Positions 1 through 64,000 of a stretch of DNA of 64,000 nt are shown one piece after another. The translations under genes and the position numbers were made by a program. The notes under the pieces were generated by a model that saw nothing but the letters and a program-made list of their open reading frames with translations, had not been told where the DNA came from and searched no databases. How positions within the stretch are numbered: the stretch's first letter is position 1; every line of letters begins with the position of its first letter. Source of the stretch: Alteromonas sp. KC3 (GTDB lineage: Bacteria > Pseudomonadota > Gammaproteobacteria > Enterobacterales > Alteromonadaceae); NCBI RefSeq assembly GCF_016756315.1, contig NZ_AP024235.1, positions 4,278,001-4,342,000 of the forward strand. The letters are read 5' to 3'.

Positions 1-477
1 TATCACACCATGAATAGCGTTTGATCCATAAAGTGGTGACGCGGGACCCTTTAGCACATCAATACGCTCAGCCATTTCGCCATGAGCTTCAAACAATTCG
101 TTAATATTACAAAAACCTGCGGCTCGAAGTGCAATGCCGTCTTCTGCCGCTAATATACCACCACAGGCACCTGCCCCCGTTAGTACAGGTGAACGAAGTG
201 CAGGTAGATATTCTTGACCATTGCCACGCTGCACCCCAGCACCCGCGACGTAGTTGAGCGCTTCTTGAATATGCTGAAGTGAAAGTAGCGAAAGATCGTC
301 GCTGTTGATTGAAGAAACGACATAACCATTTGCTTTGGCTTTGCCTGTTATACGACTTGATGTTGTTTCGATACGTTCTATGTAGTTAGCCTCGTCCCCC
401 ATAGCCGTGGCAGAAAGTGCTGCTAGCACTGAAGTGGTGGTAAAAAGAGACAAGAGAAACAACGGCTTCACAGTCAT
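1..477 (-). CDS. TonB-dependent receptor, N-terminal part (cut by window edge)
   Basis: The first 159 codons of an outer-membrane TonB-dependent receptor; the rest lies left of the window. The ATG at 477 opens a signal peptide (MTVKPLFLLSLF...) ending near residue 25. It is followed by a plug domain with the usual order: a stretch predicting a helical 'LQHIQEALNYVAGAGVQRG' segment, then 'ERIDVLKGPASPLYGSNAIHGV', which matches the receptor plug signature (V-x-KGP-x-x-x-LYG). Two cysteines (ACGG and FCN) lie in the plug and could pair. The ligand cannot be told from this piece. Confidence 0.85.
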   Translation of the reverse strand, partial: MTVKPLFLLSLFTTTSVLAALSATAMGDEANYIERIETTSSRITGKAKANGYVVSSINSDDLSLLSLQHIQEALNYVAGAGVQRGNGQEYLPALRSPVLTGAGACGGILAAEDGIALRAAGFCNINELFEAHGEMAERIDVLKGPASPLYGSNAIHGVI

Positions 478-667
478 GTTTTATCCTTTAAGGTGTAAAT
501 CAACGGCACTATAAAACATTGTACCCTGTAAGCCTCTGAACATAAGCTAAAAACCAATATTTTAAAGATAAGTATCAAAAAAGGCAGTACATCAATTTTT
601 CTCGTGGCATAGTGTTTGCTCTGGCACGTTATTACGGTCCTAGACGAACTACACTTGGAGGATACTA

Positions 668-1111
668 TTGGACACCCTAATTCCCAGTCTTTCGCAGCTC
701 ATCGAATTCGCTGTTGCCCCTGTATTTTTGCTTACCGGTATTGCTGGCTTTCTCAATGTAATGTCTTCTCGATTAGGTCGTATCTCAGATAGAGTGAGGG
801 TGGCAGAACGCCAAATTCACACACTTTCTGACCCTCATATTGTTGACCGTTCAAAAGCGGAAATTAAGGTGCTATGGCGCAGAGTACAAGTGATCAACTG
901 GGCAATAGGATTGTGTGTCGCAGCTGGGTTAATGGTATGTACCGTCATTGTGGCGTTGTTCTCTGGCTCACTGTGGGTAGTAGATTTGAAAACGCCCGTT
1001 ATCGTACTTTTCATTTTAGCAATGATGTTTCTCATCAGTGCATTGGTGGTATTTCTTATAGAAGTAAAATTAGCAACCAATACGATAAAGCTGGTTCGCA
1101 CTATTCGTTAG
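668..1111 (+). CDS. DUF2721 family membrane protein
   Basis: A 147-residue inner-membrane protein of the DUF2721 family, function unknown. The N-terminal block FAVAPVFLLTGIAGFLNVMSSRLGRI, with a following basic D/R-rich stretch, is the family hallmark. Hydrophobic segments lie at about residues 12-32, 75-100 and 108-135. The start is a TTG preceded by GGAGGA with six bases between, which decides the start despite the rare codon. It stands alone, divergent from the receptor at the left edge and convergent with the nucleosidase gene; a strong hairpin lies between the latter two. Confidence 0.8.
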   Translation: MDTLIPSLSQLIEFAVAPVFLLTGIAGFLNVMSSRLGRISDRVRVAERQIHTLSDPHIVDRSKAEIKVLWRRVQVINWAIGLCVAAGLMVCTVIVALFSGSLWVVDLKTPVIVLFILAMMFLISALVVFLIEVKLATNTIKLVRTIR

Positions 1112-1188
1112 GTGAAAGGAACCAAGGGTGAACAGTGCGTTTTCGTGCATTCACCAATGCACAGATAGCATATAGGCGAATTTTGGGG

Positions 1189-1223
1189 TGTGAGTGTTGG
1201 CCAGTATTCAGCCAACACTCACA
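1189..1223. terminator. Strong hairpin between convergent genes
   Basis: Perfect 12-bp arms (1189-1200 TGTGAGTGTTGG, 1212-1223 CCAACACTCACA) with an 11-base loop, between the convergent DUF2721 and nucleosidase genes. There is no clean U-run directly after it on either strand, so it may act as a transcript-end stabiliser rather than a textbook intrinsic terminator. Confidence 0.55.
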
Positions 1224-1233
1224 CGTGACATCT

Positions 1234-2241
1234 TTATTTTTCAGCCAATGTGTCTAATACAGAAAACAGTACATTGGCCCCAATGCGCGATACTTCTTTA
1301 TCAAACTTATTCTCCACGTTCACACCTTCTTGCCCACCAGCTAAGTCGCTGATAGCGCGCACAATCACCCAGTCTACATTGTTAATCGTGCACACTTGAC
1401 CAATTGCAGCTGATTCCATTTCAGTTACTTCAGCGTTAAAAACGTCTCGTGTCCATTTACGGTACTCTCGGTTATCCATAAATACCGACCCCGTTATGCC
1501 ATTACCGCCCACAAATAACTTAGCGTCCCGCTCATCTAATACACGTTGTACGGGCATTTCTGCCATGGCCTGTTTCGCTGCCTCAAGCAAGCGCTCAGAT
1601 GCACTAAAGTAAGCAGTGTCTTTCGGTTTATCCATACCGTCTTTCACGATTAACACTTCGTCGGGATGAATAAAGTGGAAAGGCTTATAGTGTGGTATGT
1701 GCGGGTCTTGGGCGCGGCGAGATTCTTGCTCTTCCATAAACGCCGCATAGTATTCTGGCAGGATATATTGGCCGGGGTTATTCGGGTCTTCGTTGGTGTA
1801 GACACTTTCATCATGATAGTACCAACGCGCTGGCACAATAACATCGCCAGGTTGCCACTTGGGATTTACTGCACCTGCAATCCCCATGTATACCACCTGC
1901 TTGACAGGAAAGTAATCTAAGGCCATTTGCATTGTCATGGCTGCGTTGGCAATACTCATTCCGGTAGCGAATACCAGAATCGGTTCGTCGTGGTAGGTAC
2001 CTAAGCGGTAAGTTACACCTTTAATGGTCTTAGTAGTATGAATAGAAGCGTTAGGATCTTGCGCTATTCTGTTAAGAATGCCCTCCATCTCTGGTGCATA
2101 GGCTACTGTTATTGCGGTAAAACCGGGCTGTGTAAATGTCGCTGGACCAAAATCAATCGAAGCGCTTTTTTCAACCGAAGCACACCCTCCAAGCCACACA
2201 GAGGTAAAGAGGATGAGTAAAAGAACGCGGTACTTTTTCAT
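1234..2241 (-). CDS. Lipoprotein nucleoside phosphorylase / MTA-SAH nucleosidase-like
   Basis: A 335-residue protein of the PNP/UDP phosphorylase superfamily, the fold of 5'-methylthioadenosine/S-adenosylhomocysteine nucleosidase. It carries a lipoprotein signal: hydrophobic residues 5-16 then LGGC with the lipid-carrying Cys at 20, so it is probably tethered to a membrane facing the periplasm. Family motifs seen: MGIAGAVNPKWQPGDVIVP (nucleoside-binding loop), EMESAAIGQVC (ribose-binding Met-Glu) and RAISDLAGG (catalytic Asp). Cytosolic nucleosidases are about 230-250 residues; the extra length lies in the leader and an insertion after 'DVIVPARWYYHDESVY'. A role in cleaving external nucleosides is inferred from location; the substrate is not determined. 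Confidence 0.8.
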   Translation of the reverse strand: MKKYRVLLLILFTSVWLGGCASVEKSASIDFGPATFTQPGFTAITVAYAPEMEGILNRIAQDPNASIHTTKTIKGVTYRLGTYHDEPILVFATGMSIANAAMTMQMALDYFPVKQVVYMGIAGAVNPKWQPGDVIVPARWYYHDESVYTNEDPNNPGQYILPEYYAAFMEEQESRRAQDPHIPHYKPFHFIHPDEVLIVKDGMDKPKDTAYFSASERLLEAAKQAMAEMPVQRVLDERDAKLFVGGNGITGSVFMDNREYRKWTRDVFNAEVTEMESAAIGQVCTINNVDWVIVRAISDLAGGQEGVNVENKFDKEVSRIGANVLFSVLDTLAEK

Positions 2242-2656
2242 TTTTATTCTCGCTAGGAACGGTTAGTTTTTTAGAGCGTGTTGTTTTTTACCGTACGTTT
2301 TTGCAGCAAAGCTCAACACGCTTTAATAAGCTACCACTTTATTGTCACATTAAAAGAGTGAATAAACAGGTTTTACTTTCTTAAAACAAAACATCTACAA
2401 AATGGATACAAATTCACCAAAATCGTGCATATTAATATTTAATATGCAGCTAAATAGAATAAATTTTCACCAGTAAAGATTTGGTAAAGAAAGCCAGAAA
2501 AGCGCTAATTGGCGATAAAATACGGCAGACTTCGCTATTTCATTGCAAAAATTTAATACTATTACCATGCTAGCGAAATAAGCGCACAAGCAATTAAAAA
2601 TAATAATAACAAGCGAAAATTGAACATTACGGCCATAAAAGGATGACTAAGGCGCC
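2242..2656. other. Divergent intergenic region, AT-rich
   Basis: This 415-bp gap between the nucleosidase lipoprotein (minus) and the LysR gene (plus) must hold both promoters. It is strongly AT-rich (for example around 2380-2480 and 2590-2630). I see no RNA gene or ORF with a credible start. The only structured element is the inverted repeat at 2275-2322, listed separately. Confidence 0.5.
2275..2322 (-). promoter_or_regulatory. Inverted repeat in the leader of the nucleosidase gene
   Basis: Perfect 9-bp arms AGCGTGTTG (2275-2283) and CAACACGCT (2314-2322) with a 30-base spacer, 34 to 81 bases upstream of the nucleosidase ATG at 2241. It could form a leader hairpin or be an operator. No U-run follows it, so it is not a terminator. 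No known riboswitch class is recognised. Confidence 0.3.
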
Positions 2657-3541
2657 ATGAATTCAAAACTTTTACGATCACTACAGGTGTTTGTTGCAGT
2701 CACCGATAGTGGCAGCATGAGTGTAGCCGCAAGAGAGTTACACATGACGGTTTCTGCAATAAGCCAACAGCTAAGAAAGCTAGAGCAAGATATCGGTCTA
2801 AGCTTGTTTAATCGCAATACCAGAAGCTTGAGTCTGACAGAAGCTGGGCGAATTTACTACGATACTAGCAAGCGAATGCTTGAAACGGCACACGTCGCAC
2901 AACAGCAGATTGAAAGTCTGCAAGACAATCCATCTGGTAAAATCAATATTATTGCGCCAGAAGGGTTTGGCGGCGGGTTGCTAAGTGAGCCTTTGCGCAC
3001 TTTATGCGAAGCATTTCCCAAACTTTCTCTGTCGTTAACGCTTACCGACGAACCCAAGGATATCATCGCATCGTGCGCCGATTTGGTACTGTGTTTTGCA
3101 CCTGTTTCAGACACTAATTTTAGTAGTCTAGAGCTAGCAACATGGCAACGCATTTTATGTGTATCGTCATCACATCCGTTGGCTAGTAAAACACTCATAA
3201 CGCCCGAACAACTTAACGAGTATACGTACATTTCGCACCGTCATATCGATACCTATACCATGGAGCACAAACAACACGAAAGTTACGAACTCGATGCACA
3301 GCGTATTGATGTCAACTCCATGCAAACCCTAATTCAACTAACGAAAGACGGGGTGGGTTATGCGGTGTTACCAGAACCAGAGATCCGTCACCTTCTTAAA
3401 TCAGGTGAAATGAAACAACTGTTTTGTGACTGGCAATTGCCGGATTACACCGTGTATGCCGTTACACCAAAAAGAGACCTTGTCCCTAAAAAGATAAGCG
3501 CAGCAATTACCTGCTTACAAGAGTTGTTTGAGCAGATATAA
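2657..3541 (+). CDS. LysR family transcriptional regulator
   Basis: A 294-residue LysR-type regulator. Residues 1-62 form the winged helix-turn-helix (LRSLQVFVAV...SMSVAARELHMTVSAISQQLRKLEQDIGLSLFNR), followed by a linker helix and a two-lobed ligand-binding domain from about residue 90 (SGKINIIAPEGFGGG...). The C-terminal lobe has the usual 'DGVGYAVLPE' turn. The ATG at 2657 is preceded by an AAGGATGACTAAGG stretch. The target genes are not clear: LysR proteins often act on the divergent neighbour, here the nucleosidase lipoprotein, but the gap is long. The fadL gene downstream is convergent. Confidence 0.9.
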   Translation: MNSKLLRSLQVFVAVTDSGSMSVAARELHMTVSAISQQLRKLEQDIGLSLFNRNTRSLSLTEAGRIYYDTSKRMLETAHVAQQQIESLQDNPSGKINIIAPEGFGGGLLSEPLRTLCEAFPKLSLSLTLTDEPKDIIASCADLVLCFAPVSDTNFSSLELATWQRILCVSSSHPLASKTLITPEQLNEYTYISHRHIDTYTMEHKQHESYELDAQRIDVNSMQTLIQLTKDGVGYAVLPEPEIRHLLKSGEMKQLFCDWQLPDYTVYAVTPKRDLVPKKISAAITCLQELFEQI

Positions 3542-3567
3542 AAAAGGCAGCCAGTGGCTGCCTTTTT
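3541..3567. terminator. Bidirectional intrinsic terminator, lysR / fadL
   Basis: Stem GGCAGCC/GGCTGCC with an AGT loop, flanked by A5 and T5, so it gives a U-run in both directions. It ends the LysR transcript (plus) and the fadL transcript (minus). Confidence 0.9.
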
Positions 3568-3586
3568 ATTAGCTTGTGCATGAAAA

Positions 3587-4942
3587 TTAGAAGCGTGTAT
3601 TTAGCTGTACGCTAAGAATATGAGCAGTTGCTGACTGAGTACCAGAAAAGTTAGTCGTAAAGTCAGTGCCTGGTAGAACGTTACTTAAAATCGTTCTGTC
3701 TTTGTCGATTTTCGCTTCGCGGCCATCAATAAACACGTACGCTACATCAATTGAAGTGTCGTCACTCATCGTATACGTCAAACCACCAGAGAACCACTGG
3801 CGGTCAGTATCAGGAATACTTAAAGAGCGATTCTCTACTGACACCACACCATCGTCATACGCATAGCCAGCACGAAGTGTAATCTCGTCATTCAAGGCAT
3901 AAGTCACACCGATAGCCGCACGCCAAGAGTCGTCGAAGTTCTCTTCTTTAATAAGGAAGTCAACGCCATCTTCTAGGTTAGCTTCAAGCTTTTCAAATGT
4001 GCTCCAATCTGTGAACACCACGCTTGCTTGTACAGACCACTGGCTATCAATTTTTTGATCAATAGCTAATTCAGTCGTTGCCGCAAGGTTTAAATCTAGG
4101 CTACCAGGCTGATTAAGGTTAATAGGGAAAATAGGTGTTTGTGATGACACCGCACCTTCCAGCTCAAGCTTAGTTTCTGCGCGGTATGAAAGCGCAATAT
4201 TTGTCATATCAGTTGGCTGCCAGAAAATACCTGCATTCCAGCCGTAGCCCCAATCATCCCCTTCCATGCTAAATAGTGAAGCACCTGGGGTAAGTGTTGG
4301 TAGGGTAATGCCTAATGCTTCTGCTGTCGGCGCTAAGCCAGCAACTGTGCCTGCTAGTGTATTGGATACGCCAGAGCCAATCTCAGCTTCTGCATAGGTA
4401 ATGTTTAAACCAAAGCCAACCATAAGCTGCTTGTTTACTTTGTAAGAAACAGCAGGGTTTAACGTTACCGTTTTTACTTCTGCCGTGTCAGCGAAATGAA
4501 GCGCTCCAAAATCATCTGAGTAGTCTGAACGAAGACCGTAGGTTGTAAATACGCCTACACCAGCAGAGAGCTTGTCATTAATAGGAGAAACATAGAAAAA
4601 GCTTGGCACAATTGCTGTATCAGCGATGTTGTCTTCCGCTGCTGGGCTTGCGCTTACTACTGTGTCACCTAGGTTGTATGTTACTGCACCATCGATATCT
4701 ACATTTGGGTCAATAAAGCTTGCAGATGCACTGAATTCAGCTTCTTTAAATACACCAATAGCAGCGGGGTTAGTTGCAAGAATAGAGGCATTCTCTGGCT
4801 TAGCCGCTTGGCCGGCCATAGCGCGACCAAGGCCATTTGCACTGTGTTCATTAACTTGAAAACCAGCAGCTAGCGCAGATGAAGAGGCTAAAGTAGCTAG
4901 CGCTAAGCATACTGAGGCACGTAAAGAAAACTGTTGCTTCAT
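3587..4942 (-). CDS. fadL: FadL-type long-chain fatty acid outer membrane channel
   Basis: A 451-residue outer-membrane beta-barrel of the FadL/TodX family, which takes long-chain fatty acids or other hydrophobic compounds across the outer membrane. The signal peptide ends at about Ala26; the mature protein opens with AGFQVNEHSANGLGRAMAG, the hallmark N-terminal hatch. An NPA motif follows near residue 58 (ATNPAAIG). The chain ends in an aromatic Phe (VQLNTRF), as expected of a barrel recognised by the BAM machinery. It is a single gene with its own terminator. Substrate specificity within the family is not determined by sequence alone. Confidence 0.9.
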   Translation of the reverse strand: MKQQFSLRASVCLALATLASSSALAAGFQVNEHSANGLGRAMAGQAAKPENASILATNPAAIGVFKEAEFSASASFIDPNVDIDGAVTYNLGDTVVSASPAAEDNIADTAIVPSFFYVSPINDKLSAGVGVFTTYGLRSDYSDDFGALHFADTAEVKTVTLNPAVSYKVNKQLMVGFGLNITYAEAEIGSGVSNTLAGTVAGLAPTAEALGITLPTLTPGASLFSMEGDDWGYGWNAGIFWQPTDMTNIALSYRAETKLELEGAVSSQTPIFPINLNQPGSLDLNLAATTELAIDQKIDSQWSVQASVVFTDWSTFEKLEANLEDGVDFLIKEENFDDSWRAAIGVTYALNDEITLRAGYAYDDGVVSVENRSLSIPDTDRQWFSGGLTYTMSDDTSIDVAYVFIDGREAKIDKDRTILSNVLPGTDFTTNFSGTQSATAHILSVQLNTRF

Positions 4943-5169
4943 AAAATACTCATAGTAATAGGGGAAAAATTGCAGCTGGGCATTCTACGGATATGAGTAC
5001 TTTTGTTCAATGCAAGTAAACGACATTTACGGACTTTTATCGCATTTTTTACAATTATAGCAACAACTTCGACGCATTTATAAGCAAAGTTGATAATAAA
5101 GAGTTAACACGAGATCACAACATTGTTAACCAGACATTAAACGACAAAGATACAGGCATTTTCTTAAGA

Positions 5170-6240
5170 CTATCTCTCATACGTCACTAATTCTGTACAT
5201 GCTTTACCCTTTTCTTTAGCAGCATAGAGAGCCTGATCGGCCTTATCGATGAGTTTGTCTATAGTAATATCACGTAAGTCAGAAGCGACTACCGCGCCTA
5301 TAGAGCAGCTCATCGTCGGATGTTTCGCATTATCTGCATGTACAACCTTTTTTTGCTTCCACTTATCAAGTAGCGCATCGCAGTGCACTGCCACTTGCTG
5401 CTTAGTGATATCACTTAACACAACAATGAATTCCTCTCCGCCATAGCGACCTAAAATATCCGTGTCTCGCTTAAATACGCTACGCATAATATCGGCTTGC
5501 AATTTTATCGCGTCATCACCTTGCTGATGCCCAAAGCTATCGTTGTATTTCTTAAAATCATCAAGGTCGAGCATCAATACTGCCATAGACACCTTGTGAC
5601 GCTTGCTTAGTGCGAGCAATTTCACGCTTAGCTCGCGTAGTGCTCGCCGATTGAGTAGGTCTGATAATGGGTCGTACTTGCTTAATTTTAGTAACCTGTC
5701 GTTACTCTCTTTAAGCATACTTACGCTGCGATCAAGACGATACTTAGCATAGGCACAGATGAATAGAGAACCGCACACAAATGCAATAGAAATAGCGACT
5801 CTGTCACCATACACTGGCGCAAACCACATTAGCGTCAAAAAACCCAATATATTGATGGTATTCGCAGCAACGGCCAGTTTGAAAGGAATGCCTAACGCGA
5901 ATACACAAAAGAAAGCATACAAAATGGTGCCTTCATATGGGAAAACGAATTGAAATTCATGCCAGCACGACCAAATAAGCCAATAATTGCTGTAGGTCAG
6001 TGCCACTAACAGTCCGGTAAAAAGAAACTGTTTACATTGCGCAAAACGGTGCCAAAAAGAAAAAACGACGACCACAGCAATGATGGGTAGTTGCAGGAGA
6101 AGACGGTCAAAAAAGTAAAGCGAGTACATACTACTAGGTAAAAGCAGAACATCTGCCACCATAAAACCTAAAACAAGGCAGGCACCTATGATAAGTGCAA
6201 TGCGCAGGCGAATTAATTCGGTAGCTTTGTTTAGCTTCAC
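5170..6240 (-). CDS. Membrane diguanylate cyclase (GGDEF)
   Basis: A 356-residue protein that should make cyclic di-GMP from GTP. Residues 14-168 are a run of hydrophobic helices (about six), forming a membrane sensor domain of MASE type; the exact family is not assigned. The GGDEF domain occupies about 185-350, with the active-site motif GGEEF at 267-271, and an inhibitory I-site RxxD (RDTD, 258-261) exactly five residues before it, so product inhibition is expected. It lies 70 bases after the histidine kinase gene on the same strand; co-transcription with the ABC/two-component operon is possible but unproven. Confidence 0.9.
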   Translation of the reverse strand: MKLNKATELIRLRIALIIGACLVLGFMVADVLLLPSSMYSLYFFDRLLLQLPIIAVVVVFSFWHRFAQCKQFLFTGLLVALTYSNYWLIWSCWHEFQFVFPYEGTILYAFFCVFALGIPFKLAVAANTINILGFLTLMWFAPVYGDRVAISIAFVCGSLFICAYAKYRLDRSVSMLKESNDRLLKLSKYDPLSDLLNRRALRELSVKLLALSKRHKVSMAVLMLDLDDFKKYNDSFGHQQGDDAIKLQADIMRSVFKRDTDILGRYGGEEFIVVLSDITKQQVAVHCDALLDKWKQKKVVHADNAKHPTMSCSIGAVVASDLRDITIDKLIDKADQALYAAKEKGKACTELVTYER

Positions 6241-6310
6241 GTTTTACCTATGAAAACATCAACGCTCTTGATTGAGTATAACGCGAACCCACACTCTGTG
6301 CTTGCGAGTT

Positions 6311-7582
6311 TTAATGTGATGGCCACACCAACTCAACCTTGGCGCCTCCATTTGCGCCGTTTAAGAGAGATAGCTTTCCATCGTGTTTGCTGACAACTGA
6401 TTCAACAAACGCTAAGCCAATACCTGCCCCGTGTTCTTTGGTGGTAAAAAGCGGCGTTTTCGCGTTTTCTATATTTGAGAACCCCGTACCGTTATCTGTA
6501 ACAATAAGGTGTTGTTGTGAATCACTTAAATAGAATTGCACGTCGATAATGGCATCGTTCTCTTCGACCGCTTCTAATGCATTTTTAACAAGGTTTATAA
6601 GTACGTGAGCTAATAACTGTGGGTCGCCATAACAGGTGTGTTGACCTGAAAAACGCAATTGGTCCTTTTCGCCTAATAGCGTCTTGGTTTGCTCAACAAC
6701 AGTCGTTAAATCGAAACGCTCATATTGTGGCTCGGGTATTTTTGCCACTTCTGCGAATCGCTCTACAAAGCTAAGTAGCCCATCAGAGCGACTTTTTACT
6801 CTGCTCAGCACTTTGCGCACTTGCTCAAGATCCCAATTAGACATCGATAACAATGTATCCGCCATAGACGACATAGGTGTAAGCGTATTTCGCAGCTCAT
6901 GGCTTAGCACTCTAACGATGTTATTCTGTACGGCCTGCTCACTTTGTTTAAGTTCTGAGTCAATATTGATGGCAGTGAAAAGGTAAGCTGACTGCTGCAT
7001 ATAATTAAGTGCACTCGACTGACAGCGCCAACTTCGCGTCAGTGCTGGATGATGGATTTGGTCTTTACTAACTGTAAAGCCCAGTTGTTGAGCATGCATG
7101 CCCTGCAATAAGCTCACCTCGCGCATGGCATACGCTTCTCGATTAGCATAAATTAATGTGAAGTTGTCGTCGAAAGCGATAATGACAATAGGGATATCTT
7201 CAAACAACTGCGACAGCAGAATAGGGAGTAGTTGGGTCGATGTGCTTCCTATTGCACTTTTTGATTGTAACAGTTCAATTTCTCTAACGAGATCATCAAT
7301 GAGTACTGACGAGCCTCGCCTTGCTAAGCTCGTACTAGATTCCCCCATATTGACGCTTTGCACATAGGTACTTACGCGCATAATGGATGAACACCAAAAA
7401 TCCCAAACTCGCCATGCTGCCCAGCAAAGCGGGTATGATAAAAAGAATAGCATGGTGCAGATTGCCAACAACGACCATTCAAACGCAACGCCGATGATAC
7501 CCGCCATGACAAGGAACATAAGCACAGTAAAGACAAGCGCAACTTTGATTTTGAACTCCACGGAGCGCCGCGTTTTAATCAA
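6311..7582 (-). CDS. Sensor histidine kinase (NtrB-like partner of the sigma-54 regulator)
   Basis: A 423-residue kinase: two membrane helices at about 13-33 and 36-58, a PAS-like segment near 128-210 (IVIIAFDDNFTLIYANREA), the phospho-acceptor H-box VLSHELRNTLTP with His228, and an HATPase_c domain with N-box (INLVKNALEAVEEN), DNGTGF and GAGIGLAF boxes. It should phosphorylate the response regulator encoded just upstream; the two genes overlap by eight bases (7575-7582). With almost no periplasmic loop, it probably senses a membrane or cytoplasmic signal, perhaps the state of the ABC exporter encoded in the same cluster. Confidence 0.92.
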   Translation of the reverse strand: MIKTRRSVEFKIKVALVFTVLMFLVMAGIIGVAFEWSLLAICTMLFFLSYPLCWAAWRVWDFWCSSIMRVSTYVQSVNMGESSTSLARRGSSVLIDDLVREIELLQSKSAIGSTSTQLLPILLSQLFEDIPIVIIAFDDNFTLIYANREAYAMREVSLLQGMHAQQLGFTVSKDQIHHPALTRSWRCQSSALNYMQQSAYLFTAINIDSELKQSEQAVQNNIVRVLSHELRNTLTPMSSMADTLLSMSNWDLEQVRKVLSRVKSRSDGLLSFVERFAEVAKIPEPQYERFDLTTVVEQTKTLLGEKDQLRFSGQHTCYGDPQLLAHVLINLVKNALEAVEENDAIIDVQFYLSDSQQHLIVTDNGTGFSNIENAKTPLFTTKEHGAGIGLAFVESVVSKHDGKLSLLNGANGGAKVELVWPSH

Positions 7583-8957
7583 CTTCGAAATCCTCTTTGC
7601 TTAACTGGTATTTTTCCAATCTGCGATACAGCGCGTTACGAGAAATACCTAATGCAGAAGCGGCTTTACTAACATGGCCTTGGTACTTTTTGAGGGCGTG
7701 GGTAATCATGTCATATTCCACATCATCTAAAGAGCGTAACACGTTTGAATTGCTCTCATCCTTAGACTGAGTGTCGTCAGGTAACATAATGTGAGCAGGC
7801 AAAATCTCTGTCTCTCGACACAAAATGACGGCACGTTCAATTACGTGGCTAAGCTCGCGCACATTGCCCGGCCAAGAGTAGTTATTAAGTAAAATGGCTA
7901 CATCATCGCTCAGCGTTAATTTTGCTTTTTGGTACTTAGCTGAAAACGATTCAATGAAATGCGTGGCGAGTAAGGTTATATCCTCTTTTCTTTCTCGTAA
8001 GGGCGGTAAGGAGAGTACAAAAGTATTTAAACGAAACATCAGATCTCGCCTAAAATTACCACTCTCCACCATGTCGTTAAGATTGGCATTTGTCGCGCTA
8101 ATTATTCTGACATCAGCACTGTGCGTTGTACTTGAACCCACCGGCTCAAACTCATTACTTTCTAATACGCGTAGCAATTTTGGCTGCACGGCATTTGGCA
8201 AGGCACCAATTTCATCCATAAATAGCGTGCCGTTTTGCGCCAACTCAAATCGTCCTTTGCGTGCGTCTTTGGCATCAGTAAAGGCACCTTTAACGTGTCC
8301 AAATAGTTCGCTTTCAAAGAGGTTTTCAGGAATAGCGCCCATATTTACTGAGACAAACGGTGCACTATTTCGGTTTGAAAGTAGGTGTAAGCGCTCAGCC
8401 AATAGTGATTTACCCGTTCCATTTTCACCTAAAATAAGTACGCTTGCTTGCGTGTTGGCCACCTGTTCAATCATCTCTTCTAACTGGCGCATTGCAGGCG
8501 ATTGGGCAACCCATGCATTGGCCCGTTTAGCGGGTTTTGTGGTTGCTCTGCGATGTGCGTTACTGCCTGATTCTGTAGACGAATAAATATGTTTGTCCAC
8601 GACATCGAGAAGTTTTTGATTATCCCACGGCTTCTCAAAGAAATCCGCAGCACCAAGCTGCATCCCTTTAACGGCAAGCTCAATGTTTCCCCATGCGGTC
8701 ATCAATACCGTACGAATATTTTGCTGTGTGAGCTGAGAAAGCACTTCAAGGCCTTCGCCACCACTTGTTGTATCGCGGCTGAAGTTCATATCTAGTAATA
8801 CTAGTTGAGGTAGTTGCTGCGCCACAATACGCGCCAACTGTTTAGGACTACTCGCCTCTAGTACTTGATAACCATGGTTTGACAGCAGCATCGACAGCGC
8901 TAAACGAATATCTTCGTCATCATCAACGACAACTATCATTCCTTTTGAAACTTGCAT
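7575..8957 (-). CDS. Sigma-54-dependent response regulator (NtrC family)
   Basis: A 460-residue activator: receiver domain (residues 7-125, acceptor Asp56 in LVLLDMNF), AAA+ domain with Walker A LGENGTGKS and the sigma-54 contact loop GAFTDA (canonical GAFTGA, so Gly to Asp at position five), then a Fis-type helix-turn-helix at the C terminus (HVSKAASALGISRNALYRRL). It should activate sigma-54 promoters when phosphorylated by the overlapping kinase. The promoter-like element at 13495-13510 before the first gene of this cluster suggests that it controls its own operon. Confidence 0.93.
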   Translation of the reverse strand: MQVSKGMIVVVDDDEDIRLALSMLLSNHGYQVLEASSPKQLARIVAQQLPQLVLLDMNFSRDTTSGGEGLEVLSQLTQQNIRTVLMTAWGNIELAVKGMQLGAADFFEKPWDNQKLLDVVDKHIYSSTESGSNAHRRATTKPAKRANAWVAQSPAMRQLEEMIEQVANTQASVLILGENGTGKSLLAERLHLLSNRNSAPFVSVNMGAIPENLFESELFGHVKGAFTDAKDARKGRFELAQNGTLFMDEIGALPNAVQPKLLRVLESNEFEPVGSSTTHSADVRIISATNANLNDMVESGNFRRDLMFRLNTFVLSLPPLRERKEDITLLATHFIESFSAKYQKAKLTLSDDVAILLNNYSWPGNVRELSHVIERAVILCRETEILPAHIMLPDDTQSKDESNSNVLRSLDDVEYDMITHALKKYQGHVSKAASALGISRNALYRRLEKYQLSKEDFEVD

Positions 8958-8972
8958 GTGACTCCTTAAGTG

Positions 8973-9002
8973 AAAGCCCCAGTCTTTGGGGACAGGGGCT
9001 TT
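8973..9002 (-). terminator. Intercistronic hairpin, permease to response regulator
   Basis: Arms AAAGCCCC (8973-8980) and GGGGCTTT (8995-9002) in the 70-base gap between the ABC permease stop and the regulator ATG. On the minus strand it is followed by TTTCACTTAAGGAG, so the U-run is short and the regulator's ribosome site lies directly after. It could lower the amount of regulator and kinase made relative to the transporter. Confidence 0.4.
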
Positions 9003-9027
9003 GTGTAGTTTATGCGCTCACTACTAT

Positions 9028-11496
9028 CTATAGCTCTCGCAAGGTCCGCATTGGATCTTTGCGTATAATTCGCCATCCGGGAATAGCAACCGATGCCAGC
9101 ATGGCGAATGTAAGAAGCACATTGATACCTATTGTCGCACTCCAATCCAGAGACGGTGCATTTTCAAATAAGCCTAACATATATTGATAAGCTAACACTC
9201 CAGCAATTGCGCCTAGACTTAAACCAATGATTAACATCCACAGTGACTCTTTCATCAGCAACTGTAATAAGCGCGCTTGTTTTGCACCTGTAGCCATTCT
9301 GACTGCCAGTTCATAACTGCGTTGACCTGCCGTCATTTGGCTCAGGCCAGACACACCGATGACCGCCAGTACCAGTGTTAACAAGGCCAAACCTGCCACA
9401 ACTAACATGTTAAGGCGAGTTGCTTGCGTTACTGACTCCCAACGCTCGCTCATTGAATCGACACGTAACTCGCCTAATCGTGGGTCAAGACCGTTGACAA
9501 GGTTTGCAACGCTTTCGAGGTTCAACGATTCTCCATCAGGCATGATAATCACTGCCGATAGCGTATTGAAGTTCATTCTTGTCGGGCTACTAAAGTACAC
9601 CTCTGGCGCATCAACATTAAGCGTACCTGACGGCATTGGGTCAATATCATGTACGATGCCAACTACCTTAAAAATGTCATCGGCAGTGTCACCCATTTTT
9701 ATTTCTTTACCCACCATAGACATCCAGTTGGCTTCACCTGCACGTTCAATAGCAAATGATTGAGAAATAAGAATATTAGGCAGGCCAACATCATCAAGGT
9801 TTAAATCACGCCCTGCAATTACCGGGATTTCAAATGCATCAAATACACCAGGGGCCCACATCATAGGACGGATCATGACGGAGTCGCCAGAATCTGGATC
9901 AGGATAGGCACTCATTGACACATTACCCGTCAGCGGAAGTGCATTAATGTCAAACACCTCACCGTCTAAAGCAGATAGACGCTCAGTTAACGCTTGGCGC
10001 AGTTGCTGCCATTCGCTGCCCTGGTAGTTATCAAACTCTTCAAGTGATGTACGCCATGTATCATCCGCTACAGCCATACTAACTTCATATGCATTGGGCA
10101 TGCTGTAACCTAAGTTTCTGTATGCATTGTTGTAGCTATCTTTAACTGACACACTTGCAGCAGTGAGTAATACGCACGCAAATGACAGCTGCACGACCAT
10201 CAGTGCCTTGCTTATGGTTTGATTCTGCTGAGCTGGCGTGCCCTTACCACTTGAATTGAGACTGTCCGTTAAGGTCATCTTATCGACATACAACAATGCG
10301 ATAGTGGCAAACGCTACGTTAATAAAAACGATAAAAATAAGGGCGAGTATTACGCTACTGACATCCACTGAAATTTGGTCCAACAGTGGTAAATTGTCGC
10401 CCGCAAGAACGGGGAGTACTTCAATTAACCAGCCTGCCGCTAGTAAGCCAAGTAATGTGGCCATCAAAAACATGGGCAGATTCTCAACAAAGATAAGTCG
10501 ACGAAGCTTGCCAACTGAAGACCCCATGCACATTTGAATTGCAAATTCTTTACTGCGACTTTGATAGTGGGCAATAAACATATTGAGTAAGTTAAGGCAT
10601 GCCATAATAAGCAGACTCACCATGGCGATAATTAAGACAAACACGAGTTGCTCACTGTCACCGATAAACGCATCTCGGTAACTTGACACTTCACCCACGG
10701 TTTTCTTACTTAGTAAAAACTCTCTGGCGCGGTCGATGGTAATTTCGTTGTTGGCATAATCGACAAACCAGTTTTCTAGGTCACTGGGTTGCGGCAGGTC
10801 ACTTTTAGGCCCGCGAACAACGGTGATGGGACCAATATTCAACGTAATGGTATCTGGCTGCGCCAAACTCTGCTCTAGCTTTTGAAAGCGCCAAACCTGC
10901 TCGGCTGTATCGCCAGTTAAGCTTGCGGTATTTAAACTCGTGTAATTATCAAATACGCCGAATATGGGATAGTCGTTGCCTTCAAGACGCAATGTCATAT
11001 GGGTCATATCCGTCGCGCTACTATACGCTGATTCCCACAAGCTTTTTGAAATCCACACGCCTTCCTCGGCATTTTCAATATTACTACCCTGGCCATTGAG
11101 TAGAGCTAATCCAAGCACCTCTGGCGATCCTGTTGATGCATTAAAGGTAGTTACATTGATATCGCTGTTAGCCACATCAATAGTGGTGTTCCCTGGCGAA
11201 ATATAGGCCCATTCAAGATCATTACCCCAGTAATTTTTAGCCGACGCCACGCGGCGCAAATCGCTAAAAAACGGAACAATTAACCCTTCGTTGAATTCTA
11301 ATTGCAACTCAACCTGATGTAAGTCTGTTTCGTTGACATCCGGCAAGGGCTTAAACAGCAATGTATTCGCTACCGCCACCACGGTAAGTACCGCTGCAAG
11401 CGTTAATCCCAGTGTCGATATTAATGGTAAGCTCAAGCGAGGCAGCGTAAATACTCTTGCTATACCTTGCTTAAATGCATTGATATACAACCTCAT
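9028..11496 (-). CDS. ABC transporter permease with two FtsX domains (MacB-like)
   Basis: An 822-residue inner-membrane permease. A membrane helix at about 20-45 is followed by a large periplasmic MacB_PCD-like domain; an FtsX unit of three helices (about 280-410) is followed by a second periplasmic domain and a second FtsX unit (about 700-810). This duplicated layout resembles the ADOP-type permeases, not the single-unit MacB. It lacks its own ATPase domain, which is encoded next door with a four-base overlap (11493-11496). Together with the adaptor it should export or extract a substrate from the inner membrane; no outer-membrane TolC gene is in the cluster. Confidence 0.88.
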   Translation of the reverse strand: MRLYINAFKQGIARVFTLPRLSLPLISTLGLTLAAVLTVVAVANTLLFKPLPDVNETDLHQVELQLEFNEGLIVPFFSDLRRVASAKNYWGNDLEWAYISPGNTTIDVANSDINVTTFNASTGSPEVLGLALLNGQGSNIENAEEGVWISKSLWESAYSSATDMTHMTLRLEGNDYPIFGVFDNYTSLNTASLTGDTAEQVWRFQKLEQSLAQPDTITLNIGPITVVRGPKSDLPQPSDLENWFVDYANNEITIDRAREFLLSKKTVGEVSSYRDAFIGDSEQLVFVLIIAMVSLLIMACLNLLNMFIAHYQSRSKEFAIQMCMGSSVGKLRRLIFVENLPMFLMATLLGLLAAGWLIEVLPVLAGDNLPLLDQISVDVSSVILALIFIVFINVAFATIALLYVDKMTLTDSLNSSGKGTPAQQNQTISKALMVVQLSFACVLLTAASVSVKDSYNNAYRNLGYSMPNAYEVSMAVADDTWRTSLEEFDNYQGSEWQQLRQALTERLSALDGEVFDINALPLTGNVSMSAYPDPDSGDSVMIRPMMWAPGVFDAFEIPVIAGRDLNLDDVGLPNILISQSFAIERAGEANWMSMVGKEIKMGDTADDIFKVVGIVHDIDPMPSGTLNVDAPEVYFSSPTRMNFNTLSAVIIMPDGESLNLESVANLVNGLDPRLGELRVDSMSERWESVTQATRLNMLVVAGLALLTLVLAVIGVSGLSQMTAGQRSYELAVRMATGAKQARLLQLLMKESLWMLIIGLSLGAIAGVLAYQYMLGLFENAPSLDWSATIGINVLLTFAMLASVAIPGWRIIRKDPMRTLREL

Positions 11497-12212
11497 GCGA
11501 CCCCCTGCTCACGAACGAAGTTGACTTGTTTTTCACCCACGATCTTGCCATCGAGCAGTTGTATTTGTCTGTGTACCAAACCACTGTACCGACTATCGTG
11601 AGTCACCATCACTATGGTAGAACCTTGCTGATTCAGCTCCATGAGCAGCTTCATTACGGCATCACCATTTTTGGTATCTAGGTTACCTGTAGGCTCATCA
11701 ACAAGGATTAAATCTGGTTTGCCTACTAGCGCTCTGGCAATCGCTACACGTTGCTGTTGACCACCTGACAATTGGTTGGGCTTGTAGTTAATTCGGTGTT
11801 GCATACCCACCTTATCAAGCGCTTCAACCACTGCATCCTTAATGGCTTCGGGCTTTTCTCCCCTATGCTCCAAAGGAAGCGCCACATTCTCAAACACCGT
11901 CATGCTGTCGATAAGATTAAACGATTGAAATACATAGCCAATATGCTGATTTCTAACCTGCGTTCTCTGATCTACGCTTAGCCCTTTGGTGTCAATATCA
12001 CTAATTTGGTAGGTGCCTTCTGTTGCGCTATCTAATAACCCCATAATAGTAAGTAATGTAGATTTCCCGCAGCCCGATGGTCCGGTAATAGCAACAAATT
12101 CTCCACTATAGATATCAAGAGAAATTCCTTGTAATGCATGTGTCTCAATTTCTGAACCAATGTACTTTTTGTGAATACTATCCATACTGACGACGATATT
12201 ATTTCCCATCAT
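11493..12212 (-). CDS. ABC transporter ATP-binding protein (MacB/LolD type)
   Basis: A 239-residue ATPase. Motifs: Walker A GPSGCGKST at about 39-47, Q-loop (YVFQSFNLIDSMTVFENV), signature LSGGQQQRVAIARAL, Walker B DLILVDEPTGNLD and the switch His in VMVTHDSRY. The 'NLID..TV.ENV.LPL' stretch is typical of the MacB/LolD/FtsE subfamily, which pairs with FtsX-type permeases. It is coupled to the permease downstream by a four-base overlap and starts directly after the adaptor stop. Confidence 0.93.
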   Translation of the reverse strand: MMGNNIVVSMDSIHKKYIGSEIETHALQGISLDIYSGEFVAITGPSGCGKSTLLTIMGLLDSATEGTYQISDIDTKGLSVDQRTQVRNQHIGYVFQSFNLIDSMTVFENVALPLEHRGEKPEAIKDAVVEALDKVGMQHRINYKPNQLSGGQQQRVAIARALVGKPDLILVDEPTGNLDTKNGDAVMKLLMELNQQGSTIVMVTHDSRYSGLVHRQIQLLDGKIVGEKQVNFVREQGVA

Positions 12213-13460
12213 TTATCCCTCTTGTCTAATTGTCATTTTGTTATGTGCAGTCCAAGCGTCCTGCATTTGTGATACGAAGCGATCATTCACGTCTACACCA
12301 GACTGAATAATGAGCTTACCTTTGGTTAAATCACCTAATTGAATGTGTTTTTTAGTCGCCTGACTCTCACCCTCTTTCATCACAAATCGCTCTAGTTGCG
12401 ATAGAGGGCGTAGTCCGGCCAGTTGCGGCACATACAGTGCGTTATGTTGAGTTTTCATAAATATTTGCCCAGTTACGGGGGCTAACGGTCTAGCATCGGC
12501 GGGTAAGTCACTGGTAAGGCGGACCTCGGCAATAACAACCCCGTTATTTACGACAGACTCAATCAAATTAATTTCGCCAGTGATCAGGCCTTTTCTGGTC
12601 GTCAGTTCAACGGGCGCACCTACGGTGATTTGGTCAGCTTGATGTTGCGGTATACGAAGGCGTGCCAGCAGTTTATCTACTGAGCCTACACGCCCTAATA
12701 CAGACCCTTGAGGTAAAGTTTCACCAATCTCAACATCAAGGCTTTGTAATGTGCCGTGTATACCTGCTTTTACTTGCATATCGTCGAGCTGATGCTGAAG
12801 TAAAACCACTTGCTGGTGAAGTTGTTCCAACTCTATTTGACGTTGCTTTAATTGAAAGGCCTGTACTTTGAGAAAGTGCTGATATTTTTCACGTTCGAAC
12901 GCGAGTTTCTTAGCTTCTTGTTTTACAACAAGCTCTGCGCGCTGTATTTCAAGCTTTGCTGACACGCCACGTTCTGAAAGCTGCTTATTAACGTCTAGTT
13001 CAAGTCTGGCGCGCTCTAGCGCAGCTTCAATATCGGCAATACGGCTTTGATAGTCTAAGCGCTCATTTTGCTGTTCTAAATCAAAAGATTCCAACTGCAC
13101 TATTTGTGCATTGTAGTCACCAAGTGCAGACTGATGTGCACGGTCTAACTCTGGGTTTGCCAGCGACAATATTACGGTATCGGGCTCGACCTGCGCCCCT
13201 GGCCGCAAGTAGATTTCGGCTACTTTTCCAGATGCCTGAGAAGTGAGTAAACGCTCTTGTTCGGAAAACAGCTCTCCAAAGGCCTGACTATACAAATCAA
13301 CGTTGCCTTGCTCGACCTGTAGTACATCAATCTCATTTGCTGACACCACAAGTGTTTCTTCCTGATTAAAAACAAAGGCCAGACTAAGAAAAGTAACCAC
13401 TACAAGACCAAGTGCATACCACCGGCGATTAGACTTTTTTTGCGAGATTTCAATTTTCAT
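12213..13460 (-). CDS. Periplasmic adaptor (HlyD/MacA-type membrane fusion protein)
   Basis: A 415-residue adaptor with one N-terminal membrane helix (about 14-31), a split biotinyl-lipoyl domain (SGKVAEIYLRPGAQVEPDT ... HGTLQSLDVEIGETLPQG), a long charged coiled coil between (about 115-240, rich in Q/E/L/R) and beta-barrel and membrane-proximal domains after it. It should link the inner-membrane ABC pair to an outer-membrane channel. It is the first gene of the cluster; the sigma-54-like promoter lies 35 bases upstream of its ATG. Confidence 0.9.
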   Translation of the reverse strand: MKIEISQKKSNRRWYALGLVVVTFLSLAFVFNQEETLVVSANEIDVLQVEQGNVDLYSQAFGELFSEQERLLTSQASGKVAEIYLRPGAQVEPDTVILSLANPELDRAHQSALGDYNAQIVQLESFDLEQQNERLDYQSRIADIEAALERARLELDVNKQLSERGVSAKLEIQRAELVVKQEAKKLAFEREKYQHFLKVQAFQLKQRQIELEQLHQQVVLLQHQLDDMQVKAGIHGTLQSLDVEIGETLPQGSVLGRVGSVDKLLARLRIPQHQADQITVGAPVELTTRKGLITGEINLIESVVNNGVVIAEVRLTSDLPADARPLAPVTGQIFMKTQHNALYVPQLAGLRPLSQLERFVMKEGESQATKKHIQLGDLTKGKLIIQSGVDVNDRFVSQMQDAWTAHNKMTIRQEG

Positions 13461-13494
13461 GGTGCTCTACCATTTTCTATTTTCAATAAACGTA

Positions 13495-13510
13495 AGAAAA
13501 AGGCGTGCCA
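13495..13510 (-). promoter_or_regulatory. Sigma-54-like promoter of the ABC exporter / two-component cluster
   Basis: On the minus strand 13510 to 13495 reads TGGCACGCCTTTTTCT. Against the sigma-54 consensus TGGCACG-N4-TTGCW it matches every fixed base except the -12 G (T here), with exact spacing. The expected start of transcription is near 13484, 24 bases before the adaptor ATG. The cluster itself encodes a sigma-54 activator, which supports the call. The mismatch is at an important base, so a weak or false site remains possible. Confidence 0.6.
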
Positions 13511-13574
13511 ATCATAAAAAGCAATAAATTACATACGCTTACGAATTTTCAGTTTGGGGCTTTTTAATTCAACA

Positions 13575-13599
13575 GTTCGAAATCGAACAAAGTTGTTCG
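13575..13599. promoter_or_regulatory. Overlapping palindromes, candidate enhancer for the sigma-54 activator
   Basis: GTTCGA-AA-TCGAAC (13575-13588) overlaps CGAACAA-AG-TTGTTCG (13584-13599); both are perfect palindromes. The second is centred about 108 bases upstream of the predicted sigma-54 start, a usual distance for NtrC-family enhancers. Binding by the cluster's own regulator is inference. Confidence 0.5.
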
Positions 13600-14004
13600 T
13601 TTTTAACGTGTAAAGTCAGGGATGGCCTGAGAGGGGACGAACGCGGTGAGGACGATGAGTATGAATCTTTGTACGCTGGGTACATTTTCTGATCTTAATG
13701 CCAGTAACATTTGCATTGCTTAGAGAGTAGCGTTGTATTTGTGCGTTCAACAGTGTCCTCTGTTACCCGCAAGTTCGCTTCTTTCAATGCGATTGAGTAC
13801 TAAGAAAGATCCACTGAATTCCGTCTTTCTTGGTGTTTTTTGTGAGCTACTAGCGCTAAAAACACAGTGTTTGATAACGAGTTCCTACTATCAGGTATTG
13901 TGTTTGTTAGTTGTTTTGCAATCTCAATTTAGCTCTTACTGGCGCAATTCTCGTGTATTGCGTTTTTCCCGATAGTAGTGCTACAGCTGCTATCGGGCTT
14001 TTTT
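13600..14004 (+). ncRNA. Possible plus-strand small RNA ending at an intrinsic terminator
   Basis: A good plus-strand terminator at 13968-14004 has no convincing gene before it on that strand. Upstream, 13620-13660 has three GGA motifs; one lies in the loop of TCAGG-GATGG-CCTGA, which resembles a CsrA-binding hairpin. A short frame (ATG at 13654, 22 residues, preceded by GAGGACG) also occurs. The RNA's 5' end is not visible and the limits given are rough. It could equally be a decayed gene. Confidence 0.25.
13968..14004 (+). terminator. Plus-strand intrinsic terminator without an obvious gene
   Basis: Stem CCCGATAG (13968-13975) with CTATCGGG (13990-13997), then CTTTTTT. On the minus strand the hairpin is followed by A-rich sequence, so it is directional: it serves a plus-strand transcript, not the minus-strand GGDEF-EAL gene that ends at 14047. 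Confidence 0.75.
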
Positions 14005-14046
14005 ATCGCTATCAATTTTAGCCGTGCCTTTGGTACATTTCAGGCG

Positions 14047-16977
14047 CTAAACGAGGTGAAATACGTTCGCGTCTAATCGGCTGGGTTTGTGCACGTGATA
14101 GCCTTGAAAATAGTCAATACCTATTTCAGAAAGCTTATTGAGCGTTGCTTCATCTTCTACAAACTCAGCTATGGTTTCTATGCCAATGGCCTTTGCAACT
14201 TCACTTATCGACTTCACCATCGCAAGGCTTATTTCGTCGTCGCAAATATTGTTTACAAACACACCATCAATTTTCAGATAGTCCACCTGCAAGTCTTTAA
14301 GATAGGCGTAAGATGAAAAGCCTGTACCGAAGTCGTCGAGCGCAAACCGGCACCCTAGCTCCCTAAATCGCTCAATGAATGCCTGAGTATTGTCGAGATG
14401 AATAATTGCCATGCCTTCTGTTATTTCAAAACATATTTTTTCAGCTGGAATGGCGTATCGTTCAAACGCGTCTATGAGATAATTGGCAAAAAACTTATCG
14501 CCAATACTGTGTGTACTTAAATTGATACTTGCACAATCTAGCTGTGCCAAATGCTCAGGGTTTTCACTTAGCCAAGAGAAATAGGCTTTAATTACCCAGC
14601 GATCGATATTGGGCATTAAATTGTAACGCTCGGCAGCGGGAAGAAATTGTCCCGGTGAGCACAGATTCCCATTCGTGTTCATTAACCTAAGCAATATTTC
14701 GTAATGATGTTGATGTGGACCTGGGGCTTTGCTTTGAATGTTTTGCGCTACCAAGAAAAACTGGTCTTTTTCCAGCGCTTCTTTAATGGTATTGACCCAT
14801 TGCATTTCTAACTGACGAAATTGCATGTCCTGATCGCTTTCTACAAATACATGAACGCGATTTCGCCCACGATCTTTTGCCATGTAACATGCAGTGTCAG
14901 CCATCACGAGGACTTGCTCTACCGAAAGGTGATATGGCAATAGTTCCACCAAGCCGATACTAACGCCTACGGTATAGCGCTTGCCTTCCCACAAAAATAA
15001 GAATTGCTCCACCGACTGGCGAATTTTCTCTGCGGCGCGCTGCCCTGTTCGCAGACTCGAATTACTCAGCAAAATACCAAATTCATCTCCCCCTAGCCTT
15101 GCAATAAATTGGTCATCACCAAGTTTTCGCACCTCTTCCTGTAGGCGCTTGCTTAACTTTTGCAGCAGAAGATCACCGGCAGTATGCCCACAAAGGTCGT
15201 TAACTATTTTAAACTGGTCTAAGTCAAGATAGAGCACGCACGCTTTGTCTTCGTTGTGCTTTACCCGATTTAGCAAATCTGAAGTTTTAGTTTCAAATGC
15301 ACGACGATTATAGAAACCGGTAAGGGGATCATGTTCAGCAAGGTGCTGTAGTTGCTGTTCAAAGGCCTTTCTCTCGCTAATATCAATGAGCGTACCTTCA
15401 ATTTTATTGTCACCTTTTTCGCTCACCAAGCGCGCTGAAATTGTCACCCAAATATAGGCACCTTGTTTATTCGTCATTTTTGTCTCGTGATCGAGCACTT
15501 GACCTTTCGTTTTAATGGCTTCAATCAAGGCAATATAATCCTTAAACTCCATTACGTAGCCATCTAACGTCAACCAGTTGCCGTCATAACCTTCAACGCT
15601 GTCCAACCCAACAATATCTAAGAAGGCTGGATTTGCCCCTAGCAAATCACCTCGCTCTGACAACGTAAAGATCCCCTCAAGGGCATTTTCATAAAGGGTT
15701 TCAAAACGCCTTAAATTATCAATAGACTCTTGCTGCGCTTTCTCTCGTTTTCGCTTCTCAGTATTGATGCGATCGGCCAGCGCCAAAGCGATAATGACAA
15801 TGCCAACAAGCGCGCCAATATTCCCGCCGTATTCCGTAATAAATGTTGAAGGTAAAACGCCCATTTTGGTCAGTGATTTTGCAATGATTCCCGCAAAATA
15901 AGCAGACCACGCCCAGCAGAAAAACTGCGCAATACGTGGGCTATACTTCAGCATTGCAATGCAAGTAATAAACACGCTAGACATCACAACTACGGTCATA
16001 CCCGCATTGAGTGGTGCTGCTAAATGGTAAGGTAAGAACAACGTGGCTATGGCTGAAACGCAGGCGATTAGACCAATAGTTTTGGTAAAACCGTTGAGTA
16101 AACTCGTCTTGGGAGGTTGCAGCAATGCACGGGTAAAGAAAATAGTAACGGTAATACCAACAGAGATAAAGGCCAGCGACGACACTTGATGCCACTGTGT
16201 GGCAAACGGCCAAAACCACTTATAGGTATAGCCATCTAGCGAACCATGAACACCTGCCATACACGTTATATAGATACTGTATAGCAGGTACGTTTTGTCT
16301 TTGACTATTACCGACAAACACAAGTAATAGGCGCTCATAATGAGCAAAGCACCTAAGAAGTACCCATAAAGAAACGCCACGTCTTTTGAATGCTGTAAAA
16401 ACGCTTCGCGCTGCCAAATAGAAATAGGCGTTTGTAATGTACCTTGCGTCGCTATCCGCAGATAGATATCTTTTGACTCGTAAGGTGCTAAGCCAAACGG
16501 CATGACAAATGTAGGATGGTCAACAGGGCGCTCGGCAAACGGCTTAAGGTCACCTAATGCGTAATAATCACTGGGCGTATTTGTCTCTTTCTGCTCGGTG
16601 GAATAAGCAAAGAACTCGATATTATCCAGTAATGCATAGTCAATATGTAAGTATAAAGGCAGTGGCTTGTCGCTGCTATTTACCGCTCGTAAACTCAGCC
16701 ATATCGTATTATCAGTAAAGCCAAAATTTGGGTTGCCATCGGGAATTTCAGACCATTGACCTGCACTTAGGGCCTTTACATCGTTAACAGAAAGTGTTCC
16801 CGCCTCATCTGCATAAAACAGGATGTCTCGGGTTGGATCAATAGATTCAATTGAAGGGGTTAAGACGATATGGTGATTATGGGCATGGCTTTGCTGTGAA
16901 AGCCCTAACGAACTTAGCACTAGTAAAAAAAACAAAACCAATCGATATAGCATCAGCTTCCTAAATGTGTACTGCAA
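14047..16977 (-). CDS. 7TMR-DISM sensor with PAS, GGDEF and EAL domains
   Basis: A 976-residue cyclic di-GMP enzyme. Signal peptide (to about 32), periplasmic 7TMR-DISMED2 domain (about 40-180), seven membrane helices (about 190-400), PAS/PAC (about 425-545, NALEGIFTLSERGDLLGANPAFLDIVG), GGDEF (about 550-715, intact motif ARLGGDEF) and EAL (about 735-970). The EAL motif reads EIL (YEILLRL) and the metal/loop-6 signature DDFGTGFSSYAYLKDL is intact, so both synthesis and breakdown are possible. No RxxD I-site precedes the GGDEF. It is monocistronic with a 390-bp gap upstream. Confidence 0.92.
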   Translation of the reverse strand: MQYTFRKLMLYRLVLFFLLVLSSLGLSQQSHAHNHHIVLTPSIESIDPTRDILFYADEAGTLSVNDVKALSAGQWSEIPDGNPNFGFTDNTIWLSLRAVNSSDKPLPLYLHIDYALLDNIEFFAYSTEQKETNTPSDYYALGDLKPFAERPVDHPTFVMPFGLAPYESKDIYLRIATQGTLQTPISIWQREAFLQHSKDVAFLYGYFLGALLIMSAYYLCLSVIVKDKTYLLYSIYITCMAGVHGSLDGYTYKWFWPFATQWHQVSSLAFISVGITVTIFFTRALLQPPKTSLLNGFTKTIGLIACVSAIATLFLPYHLAAPLNAGMTVVVMSSVFITCIAMLKYSPRIAQFFCWAWSAYFAGIIAKSLTKMGVLPSTFITEYGGNIGALVGIVIIALALADRINTEKRKREKAQQESIDNLRRFETLYENALEGIFTLSERGDLLGANPAFLDIVGLDSVEGYDGNWLTLDGYVMEFKDYIALIEAIKTKGQVLDHETKMTNKQGAYIWVTISARLVSEKGDNKIEGTLIDISERKAFEQQLQHLAEHDPLTGFYNRRAFETKTSDLLNRVKHNEDKACVLYLDLDQFKIVNDLCGHTAGDLLLQKLSKRLQEEVRKLGDDQFIARLGGDEFGILLSNSSLRTGQRAAEKIRQSVEQFLFLWEGKRYTVGVSIGLVELLPYHLSVEQVLVMADTACYMAKDRGRNRVHVFVESDQDMQFRQLEMQWVNTIKEALEKDQFFLVAQNIQSKAPGPHQHHYEILLRLMNTNGNLCSPGQFLPAAERYNLMPNIDRWVIKAYFSWLSENPEHLAQLDCASINLSTHSIGDKFFANYLIDAFERYAIPAEKICFEITEGMAIIHLDNTQAFIERFRELGCRFALDDFGTGFSSYAYLKDLQVDYLKIDGVFVNNICDDEISLAMVKSISEVAKAIGIETIAEFVEDEATLNKLSEIGIDYFQGYHVHKPSRLDANVFHLV

Positions 16978-17370
16978 AACGATGCGAGCAGTTACTACTG
17001 CTCTTTCTTACAAAAGCTTAAACAGGTTAGCGCGACCTTGCTTTTCACCGAGGTACTGTAAAGATTTTACGCGCTTGCCACTCTACTCAGTATATTGATT
17101 GCACACGTGCATTTTGTAAACGTTTTACTGGTAATGCCACTTGTTGCACATTACCACGGTACACAATAATGCTGTATGCCTCTTTAGTCTGAAAGGCGCG
17201 GCACACAAAGCTTTTGATAGTTAAGAATGATGAAAAAAGCGAGATTCGTGTTTTGCACTATAATTAAGGCAAACCGTTAGTTTGAATGTTGGAGCACAAC
17301 AGACATTCACCTAACACTCGAAGGAAATCGTAAAAGGAGTGTTTGACAGCTATAGAAGTATGAGAGTGCA
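16978..17370. other. Divergent intergenic region
   Basis: A 393-bp gap between the GGDEF-EAL gene (minus) and the binding-protein-like gene (plus); both promoters must lie here. I see no RNA gene, no clear repeat longer than ten bases and no ORF with a credible start. The sequence GGAAATCGTAAAAGGAG at about 17322-17340 is leader sequence too far from the ATG at 17371 to be its ribosome site. Confidence 0.45.
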
Positions 17371-18075
17371 ATGCCGAAAGTTATTTGGTTAGTAAAGTTC
17401 GTAATACTGGGAGCGCTCGCTACACATAGCCTTGCCAAGGCTACCTCTCAAGAAAACACACTACCGCAAACCATTACGTATTTTTATACAAACCAGCCGC
17501 CCTTTGAATTTGTATCAAAAGATGGCGTTGCCAGCGGCATTGCCGTTGAAAAAGCGCAGCACTTATTTGCCAATACACCATACTCGCTAGCGTTTGCTTT
17601 TGATTCATTAAATAGGGGCATCGATAACCTGCATGCCGGACGTTATGACATTAGTACCGCGGTAAGTCCCACAAAGGCTTTACATAAAACATTTTATGTC
17701 AGCAACAAGCCTCTGTATTTCATAAACTTAAGTGCTATACGCAAGCACGATACAACGCCCGTCACGCAAATCGAACAAATTAGCACCGTGGCCTACGCCG
17801 CTTTATCTGAAAATAGTTTTACTTTTATTGAGCGCTACTTACAGGCCCAACACCCGCTTTCAAAACGCTATGACGTAAAGACATTTTCTCAAGGAGTACG
17901 CCTAGTTGAATTAGATAAGCTGCCCTATTTTTTAACCTACTTAACCGACCAGCAAACAGATTACGGCGATGCGTTAACCACTGATTTACTGATGCAGTTA
18001 CCTGTGTACATCATCGTGTCGAAGCACCACCCACACGCCAGTGAAATAATCGAGACGGTTAATACACACCTGTAG
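17371..18075 (+). CDS. Periplasmic solute-binding-protein-like (SBP_bac_3 fold)
   Basis: A 234-residue secreted protein. After a signal peptide (to about residue 22, SLAKA) it has the start of a family 3 binding protein (ITYFYTNQPPFEFVSKDGVASGIAVEKAQHLFAN) with the two-lobe layout: 'GRYDISTAVSPTKALHKTFYVS' is the usual lobe-hinge region. Binding proteins of this class bind amino acids or similar small molecules. No transporter or sensor gene is adjacent, so it may be an orphan sensor or scavenger rather than an ABC component. The start is not fixed by a strong ribosome site. Confidence 0.7.
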   Translation: MPKVIWLVKFVILGALATHSLAKATSQENTLPQTITYFYTNQPPFEFVSKDGVASGIAVEKAQHLFANTPYSLAFAFDSLNRGIDNLHAGRYDISTAVSPTKALHKTFYVSNKPLYFINLSAIRKHDTTPVTQIEQISTVAYAALSENSFTFIERYLQAQHPLSKRYDVKTFSQGVRLVELDKLPYFLTYLTDQQTDYGDALTTDLLMQLPVYIIVSKHHPHASEIIETVNTHL

Positions 18076-18284
18076 CAAGGTGAGCACACGTAATGACTTA
18101 AACTCGCTTTGTAGAAAATAATTTTCATAGACTTAATACAATAACTGAGCTTTACTCTGCGTTTTTTAAAGCACGATAACGGAATGACTATGTACACCTT
18201 TCGTTAAATCAAAAATGAATGTGAAACAATCTGTAGTGAGCTAGTGTTAGTTTTAAATGGTTATGTTTATTTTGAGGACTTTTA

Positions 18285-19217
18285 ATGTCTATTTTAACCA
18301 GTAGCGTGTTCAATCAAGTTGATAACTCTATTTACTCAAATGCAATGACATTTTTGCGCGCGCCATTAACGCAAGATCCAACTAAGGGAGCTGCCGATGT
18401 CGTGATTTTAGGATTGCCATTTGATATGGCAACCTCGGGTCGTTCAGGTGCTCGCATGGGGCCAGATGCAATTCGTCAAGCGTCAATCAACTTAGCGTGG
18501 GAAGGTCAACGGTTTCCGTGGGATTTTAAGTTAGCAGAACAGTGTCACGTTTGTGATGCCGGTGATTTAGTCTTCTCTGCCGGAGATAGCGAAGAGTTTT
18601 GCGCCCGCGTTGAAATGGCGGCTGACGAGATTTTAGCATCCGGCAAAACCCTGCTTTGTTTTGGCGGCGATCACTTTGTTACTTTGCCATTGCTGCGTTC
18701 ACACGCGAAAAAATTTGGCAAAATGGCGCTAGTTCATTTCGATGCCCATACCGATACGTATAGCAATGGCAGTCGATTCGACCATGGCACTATGTTTTAT
18801 CACGCCCCAAATGAAGGGTTAATTGACAAAGAAAAATCTATACAAATTGGTATTCGCACAAACTATACACAGGAGAATCACGGCTTCACGGTAATCAATG
18901 CCATGCAAGCCAATGATATGGCACCACACGATATTGTTGAACAGATTAAACATACTATTGGTGACTTGCCGGTTTACTTAACGTTTGACATCGACTGCCT
19001 CGACCCCGCGTTTGCACCGGGTACTGGCACGCCAGTGTGTGGTGGTTTATCGACAGACAAGGTACTTCGAATTCTTCAGGGGTTACGGGGCATTAACTTG
19101 GTGGGTATGGACGTGGTGGAAGTTGCACCCTCATACGATCAAAGTGATATCACTGCGTTAGCAGCGGCTACTATCGGCGTTGACTTACTACACTTATGGG
19201 TTTCTAGAGAAAAGTAA
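18285..19217 (+). CDS. speB: Agmatinase (ureohydrolase family)
   Basis: A 310-residue ureohydrolase converting agmatine to putrescine and urea. The manganese-binding motifs are all present: [18 protein letters not shown] and [17 protein letters not shown]. The length fits agmatinase, and arginine decarboxylase SpeA, which makes its substrate, is encoded at 30493-32412. The ATG follows TGAGGACTTTTA, a good ribosome site. It is transcribed alone and ends at the terminator near 19250. Guanidinobutyrase or another ureohydrolase is a less likely alternative. Confidence 0.88.
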
Positions 19218-19242
19218 AAACTTAGAGTGTGTTGAAAGATTA

Positions 19243-19276
19243 AAAAAAACGGGGCATTTCACTGCCCCGTTTTTTA
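19243..19276. terminator. Bidirectional intrinsic terminator, speB / glmS
   Basis: Stem ACGGGGCA (19249-19256) with TGCCCCGT (19263-19270), flanked by an A-run and a T-run. It serves agmatinase on the plus strand and glmS on the minus strand. Confidence 0.92.
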
Positions 19277-19319
19277 TTTACTTTTTAACATTATTGACGG
19301 TCTGCAAACCAAAAAACAC

Positions 19320-21152
19320 TTACTCAACCGTTACCGATTTTGCCAGGTTACGCGGTTGGTCTACATCGGTGCCTTTAATCAAAGCAACATAGTAAGACAA
19401 TAGCTGTAGTGGCAATGTGTAAATAATTGGCGCAATAGGCTCTTCACAATGCGGCACATCAATAACACGCATAGTTTCATCACCCGCAAAGGCAGCGTCT
19501 TTATCTGCAAATACATACATGATGCCGCCACGAGCGCGTACTTCTTCAACGTTAGATTTAAGCTTTTCAAGTAGCTCGTTGTTAGGCGCCACTACGATAA
19601 CTGGCATCTCATCATCAATAAGTGCAAGTGGACCGTGCTTTAACTCACCAGACGCGTAGGCTTCAGCGTGAATGTAAGAGATCTCTTTAAGCTTAAGCGC
19701 GCCTTCCATTGCAATAGGATACTGGTCACCACGACCTAAGAATAAACTATGGTTTTTGTCAGCAAACTCTTCGGCTAGGTCTTCAATACCACCTGTGATA
19801 GCCAAGGTTTCTTCTAGCTTTGCAGGTAGGCTATGAAGCGCAGAAACAATACCTTTAGCATCAGATTCGGCCATGCCGTTCTCTTTGCCAAGTGCTAAGG
19901 TTAGCATCAAGAATGCCGTTAACTGCGTAGTGAAGGCTTTGGTTGAAGCTACACCAATTTCAGCGCCAGCGCGTGTCATAAAGGCAAGGTCAGATTCGCG
20001 TACAAGCGATGAGCCAGGTACGTTACAAATGGTCAGGCTCGACATGTAGCCCAATTCTTTTGCAAGACGTAGTGCTGCCAATGTATCTGCCGTTTCACCT
20101 GACTGAGATATGGTAATAAGCAAACTGTTTGGGTGAACCACAGACTTGCGGTAGCGAAACTCAGACGCAATTTCTACGTTACACGATACATTCGCGTATT
20201 GCTCAAGCCAGTAACGCGCAGTCATGCCCGCATGATAACTTGTACCACAAGCAATAATTTGAACGTGTTTTACTTTGCTAAAGATATCTGCCGCGCCTTC
20301 ACCAAATACGCCAGGCATTAGGCCGTTCTCGTCTATACGATTTTGAAGTGCATTGCGTACAACGGTAGGTTGTTCGTGAATTTCTTTAAGCATGTAGTGA
20401 CGGTAGCCCGCTTTATCACCCGCATCGTGCTCAATATTCGATTCAATAACTTCACGCTCTACAGGTGCGCCATCTTTATCAAAGATACTTACGTCGCGAC
20501 GCGTGATTTCAGCTACATCGCCCTCTTCTAAAAAGATAAAGCGGCGAGTTACTGGCAATAATGCCATTTGGTCAGATGCGATAAAGTTCTCACCTAGGCC
20601 CAAACCAATGACTAATGGGCTGCCAGAGCGCGCCACTACCACGCGACTTGGATCTTCTTTGTCCATTATCACTGTGCCATAAGCACCGTGAAAGGTTTTA
20701 ACTGCGCTTTGTACCGCGTTTAAAAGTGTTTTACCTGATTTCAATTCTTCGTGAACGGTGTGCGCAATGGTTTCTGTATCTGTGTCACTGGTAAAGGTGT
20801 ACCCTTTATCAGCAAGCTGCGCTTTTAGTGTTACGTAGTTTTCAATGATACCGTTGTGCACTACTGCCACGCGGTCAGTTGAGAAATGAGGGTGAGCATT
20901 CGCTTCAGTAACACCACCGTGTGTTGCCCAGCGTGTATGCGCGATACCCGTACCACCTAGCGCGTCTTCTTGTGCTACGGCGTCAGCCAGTTCTTGTACT
21001 TTGCCTGTACGACGAATGCGTTTTAGCGTGCCATCTTGCTGCAACAATGCCACACCAGCCGAGTCATACCCACGGTACTCAAGGCGTTTAAGTCCTTCTA
21101 GTAGAATTTCTACTACATTACGTTCGGCAACAGCGCCTACAATTCCACACAT
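19320..21152 (-). CDS. glmS: Glutamine-fructose-6-phosphate aminotransferase (isomerizing)
   Basis: A 610-residue enzyme making glucosamine-6-phosphate from fructose-6-phosphate and glutamine, the first step to UDP-GlcNAc for peptidoglycan and LPS. It starts MCGIVGAV, with Cys2 as the glutaminase nucleophile after Met removal; glutaminase domain about 1-240, then two SIS sugar-isomerase domains ([26 protein letters not shown]), ending in the conserved [11 protein letters not shown]. Full length for the family. It sits two bases after the DeoR regulator gene, so the two are one operon; glmU lies close by. Confidence 0.97.
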
Positions 21153-21154
21153 AA

Positions 21155-21994
21155 TTATTCTCCATTAAGCGCAGCAATCATTACCGCAACGCCCTGTTCT
21201 TCAATGTTTTGTTTATCTTGAGCACTGATACCCTCGTCAGTGATCAAAACTGAAATAGTGTCCCAACCTAGTTCGAGATTGGGCATTTTATGAGTTAGTT
21301 TCTTCGAACTTGCCATTACAACGACCTTACTGGCGGCTTGAGCCATGGCACGAGTTACACCTGTTAGTTCGTTAAACGTGGTTGTCCCGCGATTGACATC
21401 AATACCTGCAGCGCCAATAAAAGCAATATCAAAACTATAGGCGTTAACCAATTGTTCAGCCATGGCGCCTTGAAATGACTGCGATTGTGCATCCCACGTA
21501 CCGCCTGTCATCAGCACAGTAGGCTCTTTCTCACATTGTGTAAGGTAGTTCGCTGTCGACAGTGCATTGGTCATCACTACCAAACCACCAATCTGTGATA
21601 AAAAAGGAAGGATTGTTGAAGTTGTTGAGCCGCAATCGATAACAAGTTTGCTACCAGGCTTAACCAGCGATGCTGCACACTCACCGATATGAGAAAGCGA
21701 TGATATGACATTGCCTGTTTTTGGGGATAACGCGTCGGGTACATTGTGCTTTGCAACTGCCGGTACCGCACCACCGAACTGTCTAATTATTAACCCCTGC
21801 GCGTCAAGGGCCGCTAAGTCTTTTCTTATAGTAACTTCAGATGTATTAAATTGTGCCGCTAAGGCCTCCACCTGCGTGTGGCCGTGCTGGTTTATCCACG
21901 TCACTATTGCCTGACGTCGCACATCAACTGACTTACTACTTCTCAATTGTTCTCGTTCCGCTCGGTTAATAGTTATATTCACAGTAGGTGGCAA
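21155..21994 (-). CDS. DeoR family regulator, upstream of glmS
   Basis: A 279-residue repressor: N-terminal DeoR helix-turn-helix (about 25-80, [42 protein letters not shown]) and a C-terminal sugar-phosphate sensor domain ([14 protein letters not shown] ... NALSTANYL ... [19 protein letters not shown]). DeoR proteins respond to phosphosugars; with glmS as the next gene, an amino-sugar phosphate is a likely signal. Three direct repeats spaced by 21 bases lie just upstream of its ATG, suggesting autoregulation. Confidence 0.9.
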
Positions 21995-22004
21995 ACACGC
22001 ATAA

Positions 22005-22061
22005 CTTTCAAAACGAAAGCTATGAATTATATTTCGAAAGCATGCTATGTTATTACGAAAC
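22005..22061. promoter_or_regulatory. 21-bp-spaced CGAAAG repeats, candidate DeoR operator
   Basis: CGAAAG at 22014-22019 and 22035-22040 and CGAAAC at 22056-22061 start exactly 21 bases apart (two helical turns). An inverted copy, CTTTCA, is at 22005-22010. The block lies 11 to 67 bases upstream of the DeoR ATG, where an autoregulatory operator is expected, and resembles the CTTTCG-type repeats bound by other DeoR-family proteins. Confidence 0.55.
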
Positions 22062-22079
22062 TTTGATCAAGCGTTTTGT

Positions 22080-23105
22080 TTATTTATACATCAATTTTGC
22101 CTGTGCAGCATTTGCTTCAATGGCCAGCTCTATTGTTCGAATTACAGCAACCACACTGTTTGCATCTGCTGGCAAAGAAGCATTGCCTGCAACGGCCTTC
22201 GCAAGTTCTTTGAAGAAAGTGAGATACTGACCATCAAGAGTGGGGACTTTCTTCTGAGTTGCCTCATTACCCAGCTCACCGTGTTCTTCATGTGGTGTCA
22301 CGGCCCATTTTTCATCTGTGAACGGCAACGCAGCCCTTAACTGGTCTTCTTGTGGATCTAAATAGAATTTACGATAGCTAGCTTTTGTTCCCTGCACATC
22401 AAAGCGCAATGTAGCGCCGCCTTGAAAGGCAGAACTGCCGAGTTTTATCATCTTATCTTCGTAGTGAAGCGTAATATCAAAACAGTCATCTGATTGACCA
22501 CCCTCGCGAAGTGTAACGATATCAGCTGATACTGCTTTAGGCTCACCAAATAGCTGTAGAGCCTGGTCTATAAGATGAGGGCCAAGATCCCAGAAAATAC
22601 CGCTGCCCGGCCCGGCATTCTCTCGCCAACGATTACGCGGTGTAGGACGAAAGCGGTCGAATCGACTTTCAAATCGCTTAACATCTCCCAAGGTTCCTGC
22701 TGCCATAAGCTTCTTAAGCGTAAGAAAGTCGCCATCAAAGCGTCTATTGTGGTAAACACAAAGCTTGCGATTTTTAGACTTTGCCAGACTAACAAGCGCT
22801 TCTGCGTCGGCTGTGCTTAAGGTAAATGGCTTCTCGACTAATACATGACAGTTATATTCAAGAGCAAGTTTAGCTTGAGGTGCATGAAGGTGATTTGGCG
22901 TTGTGATCACCACCAAGTCAAAAGTGTGCTTTTCCAGCGCTTCTTCTAAGGATGTATACACAGTAGCGTCAGGCAGCGCTGCATTTACCAAGTCAGGTTT
23001 TGAAGATACCACCCCATCAACAACGAAGTCTGGTAGATAGTTGAGAAATGGCAGATGAAAGGTCTGGGCTGAAAAACCAAATCCAACAAGTAAGGTAGAA
23101 AGCAT
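22080..23105 (-). CDS. Gfo/Idh/MocA family oxidoreductase
   Basis: A 341-residue NAD(P)-dependent oxidoreductase. The N-terminal Rossmann domain (residues 1-120) begins LLVGFGFSAQTFHLPFL and contains the family signature LVEKPFTLSTADAEAL, where EKP is the catalytic/NAD-binding motif. The C-terminal alpha/beta domain has FWDLGPHLIDQALQLFG, with the usual Asp and His. It resembles the YdgJ/YhhX subgroup of sugar or inositol dehydrogenases; the substrate is not known. It stands between glmU and the deoR-glmS operon but has its own upstream terminator-separated start. Confidence 0.88.
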   Translation of the reverse strand: MLSTLLVGFGFSAQTFHLPFLNYLPDFVVDGVVSSKPDLVNAALPDATVYTSLEEALEKHTFDLVVITTPNHLHAPQAKLALEYNCHVLVEKPFTLSTADAEALVSLAKSKNRKLCVYHNRRFDGDFLTLKKLMAAGTLGDVKRFESRFDRFRPTPRNRWRENAGPGSGIFWDLGPHLIDQALQLFGEPKAVSADIVTLREGGQSDDCFDITLHYEDKMIKLGSSAFQGGATLRFDVQGTKASYRKFYLDPQEDQLRAALPFTDEKWAVTPHEEHGELGNEATQKKVPTLDGQYLTFFKELAKAVAGNASLPADANSVVAVIRTIELAIEANAAQAKLMYK

Positions 23106-23164
23106 TTGTGCTCCTTGGTGGGAAATTGAAACTTGCGTGTTGTACCTACTACTATAACAAGCAT

Positions 23165-23208
23165 AAAAAAACGGAGCGTCTTTATTAAAAAACTCGCTCC
23201 GCTTTTTT
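23165..23208 (-). terminator. Intrinsic terminator after glmU
   Basis: Stem CGGAGCG (23172-23178) with CGCTCCG (23195-23201), flanked by A7 and CT6. On the minus strand it ends glmU transcription before the oxidoreductase gene. Confidence 0.85.
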
Positions 23209-23234
23209 ATTAGCTAAGGCTGATTTGCGCCTTG

Positions 23235-24596
23235 TTACGACTTTTTGGTCGGTCTCGGCCAGTTCGCAATATTGCGCTGTTTACCGCGCGCGACAGCCAA
23301 TGCTTTATCTTCCACTGCACTGGTGATAACTGAGCCCGCTCCAACCGTTGCGCCATCACCAATAGACACAGGCGCAACCAATGAAGAGTTAGAACCAATA
23401 AATGCATTCTCTCCAATAATGGTTTTTGATTTATTCACGCCATCGTAATTACATGTGATGGTACCCGCGCCAATGTTGGCATTCGGGCCGACCTGTGCGT
23501 CACCTAAATAAGTAAGGTGATTGGCTTTTGCACCCTCACCCAAAACCGCTTTTTTCATTTCAACAAAGTTACCCACTTTGGCATTTTTGTGCATAACTGC
23601 GCCAGGACGAAGTCGGGCATAAGGGCCGACTACGCACGCTTCACCCACTTGAGCATCTTCGATAATTGAATTGGCTTCAATCACTGCATTATCTGCAATC
23701 GTGCAGTTTCGCAAAATACAGTTAGCACCAATTGTAACGTTGCTGCCAATTTTGACTTCACCTTCAACAATAACGTTTACGTCAATAACAATGTCATTGC
23801 CAATATCCATTGAACCACGTAAATCGAAGCGTGATGGGTCAAGTAGCGTTACACCATTGGTCATCAGTTCATTAGCTTGACGATGTTGTAAAGCGCGCTC
23901 TAGGTTAGCGAGTTGCAAACGGTTATTGACACCTTCAACTTCTACCGCTGATTGCGGTTGCGCAGATTGAATTCGCTTACCTTCAGCGGCCGCCATCGCA
24001 ATCACATCAGTAAGGTAGTACTCGCCTTGCGCGTTATCGTTGCTTAAATCACCCAACCAGCGTTTTAGGTCTGCGCCTGACATCATCATCATGCCAGTAT
24101 TAATTTCTTTTATTGCACGCTGAGCGTCTGTCGCGTCTTTATGTTCTACAATCGCAGTTATATTGTCGTTTTCACGAACGATGCGCCCCATACCTGTAGG
24201 GTCATCTAGCTCTACCGTTAGTAACGCAAGGTCACACTGTGCTTTTACCGCTTTAAGCGCGCTTAACGTTTCTTCTCGTATTAGCGGCGCATCACCGACT
24301 AAAATGAGCACATCTTCATCGTCTTTAACATGAGGAACTGCCTGCTGAACGGCATGACCTGTACCCAATTGCTCAGCTTGCAAACACCAGTTTAGGTTGT
24401 CTTCGATAATCGTTGCTTTAAGTTGGTCACCACCGTGGCCGTAAACAAGATGTATATTGTCAGCGCCCAGCGATTTAACGGTATTAATAATGCGTTGAAC
24501 CATTGGCACACCGCCAACTTTGTGCAGTACTTTTGGCAAAGATGACTTCATGCGGGTACCTTTACCCGCGGCTAAAACAACGACTGAGAAAGCCAT
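23235..24596 (-). CDS. glmU: Bifunctional GlcNAc-1-P uridyltransferase / glucosamine-1-P acetyltransferase
   Basis: A 453-residue cytoplasmic enzyme doing the last two steps to UDP-GlcNAc. The N-terminal uridyltransferase has [18 protein letters not shown] and LVGDAPLI; the C-terminal left-handed beta-helix (from about 250) holds hexapeptide repeats and the acetyltransferase signature [28 protein letters not shown]. Length and domain order are normal. It is a single gene ended by the terminator at 23165-23208, in the same neighbourhood as glmS, which supplies the pathway's first step. Confidence 0.97.
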
Positions 24597-24837
24597 AGTA
24601 TTCCTTTAATTTGCTAATACGTATAAACAGTAAATATCAATGATTGAGGCTAGTGTAACTAAGGTAGATGAAGATGTCAGTGCTTCATTACATCAAAAAG
24701 CGTCATATCCACTAGTCAAATAGGCTTTTGTCATTTAGTCTAAATTTACAGCAAACTACCTAGTAGTTCATAAGTGCAGCGGTTATAATTGCACTAACGA
24801 TATAACGTTCAGTCAGGCAAGGGAGCATGCGTAGTCT

Positions 24838-26259
24838 GTGAACACATTTAGAACACTGCATCGAAGCATACTGGTGTTATTCGCCGTGGTAGTCATCGCC
24901 ATTGTGACACTGGTTCATTTTAGTATTTCCAAAATTGTTGCCGAGCAAAGTCGCGCGCAACAACAATCCTTATCACCCGCCATTTCGCTAATTGTCGAGC
25001 AATTGCTTAAACCACTTCATATTTCTGAAGCGTTGGGGCACTCCACTGAGCTTGTCGATTTAATGCGCGGAGAGAACATTGATGAGACTGCCGTTTTCAA
25101 GACATTGGATCGTCTTGAAGATGAATTTGGCTTATCGTTTTTTATCGCCTCAGAAAGTGACAGAAAGCAATACAATTCTGACGGTTCGATAATTGATCTT
25201 GTAGAGGGTGAGGTAAGTTGGTACTTCAAGTATCGAGACCACCCAGCTGATGCCGTTGCAGACATCGGCAAATGGGAAGATACCCATTTTTACATTGATA
25301 TTAAAATTCATGACGAATCTGGAAAATTCTTAGGCTTTTTTGGGGTAGGTAAAAGCCTTAGAAGCTTTATCGAAGTTTTTGATACCTACAAGCAAGAGTA
25401 TGGCTACGACTTTCTCTTTGTCGATGGACAAGGCGACATAATGCTGTCATCTGATCCAGAACTTATAGCGTCATATTCTGAATTTACGAACCTCTCAGAA
25501 TTGCCGTGGTATGCCAGTCTGCCCATCGCCATACAAGACGAGCAAGCGCTTAACAATAAGCTTGTCACCATTGATCAGAAAGATTTTCTTATTGCTGAAG
25601 TTAAACTTAATCAGTTTGGCTGGACCGTATTTTTATTAAGTCCTCTTGAAGACCGACAAGCGGAGATTTCTCAGGCGTTTATTTTCAGTGTTGTAACGCT
25701 GCTTGTTGTTGTGTTTTCTCTGTTTCTGCTTATATACAACCTGCTGTACTACTTTAGAAAAGATATGCAGCCAGACTTAGTTGTACGACATTCTACTCGC
25801 TTGCCTGAAAAAGATAACTTACAGCTTATCTATAAAACACTGTTGGCTGAACACAATTCACTGAGTTTGATGCTGATTAATGTAGATGGTTTTAGCGACA
25901 TAGTGGATGCTCACGGTAGAAATACAGGTGACGACATTCTAGATAAAGTGGTGGGTTATTTAGCGGATCACTTACGAGAAAGCGACGTACTAGGACGATG
26001 GAGTAGTGAAGAGTTTATTGTCCTGTTGCCTAATACTGGCCCACATGTAGCGTTTGATCTTGCTCAGAATATTCGTCATGGTATTGCCACATTACCGCCG
26101 TTACCAGAATTACCTGACCTACAAATAACGGCGTCGATTGGTATTTCCTATACCGCATCAAGCCGCGCTATGCATGAAGTCACTGCACATGCAGAAGACG
26201 CGCTTTATCAAGCAAAGCGCGATGGAAGCAATTTAGTGAGGATGCAGCTTATTGAGTAG
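24838..26259 (+). CDS. Cache-domain membrane protein with divergent GGDEF (SSEEF)
   Basis: A 473-residue protein with an N-terminal membrane helix (8-30), a periplasmic dCache-like sensor domain (about 35-280, with DTHFYIDIKIHDESGKFLGFFGVG), a second membrane helix (about 280-305) and a GGDEF domain (about 330-470). The active-site motif reads SSEEF instead of GGDEF, while the I-site RESD lies at the standard five-residue distance. The two glycines normally contact GTP, so this may be inactive as a cyclase and act as a c-di-GMP receptor. The start is GTG. It overlaps the convergent DMT gene by 11 bases. Confidence 0.85.
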   Translation: MNTFRTLHRSILVLFAVVVIAIVTLVHFSISKIVAEQSRAQQQSLSPAISLIVEQLLKPLHISEALGHSTELVDLMRGENIDETAVFKTLDRLEDEFGLSFFIASESDRKQYNSDGSIIDLVEGEVSWYFKYRDHPADAVADIGKWEDTHFYIDIKIHDESGKFLGFFGVGKSLRSFIEVFDTYKQEYGYDFLFVDGQGDIMLSSDPELIASYSEFTNLSELPWYASLPIAIQDEQALNNKLVTIDQKDFLIAEVKLNQFGWTVFLLSPLEDRQAEISQAFIFSVVTLLVVVFSLFLLIYNLLYYFRKDMQPDLVVRHSTRLPEKDNLQLIYKTLLAEHNSLSLMLINVDGFSDIVDAHGRNTGDDILDKVVGYLADHLRESDVLGRWSSEEFIVLLPNTGPHVAFDLAQNIRHGIATLPPLPELPDLQITASIGISYTASSRAMHEVTAHAEDALYQAKRDGSNLVRMQLIE

Positions 26260-27139
26260 CGGTCTGTGCTTTAGACCGTCTCCTTGTGAGCACACCTGTT
26301 GTCAGCGCAACACCGAACAGAATCATTAGACCACCGATGATGGTTTGTGCTGACAAGTGCTCTTGCAAAAACAACACTCCCCAAACGATGCCAAATAGCG
26401 GTACAAGGTATGCCACCGTTATCGCCTTTGCTGGGCCTATATTGGCAATTAACTTAAAATAAAGAATGTACGCAATACCGGTACCTGCAATGGCCAGTGC
26501 CACAGCGTTTGCCCAAGCATGGGTGCTTGGCATAGTAGCGGGTAAGGTCGCCAGTGCAAACGGTGCTAACATTACACTTGCCATCGCTTGGCTACCCGTA
26601 GCGACGACCAATGGCTTTACTCCCTGCAACCACTTTTTCATCATACTTGCGGCAATACCATACCCCAATGTAGCCAGTAACGCTGTAAGGATAGGTAGAA
26701 AACTTATTTCTCCTTCGCCTAGCTTTTGCTGGCTAATTACCGCCACACCGATAAAACCAATAAACAGCCCCGCTATCGCAGATTTGGTTAATTTGTCACC
26801 CAGCCAAGCCCACGCAACTATTGCGCCGAACATAGGCGCTGTGGCGTTTAAAATTGCGTTTACGCCCGCTTCCAAATGCAAACTGCTGTAGTTAAACAGT
26901 ACGAAAGGCACTGCGGTGTTGGCAAGCCCGACTAACGCAATGGCTAACCAATGTTGCCGTATATCTTTAATCGAGCCTCGCAACATGAGCAAAGGAAGTA
27001 AAACCGCTGTGGCAAGTAACGTACGAATTGCAACGAGCACATAGATACCAAACTCAGGGGCAGCAACTCGCATAAATATAAATGAGCCTCCCCAAATACC
27101 TGCTAGCACTAACAGTGATAGAAGATCTTTTATTGCCAT
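26249..27139 (-). CDS. EamA/DMT family transporter
   Basis: A 296-residue inner-membrane protein with ten predicted helices in two EamA repeats (about 8-135 and 145-285), typical of the drug/metabolite transporter family. Starts with KDLLSLLVLAGIWGGSFIFMRVAAPEFG and has the repeat signature 'VPLFGIVWGVLFLQEHLS' near the end. The family exports amino acids, metabolites or drugs. The gene overlaps ogt by ten bases (27130-27139) and is the third gene of the alkylation-repair operon; a direct role in repair is not implied. Confidence 0.9.
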   Translation of the reverse strand: MAIKDLLSLLVLAGIWGGSFIFMRVAAPEFGIYVLVAIRTLLATAVLLPLLMLRGSIKDIRQHWLAIALVGLANTAVPFVLFNYSSLHLEAGVNAILNATAPMFGAIVAWAWLGDKLTKSAIAGLFIGFIGVAVISQQKLGEGEISFLPILTALLATLGYGIAASMMKKWLQGVKPLVVATGSQAMASVMLAPFALATLPATMPSTHAWANAVALAIAGTGIAYILYFKLIANIGPAKAITVAYLVPLFGIVWGVLFLQEHLSAQTIIGGLMILFGVALTTGVLTRRRSKAQTATQ

Positions 27140-27600
27140 AATACGCCCTGCGCTCCTTCTAAATTCAACAAAAACTGCTTTCGATGCAAACCGCCAGCAT
27201 AGCCGGTGAGGGTTTTGTTACTGCCAATAATACGATGGCAAGGCACGACTATCGCAATAGGATTCCGACCATTAGCCATACCAACGGCGCGCACACCTTT
27301 AGGGTTTCCTATAGCGTTTGCTATATCTAGGTAGCTGGCCGTTTCACCATAAGGGATCTGTACAAGCGCTTCCCATACCCGGCGCTGAAATTGCGTACCG
27401 CCAGCAGCTAAAGGCAAGTCAAATTGGGTAAGTTTTCTGGCAAAATAAGCATTAAGTTGTGCACACGCTTCTTGTGTTAACGCATTACTTATTGCGGTTT
27501 TCTCGGGTACATCCACAAACCCAATCGCAGTAATACCCTGTGTGTTGGCATGCACTTGCACGTAGCCTTCAGGCGTCTCAATATGCTGTGTGTATTCCAT
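27130..27600 (-). CDS. ogt: Methylated-DNA-protein cysteine methyltransferase
   Basis: A 156-residue suicide enzyme that takes alkyl groups from O6-alkylguanine onto its own cysteine. The active-site motif VVPCHRIIGS and the GNPKGVRAVGMANGRNPI DNA-binding segment (with Arg finger) are present, and the C-terminal domain has the expected length. It lies 67 bases after the Ada-AraC-AlkA fusion gene on the same strand, so both direct reversal and base-excision repair of alkylation are encoded together. Confidence 0.95.
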   Translation of the reverse strand: MEYTQHIETPEGYVQVHANTQGITAIGFVDVPEKTAISNALTQEACAQLNAYFARKLTQFDLPLAAGGTQFQRRVWEALVQIPYGETASYLDIANAIGNPKGVRAVGMANGRNPIAIVVPCHRIIGSNKTLTGYAGGLHRKQFLLNLEGAQGVLWQ

Positions 27601-27667
27601 AAAAGCCCTTTTCTTGTTGCACTCTCAATACGTGCTTGTAACACGCACTTTCAACTAATTAGTGTGT

Positions 27668-29107
27668 TTATGCATTGTGCTCACTCAACTGCCACATCTG
27701 AAGCGTAAGATAACTACGCCAAGGCGCTGCGTCTTCTGAACGCACGACAAATTTCTCTGCGGTTTTACGTACTATTAAATCGCCAGAGAGATACACGTCG
27801 GGATTTCGTTCGCCGCGCATTTTTAAGTAATCCAGTGTCCATTGCCCAATGCCTTTTATCGATAAAATATCATCGTGCGATGGCATTTTACTTTGCGCGA
27901 ATAAACTGGCGAACTGACGAATAGCATTTTTTCTAGCCTGCGGCATACGCAAAAACCCAAGGTCACTCGACGCTACATTGTCAGGTGCTGGGAAATAAAC
28001 GTGCGACTGTGCTGGTGCTTTTTCATCATGAGCATCCAAGTTATCTTGTAAGTGTATCGCCTGCCTTCCTAAATGGTGTACCAGTAACGATACTTGCCCA
28101 ATAGCGGCTTTAACACTCACTTGTTGCCCTACAATAGCGCGACATCCGCTTTCAAACACGCTCCATGCGCTAGGAAGTCGTAAACCACAGGTAAGCTGTT
28201 GCGGCGCAAGCCCCGCTTTGGTTAAGCTCTCTTCAATCAATATGGGGTCTGCATTAAGGTCGAGCATAGCTTTAATGTTTTCGATTACGCGATGCAAATG
28301 CATTAAATTTGAAAGCGTAAGTGCTACTGAAAACCCACTGCGTTTAGGGTCGTGTTTAACACTGAAATAGCCATCAGCCCCTTCCCATTCAAACCAACGC
28401 TCGTAAGTATCTTCTGTCACCCGCTCCATCCTTGGGATAGCGCGATGTGCCAAAAACTGGCGCACATAAGGCCAGTTATAAGGTGGTCTATAAGACAAAA
28501 ATAACGTAATTTGTTGTTCAGTATGACTCTGGTGTTTGCGAAGCTGTGACGGTGTAGTATCGCAATACTGGGCCATGGCGCGCTGTAATTGTCGTAATGA
28601 CTGATACCCAGCCGTAAATGCCACATCAGTTATCGACAGTGAAGACTGCTGAATAAGCTGCTTGGCGAATAAAGCACGATGCATATTTTGAAATGACTTA
28701 GGAGACAAACCTAATGCATTTACCATCAACTTATTGAGATAACGCTCACTTATCCCTAACCGTGCTGCGACACCAGACACTGATTCTGAAGGAATAACCG
28801 ATAGTAACGCAATTGCACGATTTACCGTTGCACCCACGCCACTCCACGCTGGCGAGTGAGGTGCACTATCTGGGCGACATCGAAAGCAAGGTCTAAAACC
28901 ATGTGCCATGGCAGTGGTCGCATGCTGATAGTAAGTTACATTTTCTTCATTCGGTAACTTGGCGGGGCAAATCGGGCGGCAAAAGATCCCCGTTGTTTTA
29001 ACCGCCACAAAGAAAGTGCCGTCAAAACGTGGGTCCCGACTTAGCCGAGCTTTAGTTAAGGTCTCGGAATCAACACTAGTACTGTTTTTAAGTTGAAGCT
29101 CTGACAT
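27668..29107 (-). CDS. Ada methyl-acceptor / AraC regulator / AlkA glycosylase fusion
   Basis: A 479-residue three-part protein. Residues 15-85: Ada zinc/methylphosphotriester domain with four Cys (GIFCRPICPA ... CFRCRP). Residues 95-185: AraC helix-turn-helix (VSGVAARLGISERYLNKLMV ... ITDVAFTAGYQSLRQLQRAM). Residues 195-478: AlkA-type 3-methyladenine DNA glycosylase with a helix-hairpin-helix (ILSIKGIGQWTLDYLKMRG) and catalytic Asp in LSGDLIVRK. Methylation of the Cys site should turn it into an activator of its own operon while the C-terminal half excises alkylated bases. This fusion is known in other bacteria, often named alkA or ada-alkA. Confidence 0.92.
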   Translation of the reverse strand: MSELQLKNSTSVDSETLTKARLSRDPRFDGTFFVAVKTTGIFCRPICPAKLPNEENVTYYQHATTAMAHGFRPCFRCRPDSAPHSPAWSGVGATVNRAIALLSVIPSESVSGVAARLGISERYLNKLMVNALGLSPKSFQNMHRALFAKQLIQQSSLSITDVAFTAGYQSLRQLQRAMAQYCDTTPSQLRKHQSHTEQQITLFLSYRPPYNWPYVRQFLAHRAIPRMERVTEDTYERWFEWEGADGYFSVKHDPKRSGFSVALTLSNLMHLHRVIENIKAMLDLNADPILIEESLTKAGLAPQQLTCGLRLPSAWSVFESGCRAIVGQQVSVKAAIGQVSLLVHHLGRQAIHLQDNLDAHDEKAPAQSHVYFPAPDNVASSDLGFLRMPQARKNAIRQFASLFAQSKMPSHDDILSIKGIGQWTLDYLKMRGERNPDVYLSGDLIVRKTAEKFVVRSEDAAPWRSYLTLQMWQLSEHNA

Positions 29108-29323
29108 AAAGAATTTACAGCGCCTTATTGAATGAACAGTGCTAGTCTATAGCGCATTGATACATAGTGCGCGACAAAATCGGAACTCACAATTGTTTTT
29201 ATGTGAGCATACAAAGAAGACGTGAATTTGATCATTAGCCGCGCTATCCGCATAATATCGAAACAATAAAAACGACCGCCACTCATTTTTTAGTTGAGCA
29301 ACGCGGCCTACAGAGCGACTTAT

Positions 29324-30475
29324 ATGCTGAATTCATTGCGCAAATTGATGTCGCGCAAATCCCTAACATGGCTGTTACTCATACTGATTACGCATACTTT
29401 TCCAGTACATGCAGACTGGTTGGATGATTATGCAAAGTATGTTCAAAGTGAAGCTGATAAGTTTAATGTACCCGGCTACGCGTTTGTTTTTTACGAGCAA
29501 GGCAAAGCTCCTCGCGTATACGTTTATGGTAAAACGGCTAAGCGCAATGGCAAGAAGATAACCGAAAACACTGTTTTTCGATTAGCGTCAGTATCCAAAA
29601 CGTTCACCGCACTATTATCTGCAAAACTGGTAGAACAAAATCAGCTATCGTGGAATACGCCTATTAGCACATTGCTGCCTGATATTCCGTTTAAAGGCAA
29701 TGGTATGCAATCACTTCAGTTGCAACATATTGTGGGGCAATCTAGCGGCTTCATGCCCAATGCCTACGACAACCTAATAGAAGCAGACTACTCATTAGAA
29801 CGCGTATTAAAGTCGCTTGGCGAATTAGAGCCCTTATGTAAACCTGGCGAATGTTATACCTATCAAAACGCCCTATTTGGTGCCTTAGAGTATTACTTTA
29901 GTAATCACAACACGTCATATTCGGCGCAAATGCATACGCAACTTTTTGCGCCATTAGGAATGAAAACCGCAAGTGTAGGTAAAGGTGGCCTACTTTCATC
30001 TTCATCTTGGGCTCACCCTCATATTGCCATTGCCCGTAATAAATGGCGTGAAGGGAATGTCGAGAGTAACTATTACCGCTTTTCTCCCGCGGCAGGTGTG
30101 AATGCGAGCATCAGTGATATGACTATTTACTTGCAAGCACTCTTAGGTGAGTTTCCCACGGTTATGTCGCCAGAAATGGTAGAGTATGTCACGACCGAAC
30201 GGGTCAAAACTAAGCGAGAAACCTACAGACGCGGTTGGCGAGGCATGATTGACGATGCCCACTATGGGTTGGGCTGGCGTATTTACGATATTGATGGCGT
30301 TAAGCTGAATTATCATGGTGGCTGGGTGAAAGGTTATCGTGCCGATGTGGCGTTTTCACCAGAGCACAAGGTGGGATATGTCATGCTCATGAACGCAGAG
30401 TCGAATATGATCAATTCGACCACTGCGCAGTTGTGGAAGCGTTTTTTCGAAAAAGCCGACGCTAACAAATCGTAG
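29324..30475 (+). CDS. Secreted serine hydrolase, beta-lactamase/DD-peptidase fold
   Basis: A 383-residue protein of the class C beta-lactamase/esterase family. Signal peptide ends near residue 31 (TFPVHADW). Catalytic motifs: SVSK (SxxK), YQN (YxN) and HGG (KTG-equivalent) in LNYHGGWVKGYRADV. I choose the ATG at 29324, which gives a normal signal peptide, over a TTG 30 bases upstream that lacks a ribosome site. Family members are beta-lactamases, peptidases or esterases; antibiotic resistance should not be assumed. It is convergent with speA. Confidence 0.85.
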   Translation: MLNSLRKLMSRKSLTWLLLILITHTFPVHADWLDDYAKYVQSEADKFNVPGYAFVFYEQGKAPRVYVYGKTAKRNGKKITENTVFRLASVSKTFTALLSAKLVEQNQLSWNTPISTLLPDIPFKGNGMQSLQLQHIVGQSSGFMPNAYDNLIEADYSLERVLKSLGELEPLCKPGECYTYQNALFGALEYYFSNHNTSYSAQMHTQLFAPLGMKTASVGKGGLLSSSSWAHPHIAIARNKWREGNVESNYYRFSPAAGVNASISDMTIYLQALLGEFPTVMSPEMVEYVTTERVKTKRETYRRGWRGMIDDAHYGLGWRIYDIDGVKLNYHGGWVKGYRADVAFSPEHKVGYVMLMNAESNMINSTTAQLWKRFFEKADANKS

Positions 30476-30492
30476 TGCCGGCTATTTACATA

Positions 30493-32412
30493 TTATTGCT
30501 TAAGGTAAGTATAGCCGCTTAAGCAACTTTCATAGAAGTCAGTCCAACGCACACCTTCACGCGGATTAAGCTTGCCATCCCACACTTGTTTGTCGATAAG
30601 ACGTTTAACGTCTGATGCCATGGCGCGGGGGTTGTATTGCATGACATTAAGCACGTCTTCAACTGATGACCCTTTCACAACTTCTTCAATATAGAAGTCT
30701 TCAGGATCGTCATCATAGCTGTAGATGTGTACTTCGTTTAAACGACCAAACAAATTATGCATATCGCCCATAACGTCTTGATACGCGCCCGTTAAGAATA
30801 GACCAACGTAGTACGGCTCACCTTTTTTCAGCGGATGCATAGGCAGTACATCGGTAATTTCACGGCCAATAGTAAACTGGTCAATTTTACCGTCACTGTC
30901 ACACGTAATATCTACCAGTGAACAATAAACTGTTGGCTTTTCGTTCATACGCGTAAGCGGCACGACTGGCAACAATTGATCAATTGCCCACGTGTCTGCA
31001 GCAGACTGGAAGATAGAGAAATTACACAGATACTGTGATGACAAGCTGTAATCTAGTTCTTGAAGCTCCTCAGGCACATATTCCTCGTTGCGGTAGTGCT
31101 TTTGTAAGCGCTCCATTATCTGCCAATACAATGTTTCAATCTTGCCAAGTTCTTCTAGTGGCAATACGCGAAGCTTAAACGCATCAAGGGCCTGCTCTTT
31201 GTATTGCGAAGCGTCATTGTAGATTTCATGCATGTTGGTCTGCTCATCAAAGGTGTCAGCAAGCTCGCGCATGTTTTTAAGGAAAACATGTTCGTCTTCT
31301 TTTGCTGACGTATCCATTTGAGACGCGTTTGATTTAATTTCACCCACAATTTCGGTAATAACACAGCTATGATGCGCCGTAATTGCGCGACCACTTTCAC
31401 TGACCAAGTTCGGATGAGGAACGCCTTCCAAGTCACACATTTCCTTCATGCCATACACAACATCTGCAACGTATTCTTGCATGCTATAGTTGCGCGAAGA
31501 CTCATTGGTCGAGTTACTGCCGTCATAGTCGATGCCAAGACCACCACCTACGTCAACGTAGTCCAGTTCAAAGCCCATTTTGTGCAAGTCTGCATATATA
31601 CGCGCACCTTCGGTGATGGCTTCTTTCACCGCTCGAATATCCGTTAATTGGCTTCCAATATGGAAGTGCAGAAGTTTCAAGCAGTGCGCCATACCTTGCT
31701 CTTCTAGGTAACGTGCAGCATTGATAATCTCTGTGATAGTTAGACCGAATTTGGCGCGTTCACCACCGGAGCTTTCCCACTTCCCACGACCTTTTACCGT
31801 CATTTTGGAGCGCACACCAATGATGGGCTCGATATTAAGTTCTTTTGCAATCTTAACCAGCAATAGCAGCTCGGTGTATTTTTCAACCACCACCACTACG
31901 CGACGGCCTAGCTTTCTACCTAATAAAGCAAGACGCATCACTTCATCGTCTTTATAGCCATTTAGGATAGTGAGTGAGTCTTCATTTGTGTTCATCGCCA
32001 ACACGGTCAGTAACTCAGCTTTCGAGCCTGCTTCTAAGCCATAGTTAAACGGTTTTCCCGCGTCAACAATCTCTTCAACGACTTCGCGCATCTGGTTAAC
32101 TTTAACCGGATAAACACCTTGGTATTCACCTTTATAATCGGCTTCTTCGATTGTGCTTCGAAATGCTTTATTTAGACCGGCAACTTGCGATCGCAGAATG
32201 TCATGAAAGCGCACAACAACAGGAAACTGCACACCCTCTTTGCGAATGTCTTCAATGACCGAATTAAAGTCGATTTGGATACTTGGATCCTCTGGCACTG
32301 GGGTAATATGTACGTTGCCATTTTCACCCACTTTGAAATAGCCACCACCCCACTGAGACACGCCATAGACGCGCTCTGCTTCTTCGATACTCCAATCTGT
32401 CAATGTATTCAC
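30493..32412 (-). CDS. speA: Biosynthetic arginine decarboxylase
   Basis: A 639-residue PLP enzyme converting arginine to agmatine. Fold III decarboxylase: the PLP lysine lies in YQGVYPVKVNQMREVVEEI near residue 103, the glycine-rich phosphate loop is DVGGGLGIDYDGS, and a helical insertion and C-terminal domain match SpeA length. With agmatinase at 18285-19217 this gives the arginine-agmatine-putrescine route. It is a single gene with an AT-rich 134-bp upstream gap. Confidence 0.96.
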   Translation of the reverse strand: MNTLTDWSIEEAERVYGVSQWGGGYFKVGENGNVHITPVPEDPSIQIDFNSVIEDIRKEGVQFPVVVRFHDILRSQVAGLNKAFRSTIEEADYKGEYQGVYPVKVNQMREVVEEIVDAGKPFNYGLEAGSKAELLTVLAMNTNEDSLTILNGYKDDEVMRLALLGRKLGRRVVVVVEKYTELLLLVKIAKELNIEPIIGVRSKMTVKGRGKWESSGGERAKFGLTITEIINAARYLEEQGMAHCLKLLHFHIGSQLTDIRAVKEAITEGARIYADLHKMGFELDYVDVGGGLGIDYDGSNSTNESSRNYSMQEYVADVVYGMKEMCDLEGVPHPNLVSESGRAITAHHSCVITEIVGEIKSNASQMDTSAKEDEHVFLKNMRELADTFDEQTNMHEIYNDASQYKEQALDAFKLRVLPLEELGKIETLYWQIMERLQKHYRNEEYVPEELQELDYSLSSQYLCNFSIFQSAADTWAIDQLLPVVPLTRMNEKPTVYCSLVDITCDSDGKIDQFTIGREITDVLPMHPLKKGEPYYVGLFLTGAYQDVMGDMHNLFGRLNEVHIYSYDDDPEDFYIEEVVKGSSVEDVLNVMQYNPRAMASDVKRLIDKQVWDGKLNPREGVRWTDFYESCLSGYTYLKQ

Positions 32413-32546
32413 CTATATCTAATGAGCTAAGCGCATGCCTAGCATGGTAAGTGCAAAATTAAGCAGCGTATTATAGACAACACAACTATTGTTGCGATGT
32501 AAAATATCTATGGTCGCGACTAATTTTGTTTATCGAACTTGTCGAA

Positions 32547-32966
32547 TCAACTGTTTTGGGCAACCCAAGACTTTATGTACTCTACAACCAAAGGCTCTGC
32601 CTTAGTTTCACAAAGCGAGAAAAACTCTGTGAGACTTTGTGTTCTGTCGAGGGGAAACGAAACGTCAGCAAAAAAGTTCTCTACAATATGGCCTGTATCG
32701 CTGTTTTCGTCTTCCAACCAAAGTTCACTCAACTGATTACGCCGGTCTAATCTAATAGTCGATTTCATTCTCATGTTTGAATCAGACTTTGGGTCTTGCC
32801 ATGACCGCATATCGACAATCAAATGAAACGGCTTTCCGCTTCGCCGCTTAAGACAGTCAGACAATTCTCCCAAATACCGGATATTTGTCGCCATATCCCA
32901 ATCACCGCGAAGCGTGACCAGGATGCAGTTTTTAAACTGTTCAATGTGATACGGCACGACTAGCAT
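32547..32966 (-). CDS. Small cytosolic protein, STAS-like, function unknown
   Basis: A 139-residue protein with no signal peptide or membrane segment. The pattern of a short strand (ILVTLRGDWD), helix and 'FHLIVDMRSWQDPKS' strand-turn resembles a STAS/anti-anti-sigma fold, but the conserved phospho-acceptor Ser is not recognisable, so this is a weak guess. It stands alone, between speA and the pnt operon, all on the minus strand; its own promoter must lie in the 129-bp gap after the pnt terminator. Confidence 0.6.
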   Translation of the reverse strand: MLVVPYHIEQFKNCILVTLRGDWDMATNIRYLGELSDCLKRRSGKPFHLIVDMRSWQDPKSDSNMRMKSTIRLDRRNQLSELWLEDENSDTGHIVENFFADVSFPLDRTQSLTEFFSLCETKAEPLVVEYIKSWVAQNS

Positions 32967-33034
32967 TTGTGTTTACTTCTCTTGAGCAAAATAATTGCAT
33001 TACGGTTTCATGTACTAAACGTAGTGTATAGAAC

Positions 33035-33064
33035 AAAAAAGGAAGCACTATGGCTTCCTTTTTT
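33035..33064 (-). terminator. Intrinsic terminator after pntB
   Basis: Stem GGAAGC (33041-33046) with GCTTCC (33053-33058), flanked by A6 and T6. It ends the pntAA-pntAB-pntB transcript. The symmetric flanks would also work on the plus strand. Confidence 0.9.
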
Positions 33065-33095
33065 AGCATCTTACTACAGATTCTAAGCCATTTGC

Positions 33096-34484
33096 TTAGT
33101 CATCGCCAAATTCGCGAATAATGCTATTGATGGTATCTTTTGCATCCCCTAACACCATACGGGTGTTATCTTTAAAGAACAGCGGGTTATCAACACCCGC
33201 AAAACCTGCATTCGCTGATCGCTTCAATACAAAGACAGTCTTTGCACGGTATGCTTCAATGACCGGCATACCGTAAATCGGACTACCTTTCATCTCTTTG
33301 GCAGCAGGATTCACTACGTCATTAGCACCGATAACAATAACCACGTCGTAGTTTTCCATACGCGGGTTAACATCATCCATTTCATACAGCTGGTCATAAG
33401 GCACATCAGCCTCTGCAAGCAACACGTTCATGTGTCCAGGCATGCGCCCTGCAACTGCGTGAATAGCGTAATCTACCGTACATCCGTTTTCTTCAAGCAG
33501 CGACTGTAATTCGCGAACCGCATGCTGTGCTTGTGCTACCGCCATACCGTAACCGGGCACCACCAAAACGGCTTGCGCAGCTTCAAGTACATAAAAGGCA
33601 TCTTGCGCAGAAAGCACTTTAATTTCACCTTCTATCTTCTCACCTGCTTCAATAGGTTTCGCAAAGCCAGACAACAGCACGTTCATTAGCGAGCGATTCA
33701 TGGCTTTACACATAATATTGGTAAGAATAAGACCTGACGCACCCACTAAAAGACCGGTCACAATCAAAATGGTATTTCCGGTGGCAAGACCAGCCGCAGA
33801 AGCCGCTACGCCTGAATAGCTGTTAAGCAGTGCAATAACCACTGGCATATCTGCACCGCCGATGGAGATAGTGGCCCACAACCCAAAGCTTAATGACAGC
33901 GCTATTGCACAGTAAATCCAAAGGGTATTGCTTGGTTCTGTGGTAAATAGATAGCCCACCACACCCATGCCAATAAGGTGCAAGACCGAGAGTTCGCGAA
34001 GGCCAGTAAAAATAACCGCCTTAGAACTCATTTTACCTGACAGTTTTCCCCACGCGACCACAGAGCCCGAAAAGGTTATCCCACCCACTAAAATTGTGAA
34101 AAACAAGGTAACGAAGGTAAATGTGCTTTGTGTGTTGAGCGTTACCACACTCATGCCTGCAAGCGTCGCCCACCCTAGTAGTAACGATGCCGCACCACCA
34201 AAACCATTAAACAGAGAAACCATTTCTGGCATGGCGGTCATTTCAACCGTTTTCGCTTTCCACGCACCAAATGCACCACCTAGCACAAAGCCAAGCAGAA
34301 TATAGTGATAGCTGATAATTTGCTGATCAAGCAGGGTAACAACAACCGCTACTAGCATACCTACTGCTGAAACAAAGTTTCCTTTTTTGGCGGTATCTGG
34401 GTGGCTGAGTAATTTAAGACCAATTATAAATAGTGCAGCAGCGACTACGTACGCAAGGTTGATTATGGTTACGATATCATTCAC
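33096..34484 (-). CDS. pntB: NAD(P) transhydrogenase subunit beta
   Basis: A 462-residue subunit: nine or so membrane helices (about 5-270) that carry the proton channel, then the NADP(H)-binding dIII domain (about 290-460) with VPGYGMAVAQAQH, VDYAIHAVAGRMPGHMNVLLAEADVPYD and VIVIGANDVVNPAA, all typical. It works with PntAA and PntAB to reduce NADP+ with NADH, driven by the proton gradient. Last gene of a three-gene operon. Confidence 0.97.
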   Translation of the reverse strand: MNDIVTIINLAYVVAAALFIIGLKLLSHPDTAKKGNFVSAVGMLVAVVVTLLDQQIISYHYILLGFVLGGAFGAWKAKTVEMTAMPEMVSLFNGFGGAASLLLGWATLAGMSVVTLNTQSTFTFVTLFFTILVGGITFSGSVVAWGKLSGKMSSKAVIFTGLRELSVLHLIGMGVVGYLFTTEPSNTLWIYCAIALSLSFGLWATISIGGADMPVVIALLNSYSGVAASAAGLATGNTILIVTGLLVGASGLILTNIMCKAMNRSLMNVLLSGFAKPIEAGEKIEGEIKVLSAQDAFYVLEAAQAVLVVPGYGMAVAQAQHAVRELQSLLEENGCTVDYAIHAVAGRMPGHMNVLLAEADVPYDQLYEMDDVNPRMENYDVVIVIGANDVVNPAAKEMKGSPIYGMPVIEAYRAKTVFVLKRSANAGFAGVDNPLFFKDNTRMVLGDAKDTINSIIREFGDD

Positions 34485-34495
34485 TTGCGTACTCC

Positions 34496-34777
34496 TTATT
34501 TATCTTTCTTTTTGAACATGCCAAGCATGCGGTCGGTAACCAGATAGCCACCAACAACGTTAATACTTGCCAAGGCCACTGCCACTGTACCTAAAATAGT
34601 GGTCAGCAGATTGTTATCACTACCCGAAGCAACCAGCGCACCTACTAAGGTGATCCCCGAAATAGCGTTCGAACCTGACATTAAAGGCGTGTGCAAGGTT
34701 GCAGGTACTTTTCGAATAAGCTCAAAGCCTAAGAACGCAGCCAACAGTACAATGAAAAGTAAGTAGATGATTTCCAT
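34496..34777 (-). CDS. pntAB: NAD(P) transhydrogenase subunit alpha, membrane part
   Basis: A 93-residue membrane subunit with three helices (about 3-20, 35-55, 60-82) corresponding to the C-terminal membrane part of the E. coli PntA chain. The 'PATLHTPLMSGSNAISGI' segment is conserved. The alpha chain is thus split in two genes here, as in many other bacteria. It begins two bases after pntAA ends and stands 11 bases before pntB. Confidence 0.95.
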   Translation of the reverse strand: MEIIYLLFIVLLAAFLGFELIRKVPATLHTPLMSGSNAISGITLVGALVASGSDNNLLTTILGTVAVALASINVVGGYLVTDRMLGMFKKKDK

Positions 34778-34779
34778 GA

Positions 34780-35937
34780 TTAGGCTCCTTTATAGGCGTT
34801 AATAAGCATGTCATTGATTACCTTGCCATCGTGCGCAATCACACAACCGGCCAGAATGTCGTCCTCAAGATTCAAATCAAACGACTTACTATCGTCATCA
34901 AAGAACTCATCAATTAGGTTATAAATGTTGTTGGCGTACATGTCGGTTGCCGCTTTGGCCACATACTGACTCCAGTTACCATTGCCAATCACTTTTACAC
35001 CGTTTATTTCAACTGTCTCACCGGATACCGAGCCTTCAACATTCCCCCCCGATGTAGCCGCCATATCAACGACCACGCTACCAGGTTTCATAAGTGCTAA
35101 TGTATCTTTCGAAATAAGTACGGGAGGTTTACGCCCAAATAGCTGCGCTGTTGTGATCACAATGTCGGAATCTGCAATAGCATCACGCTGTGCATCTTGC
35201 TGCTTTGCTTTTTGCTCTTCGGTGAGCTCTTTCGCATAACCGTCTTTGGTTTGCCCTGTCTCGCCGATATCTATTTTAAGGAATTTACCGCCTAGCGATT
35301 CCACCTGCTCGGCCACAACAGGGCGCGTATCGTATGCAAGCACATTCGCCCCTAAGCGTTTCGCTGTCGCTATCGCTTGCAAACCTGCCACTCCCGCACC
35401 AACAATGAATACTTTTGCAGGCTTAATGGTGCCTGACGGAGTCATCATCATGGGTAGGATGGAAGGAAGCTGATTTGCCGCCTGCATTACCATGACATAA
35501 CCTGCAAGACTTGCCTGCGAGCTCAATGCATCCATTTTCTGCGCGCGAGATGAACGTGGAATCATTTCCACAGAAATAGCCGTTAACCCTTTTTGGGCAA
35601 TGCTCTCTATCAGCGACTGCTGAAAGAAAGGGTCGAGATGGCCCACCACAATGGCCCCTTTTTTCATCAGCCCCAATTGAACATCGGTAGGCTTGTTAAC
35701 TGCTACGACCATATCTGCTGATGATAAGGCCTCATTCACATCATCTATAACAGTAACACCAACATCTTCATATTCTTTATCTGAATAACCAGAGGACAGA
35801 CCAGCACCTTTTTCAAGCAGCAGTGTCGCCCCTTTCTTTACCAGTCGTTGTGCACTACTTGGCGTAGCTGCACAGCGCTTTTCCACATTATTCAGCGGAT
35901 CTGGCGATGTAGATTCATTAATTATTATGATTTTCAC
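34780..35937 (-). CDS. pntAA: NAD(P) transhydrogenase subunit alpha, NAD-binding part
   Basis: A 385-residue cytoplasmic dI domain binding NAD(H). It shares the alanine dehydrogenase/PNT fold: Rossmann motif VFIVGAGVAGLQAIATAKRLGA near residue 175, the mobile-loop region (DIGETGQTKDGYAKELTEEQ) and RSSRAQKMDALSSQASLAGY. First gene of the pntAA-pntAB-pntB operon. The upstream 520-bp gap is shared with the divergent TonB receptor gene. Confidence 0.96.
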   Translation of the reverse strand: MKIIIINESTSPDPLNNVEKRCAATPSSAQRLVKKGATLLLEKGAGLSSGYSDKEYEDVGVTVIDDVNEALSSADMVVAVNKPTDVQLGLMKKGAIVVGHLDPFFQQSLIESIAQKGLTAISVEMIPRSSRAQKMDALSSQASLAGYVMVMQAANQLPSILPMMMTPSGTIKPAKVFIVGAGVAGLQAIATAKRLGANVLAYDTRPVVAEQVESLGGKFLKIDIGETGQTKDGYAKELTEEQKAKQQDAQRDAIADSDIVITTAQLFGRKPPVLISKDTLALMKPGSVVVDMAATSGGNVEGSVSGETVEINGVKVIGNGNWSQYVAKAATDMYANNIYNLIDEFFDDDSKSFDLNLEDDILAGCVIAHDGKVINDMLINAYKGA

Positions 35938-36457
35938 ACGCTTTTCCTCTTATTTGGACTCTTTCGAGAATGACACCCTTTAATCAAATTAAAGCCATTT
36001 AATTCGCTTATGCTTATCATTCGTTGTCGAAATTAAAACCAAACCAACCAATCGTTTTGTTTATACTGTAAGGCCGAAAAGCGCATGTAGCGATTACTTT
36101 TCGCGCAATAACGCATCAAAACTACGCGAAAACACCATCAACAACTAGTATCTTTTACTTCATAGTCATAACTAACATTTATAAACATTTGGCATATTGT
36201 TGATTAATACACCCAATACAGATCCATATATCTTGTGAATACACTATTTATTGTACAAAAAACAAACATACGTAAAGGTGTAATCGACGCGTAAAAATGA
36301 TGCGCAAACAGCACTTTTTAAAATTTTGTTAAATTAATTTGGGGGATTTTACAAACCGTGTCGTCTTGAAGAGTTAACAGCGAAATGCTGTGAGAAAAGC
36401 CACATGGGGTGCACACCATTTGGCACATTAAAACTAACTTTTAGGACACACACCATC
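35938..36457. other. Divergent intergenic region, pntAA / receptor
   Basis: A 520-bp gap holding the pntAA promoter (minus) and the receptor-halogenase operon promoter (plus). The plus-strand part contains the candidate ECF promoter at 36341-36366. I see no RNA gene or tRNA. A 36404 ATG in frame with the receptor would add 18 residues before the signal peptide and is not used. Confidence 0.55.
36341..36366 (+). promoter_or_regulatory. Candidate ECF-sigma promoter of the receptor-halogenase operon
   Basis: GGGGG (36341-36345), 16 bases, then CGTCT (36362-36366). The same ten bases at the same spacing occur before the ECF sigma gene at 51974-51999. The layout (G-rich -35, CGTC-type -10, about 16 bp apart) suits ECF sigma promoters. 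Transcription would begin near 36373, giving an 85-base leader to the ATG at 36458. Confidence 0.55.
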
Positions 36458-39364
36458 ATGTATAGGAAAACCAAGCTTGCATGCTCAGTGGCAGCAGTTT
36501 TAGCGTCAGCTATTTCTGCAAATAGTGCATTTGCCCAAGACGCGCAACCCAACAATGACGTAGAAGTGATTGAGGTAAGTGGTATTCGTTCATCGGTTGC
36601 AAAATCAATGGATGTTAAACGCAGTTCTGCTGGCGTAGTTGACGCCATTAGCGCAGAAGATATTGGCGACTTTCCCGATACCAACTTAGCTGAATCACTA
36701 CAGCGTATTACAGGCGTATCCATCGACCGCTCAGGCGGTGAGGGTCAACTTATTACCGTTCGTGGTTTTGGCCCTCAGTTTAATACGGTGCTTGTTAACG
36801 GCCGTCAAATGGCATCTGAAAACGATTCGCGCGCGTTTAGCTTCGACACTATTGCCTCTGAGCTTGTTAGCAGCCTTGACGTACATAAAACGTCTACGGC
36901 TACTATGCAATCAGGTGGTGTGGGTTCAACTATCAACATCAATACGGCACGTCCTTTCGCGCTGAACGGCTTCAAAATGGCTGGCTCTGTGAAAGGCGTT
37001 TACGACGAAAACAGCGAAGAAACTACGCCACAGTTTTCTGGACTCATTAGTAATACATTTAACGATGACACGTTTGGTGTGTTACTGGCGGTTTCACACC
37101 AAGAACGTAAAACACGCCTTAATCAGGCTCAAATGGATGGATGGCTTGAAAACGTTGGTGTGCCAAACCCTGTCACTGAGTCGGGTCAAGCATGGACAGG
37201 CAACGTGTTTTCGCCACGCAACTACGATCACAAAGTAACCTTCGAAGAACGTACGCGTACCAATGCTAATTTGGTATTTCAATATGCCCCTAATGACAAG
37301 CTCGTAGTTACAGCAGATGCACTTTATTCAGATTTCGATGTAGAGTCAGAAGCCACCTCTTACGGGCACTGGTTTACTGCGCCTAATATCCAAGGCGTAG
37401 GGGATGATGGCAGCTTATTTGATGCAAACGGTAACCGCCGCAGCCCAACCGTTGATGCTAACGGCACTATCATAGACTTGTATCAAGAAGTGGGTTTGGC
37501 AACTGATATGCACGCCAAAACGTTTGACCGTTTGACCGACACTTATGCCGTAGGCCTTAACTTCGATTATCAGTATTCTGATAACTTGAACTTGTCATTC
37601 GACTTAAGTCACTCAGAAGCAGAACGTGAAGCAAATAACGGTGGTGGCGATCAGTTATCACTAATCGGGTATGCGAACCGTGTACGCTTTCAAGTTGATG
37701 ACAACATCTTACCTGTGGCTAGCATGTTTGCCTCGCCCAACGCGAATATCTATAGCGGGCAGCAAGAGTTGAATGGCGCTATTGTTACTGGTCCAGACGG
37801 TTTCCCTATTTACAACCCTGCACTAACGCCTGACGGAGTAAGTAATCACCTTGATGAAGCGAATAGTCGTGCCCACGTAATGCTACGTCGCGGATGGGCA
37901 GTAGAAGACGAAGTAAGCCAGCTGCGTTTTGACGGTGAATATGTCACTGACGGAAGCGGCCTGACTGAAATTCGCTTTGGCGCACAGTACAGCACCGAAA
38001 CCAAATCACTAACGCGCTGGGACAACGAAGGCGTTGGTATTCACTGTACGTACTGTGGTTACCCTGATTTACCTGAAATTCCAGCAGGTAGCCAATACGT
38101 TTTTGATGCCGGTAGCGACTTCCTTTCAGATGTTAGTGGTAGCGGCCGTATGCCAACCTCTTGGTTAGCCCACGATGGCGAAGCCAACTTTGCGTTTCTA
38201 GAGTCTTATTACCAAAGCGTTAATGGCGAAGCCATTAGTTTTGATGCGGTGCGTCGTAACAATAGCTTTGAAGTAGAAGAAGATATTATCTCTACTTACT
38301 TAGAGTTCGATTTTGAAGGCGAAGTGGCTGACATGTTCTTAAGTGCAACCGCAGGCGTGCGCTACGAAATGACAGACGTGACCGTTAACGGCACACAAGC
38401 CCCTATTACCGGCCTCACCATTTTGGATCAAACCGAAATGCTAGCCGGGTTTGGTGACGCACAAAGCATAGCCACTGAATCAGACTATGATGTGCTATTA
38501 CCTAACTTCAGTGTACGTCTAGAAATTACTGACGACTTAATTGCGCGCTTTGCCGCGAGCTCAACCATTACTAGACCAACGCTTAATAGCATGTCGCCAG
38601 TAACGGTTATCACAACAACGCGTCAAGGCGGTGATTTAACCTCAACCAGCGGTAACCCAGCACTTGAGCCGTTTAAGTCAGATAACCTCGACTTATCACT
38701 TGAATACTATTACGACGAAGCAAGCTACGCCTCAATTGGTTACTTCAGAAAGCTGGTTTCTAACTTCATCGTGAACAGTCAAGAAGATAAAATCTTTGAA
38801 CTGGCTGATGGTAGCTTGCTGACTGACCCGTCAACGGGCAGCAATGCAGGCGCGCCAGATGCCAGTGACGCCGTAGCGGTATTTACAAACACCTTACCGA
38901 ACAATGGTGAAGACGCCACGGTGGACGGCTTCGAGCTTGCTCTTCAACACACATTCGATAACGGCTTTGGTGTACTTGCCAACGGTACGATTGTTGACAG
39001 TGATGCCGAGCTTGATCCATTCGATATTAACCAAGTATTTGCGCTAACTGGGTTGAGTGATTCTTACAACTTAGTGGCTTTTTATGAAACTGACGACTAC
39101 CAGATTCGTCTTGCCTACAACTGGCGTGACGAATTTGTTCAGTCGTTAACACAAGGGCAGGGTGACGGCCCAACTATTGTTGAGTCTTATCAACAACTTG
39201 ACATTAGCGGTAGCTACAGCGTGACAGACAATGTAGAAATTTTCTTTGAAGGTATTAACCTAACAGAAGAGTTTGTACACAAGCGCGGACGCTTCGCTAA
39301 TCACTTGTTGTTGGTTGAAGACAGCGGCAGACGTTGGGCTTTCGGTGTGCGCGGAAACTTTTAA
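36458..39364 (+). CDS. TonB-dependent receptor, Xanthomonas/Caulobacter type
   Basis: A 968-residue outer-membrane receptor. Start chosen at ATG 36458, which opens a signal peptide (MYRKTKLACSVAAVLASA...AFAQ) with AGGA 11 bases upstream. Plug domain about 30-160 (DTNLAESLQRITGVSIDR, GEGQLITVRGFGPQFNTVLVNG), 22-stranded barrel after it, and a C-terminal Phe (VRGNF). This large TIGR01782-like class commonly imports oligosaccharides. A CxxC pair (HCTYCGY) sits in a barrel loop. It is a clear paralogue of the receptor at 48551-51775 but lacks the STN domain. First gene of a cluster with halogenase-like, SapC and DUF6445 genes. Confidence 0.93.
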   Translation: MYRKTKLACSVAAVLASAISANSAFAQDAQPNNDVEVIEVSGIRSSVAKSMDVKRSSAGVVDAISAEDIGDFPDTNLAESLQRITGVSIDRSGGEGQLITVRGFGPQFNTVLVNGRQMASENDSRAFSFDTIASELVSSLDVHKTSTATMQSGGVGSTININTARPFALNGFKMAGSVKGVYDENSEETTPQFSGLISNTFNDDTFGVLLAVSHQERKTRLNQAQMDGWLENVGVPNPVTESGQAWTGNVFSPRNYDHKVTFEERTRTNANLVFQYAPNDKLVVTADALYSDFDVESEATSYGHWFTAPNIQGVGDDGSLFDANGNRRSPTVDANGTIIDLYQEVGLATDMHAKTFDRLTDTYAVGLNFDYQYSDNLNLSFDLSHSEAEREANNGGGDQLSLIGYANRVRFQVDDNILPVASMFASPNANIYSGQQELNGAIVTGPDGFPIYNPALTPDGVSNHLDEANSRAHVMLRRGWAVEDEVSQLRFDGEYVTDGSGLTEIRFGAQYSTETKSLTRWDNEGVGIHCTYCGYPDLPEIPAGSQYVFDAGSDFLSDVSGSGRMPTSWLAHDGEANFAFLESYYQSVNGEAISFDAVRRNNSFEVEEDIISTYLEFDFEGEVADMFLSATAGVRYEMTDVTVNGTQAPITGLTILDQTEMLAGFGDAQSIATESDYDVLLPNFSVRLEITDDLIARFAASSTITRPTLNSMSPVTVITTTRQGGDLTSTSGNPALEPFKSDNLDLSLEYYYDEASYASIGYFRKLVSNFIVNSQEDKIFELADGSLLTDPSTGSNAGAPDASDAVAVFTNTLPNNGEDATVDGFELALQHTFDNGFGVLANGTIVDSDAELDPFDINQVFALTGLSDSYNLVAFYETDDYQIRLAYNWRDEFVQSLTQGQGDGPTIVESYQQLDISGSYSVTDNVEIFFEGINLTEEFVHKRGRFANHLLLVEDSGRRWAFGVRGNF

Positions 39365-39404
39365 TTTCGCGTATTAAGGGCCAGCGATTGTTGGCCCTAC
39401 ATTC

Positions 39405-39436
39405 GTGGCTACCACTTGGTAGCCACAGTTTTTATT
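39405..39436 (+). terminator. Attenuator-like terminator between receptor and halogenase genes
   Basis: Stem GTGGCTACC (39405-39413) with GGTAGCCAC (39418-39426), loop ACTT, then AGTTTTTATT. It lies inside a co-directional cluster, directly before the halogenase ribosome site (AGGAACTCGAT). A second hairpin, AGGGCCA/TGGCCCT, precedes it. Partial termination here would give much receptor and little of the downstream enzymes. Confidence 0.75.
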
Positions 39437-39448
39437 CAGGAACTCGAT

Positions 39449-41017
39449 ATGACAACAGCAACTCCCATAACGCACATTGTAGTAGTCGGTGGCGGCAGCG
39501 CAGGGTGGCTTACGGCTGGTCGTATTGCGGCACAACATCAGTGTGCTACCCGCAACAATATCAAAGTGACGCTAGTTGAAAGCCCTAACGTACCGATAAT
39601 TGGTGTGGGTGAAGGCACCTGGCCAACCATGCGCTCAACACTTATTGCGCTGGGAATAAGTGAAACCACCTTTATCAAAGAATGCGATGCTACCTTTAAA
39701 CAGGGAGCCAAGTTTGTAAAGTGGACGACCGGTGAGCAAGACGACTTCTACTATCACCCATTGATGCTGCCGCAAGGGTTTTCACAAGGGAATTTGGGTC
39801 CTTACTGGCAAACGGTAGCGCCAGATTTAAATGAGTCATTCTCACAAGCCGTATGCGTTCAAGAAGCCATATGCGAAGCAGGCTTAGCACCTAAAAGCAT
39901 TCGTCACGCAGAGTTCGCGGGCACAGCAAACTATGCCTACCATTTGGATGCAGGCAAGTTCACTACATTTTTAACCAAACATTGCACTGAAAACCTAGGC
40001 GTTAACCATGTTTTAGCCGATGTGAGCCAAGTGCAAAGTGCAGATAATGGCGACATTAAGGCGCTTCACACGCAGCAAGGCGTCGTTATTGAAGGCGATT
40101 TGTTTGTAGACTGCACGGGCTTTAAATCGCTCTTGTTGGGCGAACACTTCAAGGTACCCTTTATCCCCTGCGACGATGTGTTATTTATCGACCGTGCCCT
40201 TGCGGTACATGTACCTTACGAGAACGCGCAAAGCCCAATTGCGTCACACACCATTTCCACTGCACAAGATGCCGGTTGGGTGTGGGATATTGGGTTACAG
40301 TCCCGTCGTGGAGTAGGTCACGTATATTCAAGCCGTCACCAGAATAAAGACGACGCCTATGCTCGACTAGACACCTACGTACGTCAAACCAGTTCACTAG
40401 ATGGTATTAGCAGTTTGAATGTAAAGGACATTACTATTCAAAGTGGTCACAGACAGCGCTTTTGGCAAAACAACTGTGTTGCCGTTGGCTTGGCAGCGGG
40501 CTTTTTAGAGCCCCTTGAAGCCTCAGCGCTGGTATTAGTAGAACTGTCCGCGTCAATGATTGCCGAGCAACTGCCCGCAAACCGCGCGGTTATGGATATT
40601 GTGGCCAAACGCTTCAACGATACCTTTTCGTATCGCTGGGCACGCATTATCGACTTTTTAAAGCTGCACTATATGTTAAGCAAGCGCGATGATAGCGCGT
40701 TTTGGCGAGACAACCGTGATAGCCAGACTATCCCTGACTCACTCAAAGAGCTATTGGCACTGTGGCAATACCACCCGCCAAGCGATAAAGACTTCACCAG
40801 TAACAATGAAGTATTCCCAGCAGCAAGCTATCAGTATGTACTCTACGGCATGGGCTTTACCTCTGAGCTTGGCGCACATCAGCAATGGGTGAATGCCGAC
40901 TTTGCCAGCCAACAGCTAATGCAAAATAAAAAAGCACGCGCCATGGTCGTAGAAAAGCTGCCACAACATCGCGAGCTAATTAATAAAATTCACCAGTTCG
41001 GCTTACAAGCCGTTTAA
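39449..41017 (+). CDS. Flavin-dependent tryptophan halogenase-like protein
   Basis: A 522-residue FAD protein of the Trp_halogenase family (PF04820 type). FAD motif VVGGGSAGWLTAGRIAA at the N terminus, VGVGEGTWPTMRS and DATFKQGAKFVKW, where the FK lysine aligns with the halogenase catalytic Lys79. The WxWxIP motif reads WVWDIG, so Pro is replaced by Gly. Later FLEPLEASALVLVEL keeps the Glu but not the ST. Such divergent halogenase homologues commonly follow TonB receptors in this bacterial group; their substrate is unknown. The ATG at 39449 has AGGA seven bases upstream; an upstream TTG (39416) is rejected as it lies inside the terminator stem. Confidence 0.88.
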   Translation: MTTATPITHIVVVGGGSAGWLTAGRIAAQHQCATRNNIKVTLVESPNVPIIGVGEGTWPTMRSTLIALGISETTFIKECDATFKQGAKFVKWTTGEQDDFYYHPLMLPQGFSQGNLGPYWQTVAPDLNESFSQAVCVQEAICEAGLAPKSIRHAEFAGTANYAYHLDAGKFTTFLTKHCTENLGVNHVLADVSQVQSADNGDIKALHTQQGVVIEGDLFVDCTGFKSLLLGEHFKVPFIPCDDVLFIDRALAVHVPYENAQSPIASHTISTAQDAGWVWDIGLQSRRGVGHVYSSRHQNKDDAYARLDTYVRQTSSLDGISSLNVKDITIQSGHRQRFWQNNCVAVGLAAGFLEPLEASALVLVELSASMIAEQLPANRAVMDIVAKRFNDTFSYRWARIIDFLKLHYMLSKRDDSAFWRDNRDSQTIPDSLKELLALWQYHPPSDKDFTSNNEVFPAASYQYVLYGMGFTSELGAHQQWVNADFASQQLMQNKKARAMVVEKLPQHRELINKIHQFGLQAV

Positions 41018-41044
41018 TCGACTAACCAGAAAAAGGACCCGCGT

Positions 41045-41791
41045 ATGACAAACATGGTTGCTATTAATAATAAAGAGCATGCAGGCCTTAAAGTCACTAG
41101 CGACGCTTTGAACCTTAGCGCTAATCAGCACCTAGTACCTGTCGTAGTGTCTGAGCTAAACAAACTTGTTGTGCACTATCCTGTTGTGATCACCAAATTA
41201 GATGACTCGGGTCAATTTGGCTTATCGGCGTTACTTGGGTTTGAAGAAAACGAGAATTTGTTTTGGCAACAAGGTCAGTGGAATGGGGTTTATATTCCTG
41301 CACAGTTTGAGCGCCTGCCTTTTTATGTAGGCACAGAGCCTTCAAATACAAACGCTCAGGCTAACCGCGTGCTGTGCATTGATATGGACAATTCATCGGT
41401 CAATGAACAAGACGGTAGCCCACTGTTCGATAACATGGGTGAACCAACCTCTTACCTTGTAGAAAAACAGCAAATATTGGCGCAGCTGCTTGATGGCGAA
41501 ACGCAAAATCAGCGCTTTATCGCCGCGCTAGTGCAACACAACCTTATTACGCCATTTACCTTAGACATTACGTTTGAAAACGAAAGTAAAACATCAATTA
41601 CCGGGCTGTACACCATAGACGAAGACAAGCTTGCGGCACTAAGCCCACAAGCCATTGCCGATTTGCATGCGCAAAATTTGTTGCAAAGTATCTATACGCT
41701 GGTAGCTTCAAACGCACAGATTTACGCGCTTATTGATAAAAAGAATAAAGCGAACAAAAACGCAGACGCATGGTTTCAAACTACAAACTAA
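41045..41791 (+). CDS. SapC family protein
   Basis: A 248-residue SapC-domain protein (PF07277 type; unrelated to the peptide ABC permease SapC). Recognisable blocks: LVPVVVSELNKLVVHYPVVITK at about 30-50, FGLSALLGFEENENLFW, WNGVYIPAQFERLPFYVG, DNMGEPTSYLVEKQQILAQLLDGE and ALVQHNLITPFTLDITFEN. No signal peptide or membrane segment, so cytoplasmic. Its biochemical role is unknown; it repeatedly accompanies halogenase-like proteins and TonB receptors. It overlaps the next gene by 22 bases, indicating translational coupling. Confidence 0.88.
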   Translation: MTNMVAINNKEHAGLKVTSDALNLSANQHLVPVVVSELNKLVVHYPVVITKLDDSGQFGLSALLGFEENENLFWQQGQWNGVYIPAQFERLPFYVGTEPSNTNAQANRVLCIDMDNSSVNEQDGSPLFDNMGEPTSYLVEKQQILAQLLDGETQNQRFIAALVQHNLITPFTLDITFENESKTSITGLYTIDEDKLAALSPQAIADLHAQNLLQSIYTLVASNAQIYALIDKKNKANKNADAWFQTTN

Positions 41792-42477
41792 TTAACGTGG
41801 GCGAACACGCCACGCCGGTCATTGTGATTGATGACTTTTTGCCTGATGCGCAAAGCATGGTCGACGTTATCGCGCAAAGTCATCGCTTTGAGAAAAAAAC
41901 AGATGACTTTTATCCCGGTGTAAGAAGTCATGCGCCCGATGCGTATGTCGCCCACCTGCATCGCACTTTGCCTGCGCTGTTCGCTGAATTAAACGGGGCT
42001 TTGGTCGATAGCTCTAAGCCTCAGCTGGCAATGGCGCAGCTTTCTGTTGCCAACCAACATCCAAGCCAGCTATCTCCCATTCAGTGTATTCCTCATATTG
42101 ATACTCAACGCGATAATGAATGGGCATTAGTTCACTATTTGTTCTGCGCGCCTTTGGGGGGCACAGCCTTCTATCGACACAAAGAAACGGGGCTAGAACG
42201 GGTTAATGCCAGCCAATATCATCACTATTTTTCTACGCTAAAACGCCAAGCCACCTCGGTGGGCTTGCCTGCTAAAGCGTACATCAATGGTGATACCGCT
42301 ATGTTCAAACAGATCGCCTGTGTAGAGGCGCAGTTTAACCGTGCGCTACTTTACCCCGCGAACTTGCTGCATAGCGGCTGTTTACCTAACGACATAGACC
42401 AAACTGCTTCACATGGTCGTCATCTCGATATCAAATATGCGAGGCTAACTGCCAATGCCAGCATTCTTTTTGACTAG
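41770..42477 (+). CDS. DUF6445 family protein, possible Fe/2OG oxygenase fold
   Basis: A 235-residue cytoplasmic protein of the DUF6445 group found with SapC and halogenase-like genes. It starts VSNYKLINVGEHATPVIVIDDFLPDA; the HIDTQRDNEWALVHYLFC stretch (H-x-D) near residue 112 and a later His in LLHSGCLP would fit the H-x-D...H iron triad of 2-oxoglutarate-dependent oxygenases, with a strand-rich core between. This enzymatic reading is inference. Start ATG at 41770 lies inside the end of sapC. Last gene of the receptor-halogenase cluster; the next gene is convergent. Confidence 0.75.
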   Translation: MVSNYKLINVGEHATPVIVIDDFLPDAQSMVDVIAQSHRFEKKTDDFYPGVRSHAPDAYVAHLHRTLPALFAELNGALVDSSKPQLAMAQLSVANQHPSQLSPIQCIPHIDTQRDNEWALVHYLFCAPLGGTAFYRHKETGLERVNASQYHHYFSTLKRQATSVGLPAKAYINGDTAMFKQIACVEAQFNRALLYPANLLHSGCLPNDIDQTASHGRHLDIKYARLTANASILFD

Positions 42478-42504
42478 CATACTGTTGCTGTGTAGCTAGA
42501 ATGC

Positions 42505-43986
42505 TTATTGAGAAGCGCCTTTAGCTGACAGCTTAATAAAAGCAATCTCCTCGCCCCCTTTCACTTCTATTGGCTGCGTTAGCCCATCAATAGCGAAGGA
42601 GATTTTTTCATAACTTCTACCACCATGCTCTCTGGCCACTTCCACATGCAAAACGAGCTGTTTGTCGATGACTGCATTGCCGTAATCATCCAGCCCATCC
42701 CATACTATATGAAGCGGCTTGTTTTTCTTCGTTGCACCGGAAAAGCCATCAATTAAGCTTTCGCTATTGCGGCCAGCTTCTTTTCGACCACTCTCTTTTC
42801 TACCCACTCTGCGCCACCATGTACGCAATTCGCTTAGCCAACGCTCACTGGTACCTCGAAGCGCTAAACTTTTAACAAGTCTATTTTTGTCATCGCTTAT
42901 CCACACACTGACGTATGGCCCACGATAATCCACGATATCAAACATGGGTAGCGCGACATCTATGATTATTCCATTACTCGCCGTACCTGTTTTATCACTT
43001 ACGGCCGTGCGAGCAGCAAAGGTATCGCTTGTAAACACCCGTCCATTTGCATCAACTAGCTTTAGGGCAAGCGAGGGCTGCGAATTCACTATATCTAGCG
43101 ACTGCTGCGCCGTTTTCGTTGCGCCAAAATGTAGCAGCAATGCAGCATCAAATGCGTTGCTAGCAAGTGCCGTCACTTCAAAACGCGCGCTTGGCCAGCC
43201 ATCGCTATGGCTTATCACGCCTTTTTCTTGCGATACAACCTGCGTATCTGAATAGGCAGGCCGTTGCCACGGCTTCAAGTGTGCCAACGTTGCGTTAGAT
43301 AAACCCATCGCATGCCCATCAAGCTGACTTTGCCATTTCGCATTGTTTGCAGAGAAATGTGTTTGCAGCGCATCCACACTTACATGAAATTCAGAAACCC
43401 CAGCAGAGCTCAGAAAATCAGCAACGCGCTCTGCCACAAGTGCTGATGCAAAGGTGGTTAAATCCCACTGAATAGGCGCTGAAAACGCGATGGTATTGTT
43501 TTTTTGAAACGCAACATCGGCAATTCTGGCTACGCGTGCAAGGCGTCTTACTTCGCGACGCGAGAGCGACGTACCCGCCTTATCGTTATCTGTGCTTGAA
43601 ACGCCGCTTTTTCCATAGCTGTAGTCACGCCAATAATCATAGAGTGCGCCATTGCGACAGCTAATGTTTCCTTCGGTTTTTTGGAACCATTTTTCGCACC
43701 GTTCAATGGCGTTATAAAGCCATGTTGGCAATGGCGTAGAATCGCCTTGATTTAACGCGTGAAGCGCACCATGGATGTTGTTTCTGTCTAATGAAAGATA
43801 AGTATCTCTTATCAGCACTTCAATGTTAGTTCGCTGAACTTCATTTAGCCTGCTATTGCTATCAAGCGTGATAACAGGAGCAGGCTGGCCGTTGGGCACG
43901 GGAAATGTATATGACTCAGCAAAAACCGAAACACTAGCAGCTAAGGCCGCTAGTGCTGTTATTACCAATAAACTACGCAAGGCCAT
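42505..43986 (-). CDS. DUF2271 protein with degenerate ApbE-like domain
   Basis: A 493-residue exported protein (signal peptide to about 23, SVFAES). Residues about 40-260 resemble an FAD:protein FMN transferase (ApbE): LDRNNIHGALHALNQGD, then WDLTTFASALVAERVADFLSSAGVSEFHVSVDA where ApbE has its LDLGGIAKGYAVDRA block; the glycines that bind flavin are largely lost. Residues about 270-490 form the DUF2271 domain (YVSVWISDDKNRLVKSL...WDGLDDYGNAV). DUF2271 genes are seen beside EF-hand, DUF4198 and TonB receptor genes, suggesting a metal or heme task. Its ATG shares a base with the preceding stop (TAATG). Confidence 0.75.
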   Translation of the reverse strand: MALRSLLVITALAALAASVSVFAESYTFPVPNGQPAPVITLDSNSRLNEVQRTNIEVLIRDTYLSLDRNNIHGALHALNQGDSTPLPTWLYNAIERCEKWFQKTEGNISCRNGALYDYWRDYSYGKSGVSSTDNDKAGTSLSRREVRRLARVARIADVAFQKNNTIAFSAPIQWDLTTFASALVAERVADFLSSAGVSEFHVSVDALQTHFSANNAKWQSQLDGHAMGLSNATLAHLKPWQRPAYSDTQVVSQEKGVISHSDGWPSARFEVTALASNAFDAALLLHFGATKTAQQSLDIVNSQPSLALKLVDANGRVFTSDTFAARTAVSDKTGTASNGIIIDVALPMFDIVDYRGPYVSVWISDDKNRLVKSLALRGTSERWLSELRTWWRRVGRKESGRKEAGRNSESLIDGFSGATKKNKPLHIVWDGLDDYGNAVIDKQLVLHVEVAREHGGRSYEKISFAIDGLTQPIEVKGGEEIAFIKLSAKGASQ

Positions 43987-44903
43987 TATTCGCTAGCTTG
44001 TGCAGTGGTAGTCGTGTTTTGTTCACGCTCTCGCGGCTTAGGTGCAGGGTCAGCAAGCGTTAGAAAGCCATCGCCATTAGTGTCATAACGATTAAATGCT
44101 GCAAAGCCCGATACCATATACTCGGCAAAGGTCATCTTTTTATCTTCGTCAGTATCTAACACACCAAAACGTACGTAGGTTTGCTTAATTTGCCCGTCAT
44201 AAGTTTTCTTAATTTGAGCATCAAGCCTATCTTCAAACTCTAGTACATACTCTTGCTCGGTAAGCGACCCGTCGCTATTTTCGTCGGTGCGCTGAAACTG
44301 TGCTTCGCGAACAGCATTAAACTCGTCTTTAGTCACAACATCATCGCCATTTTGATCATAAAGCGTCACAAAGCCTTCAATATTGTGGCTTGTTGGCATA
44401 CGTAGCATTGGGCGCTGCTCAAGTGTAGGCGCACTATCGGCATCGCTTTGCGAGGCGCGACGTGGGGCTGGTTCAGGGTCACCTTTCGCAACAACGCCAT
44501 CTTTGTCGGCATCCATACGGGCAAAGCTGCGTTCGCCCACGGCTTCAACTTCGTCTAAGGTAATGCGATCATCGTCATTTTTGTCTACCGCATGAAAACG
44601 GATATGCGTTTGCTTCACCGAGGCTTTTCTGTCTTCAGCCAAGCGCGTTTCCATTTTGCCTTCCCACTCGTACACATACTCGCTCTCATCAAGCACGCCA
44701 TCACCATTCTTGTCAGAGGCAGCAAATCGCGCTCGGCGTGCATTAACAAATTCCTCTAAAGGCAAAGACTGATCTTTGTTTAGGTCGTAGGTAAGAATAA
44801 TGCCGCTCGCGCTATGCGGGGCAGCCGTAGCTGTGCCTCCTAAAGCCACTGCACCTGCCGCGATAAGGAATGCGGTTTTCACTGCTGCGGTTACTTGTTT
44901 CAT
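43986..44903 (-). CDS. Exported protein with eight EF-hand motifs
   Basis: A 305-residue exported protein (signal peptide to about residue 28). It carries eight calcium-loop-like EF-hand motifs in two blocks of four, separated by a linker near residue 155: DLNKDQSLPLEE, DKNGDGVLDESE, DKNDDDRITLDE, DADKDGVVAKGD, then DQNGDDVVTKDE, DENSDGSLTEQE, DTDEDKKMTFAE and DTNGDGFLTLAD. Two blocks of similar order imply an internal duplication. It is likely periplasmic and may bind Ca2+ or other metals. Middle gene of the DUF4198 / EF-hand / DUF2271 operon, joined to the DUF2271 gene by TAATG. Confidence 0.85.
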   Translation of the reverse strand: MKQVTAAVKTAFLIAAGAVALGGTATAAPHSASGIILTYDLNKDQSLPLEEFVNARRARFAASDKNGDGVLDESEYVYEWEGKMETRLAEDRKASVKQTHIRFHAVDKNDDDRITLDEVEAVGERSFARMDADKDGVVAKGDPEPAPRRASQSDADSAPTLEQRPMLRMPTSHNIEGFVTLYDQNGDDVVTKDEFNAVREAQFQRTDENSDGSLTEQEYVLEFEDRLDAQIKKTYDGQIKQTYVRFGVLDTDEDKKMTFAEYMVSGFAAFNRYDTNGDGFLTLADPAPKPREREQNTTTTAQASE

Positions 44904-44930
44904 TGTTGTTGTCTCCGGTCTGCGTTGTGA

Positions 44931-45725
44931 TTAAAAGGCTTCGAATGAAAGCGTGGTGGTGTAGCTATACGTCGGCACATCAGCGCCTTTTGGCGCATCG
45001 GTACGCAAGCGAACCTGCATCAAATAAACGCCTTGCTTTTCGGGGGTGAATGACGCTTCTCCGGCATTGTTCGTGGTGACTTTCTCCACATCTGATTCTT
45101 CGGCAAACTGATCTTTACCTTCATAAAATGCCACTTCGTGGTTCGCAACTGGTTCACCGTTGTAAAGCACATTAAAGTCGAAACTCTCGCCGCTAAAAAG
45201 GCTGTTAGGGTGCATAACGGGCACTATCTCAAGCCCTTCGTTGCGCGGTTTAAGGACAGTCTCAGTTGGGCCTTTTTTAGTGACATAGGTACTGGCGAAA
45301 GTAACGGACTGAAAGTGTTCAGTAAGCTCTGCACCTTCTGGCAGCGGCTTGTCGTTACCACGCATTGAGCCTCGCTCGCCATCTTTCATGTAAACACGAA
45401 ACACCGCGCCCATTCGCTTACCGGTAGAAAACTGATATGTACCTTCTTCTTCCAGCGTGTGTTCAAGCACATTGCGCGTAGACAAGTTAACCACCTCATC
45501 CACATTCTGTTTGTTACCACTTGGCGTTATCACTTCAAATGACGCGTTGGAAACGGCCGCTTCTGGCACAAAAAACTGTTCTGCGAACGAAGCGTCTAGC
45601 GTTATTTTGCCGCCGCGAACAGGTTCAAACTGAAGTGGCTTTAAGTAAGCAACGTGGGCCAATGCACTGCTACTGAGACAGCTGGCAAGTAACAAATTAA
45701 GGCTGATAAGCGAGTGTTTTTTCAT
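44931..45725 (-). CDS. DUF4198 periplasmic protein (NikM-like)
   Basis: A 264-residue exported protein with signal peptide (to about 24, ALAHVAYLKP). After cleavage the mature end would begin near His-Val-Ala-Tyr. DUF4198 proteins have Greek-key domains seen in nickel/cobalt uptake helpers (NikM) and metal-linked loci. The C-terminal part (VANHEVAFYEGKDQFAEESDVEKVTTNNAGEASFTPEKQGVYLMQVR) is a carboxypeptidase-regulatory-like beta-sandwich. First gene of the minus-strand operon; its promoter is covered by the Fur box shared with the receptor on the plus strand. Confidence 0.82.
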   Translation of the reverse strand: MKKHSLISLNLLLASCLSSSALAHVAYLKPLQFEPVRGGKITLDASFAEQFFVPEAAVSNASFEVITPSGNKQNVDEVVNLSTRNVLEHTLEEEGTYQFSTGKRMGAVFRVYMKDGERGSMRGNDKPLPEGAELTEHFQSVTFASTYVTKKGPTETVLKPRNEGLEIVPVMHPNSLFSGESFDFNVLYNGEPVANHEVAFYEGKDQFAEESDVEKVTTNNAGEASFTPEKQGVYLMQVRLRTDAPKGADVPTYSYTTTLSFEAF

Positions 45726-45761
45726 GGTGTTTTTTTGTTCTGGTAGTGAAAAAGTGAAAAT

Positions 45762-45796
45762 ATACTATTGCAAATGATAATTGTTATCAATAGTAT
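45762..45796. promoter_or_regulatory. Fur box over two divergent promoters
   Basis: TGATAAT-T-GTTATCA at 45775-45789 is a 7-1-7 Fur-type palindrome with one mismatch. Around it, TTGCAA (45768-45773), 17 bases, TAGTAT (45791-45796) makes a plus-strand sigma-70 promoter for the receptor, and on the minus strand TTGATA (45790-45785), 17 bases, TAGTAT (45767-45762) makes one for the DUF4198 operon. Both -35 to -10 stretches include the Fur palindrome, so iron-loaded Fur should shut both at once. Confidence 0.8.
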
Positions 45797-45899
45797 TTAG
45801 ATCAAATTTTGACACCGGGATGTGTCGAATCTCGTTTTGACAGGCACGAGAAAATAACGCGAAACACTTCACTCACACTCTAGATTATTTGGGAAAGAC

Positions 45900-48227
45900 A
45901 TGACTTTTAGACTCTCTTTAGTTTCTATTGCATTAGGCTGTGCGCTATCACTACCTGCTGTTGCACAACAAACTGAATTGGCGGTGACCAAAGCAGAAAG
46001 CGAAGAAACGCTTACCACCACAGTTGAGGCTGTGCTTGATACAGACGCCCTGTCAAAGCGTTCAATTACAAACATTGAAGACACCGCGCGCTATATTCCT
46101 GGTGTTCAGGTAAACGACACTGGTAACCGGTTTGGTAACGATGGCTTTAACATTCGTGGTCTTGAAGGCGACGCTGTTGCAGTAACCATTGACGGTATTG
46201 GTCAGGGTGAAACCCTTAACCCTGGTTCATTTGCAGCTTACGGTATGTTTGGCTCGAGTCGCGGTGAGGTAGAAGTTGAGCACGTAAAGGCTATCACTAT
46301 TACCAAGGGACCTAGCGCGGTGGCACAAGGCTCAGGCTCATTGGCAGGCTCAGTCACGTATGTGACCAATGATGCCGCCGATTTCTTAGCAAGCACTGGC
46401 GACGACACAACCTTTAAACTTAAAACCGGGTTTGATGCGCGGTCTGACGAATGGCTTGTTCACGGCACTGTAGCCAATAGAACGAATAACCTAGAATCGT
46501 TAGTGCAATACACAATGCGCGATAGCAGCGAGACACAAGCGCATAGTAATGGCGATGCCATTGAGGGGGCAGGTCGCGGACAAGCAGATCCAATGGATTC
46601 ACAATTGGACGCCGTGTTAATTAAACTGGCTTACAATTATTCAGACCACCAGCAATTCGGTTTGGTTTATGAAAACACCCAGCGCGATACCGACGGCATC
46701 CCTCTGTCAAGAGAAAGCAGCACCTATTTTAATTTTACTTCGCAAGACGAAAATAACCGCGAACGACTTGGTGCATTTTATAGTGCTGATAACGTGCAAT
46801 CGGCATTAGCAGACAGTATCGATGTACGACTAAATTACCAAGAATTGTATACCGCTGGTGTAACCAACTTTTTGTTTGCCTCTGGCCCCACCGACCCTAT
46901 TTTGCGCTCTGAAGACCGTAATTTTACCCAAGAACAAGTAAGCCTGAATGTCGATATCGCTAAGTCAATTAATGGTGATATTAATCATGAGATTATTTAC
47001 GGCCTGAGCTATCAGCAAGTTGATGCCAGTGCACAAATGTACGACCGTCGCTATGCAGGCGCTACAGTAAGTGCAGGTATACTTGACGGCTACCCCATTC
47101 GCGACCAAAGCTTTGTACCTGAATCTGAAAAAACGGTATTTACCGCTTACCTTGCTGACACGGTTACGCTTAGCGATGTACTCACTGTAAATGCAGGCCT
47201 TAGATACGATACTACAGAATACACGCCAACTATTGACGATACATTCTCTGATCCAACAGGGCTAAGTATTGAAGATGCTGACTTTAGTGCTGTAGTCGGT
47301 GAACTCGGTGCAACCTACACCTTTGCGCCGGGCCATTCATTAAATGCGCGAATTGCGCAAGGCTATCAAGCCCCTACACTTCAAGACCTTTACTTTGGCA
47401 CTAATTCGGGCGACGAAGCAGTAGATATTGTGACAGGTAACACGTTTATTGACCTTGACCGTATTGCAAATGGTGAGCTAGAAGCACAAGAGTCGATGAG
47501 TTATGAGCTTACCTACGTGGGTAATTTTGAAAATGGTAACGTGAGTGTGTCTGTATTTAGAACCGACTACACCAACATGATTCAAGATGAAACTTTCTCA
47601 AACCCTTATGATGCCGTACTTACCCAGCAGGTGTGCAGTCGCTTTGGTTGTTCCGTTGAAGTAAGCAGCGAAGATACCTTCACGCAACCTCAAAATACCG
47701 GAGAAATTACTGTTGACGGTATTGAAGTATCAGCCTCTTATGACTTCACAGCCAACTGGCGTGGGCAATTTGCTTACACCGCATTGAACGGCGAATACGA
47801 CACAGCGTCGAGCTTTAATGATGCCGGTGATGATTTAGAAACCATTGCACCAGATACCGCCACCATGGCACTTTCGTATGTTTCTGACAACCGTGACTGG
47901 GGCGCTGAGTTGGTTGCCATTACCAGTAAGGGTGTTGATGAAACCTCGCAAACGAGCTTCACCTCACTTAACAATGGCGACGGCCCGGCATACTACCCAA
48001 GTGGTTACACCGTGTTTGATTTGATGGCGTTTTACGATATTACTGATAACTTGCGCTTTACCACTGCGATTTATAACTTAACCGACAAAGAGTATTACCG
48101 CTGGGAAGTCATGAACAACGTGCGTACAGGTACAGGCGGCTTTTTCTCTGGCGTTAGCGATAACGGCTATCAGCGTTTCTCTGAACCAGGTAGAAGCATA
48201 AGCGCCTACGTTACGTATCAGTTTTAA
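45900..48227 (+). CDS. TonB-dependent receptor, heme/hemoglobin-type
   Basis: A 775-residue outer-membrane receptor. Signal peptide to about residue 22 (LPAVAQQ), plug about 40-165 (DTARYIPGVQVNDTGNRFGNDGFNIRGLEGDAVAVTIDG; VKAITITKGPSAVAQGSGSLAGSV), then barrel ending VTYQF with terminal Phe. The layout (GLEG-D, IDGIGQGE) resembles the TonB-dependent hemoglobin/transferrin/lactoferrin receptor family, so iron or heme uptake is likely. A Cys pair (VCSRFGCS) lies in a loop. It is divergent from the DUF4198 operon and Fur-controlled by sequence. Confidence 0.88.
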   Translation: MTFRLSLVSIALGCALSLPAVAQQTELAVTKAESEETLTTTVEAVLDTDALSKRSITNIEDTARYIPGVQVNDTGNRFGNDGFNIRGLEGDAVAVTIDGIGQGETLNPGSFAAYGMFGSSRGEVEVEHVKAITITKGPSAVAQGSGSLAGSVTYVTNDAADFLASTGDDTTFKLKTGFDARSDEWLVHGTVANRTNNLESLVQYTMRDSSETQAHSNGDAIEGAGRGQADPMDSQLDAVLIKLAYNYSDHQQFGLVYENTQRDTDGIPLSRESSTYFNFTSQDENNRERLGAFYSADNVQSALADSIDVRLNYQELYTAGVTNFLFASGPTDPILRSEDRNFTQEQVSLNVDIAKSINGDINHEIIYGLSYQQVDASAQMYDRRYAGATVSAGILDGYPIRDQSFVPESEKTVFTAYLADTVTLSDVLTVNAGLRYDTTEYTPTIDDTFSDPTGLSIEDADFSAVVGELGATYTFAPGHSLNARIAQGYQAPTLQDLYFGTNSGDEAVDIVTGNTFIDLDRIANGELEAQESMSYELTYVGNFENGNVSVSVFRTDYTNMIQDETFSNPYDAVLTQQVCSRFGCSVEVSSEDTFTQPQNTGEITVDGIEVSASYDFTANWRGQFAYTALNGEYDTASSFNDAGDDLETIAPDTATMALSYVSDNRDWGAELVAITSKGVDETSQTSFTSLNNGDGPAYYPSGYTVFDLMAFYDITDNLRFTTAIYNLTDKEYYRWEVMNNVRTGTGGFFSGVSDNGYQRFSEPGRSISAYVTYQF

Positions 48228-48250
48228 TTGATACACGGCGCATTAAAAAT

Positions 48251-48285
48251 GCGAAGCTCGCCTTATTAAGGTAGCTTCGCTTTTT
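48251..48285 (+). terminator. Intrinsic terminator after the heme-type receptor
   Basis: Stem GCGAAGCT (48251-48258) with AGCTTCGC (48273-48280), inner CCTT/AAGG pairing, then TTTTTC. It ends the receptor transcript before the small DUF6435 gene. Confidence 0.75.
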
Positions 48286-48373
48286 CGCGTTTACGCTAAA
48301 AATAGATGGGGATGTGATCAAAAGTCTCTCTTAGTGCGTTAATTGGGTAACATTTTATTAGCGAGTACCTGTA

Positions 48374-48547
48374 ATGTTTGGCCTTTTTAAATCAAACCCT
48401 ACCAAAAAACTGCGCAAGCAATACGATGCTTTGCTTGAAAAAGCGATGCACGCTCAGCGCAACGGCGATATAAAAACCTATTCAATGCTAACTGCCCAAT
48501 CGGAAGAACTTTGGAAAGAAATTGAGCGTTTAGAAAACCCTAAATAG
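48374..48547 (+). CDS. DUF6435 family miniprotein
   Basis: A 57-residue protein, too short for a usual ORF cut-off. It begins MFGLFKSNPTKKL and continues as a charged helical protein (RKQYDALLEKAMHAQRNGD, then a Ser-rich turn and LWKEIERLENPK). This pattern matches the DUF6435 family, widespread and short in Gammaproteobacteria; function unknown. The ATG at 48374 is followed by an uninterrupted frame with sensible codon use; the stop TAG is at 48545-48547, three bases before the convergent receptor's stop. It has its own promoter after the terminator. Confidence 0.85.
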   Translation: MFGLFKSNPTKKLRKQYDALLEKAMHAQRNGDIKTYSMLTAQSEELWKEIERLENPK

Positions 48548-48550
48548 GCA

Positions 48551-51500
48551 TTAGTAAATAAGATTAACACCCAACGCATAACGAGCGCCGGCATCTTGCA
48601 CTAACAGCAGGTGATTACTAAAACGACCGCGCTTATGCACAGTTTCATTAGTGATATTAATGCCTTCAAAAAATACCGATAAATGCGGGCTTAACTGGTA
48701 AGACGCACTCACATCCCACTGTTCATAAGGACTAACAAAGGTGGGTTCAGTGCTTTGAGTTTGGTTTAATGATTGCAAGAAACCGTCGCGGTGGTTCCAC
48801 GCCAATCGCCACTGCAATGCATCTCTCTCGTAGAACAGCACCATATTTTTCGCCCCTGACAAGCCAGTAAGAGCAAAGGTAGACTGCACGTTGGCGGTAT
48901 CTAGCTCGGCGTTACTATCTACAAAACTGGCGTTAGCTTGAATACCCCAACCTGACTCACCAAACAAATGTTGCACGGCTATTTCAATGCCTTCAACGGT
49001 GGCCGAGCGTCCATTGTTAGGCGATATTACTGAAAACTGCGCTAATTCATCTTGATCATCTGGCGCGTTGGTATCGCTTCCGGTACTTGGGTCGGTGACA
49101 CCATTAAACGAAAGCGTATTGCTTTGGCTAACAATAAAATTATCTACGGTTTTTCGAAAATAACTCGCCGACAAATAGCTGTTGTCTTGATAATAGTGCT
49201 CAATAGCCAAGTCGATGTTTTGGGCTTCGAAAGGTTTCAATTGCGCGTTACCAATGCGAGCACGTAAATCGCCGCCTTGGCGGGTAGTGGTATAAGTAAC
49301 GCCTGGCGACATCTGTTCTAGTGTTGGTCGAGTAATACTGTGACTATAGGCAACGCGAAATACCCACTGATCAAGCCAATTCGCTTTAACACTGAAACTA
49401 GGAAGGAAATTACTGTAGTTAGATGCTTCTTCAATGCCGACAGAGGCACCAAATTCTTGCCCCAGCTCGGTTTGATCAAGTATCACTAATGCCGAAAGTT
49501 GCTCATCGACACCAGTCACATTTACATCAGTATATTCAGCGCGAATGCCAGCATGTATATCAACAAACCACGGCGCGAAATCTTTCTCTATAGCGGCTTG
49601 TGCATAGGCAGCATACACAGTTTCTTTTACTGCAAATGAACTGCCCCGCGTTTCTGGCGCTAAACTCACATTGCCTGCTTGTTCCAAAAAGCGAAATAAC
49701 GTATCGCCGTCGTGGCGCAACCACTGATTAGGTATATGCTCGTGTCCACTAATGGTACTTAAGAAATCATCACCCGCGTCGAATACCGATTGAAAATTGT
49801 CGGGAATATCAGGGGAGTCGAAATACCCACAAAAAGTGCAGTGTCTGGCATCCGCTTCATTATCTCGTCGTTCGTTAGCTTTTTCTCGCTGCGTTACCGC
49901 CGCGCCCATATCAAGTTTACTAAACCACTGCTGCTCACCTAGCACACTGATATTGACCTTTGCTTGGCCAATGTCATCATCGATGCTCCACCCTCGTCTC
50001 AACATAACATGTGCGCGACCATTAGCGGCATCAAGATAAGGTCCCACGCCTACGGGCTCTCCGAGCGCATTAACTTGCGCTGGATTGGCGGCTTCAAAAC
50101 CAAAAATTGCGGGTAGCACCGTGTTTCGTGTGTGATCGAACGAAGAGCGATTTAAATATCCAATAAGTGAAAGTGCATTACCTTCGCCATTGTTGTCATT
50201 CACTGATGCAGATGAGTATGAAACATCCGCATCCATAATAATATTGGGCGCAACAATCCAGTTAGCATCTACGCCATAACTATGCAGTGACGAAGAGCGG
50301 TTGAAGGTTCTAGCATGAAAATCGGTGGCATGGCCGCTATTTTGAGAAAACGCTACGGCCGTACCATTAGGGTCTAATGTCACGTCCTCTAAATTGCTTG
50401 AAGTAAACCAATGGCCCATAGAGGTTGCCGATGTTTCTACATCGAACGTTGACCCTAAGTAATCCGCTGACAATTCAAACGTACTGTTTGGGCGATATTG
50501 AACAACCAGCGTACCACCTGTTCGTGTACGCTCGTCAAACCTCACTCGTTGATCATAATTTCTTGGCACGTAAAGCGTGTTTGTGCTTGCTGATAGTTCA
50601 TCAGCTGGAATATTAGTATTTACCAACCACCCGTCAATTTGCGCCTCATCAAGACGTGCTTCTCGTTGGTATTGATTGAACGACGCTAATACGCCAAGCG
50701 TATTGTTTAAGTAGGTATTACTAAACAACGCTGTTGTTGAAGGCGTATAGGCCTTGGAATTGGTGTCGTACTGCATTTTTATACTACCGGCAGCGCGCAT
50801 CCCCTTAAAAGACAACGGCTTGGCAGTTTGTATATCAATGGTAGAGCCTATACCACCCGACTGCATTGCTGCCTGATTTTGTTTGTACACGGTAACGCTA
50901 CTTACAATTTCAGAGGCTAGGGTGTCAAAACTAAACTCGCGGCCCAGCTTGTCACTGGCCATAGGCCTGCCATTAAGTAATACACGATTAAACTCTGGCC
51001 CAAAACCGCGTACCGTGACCAACTGACCTTCACCCTCAGCGCGGTCGATAGAAACGCCCGATACTCGCTGTAGCGCTTCAGCAAGGTTTTGGTCGGGGAA
51101 CTTGCCCATATCAACGGCACCAATCGTGTCCATAATGACACTGGCATTTCGTTTAATACCAACCGATTGCGCAACCTTCGCACGAAGCCCTCTTACTTCG
51201 ATAAACTCAATGCGGTAATTGCCCTTATCATCAGGTACGGTGACTAAGCTTTCATCTTGCGCTGTGAGTGAACTAAATAGTCGCGAAATAACATGCTCAT
51301 CGCGCGACTTATTACGTGTAGATTCAATTTTTATACGACTCTTATCAACAATATTCGCTTGTAAGTGCGTATTTGCCAAAAGCATTGCTACTGCTTCTTG
51401 CGGTGTATAGTTACCACTCACTTCATTTGCAAAAGTATGGCGTACTTCGTTGTAAGGAAAGACAACTGTTAGCCCGGCTTGACTAGCAAACGCAATAAGT

Positions 51501-51775
51501 GCCTCGTCAGCACTTTGGGCAGGAATAGAAAAGGCGATTACCTTGTGAACTGCGGGGTGTTCTGTGGCATTTGTGCTTTTATCGGTACTTTTATCGGCGC
51601 TTTGGTCAGTACTTTGGCGTAAATACTGGGTATCAGACTGCTCGTGGGGTAAAACAGATTGTGCACATACGGGTAAGCACAGCCCACCAACTACCAAACT
51701 TACCGCTAGCGACACAGTGCGCGGCGTAAATGGCAGCAAAGCTAGCGTTGAGCGGTGGCGTATTCCCAAAGGCAT
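48551..51775 (-). CDS. TonB-dependent receptor with STN signalling domain
   Basis: A 1074-residue outer-membrane signal transducer. After a signal peptide (to about 39, PVCAQ) and a Ser/Thr/Asp-rich repeat linker (QSTDQSADKSTDKSTN) come an STN domain (about 72-150, FSIPAQSADEALIAFASQAGLTVVF ... GNYTPQEAVAMLLANT), plug (about 190-310) and barrel to the end. The barrel is paralogous to the receptor at 36458-39364: shared blocks include GEGQLVTVRGFGPEFNRVLLNG, HCTFCGY and ETVHKRGRFSNHLLLVQD. The STN domain should pass ligand occupancy to the FecR-like protein encoded divergently. It ends LIY rather than Phe. Confidence 0.92.
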   Translation of the reverse strand: MPLGIRHRSTLALLPFTPRTVSLAVSLVVGGLCLPVCAQSVLPHEQSDTQYLRQSTDQSADKSTDKSTNATEHPAVHKVIAFSIPAQSADEALIAFASQAGLTVVFPYNEVRHTFANEVSGNYTPQEAVAMLLANTHLQANIVDKSRIKIESTRNKSRDEHVISRLFSSLTAQDESLVTVPDDKGNYRIEFIEVRGLRAKVAQSVGIKRNASVIMDTIGAVDMGKFPDQNLAEALQRVSGVSIDRAEGEGQLVTVRGFGPEFNRVLLNGRPMASDKLGREFSFDTLASEIVSSVTVYKQNQAAMQSGGIGSTIDIQTAKPLSFKGMRAAGSIKMQYDTNSKAYTPSTTALFSNTYLNNTLGVLASFNQYQREARLDEAQIDGWLVNTNIPADELSASTNTLYVPRNYDQRVRFDERTRTGGTLVVQYRPNSTFELSADYLGSTFDVETSATSMGHWFTSSNLEDVTLDPNGTAVAFSQNSGHATDFHARTFNRSSSLHSYGVDANWIVAPNIIMDADVSYSSASVNDNNGEGNALSLIGYLNRSSFDHTRNTVLPAIFGFEAANPAQVNALGEPVGVGPYLDAANGRAHVMLRRGWSIDDDIGQAKVNISVLGEQQWFSKLDMGAAVTQREKANERRDNEADARHCTFCGYFDSPDIPDNFQSVFDAGDDFLSTISGHEHIPNQWLRHDGDTLFRFLEQAGNVSLAPETRGSSFAVKETVYAAYAQAAIEKDFAPWFVDIHAGIRAEYTDVNVTGVDEQLSALVILDQTELGQEFGASVGIEEASNYSNFLPSFSVKANWLDQWVFRVAYSHSITRPTLEQMSPGVTYTTTRQGGDLRARIGNAQLKPFEAQNIDLAIEHYYQDNSYLSASYFRKTVDNFIVSQSNTLSFNGVTDPSTGSDTNAPDDQDELAQFSVISPNNGRSATVEGIEIAVQHLFGESGWGIQANASFVDSNAELDTANVQSTFALTGLSGAKNMVLFYERDALQWRLAWNHRDGFLQSLNQTQSTEPTFVSPYEQWDVSASYQLSPHLSVFFEGINITNETVHKRGRFSNHLLLVQDAGARYALGVNLIY

Positions 51776-52029
51776 TATCTTATTATTTTCATTAGTTTTT
51801 TTATTGCAGTTCTCGAGTAGTAACTAAAGCCTGTTTATCTTTGTTCATTTTTTTGAATGCGAAACTACCAAATTCAACTGCTTTTTTGTTTTAAACTAGC
51901 GGCGCATTATATACAACCTATTAACAAATTTAATTTCTCATTGATGTTTTTCATTGCTAATTGAAAAAACATTGGGGGAAAATGACCGCGCACTCGTCTG
52001 TATAAGTAACAACGATAAAAAATAACAAT
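51776..52029. other. Divergent region between signalling receptor and ECF sigma gene
   Basis: A 254-bp gap. The plus-strand end holds the candidate ECF promoter at 51974-51999 for the sigma gene. The part near the receptor is AT-rich with no GGGGG-N16-CGTCT pattern on the minus strand and no convincing Fur box, so the receptor probably uses a different promoter. Confidence 0.5.
51974..51999 (+). promoter_or_regulatory. Candidate ECF-sigma promoter of the fecI-like gene
   Basis: GGGGG (51974-51978), 16 bases, CGTCT (51995-51999), identical in bases and spacing to 36341-36366 before the receptor-halogenase operon. Transcription would begin near 52006, 24 bases before the ATG at 52030, and would make the sigma factor autoregulated. 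Confidence 0.55.
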
Positions 52030-52629
52030 ATGCCCATAGAAACAGCCATACATAATGCCTATATGTCGGCCCGTGGTTCGATGGCTAAAATGCTATCGCG
52101 ACTTGTGCCGCCAAAAGAAGTGGATGATATTCTCCAGGATACCTACGTGCGTTTATGTCAGGCGAAATCGACAGAGCATATTAAAGAGCCCAAATCATTT
52201 TTGTTTAAAACAGCAAAAAATTTGGCATACGACCATTTAAAACGCGCCGATACGCGTATGGTCGACGACAGTGTTGAAGTGGCACAAGCGCTTGAAAGCG
52301 CGATAAGTGGTATTGACGATGAAACATTCAACAACAATGCTACACAACAAGAATTTAAGCTATTTTGTGATGCAGTGCGCGCGCTCCCAAAACAATGTAG
52401 GCGCGCATTTGTATTAAAGAAAGTGTATGGCTACTCTCTTAAAGAGATTGCCCAAGAGTTAGAGATAAGCGAAAAGACCGTGGAAAAACATATTGCCGAA
52501 GGTATAAAACGATGCACCTTGTTTATGCGCCGGCAAGGTAGCGAAAGCAGTCCGCAATCACGGCCAAGCGCTTATATACGTAGTGGGCATTCAAACAGTG
52601 AGCGGGTAAAGAGAGACGCACATGACTAA
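52030..52629 (+). CDS. ECF sigma factor, FecI-like
   Basis: A 199-residue extracytoplasmic-function sigma factor. Region 2 at about 15-85 (VDDILQDTYVRLCQA ... PKSFLFKTAKNLAYDHLKRA) and region 4 at about 120-180 (VRALPKQCRRAFVLKKVYGYSLKEIAQELEISEKTVEKHI) match the FecI group (the 'LPxxxRxaFxL...hGyS..EIA..L.iS..TVe.hi' pattern). It overlaps the anti-sigma gene by eight bases (52622-52629) and is divergent from the STN receptor. Together the three form a cell-surface signalling unit like FecA-FecR-FecI. Confidence 0.93.
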   Translation: MPIETAIHNAYMSARGSMAKMLSRLVPPKEVDDILQDTYVRLCQAKSTEHIKEPKSFLFKTAKNLAYDHLKRADTRMVDDSVEVAQALESAISGIDDETFNNNATQQEFKLFCDAVRALPKQCRRAFVLKKVYGYSLKEIAQELEISEKTVEKHIAEGIKRCTLFMRRQGSESSPQSRPSAYIRSGHSNSERVKRDAHD

Positions 52630-53716
52630 TTCACCAAACCAGTCGCCAGACAACGTAGTACCTTTAAAAAGCGACGAGCGCGTGCTGGATGAAGCAAGCA
52701 TGTGGTTGGTTAAGCTAGAAAGTGGACTCGACGCTGAACAAACGAACGCACTTAAAGCGTGGTTGGCTATTCCTTTGCATCGCGACACCTTTTTAGAAAT
52801 GGTGGCACTATGGGACAAAATGTCGGTACTTAATGAGTTGGCGGATATCGTACCTCACACTCCTGAGTCTAGCGATAAGACCGTAACGCACTTGACTAAT
52901 TTGCGCTGGAAGCGTCCGATAGCTATTGCTGCGTCCTTGCTGCTAGTGGGGGTGTTGAGCTTTCAAGGCTTTCAGTTTTTCTCATCACAACCGCAAAATA
53001 ACAATACTGCGCAAGTAGCGCGCTATTCATTACAAGCATCGACTAAACCCGGTGAACACAAAAGCATTAGTTTAGAAGATGGCAGTACACTGTGGCTCAA
53101 CACCAATTCGCAGGTCAATATTGCGTTTACTGATACGTCTCGCACAATAGAACTTCTGCGCGGTGAACTTCATATAGAAGTAGCCAAAGACAAACAGCGA
53201 CCGCTTAATGTGCTGGCGGCAGGGAAAGCGATTCAAGCCGTTGGTACCGCATTTAATGTGCAATATCATCGCGGCGACCTAGAGCTTGTTGTCACTGAGG
53301 GTGTCGTAGAGGTAGCCAGCTATACGTTAACGCAAACCGACGGCAATAGGCTTTTGGCCCCAGTGATCAAATCCACAAACAATGCAATGACCTTGGTTCA
53401 AGGTCAAAAGTCAGTGCTCTCTTTACCAAATAGCACTGTGGAGCCTATTTCACCACAAGATATTGCCAATGACTTAAGTTGGCGTGAAGGCAAAATTGTA
53501 TTTCGCGGTGAAACCCTCATAAATGTTATTGAAGAGGTTAGTCGCTACACTGACAAGACCGTAGTGCTTGGCGATACCTCGTTAGCCAATCTACAAGTTG
53601 CAGGCCTATTTAACACCAACGATGTTGATGCACTAATTGCGACGTTGGCAGACAATTTACAAATTTCGACAGACTATACTGACGATACCATTGTGCTTCG
53701 CTCGCGCGTGCAGTAA
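52622..53716 (+). CDS. FecR-like anti-sigma / sigma regulator
   Basis: A 364-residue inner-membrane signal relay. Cytoplasmic DUF4880-type N-terminal domain (about 15-60, EASMWLVKLESGLDAEQTNALKAWLAIPLHRDTFLEM), one membrane helix (about 100-118, PIAIAASLLLVGVLSFQGF), and a periplasmic FecR domain (about 140-240, YSLQASTKPGEHKSISLEDGSTLWLNTNS) followed by a secretin/TonB-short N-terminal-like C-terminal domain. It should receive the signal from the STN domain and free or activate the sigma factor encoded just upstream. Confidence 0.92.
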   Translation: MTNSPNQSPDNVVPLKSDERVLDEASMWLVKLESGLDAEQTNALKAWLAIPLHRDTFLEMVALWDKMSVLNELADIVPHTPESSDKTVTHLTNLRWKRPIAIAASLLLVGVLSFQGFQFFSSQPQNNNTAQVARYSLQASTKPGEHKSISLEDGSTLWLNTNSQVNIAFTDTSRTIELLRGELHIEVAKDKQRPLNVLAAGKAIQAVGTAFNVQYHRGDLELVVTEGVVEVASYTLTQTDGNRLLAPVIKSTNNAMTLVQGQKSVLSLPNSTVEPISPQDIANDLSWREGKIVFRGETLINVIEEVSRYTDKTVVLGDTSLANLQVAGLFNTNDVDALIATLADNLQISTDYTDDTIVLRSRVQ

Positions 53717-53809
53717 CACGCAAAAGCGAAGCATCTCTCGCCCTTTTAGAACTAAGCCCTTACAATAACGTTTCACCGAAATAGAAATGTTAGTAAAGGT
53801 CATATCGCT

Positions 53810-54535
53810 ATGCCTCTTAGTACAACCCAACAAAATACCCAGCGCATAAGAACTGTATTAATGCTGTTAATAACAGTACTTGGCAGCGTAGCGACAACGC
53901 CAGTCTATGCCATTGTGGCAGGGCAGTATTATTATTTCATATCAGACAAATGCGTTGCCAAAGGCCCACAAACGCCTGAAGAACGTGGTGCAGCAACCCC
54001 TGACATCATGTTATTTGAAGTTGTCCCTGCTGGTATCAGTGACTATTACGTAAATATGAATACACAAGCATTAGTGCACTACACCGAAGAAGGACAAGCT
54101 CAACTAAATAGCTTGGAGTCTGAGCAAGCCTATACCGCGGGCAAAGACGGCAGCAGTGTACACCACGATTTTATGCTTCAGCGCGAAGCCATCACCCTTA
54201 AAAACCTCATTGAGACGCTCAACAGCTTTTCGCAGCTGCAGTCTGACAAAGGGTATTACTTTAAGAAAATAGTAGGACTTACCAATCCCAATACCACATT
54301 TAAGGCAGTAACTCGGGTTCGTTTAACCGATAACGGTATTGATAATAGAATGCTGCTTGCGAATTATTCCAGCAGCTATTACCCGCTAGATAGCGAAGGT
54401 ACGGCTGCTACAACGCCCTTTATTACCGTTGATCACAACGAAGCATTACGCCGCGATATTCATGAAAAAGGCAGCCCTTACGCCATTTACACCAAGCACA
54501 GTGTATGTGGTGAAAAATGGATACCCGGAAACTAA
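53810..54535 (+). CDS. Exported protein of unknown function
   Basis: A 241-residue protein with a signal peptide (hydrophobic 16-34, ending near VYAIVAG). I do not recognise a family. It has only two Cys in the mature part (SDKCVAKG near the N terminus and HSVCGEKW near the end), which could form a disulfide closing the domain. The middle is charged and helical (AITLKNLIETLNSFSQLQSDKGYYF). It stands 93 bases after the anti-sigma gene on the same strand and may be co-transcribed with it, but nothing in the sequence ties it to the signalling function. Confidence 0.65.
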   Translation: MPLSTTQQNTQRIRTVLMLLITVLGSVATTPVYAIVAGQYYYFISDKCVAKGPQTPEERGAATPDIMLFEVVPAGISDYYVNMNTQALVHYTEEGQAQLNSLESEQAYTAGKDGSSVHHDFMLQREAITLKNLIETLNSFSQLQSDKGYYFKKIVGLTNPNTTFKAVTRVRLTDNGIDNRMLLANYSSSYYPLDSEGTAATTPFITVDHNEALRRDIHEKGSPYAIYTKHSVCGEKWIPGN

Positions 54536-54680
54536 AGCGTGCTGCCCCCACAACAATTTAATGTTTTTTACGAGCAACAGTTTCGACACATTAGCAGGAG
54601 ACTTCTACACTTACCTTACGGTCATTAATAGGTAAGATGCTCTGAAAAAAAGTCACTTTGTACCCAAGCGCATCTACTCA

Positions 54681-55838
54681 TTGCGCTTAACATTATTTGT
54701 ATTGCTTAGTATTGCGCTTGTGGCACTTATTTTTACGGCCTCCAATACCGTGTACTTTTTCAATAAACAGTACACATTAAGCTCGCAGTTTCATTCGCTC
54801 AAATTGCTGGCTCAGGAAATTACCTATCACGATGAAGTGCTGTCTATGTCAGCACTGGCTGCCGCCTTAGATGACGATAACAAATGGCGTGACCGATACC
54901 TTAAGTACGAAGCCTCGCTAGATAAATCCCTTCAAAAGGCATCAGAGTTAGACCCTAGAATTGCACGCTTCTTTGAAGATACCGCACAGGCTAATAATCA
55001 ATTGATTGCCCTTGAAAAACGCGCTTTTGAGTTAGCAGCCCAAAATCAACGCGCCCAAGCCGTACAACTATTGAAAAGTGATCAATATCAAGCTTATAAA
55101 ATGGCATTTAGTGAAGGACTAACCAATGCCATAGATGAAGTACTTAAACGCACACAGTTCGACATAAATAAAAGCCAAGAGCAGCGTGGTTTCTATTTGA
55201 TCCTTTCGATGGTTATCTCTTTTTTGTTTGTCCTTGTACTGTGGTATTTCCTTATTCGCTACGTGCGGCTTACTGAAAAGGCAATTGAAGGGGTTGCGAA
55301 AGAAGATGAACTCTCGGGGCTGTTAAATCGTCGCGAATTTAATCGGGTAATGAAATACGAGATTAATCGCGCTCATCGCGAGAAGAGTCTGTTAATGCTC
55401 ATCATTTTAGATTTAGATGAGTTCAAACGATATAATGATAAATATGGGCATCCTGAAGGGGATGCCGTAATAGAACGAGTAGGAAAGCTATTAACTCGTC
55501 TCAGTAGAAGGGCAAATGAATACGCGTTTCGCACTGGCGGAGAAGAATTTGCGTTCGTGGCGACATGCGATAACCGCGAAAACGGACTCAAATTCTGCCA
55601 ATCACTGTGTGAGCAAGTTGCCCAACTGAACATTGAGCATATCAGCAACCCGCCTCATAAAATAGTGACGGCTTCATGTGGAATTGCATTTGCAAAGCCA
55701 GAAGAAGCGCTATTAACGATAACTGAATTGTACTCTCATGCCGACAAAGCACTCTATCAGGCAAAACATGCAGGCAAGAATCAATATGCAGAGTATAACC
55801 ACAGTACTGTCTCGCAATCAGAGCAACAATATTCTTAG
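54681..55838 (+). CDS. Membrane diguanylate cyclase (GGDEF)
   Basis: A 385-residue protein with a membrane helix at about 2-26, a periplasmic helical sensor (about 30-165, 4-helix-bundle-like), a second helix (about 168-190) and a GGDEF domain (about 215-375) with intact motif GGEEF. Instead of RxxD five residues before it, the sequence is RANE, so no standard I-site. There is no ATG for this frame: the options are TTG at 54681 and CTG at 54642 (the latter adds a basic KKSHFVPKR segment before the helix and has AGGTAAG upstream). The true start is open. Confidence 0.8.
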   Translation: MRLTLFVLLSIALVALIFTASNTVYFFNKQYTLSSQFHSLKLLAQEITYHDEVLSMSALAAALDDDNKWRDRYLKYEASLDKSLQKASELDPRIARFFEDTAQANNQLIALEKRAFELAAQNQRAQAVQLLKSDQYQAYKMAFSEGLTNAIDEVLKRTQFDINKSQEQRGFYLILSMVISFLFVLVLWYFLIRYVRLTEKAIEGVAKEDELSGLLNRREFNRVMKYEINRAHREKSLLMLIILDLDEFKRYNDKYGHPEGDAVIERVGKLLTRLSRRANEYAFRTGGEEFAFVATCDNRENGLKFCQSLCEQVAQLNIEHISNPPHKIVTASCGIAFAKPEEALLTITELYSHADKALYQAKHAGKNQYAEYNHSTVSQSEQQYS

Positions 55839-55874
55839 CGCGTAACAACACGCATAAATAACGCAATGGCGCGC

Positions 55875-56156
55875 TTACTTGCTGCGATAAAGGGTTTTTA
55901 TAAGGTGATAACCAAAACGCGTTTTCACAGGACCATGTACCTTAAGTACTTCTTTCTTAAACACCACATCGTCAAAAGCTTTCACCATCTGACCACGACG
56001 AAACTCTCCCAAATCGCCGCCGCGCTTGCCAGAAGGACAGGTAGAGTGGCGTTTTGCAAGCGTCGCAAAATCTTTTCCTTTCTTTAACTGCTCAAGAATA
56101 GACAAGGCTTCTTTTTCGGTTTTAACCAAGATGTGAACGGCAGATGCTGTGGCCAT
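55875..56156 (-). CDS. ppiC: PpiC-type peptidyl-prolyl isomerase (parvulin)
   Basis: A 93-residue single-domain parvulin catalysing cis-trans isomerisation at prolines. The whole length is the rotamase domain: [48 protein letters not shown] (with the conserved Cys/Ser region), [12 protein letters not shown] and [11 protein letters not shown], where Phe-Gly-Tyr-His are active-site residues. I choose the ATG at 56156, giving the standard family length; upstream in-frame codons would add 14 residues. No signal peptide, so cytoplasmic. Convergent with the GGDEF gene. Confidence 0.92.
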
Positions 56157-56343
56157 GTGTGTGCTCAGTAAGTGAATATAGCCGTTATTATAACGCAACC
56201 CGCTTATGCCGTTAAGATTTCAAGCCCTTTGACCTTAGCGAATACAGAGTGCGAGATAAGCACATGCCCAGCAAGTAACACTTGCTTACAACTCAATATG
56301 GCGCCTAACAATTAATCAGCTTGCTAGTTTTTTGTTCTATTGC

Positions 56344-56382
56344 TATAACCTTATACTATGTATTGCATAGTATAAGGTTATA
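56344..56382. promoter_or_regulatory. Perfect palindrome before padR, probable operator
   Basis: Arms TATAACCTTATACTATG (56344-56360) and CATAGTATAAGGTTATA (56366-56382), 17 bp each with no mismatch, separated by TATTG. It ends nine bases before the padR ATG and includes TATACT/TATAAG promoter-like hexamers. PadR regulators commonly bind such ATG-N-CAT-containing palindromes at their own promoters. Confidence 0.75.
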
Positions 56383-56391
56383 CATTTAAAA

Positions 56392-56766
56392 ATGACGGAA
56401 ACAAACGACGCCAATGCAAAATGGGATGCGCAGTTGCGAAAGGGCACGCTTGAACTTGCGGTACTCGGTGCCTTGCAGCACGAAGCCAAGTATGGCCTGG
56501 CACTTCTTAATTACTTTCGCACTTTCGACACAATGCAGATCACCGAAGGCACACTGTATCCATTGTTGGACAGATTGAAGCGAGAAGGTGTGCTAACCGC
56601 CTCATGGCAGCAAGAGGGCGAGCAACGCCCCAGAAAGTTCTATGCACTTACCGAATTAGGGCATCAAAAACTCAACGAACTCAGTGCGCGCTGGCAGCGT
56701 TCAGTTGAAGATTTACAGCAGCTTTTGGATGCACCATTAAAAAAGAAGGAATCTGACAATGAGTGA
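56392..56766 (+). CDS. PadR family transcriptional regulator
   Basis: A 124-residue regulator. The PadR winged helix occupies about 15-90: RKGTLELAVLGALQHEAKYGLALLNYF, ITEGTLYPLLDRLKREGVLTASWQQEGEQRPRKFYALTELG. A short C-terminal dimerisation helix follows, as in PadR subfamily 2. It probably represses its own operon through the palindrome directly upstream. It overlaps the next gene by eight bases (56759-56766), and that gene overlaps the third by eight as well, so all three are translationally coupled. Confidence 0.93.
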   Translation: MTETNDANAKWDAQLRKGTLELAVLGALQHEAKYGLALLNYFRTFDTMQITEGTLYPLLDRLKREGVLTASWQQEGEQRPRKFYALTELGHQKLNELSARWQRSVEDLQQLLDAPLKKKESDNE

Positions 56767-57340
56767 AAGAAAAAAGGTAAGACAGTATCTGGATAACCTC
56801 AATCGCTACTTGAGCCCATTAAGTGATTATGAAGCTCAGGAAGTGGTTAGAGAAATAGAATCTCATATTTACGATACCATTGATGATATTGAAATACGGG
56901 GAGAAATTGCTGACGTTGAGGTTATCTTAGACCGTCTGGGCGCCCCAAGAGAATTAGCACAGCAGTATGTTGGACACATTCAGCATGGTACACCACCGCC
57001 AACAGGCTTTGCCGCCATCCCGCTCGTTAAAAAGGGGCTTTCGCGCACAGTAAGCGTGAGCCTTATGTGTTTTGGGTATTTTTGTGGCATCGCGCTAATC
57101 GCTTTAGCATTTGCCAATTTACTCATTCCCAATGGCATTGGTGTTTGGAGTGAAGCTGATGGCAACTCAATCGTTATCGGCATGCTAGAAAACCCTATGC
57201 TCGCACAAGAAAACAACGAGGTAATACGCGGCTTTTGGCTATCACCTGTAGCGCTAATTGCTGGTTATCTTATCCTCATGATGACACACAAAGTGCTTCA
57301 GTTTATTCGCCAATTTTCATCTGAGGCCCATCATGATTAA
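56759..57340 (+). CDS. HAAS/DUF1700-type membrane protein
   Basis: A 193-residue membrane protein. The N-terminal 75 residues form a helical HAAS-like domain (VRQYLDNLNRYLSPLSDYEAQEVVREIESHIYDTIDD ... VILDRLGAPRELAQQYV), and the rest carries two membrane helices (about 100-125 and 160-178). This arrangement directly after a PadR gene is common in bacteria, where the HAAS protein is thought to work with the regulator in envelope stress or membrane sensing. The exact function is unknown. Confidence 0.82.
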   Translation: MSERKKVRQYLDNLNRYLSPLSDYEAQEVVREIESHIYDTIDDIEIRGEIADVEVILDRLGAPRELAQQYVGHIQHGTPPPTGFAAIPLVKKGLSRTVSVSLMCFGYFCGIALIALAFANLLIPNGIGVWSEADGNSIVIGMLENPMLAQENNEVIRGFWLSPVALIAGYLILMMTHKVLQFIRQFSSEAHHD

Positions 57341-58511
57341 ATCCATAATGCGCTCGCTAGGTCACTTTCTATTGGTGTCGCTTGTTATTATATCGATTGG
57401 TGCTGTCGTTGGTTTTACTCAACACGCGTCTATTAGTTTAGGCGACGCTCCGCTTGCTTATAAGGTAGGTAACGAGGGCCCTTATGTTTTTTATGAAGAA
57501 GATAAGCTTGCCATAAGTTATATCAGAGGAACCCGTGATAGTGGCTTTAGCGTTGAAAAGAAGCACTACCCTGCGCATGAATCGGTTTCTGCCTCAGCGT
57601 ATTTTGCATTAGATGACAGTACGTTTGACTTTACGATTTCGCCACTGAATTCCATAGAGCAAGCCGTATACGACACATCATCGCCCATTATTGCCATTAG
57701 CGATTTGGAAGGGAATTACAAGGCGTTGCGCGACTTCTTGATAGCCAATAATGTCATCACACCCGAACTAGAATGGTCTTTTAACGACGGTCATCTGGTG
57801 TTACTTGGCGATATGGTTGATAGAGGCTTTTCTACCACGCAACTGCTATGGTTTATCTACAAGTTGGAACAAGATGCCCTTAAAGCCGGCGGTAAAGTGC
57901 ATGTTATCGTAGGCAATCACGAAATAAAAAATATGCAGGGTAACGTTAAGTCTGCGGCCAACAAATACATTCCCATTGCAGGCTTTCTAGAAAAGTCATC
58001 CTCCGAACTGCTTGGCGAAGATGCGTTTTTAGGTCGCTGGCTGGCTACCAAAAACACCATAGAACGTATTAATGGGCACCTGTTTGTTCACGGTGGCATT
58101 CACCCTGACATAGTAAAACACGACTTTTCCATTGATGAGATCAACACCATTAATCGACGCTACTATCAACGCATGTACTACCCTGGACTTGCAGATGAAA
58201 GAACGTCGGTTGTTATCTCTACCACCACAGGCCCAGCGTGGTATCGAGGTTACTTTAAAGACGAAGTAGATAAAGTGTTATTTGATCAGACGCTTACACA
58301 CTTTGCGGCCAAGTCGATAACTGTTGGGCATACCCTGCAATTCAGCGTAAATAGTCACTATGACGACAAACTCTTCGCCATTGATGTAAAACACCCCAAC
58401 GATTACCGCGCAAGCATACCGATTAAGCACTCAGAAGGTTTAATGATTCAGCAAGATTCCTTTTATCGCTTATTGGATGACGGCGAGAAAATCGCGCTAA
58501 CCAAATCATAA
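57333..58511 (+). CDS. Calcineurin-like metallophosphoesterase, membrane-anchored
   Basis: A 392-residue protein with an N-terminal membrane helix/signal anchor (about 8-28) and a metallophosphoesterase domain (about 115-375). Metal motifs: ISDLEGN (usual GDxHG, here Glu at the His position), LVLLGDMVDRG, VIVGNHE and a later FVHGGIH plus TVGHTLQ. The His-to-Glu change in the first motif occurs in some periplasmic or Shewanella-like phosphatases; metal preference may differ. It ends the PadR-HAAS operon, so its amount should follow PadR control. Substrate unknown. Confidence 0.85.
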   Translation: MIKSIMRSLGHFLLVSLVIISIGAVVGFTQHASISLGDAPLAYKVGNEGPYVFYEEDKLAISYIRGTRDSGFSVEKKHYPAHESVSASAYFALDDSTFDFTISPLNSIEQAVYDTSSPIIAISDLEGNYKALRDFLIANNVITPELEWSFNDGHLVLLGDMVDRGFSTTQLLWFIYKLEQDALKAGGKVHVIVGNHEIKNMQGNVKSAANKYIPIAGFLEKSSSELLGEDAFLGRWLATKNTIERINGHLFVHGGIHPDIVKHDFSIDEINTINRRYYQRMYYPGLADERTSVVISTTTGPAWYRGYFKDEVDKVLFDQTLTHFAAKSITVGHTLQFSVNSHYDDKLFAIDVKHPNDYRASIPIKHSEGLMIQQDSFYRLLDDGEKIALTKS

Positions 58512-58549
58512 AACCTCATTCGAATAGCAATTCCGATACGTGCCTTATC

Positions 58550-58573
58550 AAAAATAGGACGCGTCAGCGTCCT
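58550..58573 (-). terminator. Terminator of the serine hydrolase gene
   Basis: Stem AGGACGC (58556-58562) with GCGTCCT (58567-58573), loop of four. On the minus strand it is followed by ATTTTTG. It overlaps the last codons of the hydrolase gene ending at 58572. Confidence 0.6.
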
Positions 58574-59828
58574 AGCCTCTGGCAACAAGTGGCAGTATGC
58601 GTTCAGCAACCAGTTGCTGCGTAATGTCATCGCGTTCATGTGCAGTAACCACAACAACCAAGTCAAAATCAGGTACTAACAGAATATACATTCCGCCACC
58701 ACCTTGGGCAGAAAACGCATAGTGTTTTTTACCGTTATGCTCAATGTCAGTGCCCCACCAGAAAAACCCGTATCCTTGGTGCGAAACAAGCTCTCCGCCC
58801 CCATAAATATCATCATCCCCTGTGATAATTTGTCGTTGCGTGGCCTGGTCTAAGTATTCAGGTGAAATTAACTGCTGATTATTCCACTTACCGTTATTGC
58901 TCACTAACAAACCAAGCTTAAGCATATCCCTTGCGGTTACGCTTACCTTCCAACCAGATTCGGGTAAACCACTTGGTGCCGTGCGCCAATGGTAATTAGT
59001 GATACCTAGTTTGCCGAACAATTCTTTGTCGATAAACGTTTTGGCAGAACCTGGTACCACGGCTTCTATGACCTGCATTACAAATTGAGGACCAGTACCG
59101 TATTTAAACGTTTGGCTTTCATCAGTAATAGGGGCGCTATCTTCTAAAATAGCTTGGATATGACCCTGCCCCTGAATACGTGCTGTATCTTGCTCCATGG
59201 CCTCCCAGCCGTCTTCGCTTATCACAATGCCTGTGGTCATAGTAAGCGCATGCCGCAAGGTTATTTTCTCGGCCCCGTCCACTAGCTTACTGCGATCAAC
59301 TTTGCCTAAAAAACTTAATACCGGTTTGTCTAAATCGTCCATGCTTAAATAGCCCATTTGTATGGCACGACCTAACGCCAGAGAGGTATAGCTTTTAGTT
59401 GCTGATGATTGCGGATGTGACAGGTCAACCCGTCCACGCTTAAAGTACGACTCAAACACTAACTTGCCGTTTTGAGCAATTAGCATACTGTCATATTTAC
59501 CGTATTTACCTGTTGCGATTTCTTCAGCGAGTGTGACAATTTCCTTTGTATTAATACCGGCTTTAGCAAGGGTACTAATGGGTAAATTGTCATCTAACAC
59601 CACGGGCGAAACCGCTATATAGGGTGAAGGCAACTCTGGAATATCCATAAATCGCTTTTCTATTTCAGGCATTCGCCAGTGCACTATTTGCGCTTCTTCT
59701 TTTGTAGCCATAGGCGGCATTAGTTGCTTATCTCCCGCAAAAGAGGGAGCTAAACTGCTAACACCCAACACACACATTAGTGCAAACATCCCGCGTGTTT
59801 TCGCTGTCATGGTTTTTTCCTTTTTCAT
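58572..59828 (-). CDS. Secreted serine hydrolase, beta-lactamase family
   Basis: A 418-residue protein of the penicillin-binding/class C beta-lactamase-like esterase family. The SxxK motif is SATK in HPQSSATKSYTSLALG; Tyr is in FKYGTGPQ (YGT instead of YxN), and the third motif region is FSAQGGGGMYILLVPD. The ATG at 59828 gives a basic start and hydrophobic signal (KTRGMFALMCVLGVSSLAPSFA); another ATG at 59810 has an AAGGA ribosome site and would start MTAKTRG. An upstream extension in frame to 60053 looks non-coding. It is divergent from the ToxR-like regulator gene, suggesting control by it. Confidence 0.83.
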   Translation of the reverse strand: MKKEKTMTAKTRGMFALMCVLGVSSLAPSFAGDKQLMPPMATKEEAQIVHWRMPEIEKRFMDIPELPSPYIAVSPVVLDDNLPISTLAKAGINTKEIVTLAEEIATGKYGKYDSMLIAQNGKLVFESYFKRGRVDLSHPQSSATKSYTSLALGRAIQMGYLSMDDLDKPVLSFLGKVDRSKLVDGAEKITLRHALTMTTGIVISEDGWEAMEQDTARIQGQGHIQAILEDSAPITDESQTFKYGTGPQFVMQVIEAVVPGSAKTFIDKELFGKLGITNYHWRTAPSGLPESGWKVSVTARDMLKLGLLVSNNGKWNNQQLISPEYLDQATQRQIITGDDDIYGGGELVSHQGYGFFWWGTDIEHNGKKHYAFSAQGGGGMYILLVPDFDLVVVVTAHERDDITQQLVAERILPLVARG

Positions 59829-60085
59829 GTATGCGCCTTCACAGCAGTGCAAAGGCGATGGGTAAAATGGCGCGGCACTTAACAAATTCACACCGTGTTG
59901 CAGCGCAGCGGATAGTAACATGGCAAAACGTGATTTTTGATACATGAAAAAGTGCTGATTTTTTGCTGATTTATGCGTGTTCAGTAAACATCTTATTCTT
60001 ATCAACAGCTTATAGTGATACGGTATTGCCAGCGAAAACGCATTGCTAAGCACAATGCGATAATTATTGATTGGTTAGATTGCGT

Positions 60086-62287
60086 ATGACGGAACGATAT
60101 TGGATTGGTGGCTTTTTTGTTGATGTGCCCCGAAACCAAATTACTCACAATAAACAAGCCCAAACACTGCCACCCAAAGCGCTTGCCGTTTTAACCTATT
60201 TAGCCGAGCGCCAAGGTGAGGTGGTAAGCCAAGACGAGCTATTAACCAATGTGTGGAAGGGTACTGTGGTGTCACCCAACACGCTGCAACGATGTATCGC
60301 GCAATTAAGAAAAGCATTTGGCGATGATGGCAAAGCGCAGAGCTTTATAAAAACCCACGCTAAAAAAGGCTATAGCCTAGAATCGGATATTCGATGGGAA
60401 AACGCGCTACCCCCCAATAAGCCAACTCCGTCACCTGCAGTTCATGAAATATCGGATAAACAAGACCTATCATCAGCGACTAATTCCGATAGCAAAAAAC
60501 CTGTTCGTTTGTTACCCGCCGCCTTAGCGTGTGTTGTCGCGGTGATAGTTGCTATTGTCGCATTCTTGCCTTCCTCTGATCCTAAGCATGTACTTCAAAT
60601 AGATGACATCCGCTTGCTGACCTCAACCGACAACAGAGAACTGGCCAGCACTTACTCACCGGATGGGCAGTATATTGTATTTCAGCGGTTTCCTGAGGTG
60701 ATGTGTCAGAGTCACTTATGGGCAAAGCATATTGAAACCCAACAAGAATTTCAGCTAACACAAGCGCTTGGCTCCTACGGCAGTTTAGCGTTTTCTCACG
60801 ATGGAACTTCACTTACTTTCGTTAAAGAAAACAACTGTACTGAACCTGTACAGCAGAAGAAGTGCTTCCACCTGCAGTCTCTTGACTTTGCTAAGGCATT
60901 GTCTGACCCCCAAGCACCAACAACACTGATGGAGTGTAAAAATACGGAAATTAAAAGCCCTATTTGGTTAGATGGTGACACCATTGCATTACTGCAAAAA
61001 ACGCAAGAACGGTGGCGACTTATTCGCTATGTAATAAGTGAAAACGCGAGCTCACCACTGTATGAGGTTACTAACGGTAGCGTTGTATCTTTCGATTTCG
61101 CGGCGCATGACAACACTATCGCGCTTACCACCGTGCACGAGAAAGGTATCCTCCATATTGAAAAACTGAGTGTTAACGGTGAATTGCTTTCAAGTTCGCC
61201 CATTGACTATCAAGGCATTATTCCGCCCTATAGTTATATCTACCCCAATGTCATGCCAGAGCAAGCCGACCTTATCTTCAGTACCGGAAAGCAGCTTTTT
61301 ACCGTGGATTTTGATGGCACGATTAATCGCATTACTATGCCTTTGACAGACGCGATAGGCACACCAACTTTCCATCCTTTTGAAAAGAAAATGCTGGCCA
61401 TCAAAGGCCATTACGACAGTGACATTGTAGCGGTCCCTATGGCGCAGTTTGCCACTGACAACACGGCACTTGAAACACAACCCGATAGGGGTGACGTGCA
61501 GACTACTGACATCAATTTTTACACGCTTATACGCTCGATTCAGGAGGAAAATAGAGCGAAGTATCAACCTAATGGTTCACTTATTGCCTACTCGTCAGAA
61601 GGTGACGGCACATCGCAAGTGTGGACAGCAGAAGTGCACACACAAAGTGCGAGCTTTCCTCACTCAGGCAAGCCCTTTAGCCATTTTCCCACGAATAGTT
61701 ACGTGCGCGATGTGCTGTGGTCAAAAGATGGCAATAGTATGCTAATTAATGCGTCATCTGAATTAAAGCACAGGTATTTAAGCGGGTTCGAGCCGGGCAC
61801 CGAAACTAGCATTGAACTTGATTACCCCGTGCGCAATTTGTTTCATTGGGATAGCGAGCAACAAACCATACTTGCGAATATTCTTCACCAAGGCGTGCTG
61901 ACTTTTGTCAGTATCGACCTGACCACAGGTGCTTTCACTCCACTTTCAGACAACGCGGTAACGTGGGCGGTCAAAACAGAGAGTGACGCACTAGTTTTCA
62001 CCGATGCAATGGGGCGATTTTGGCAAATGGGTAGCATTGAAAATACCCTTATTAGTGAATTGGAACACCAAGGCGGTGACAAACATTTTATTGCTAAGGG
62101 TAATACGTTGTATGGCATTAACGATGACTTTCAGTTGTGGCGATATACCCTTGAAAACGGTGCATTTGAGTTACTGGGGCAATTACCAGATACCGTCGAT
62201 TACATTACCGACATTAATGACAATGCCATTTTACTCACTCTTAGAGTTGCGGCGAGAAAAGATGTGGTTGAATTAACTCTGCAGTAA
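60086..62287 (+). CDS. CadC/ToxR-type regulator with beta-propeller sensor domain
   Basis: A 733-residue one-component regulator. Residues 1-100 form a winged helix of the OmpR/CadC type (LPPKALAVLTYLAERQGEVVSQDELLTNVWKGTVVSPNTLQRCIAQLRKAFGDD). A membrane helix follows at about 147-168 (LPAALACVVAVIVAIVAFLPS). The remaining 560 residues are periplasmic and hold repeated WD40/TolB-like blades (STYSPDGQYIVFQRF, LAFSHDGTSLTFV, DVLWSKDGNSMLINA). I choose ATG 60086 over an upstream TTG at 60071. Target genes are probably the divergent serine hydrolase and the esterase downstream. Confidence 0.87.
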   Translation: MTERYWIGGFFVDVPRNQITHNKQAQTLPPKALAVLTYLAERQGEVVSQDELLTNVWKGTVVSPNTLQRCIAQLRKAFGDDGKAQSFIKTHAKKGYSLESDIRWENALPPNKPTPSPAVHEISDKQDLSSATNSDSKKPVRLLPAALACVVAVIVAIVAFLPSSDPKHVLQIDDIRLLTSTDNRELASTYSPDGQYIVFQRFPEVMCQSHLWAKHIETQQEFQLTQALGSYGSLAFSHDGTSLTFVKENNCTEPVQQKKCFHLQSLDFAKALSDPQAPTTLMECKNTEIKSPIWLDGDTIALLQKTQERWRLIRYVISENASSPLYEVTNGSVVSFDFAAHDNTIALTTVHEKGILHIEKLSVNGELLSSSPIDYQGIIPPYSYIYPNVMPEQADLIFSTGKQLFTVDFDGTINRITMPLTDAIGTPTFHPFEKKMLAIKGHYDSDIVAVPMAQFATDNTALETQPDRGDVQTTDINFYTLIRSIQEENRAKYQPNGSLIAYSSEGDGTSQVWTAEVHTQSASFPHSGKPFSHFPTNSYVRDVLWSKDGNSMLINASSELKHRYLSGFEPGTETSIELDYPVRNLFHWDSEQQTILANILHQGVLTFVSIDLTTGAFTPLSDNAVTWAVKTESDALVFTDAMGRFWQMGSIENTLISELEHQGGDKHFIAKGNTLYGINDDFQLWRYTLENGAFELLGQLPDTVDYITDINDNAILLTLRVAARKDVVELTLQ

Positions 62288-62420
62288 GAACGCAAGGACA
62301 TCACAAGTAAATCAGCAATAAATCAGCGACACATCAAGCTTCTTTCCTACGTGGGCGTACAGTAGAAGGCAAATTATTCAGGTCAATTACTGTACTTTCA
62401 TTACGTTAAGGAAAAGCTTT

Positions 62421-63323
62421 ATGCGTTTTATGTTTTTTACGTGGCTAGCGTTAATGCCCTTTTTTGCTATAGCAGAGTTCGCTGCCTCTGCCCCCTATGA
62501 AATGCCGAGAACTCATGCGCACCCAATCGAAAACAAAGCGACTGGCGGTCACTACACGTTATACATAAAACTACCCGATGCGTATCACACCAAAACAGAA
62601 GAAAGCGACCAAGCATTAACTGATGTAAAGCCGCTAAAGCACTACCCGGTTATTTATACCACTGACGCCGTATGGCATATGGACTTGCTGTCGGGTGTAA
62701 CAGAGTTTCTTTTACCTGATGTAATTTTGGTGGGTATTTCTTGGCAACACAATATGCCAACCAACATTGATTATGGTGAAAGAAGAGCCTTTGCCAGCCG
62801 CTTCAAAGACTATTCATTTGTACCGCACGACAAACCCGATATACAAGCCAAGTACCAGTTCGGGCAAGGCGATAAGCACCTTCGCTTTATACAACAAGAT
62901 ATTATTCCCTACATAGAAGAGCACTACCGCACATTGCCAGATGAAAGAGCCTACTTAGGTTACTCGATGGGCGCTGAGTTTGGTGGGTTCATGCTACTTA
63001 GCGCACCCAATACCTTTAACTATTATCTATTGGGTAGCCCTTCACTCGATACCACAAGCCTTAGTTTTTTGAAGACGTTGAAATATGAAGCATCACCACA
63101 AAACCCAATTAACACAGATGTGTTTGTGTCGATTGGCGAATTAGAAACAACCAGAATGGCACTCACCAACGAATTTGTTGAGTTGCTCGAACATTACAAA
63201 GTGCAGGGAGTTAGTGTAGAACAACTAAGCGTAATTTCAGATAGCGATCACACCAGTGCGGTGCCCGATACATTTTCGCAAGGAATTAGGTGGTTAGGGG
63301 CAAAGTTAAGCGAGAAGCAGTAG
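62421..63323 (+). CDS. Secreted alpha/beta-hydrolase esterase (IroE/esterase D type)
   Basis: A 300-residue exported hydrolase with a signal peptide (to about 19, FAIAEFA). It has the putative-esterase fold: strand YPVIYTTDAVWHM, LVGISWQHNMPTN, the nucleophile elbow GYSMGAEFGGFML (GxSxG, Ser about 175), then IGELE and a final His in SDHTSAVP. The family includes siderophore esterases such as IroE and S-formylglutathione hydrolase; with iron genes at 42-53 kb a siderophore role is possible but they are not adjacent. AAGGAAAAGCTTT precedes the ATG. Confidence 0.85.
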   Translation: MRFMFFTWLALMPFFAIAEFAASAPYEMPRTHAHPIENKATGGHYTLYIKLPDAYHTKTEESDQALTDVKPLKHYPVIYTTDAVWHMDLLSGVTEFLLPDVILVGISWQHNMPTNIDYGERRAFASRFKDYSFVPHDKPDIQAKYQFGQGDKHLRFIQQDIIPYIEEHYRTLPDERAYLGYSMGAEFGGFMLLSAPNTFNYYLLGSPSLDTTSLSFLKTLKYEASPQNPINTDVFVSIGELETTRMALTNEFVELLEHYKVQGVSVEQLSVISDSDHTSAVPDTFSQGIRWLGAKLSEKQ

Positions 63324-63326
63324 ATA

Positions 63327-63364
63327 CAAAAAAGGCGCTAACTCTTCGAGTAGCGCCTTTCTTT
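63327..63364 (+). terminator. Intrinsic terminator after the esterase
   Basis: Stem GGCGCTA (63334-63340) with TAGCGCC (63351-63357), inner CTC/GAG pairs around TTC, then TTTCTTTT. Confidence 0.85.
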
Positions 63365-63492
63365 TAAGCGTTAAGCTTGGGGGATGATTTACATCATGCC
63401 GAGAGAACTATCACGCAGACCTTATTCCTATTGACTTTCATATAGTTATGGAAACAATACTGTCTACATTGTTGGCTACATTACGCAATGAT

Positions 63493-64000
63493 ATGAGCAA
63501 GAAGACAGACACAAAGCACCTAAAGTTACGTGGAAATATCTGGTGGTATCAACGCAGAATCCCTAAGCACTTAATCAATCAATACCCTAATCAATCATTC
63601 ATCCAAGTTAGTCTTGATACTGCTGACATACGGCAGGCTAGACGTAAGCGTGACATTATCAATGGAGAACTAGAGTCTAAAGCACTCCGTTGCTCTACAA
63701 ACTCAGAAAGTGCTCAATTCAGAGAAATAGTTCGAGAAATGAGGCGTGACCAAAAGAACTACCCTGAAGAATGGGATTTGGGTATCTATCCAGAAAAGCT
63801 TGAATCACAAGGTCGAAAGGTAGAGCTAGAAGCCTACATGACGGTAACTGGCGCTAAAGACTTCAGCACCAAATACAAGCTTCGTATGTCTGAAGCACTG
63901 AAGATGTGGCAAGACGATTGGGGCAAAGGAAAAACCGAGGACACTATCCAGAAAGTTGAATCAGCCGTAAAGGACTTCAGTAAATATTGCTTTAAGACCT
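63493..64000 (+). CDS. Tyrosine recombinase / phage-type integrase, N-terminal part (cut by window edge)
   Basis: The first 169 codons of an integrase; the catalytic domain lies beyond the window. The N-terminal part reads KHLKLRGNIWWYQRRIPKHLINQYP and then VSLDTADIRQARRKRDIIN, the DUF6538-type domain seen on integrases of genomic islands and phages. A core-binding (SAM-like) domain begins near residue 140 (KLRMSEALKMWQDDWGKGKTEDTIQKVESAVKDF). ATG 63493 is used; an ATG at 63448 is in frame but lacks support. It follows host genes without a tRNA, so the attachment site is not evident. Confidence 0.85.
   Translation, partial: MSKKTDTKHLKLRGNIWWYQRRIPKHLINQYPNQSFIQVSLDTADIRQARRKRDIINGELESKALRCSTNSESAQFREIVREMRRDQKNYPEEWDLGIYPEKLESQGRKVELEAYMTVTGAKDFSTKYKLRMSEALKMWQDDWGKGKTEDTIQKVESAVKDFSKYCFKT

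Follow-up and report, generated by a model that had tools for sequence, protein, structure and literature searches.

Comparison with described surface-signalling systems

The closest described systems are Fec of E. coli (FecI/FecR/FecA) and Fox, Pup and Iut of Pseudomonas, each of which has a FecI-type ECF sigma factor, an adjoining FecR-type regulator, a TonB-dependent receptor with an STN signalling domain, and a sigma-dependent promoter before the receptor gene. Neither fecIR nor hasI transcription is autoregulated, as far as the sections available of one account go (PMC9249621). In the PrhA/PrhR/PrhI system of Ralstonia solanacearum, a receptor of the transducer subclass signals via FecR/FecI homologues and controls genes beyond its own uptake, according to the available part of a second account (PMC1790865). 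The locus described here resembles that system in having a transducer-type receptor and FecR/FecI homologues that would control genes other than those of its own uptake, but the putative target here is another, homologous receptor and its accompanying enzymes rather than a secretion system. Glycan-uptake loci of Bacteroides likewise have an ECF sigma factor and a FecR-like anti-sigma factor with a TonB-dependent receptor that senses a glycan; they belong to a different phylum, however, have SusC/D-type receptors and another promoter, and are not known to include a halogenase.

The locus lies in the window, by which we mean the whole 64,000-nucleotide stretch of Alteromonas sp. KC3 DNA that was analysed. 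Its features are:

36341..36366, + strand: predicted ECF promoter of the receptor-halogenase operon (-35 GGGGGATTTT, -10 TCGTCT), conserved in the genus and beyond
36458..39364, + strand: TonB-dependent receptor (TIGR01782, profile match) that lacks an STN domain and heads the target operon
39416..41017, + strand: flavin-dependent halogenase-like protein (FDH; PF04820, E 2.3e-124)
41045..41791, + strand: SapC family protein (PF07277, profile match)
41770..42477, + strand: DUF6445 protein (PF20043), predicted Fe(II)/2-oxoglutarate (2OG) dioxygenase from profile and model
48551..51775, - strand: TonB-dependent receptor with N-terminal STN signalling domain (profile match), the likely sensor, with no ECF site before it
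51974..51999, + strand: predicted ECF promoter of the sigma-FecR operon (-35 GGGGGAAAAT, -10 TCGTCT), conserved
52030..52629, + strand: FecI-type ECF sigma factor (PF04542 and PF08281 above cut-off)
52622..53716, + strand: FecR-type sigma regulator (PF04773 above cut-off), overlapping the sigma gene by 8 bases

Thus the locus contains a sigma factor of the FecI kind (its matches to the NCBIfam FecI models fall below those models' cut-offs), an adjoining FecR gene and an STN receptor, whose STN domain (E 1.2e-4) and N-terminal match to a FecA model are likewise below cut-off. It also has, judged by its sequence, a conserved sigma-dependent promoter before a receptor gene, at 36341. Unlike Fec, Fox, Pup and Iut, the sigma gene here has a site of its own, no Fur box was found, the sensor receptor is without a site, and the controlled receptor lacks an STN domain and heads an operon of predicted oxidative enzymes. 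This marine Alteromonas seems to rely on a sigma factor that responds to the cell surface, of a type best known from iron uptake, to switch on itself and a separate operon of receptor, halogenase-like and oxygenase-like genes. To the original prediction of a single surface-signalling circuit, our analysis of sequences and models adds revised motif boundaries, the STN receptor as a paralogue, a probable carbohydrate ligand and DUF6445 as a predicted 2OG oxygenase.

Both predicted promoter sites share a longer motif

The two operons had been linked by the string GGGGG-N16-CGTCT, which is indeed present on the + strand at 36341-36366 and 51974-51999 and has no other match in the window; the shuffled window gave a mean of 0.02 matches, and two matches in 0/100 shuffles. 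The proposed distances also hold, the second site lying 31-56 bases upstream of the sigma ATG at 52030 and the first 92-117 bases upstream of ATG 36458, where the conserved receptor protein begins. We took this ATG as the receptor start; the ORF tool places it at 36404.

As an exact string, the originally predicted pattern is not special genome-wide: the 4.56 Mb chromosome holds 4 matches against 3 for the backwards control, and 48/59 genus genomes have at least one match. The conserved motif is longer and partly different, RGnGGAWWW-N11-TCGT[C/T]; between genera, base 1 is G or A and base 3 is free, relatives having C, A or T there, whereas position 6 (A), positions 7-9 (W) and the T preceding CGTC are kept. 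Refined accordingly to GGGGGAWWWT-N10-TCGTCT, it matches the window genome perfectly at 2 places, with one mismatch nowhere and with two mismatches at 6. Frequent occurrence at random places, named in the original prediction as grounds for rejecting it, is therefore true of the raw pattern and not of the refined one. At up to three mismatches the control has more matches (155) than the genome (111), which gives no sign of a wider regulon.

The near-equality of raw pattern and control in the genome is what would be expected if two short GC-rich patches merely happened to match. Both sites, however, recur in another 10 genomes of the genus and in other families, with almost no matches in the controls. 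This conservation contradicts a chance match, to which we assign a negligible probability.

The site accompanies the sigma gene within the genus

Across 59 genus genomes the refined site occurs 24 times, with 23 occurrences in the 11 genomes that have a close orthologue of the sigma factor (E <= 4e-98) and one in the other 48; the backwards control occurs twice. All 11 genomes carry it both before the sigma gene and before the receptor-halogenase operon. Examples of Alteromonas species that have the two sites are A. marina and A. gracilis (L170 and L172). Over 13 genus rows, conservation of the site core exceeds that of its flanks before the sigma gene (0.949 vs 0.685) and before the receptor (0.974 vs 0.672). 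There are exceptions: the sigma site is poor in G015 and G020, and the receptor site has one extra spacer base in G003 and G045. In the window genome, no site was found at the other FecI gene or at the two other FDH loci.

Lack of conservation in relatives, the other sequence-based ground for rejection, is clearly not what was found, and the single circuit is supported by this conservation and by the way the site tracks the sigma gene across the genus. We consider it quite probable that the FecI-type sigma factor 52030-52629 uses both sites as its promoters, in an STN receptor/FecR/sigma circuit whose ligand is most likely a carbohydrate, and the sigma gene looks autoregulated via its site at 51974-51999. 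Recognition by this particular sigma factor is deduced from co-occurrence, and G007, a genome that lacks a close orthologue, carries one site, so the motif, retained at both genes, might instead bind another regulator or serve as promoter for a different sigma factor, for example RpoE. We regard this as very unlikely: the gap is nearly fixed, the orientation is fixed and the distance fits a promoter; the site keeps company with this sigma gene across the genus and is absent near the genome's other FecI; and RpoE promoters have a -10 unlike the TCGTCT of this motif.

Conservation beyond the genus

Loci of Colwellia, Pseudoalteromonas, Shewanella, Cellvibrio, Microbulbifer, SAR92 and other groups also have the site before the sigma gene and before a receptor, but some loci lack it. 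In loci of the family, the strict site lies upstream of the sigma gene in 26/31 and of the receptor in 16/20, and before SapC or FDH in none (0/19 and 0/18); the backwards control gave 0 before each of these four genes, and all family loci together gave 48 strict against 3 backwards matches. This family count is not independent, because the strict pattern was derived from the same loci.

Among named gammaproteobacterial loci, which overlap with the family loci, RGnGGAWWW-N11-TCGTY lies upstream of the sigma gene in 56/78, with 0 antisense and 0 backwards control matches, and before 25/28 receptors of the halogenase-operon type (at least 50% identical to the window's receptor); overall there were 112 strict and 3 backwards matches. 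A more independent subset, the 41 named loci of other families, has the strict site before the sigma gene in 24. The 22/78 named loci with no strict site there include 3/3 of Chromatiaceae (Rheinheimera) and 6/9 of Woeseiaceae; in two Rheinheimera loci (L157, L158) a variant with an 11-base spacer scores well. In five loci (L193, L195, L202, L208, L214) the genes run sigma-FecR-(STN receptor)-FDH-SapC-DUF6445, and one site lies upstream of sigma and another upstream of the receptor. FDH itself is present in only 32/80 named loci, some on short contigs, and the halogenase is therefore not an obligatory target.

Proposed sensing and transport by separate receptors

Our reading draws on the sites, on their conservation and their presence alongside this sigma gene, on the linkage of the genes and on the tree of receptors, all taken from sequence; for ligand binding, signal transfer and transcription by the sigma factor we infer the steps of known cell-surface signalling systems. 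An external ligand, most likely a carbohydrate, would be bound by the STN receptor (48551-51775), whose signalling domain would act on the FecR protein (52622-53716) and release the sigma factor. The released sigma factor would then transcribe its own sigma-fecR operon from the site at 51974 and the second receptor/halogenase-like/SapC/DUF6445 operon from the site at 36341.

The original prediction had also remarked that the pattern is missing before the STN receptor, and this is so in 16/16 genus loci. Within 700 bases upstream of orthologue-like STN receptors (at least 49% identical), a site was found in 0/16 genus, 0/7 family and 0/17 named loci, these sets overlapping; such receptors thus do not appear to be sigma targets themselves. 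More distant STN receptors do have a site before them, in 4/5 family and 18/29 named cases.

In the receptor tree, the receptor 36458-39364 nests among STN-bearing receptors. In most relatives the halogenase-operon receptor itself bears the STN domain, whereas in Alteromonas that receptor is without it and the domain is borne by a paralogous receptor, which has no site. On these sequence relationships, the STN receptor is a paralogue carrying the signalling domain that the halogenase-operon receptor lost. We put at about even odds a fuller reading, an autoregulated FecI-type circuit that senses a carbohydrate and divides the work between two receptors. One would act purely as sensor, and its STN-less sister would be the importer, acting with the halogenase-like flavoenzyme, the 2OG dioxygenase and a protein whose fold has no match; the ancestral halogenase-operon receptor would have done both. 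In that case, related genomes hold the before and the after of a sensor splitting from a transporter, and this separation would serve as a natural experiment on which receptor parts are needed for sensing and which for transport.

Carbohydrate or iron as ligand

Alternatively, the same circuit could respond to an iron-related ligand (a siderophore or another ferric chelate), like the classical Fec, Fox and Pup systems. Sigma factors, FecR proteins and STN receptors of the FecI/FecR/FecA kind are mostly known for iron in the available part of PMC9249621, and a receptor cluster with a Fur box sits between the two sites in the window. However, that cluster is missing from 7/11 genus loci that have the two sites. 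A search for Fur boxes at the starts of the sigma, receptor and STN-receptor genes found none, the best match to the Fur consensus being 12/19, no better than shuffles; the neighbouring receptor at 45900, as positive control, reached 15/19. Thus the Fur control of sigma and receptor that marks the iron-uptake members was not detected here.

The neighbours in relatives also speak against iron. A PF00083-type sugar porter lies directly downstream of sigma-FecR in 22/80 named loci, an SSF porter is a neighbour in 4/80 and glucokinase in 3/80, and GH5 genes are also found there; in the genus genome G054 the sugar porter has a site of its own; the window genome's two other FDH-SapC-receptor loci adjoin carbohydrate genes. 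A sugar porter is missing from the window locus, and the best match in the genome is 33% identical. Given the sugar porter after sigma-FecR in 22/80 loci and the negative search for Fur boxes, we take a carbohydrate to be the probable ligand and judge iron unlikely. A sugar ligand would mean that marine Gammaproteobacteria also use, for taking up carbohydrates, a kind of signalling system best known for its role with iron.

Predicted enzymes of the target operon

The predicted halogenase has the sequence features of flavin-dependent tryptophan halogenases (Trp_halogenase profile, FAD motif and invariant lysine). Its closest solved structure by sequence is 2pyx (E 9.7e-173), and K95, which corresponds to the catalytic lysine of PrnA, and GGGxAGW are invariant in 23/23 aligned rows. 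The DUF6445 model (pLDDT 91.7) matches 2OG oxygenases and has their double-stranded beta-helix fold; the HxD...H metal triad (H109-x-D111 and H201) is invariant in 27/27, as is R225, and we predict a 2OG-Fe(II) dioxygenase. The SapC model (pLDDT 93.7) had no match in the PDB at E<=0.001. As a guess, the halogenase-like protein, SapC and the predicted oxygenase might carry out an oxidative modification of an imported compound or of the receptor.

Homologues of this FDH (E <= 1e-100) are present in 58/59 genus genomes, and we know of no report of their substrate or time of expression. The exactly placed promoter pair offers a way in, as the inducer would name the likely substrate. The two other FDH-SapC-receptor modules of the same genome (L167 and L168), those beside carbohydrate genes, likewise have a homologous receptor, a Trp_halogenase protein and SapC side by side. 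In one of them a LacI-type gene adjoins SapC; the other has a melibiase and an SSF porter, with a DeoR-type gene further on. Both are without the ECF site. The window module differs in having sigma/FecR and DUF6445.

Two predicted promoters in the window and its genome

The original prediction was that an identical pattern, GGGGG-N16-CGTCT, precedes both a receptor-halogenase operon and a distant sigma factor gene. Both matches were confirmed on the plus strand with no third match in the window, and 0 of 100 shuffles gave two matches. The features concerned are:

36341-36366, plus strand, predicted ECF promoter of the receptor-halogenase operon
36458-39364, plus strand, receptor
39416-41017, plus strand, flavin-dependent halogenase-like gene (FDH)
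41045-41791, plus strand, SapC
41770-42477, plus strand, DUF6445
48551-51775, minus strand, TonB-dependent receptor with an N-terminal STN signalling domain (STN receptor)
51974-51999, plus strand, predicted ECF promoter of the sigma gene
52030-52629, plus strand, FecI-type ECF sigma gene
52622-53716, plus strand, FecR

One pattern spans bases 31-56 upstream of the sigma ATG and the other bases 92-117 upstream of the receptor ATG, taking the conserved protein start at 36458 and not the earlier ATG at 36404 given by the gene-finding tool.

Frequent occurrence of the pattern at random places would refute the prediction, and in its raw form it fared poorly: the 4.56 Mb single-contig chromosome holds 4 matches against 3 for the motif reversed (the backwards control), and one or more matches occur in 48 of the 59 genus genomes, so that the raw pattern alone proves little. 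A refined form, GGGGGAWWWT-N10-TCGTCT, derived from both window sites and their orthologues, fared better, with 2 perfect matches in the genome, 0 at one mismatch and 6 at two; allowing up to three mismatches gave 111 matches against a higher 155 in the control. By sequence, the two sites stand alone in this genome.

Conservation of the sites

We searched the 59 genus genomes for the sigma protein and found a close orthologue (E <= 4e-98) in 11. The sigma protein of Alteromonas sp. KUL42 shares 99% identity with the window protein, which would place the host in Alteromonas. Conservation in relatives, on which the prediction also depended, was borne out: the refined site precedes both the sigma gene and the receptor-halogenase operon in all 11. 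Across the 59 genomes there are 24 refined sites, 23 in these eleven and one in another genome (G007), compared with 2 for the backwards control. When 13 genus rows were aligned, the twelve core bases had identities of 0.949 and 0.974 (values lowered by gaps that shift two rows) against 0.685 and 0.672 for the flanks. Two more distant genomes (G003, G045) carry both sites slightly changed, and a third (G040) carries both in a GGCGGA form. In G015 and G020 a site lies upstream of SapC-DUF6445, no halogenase was found nearby, and the sigma site is poor.

In two genus genomes (L077:9278, L078:7754) SapC-DUF6445 has a site upstream, and neither a halogenase nor a second receptor was found in the fetched stretch; the pair may therefore function without the halogenase. 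Four genomes (L069:11558, L071:1979, L072:2062, L080:1727) carry, about 120 bases ahead of the sigma site, another GGGG-type site that ends in GCGTCA and is perhaps a second start.

Beyond the genus, the sigma protein has a match at E <= 1e-40 in 35 of 196 family genomes (19 of 52 genera). We fetched 31 further family loci and compared a two-box score with the reverse strand and shuffles. In most loci this located the motif upstream of the sigma gene and receptor; its first base is mostly G or A, and its third varies freely. The resulting strict form, RGnGGAWWW-N11-TCGT[C/T], occurs on the sense strand upstream of the sigma gene in 26/31 and the receptor in 16/20 of these loci, of SapC in 0/19 and of FDH in 0/18, with 0 backwards matches at each of the four. 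In total the family loci gave 48 strict and 3 backwards matches; the 11 antisense matches upstream of the sigma gene precede divergently placed genes. Since the strict form was derived from these loci, 80 named loci, partly from the same genomes, were scanned afterwards, giving 112 strict and 3 backwards matches. Of the 78 with sufficient upstream sequence, 56 carry a strict site no more than 220 bases from the start of the sigma gene (32/37 in Alteromonadales-type families, 24/41 in other or unassigned ones), with no antisense or backwards matches there; the misses include Chromatiaceae (3/3) and Woeseiaceae (6/9). Of 28 receptors sharing 50% or more identity with the window receptor, 25 have the site upstream.

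Within the window genome, neither the strict nor a relaxed site was found at the other FecI-type locus (28% identical to the sigma protein) or at the two other FDH loci. This absence, taken with the co-occurrence seen across the genus, leads us to infer that the motif belongs with this sigma factor. The comparative evidence argues that the proposed surface-signalling circuit with two promoters is real and conserved.

Proposed separation of sensing from uptake

The Alteromonas halogenase-operon receptor (about 967 residues) lacks the N-terminal STN part, which is carried by the divergent receptor adjoining the sigma gene. The operon receptor ORF of Colwellia, Pseudoalteromonas, Rheinheimera, Shewanella hanedai, Cellvibrio and Microbulbifer loci measures about 1075-1120 residues and has an N-terminal part that can be aligned with that of the STN receptor. 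In a Pfam search nine STN-type N-termini gave STN matches with E values between 8e-8 and 3e-3, of which one passed the curated cut-off, and the short Alteromonas-type receptor gave no STN match. In a tree of 48 receptors, computed without the N-terminal part, the 8 short receptors fall inside the fused group (24 rows; support 100/99), and the 19 separate STN receptors form a single clade of their own (100/100). The tree and N-terminal comparison indicate that the signalling domain was lost from the uptake receptor and is borne by a paralogue. Support for the short receptors as one clade is weaker (63/94), so either one or two losses are possible.

The prediction saw no pattern before the STN receptor, and this extends to relatives: among separate STN receptors of the clade (sharing 49% or more identity with the window's), a site is present in 0/16 genus, 0/7 family and 0/17 named loci, and among more distant STN receptors in 4/5 family and 18/29 named loci, these sets overlapping. 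In L110:9755 and L112:9703 a site lies upstream of a gene of about 300 residues between the sigma gene and STN receptor and running towards the latter, in L110 64 bases ahead of it; the L110 protein, the one scanned, has no Pfam match. This gene may share the STN receptor's transcript and so be an exception to the site-less STN receptors.

Comparison with known systems

The proposed circuit belongs to a known kind; what is new is its target, its autoregulation and the division between sensing and uptake. In the account of PMC9249621, E. coli fecIR is under sigma-70 and Fur and is not autoregulated, nor is hasI, whereas the sigma gene here has its own site in most loci examined. The signalling domain of a receptor of this kind is described as shielding the FecR-type protein from proteolysis until the signal comes (PMC11637429), and such protection is a likely mechanism here. 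For the receptor PrhA, signalling is described with no transport apparent (PMC1790865). The FecIR homologues of Alteromonas macleodii adjoin an iron-responsive receptor and, as described, form a different system (PMC7190382). Colwellia halogenase transcripts, which may or may not come from this operon, are reported to increase with dispersant (PMC11337851).

The ligand

The commonest unlabelled neighbour ORF over 92 loci (a few genomes counted twice) is a sugar porter, in 27 loci; two were scanned and both are PF00083. It lies directly 3' of FecR in 22 of 80 named loci; an SSF-type porter occurs in 4 of the 80 and a glucokinase in 3 (one member of each scanned). In G054 the porter adjoins the receptor and carries a perfect site of its own, 344 bases upstream of the first ATG. 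A GH5-type gene follows DUF6445 in three loci (L193, L202, L214; two are Cellvibrio); that of L193 was scanned and shows cellulose-binding modules. One of the window genome's two further FDH-SapC-receptor loci adjoins a melibiase and an SSF porter, with an FGGY kinase, DeoR and a DAO gene on its other side that could be a glycerol group; the remaining one adjoins LacI, an MFS porter and an enolase-superfamily gene. Fur boxes were looked for at the sigma gene, receptor and STN receptor, and none was found. Given these carbohydrate-gene neighbours and the lack of a Fur box at the three genes, the ligand is more probably a carbohydrate than iron. A sugar porter is missing from the window locus itself, and in several distant loci sulfatases take its place, so ligands probably vary between lineages.

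In the marine isolate HTCC2207 (L229:19569) a gene whose sequence looks sulfatase-like has a strict site 34 bases upstream, and sulfatase-cluster genes adjoin the sigma gene in a few other loci.

Other genes of the window

The SapC model is confident (pLDDT 93.7) and had no PDB match at E <= 0.001, making it a worthwhile structure target. FecR is followed at 53810-54532 by a protein of 241 residues that has no match in Pfam and recurs in the same position in several relatives. Between the two sites, 42505-48227 holds ApbE/DUF2271, EF-hand and DUF4198 genes and a receptor (at 45900) with a 15/19 Fur box at 45770-45788 (0/200 shuffles). Of the 11 genus genomes carrying both sites, 4 have this block and 7 lack it, which suggests a separate and probably iron-related insertion.
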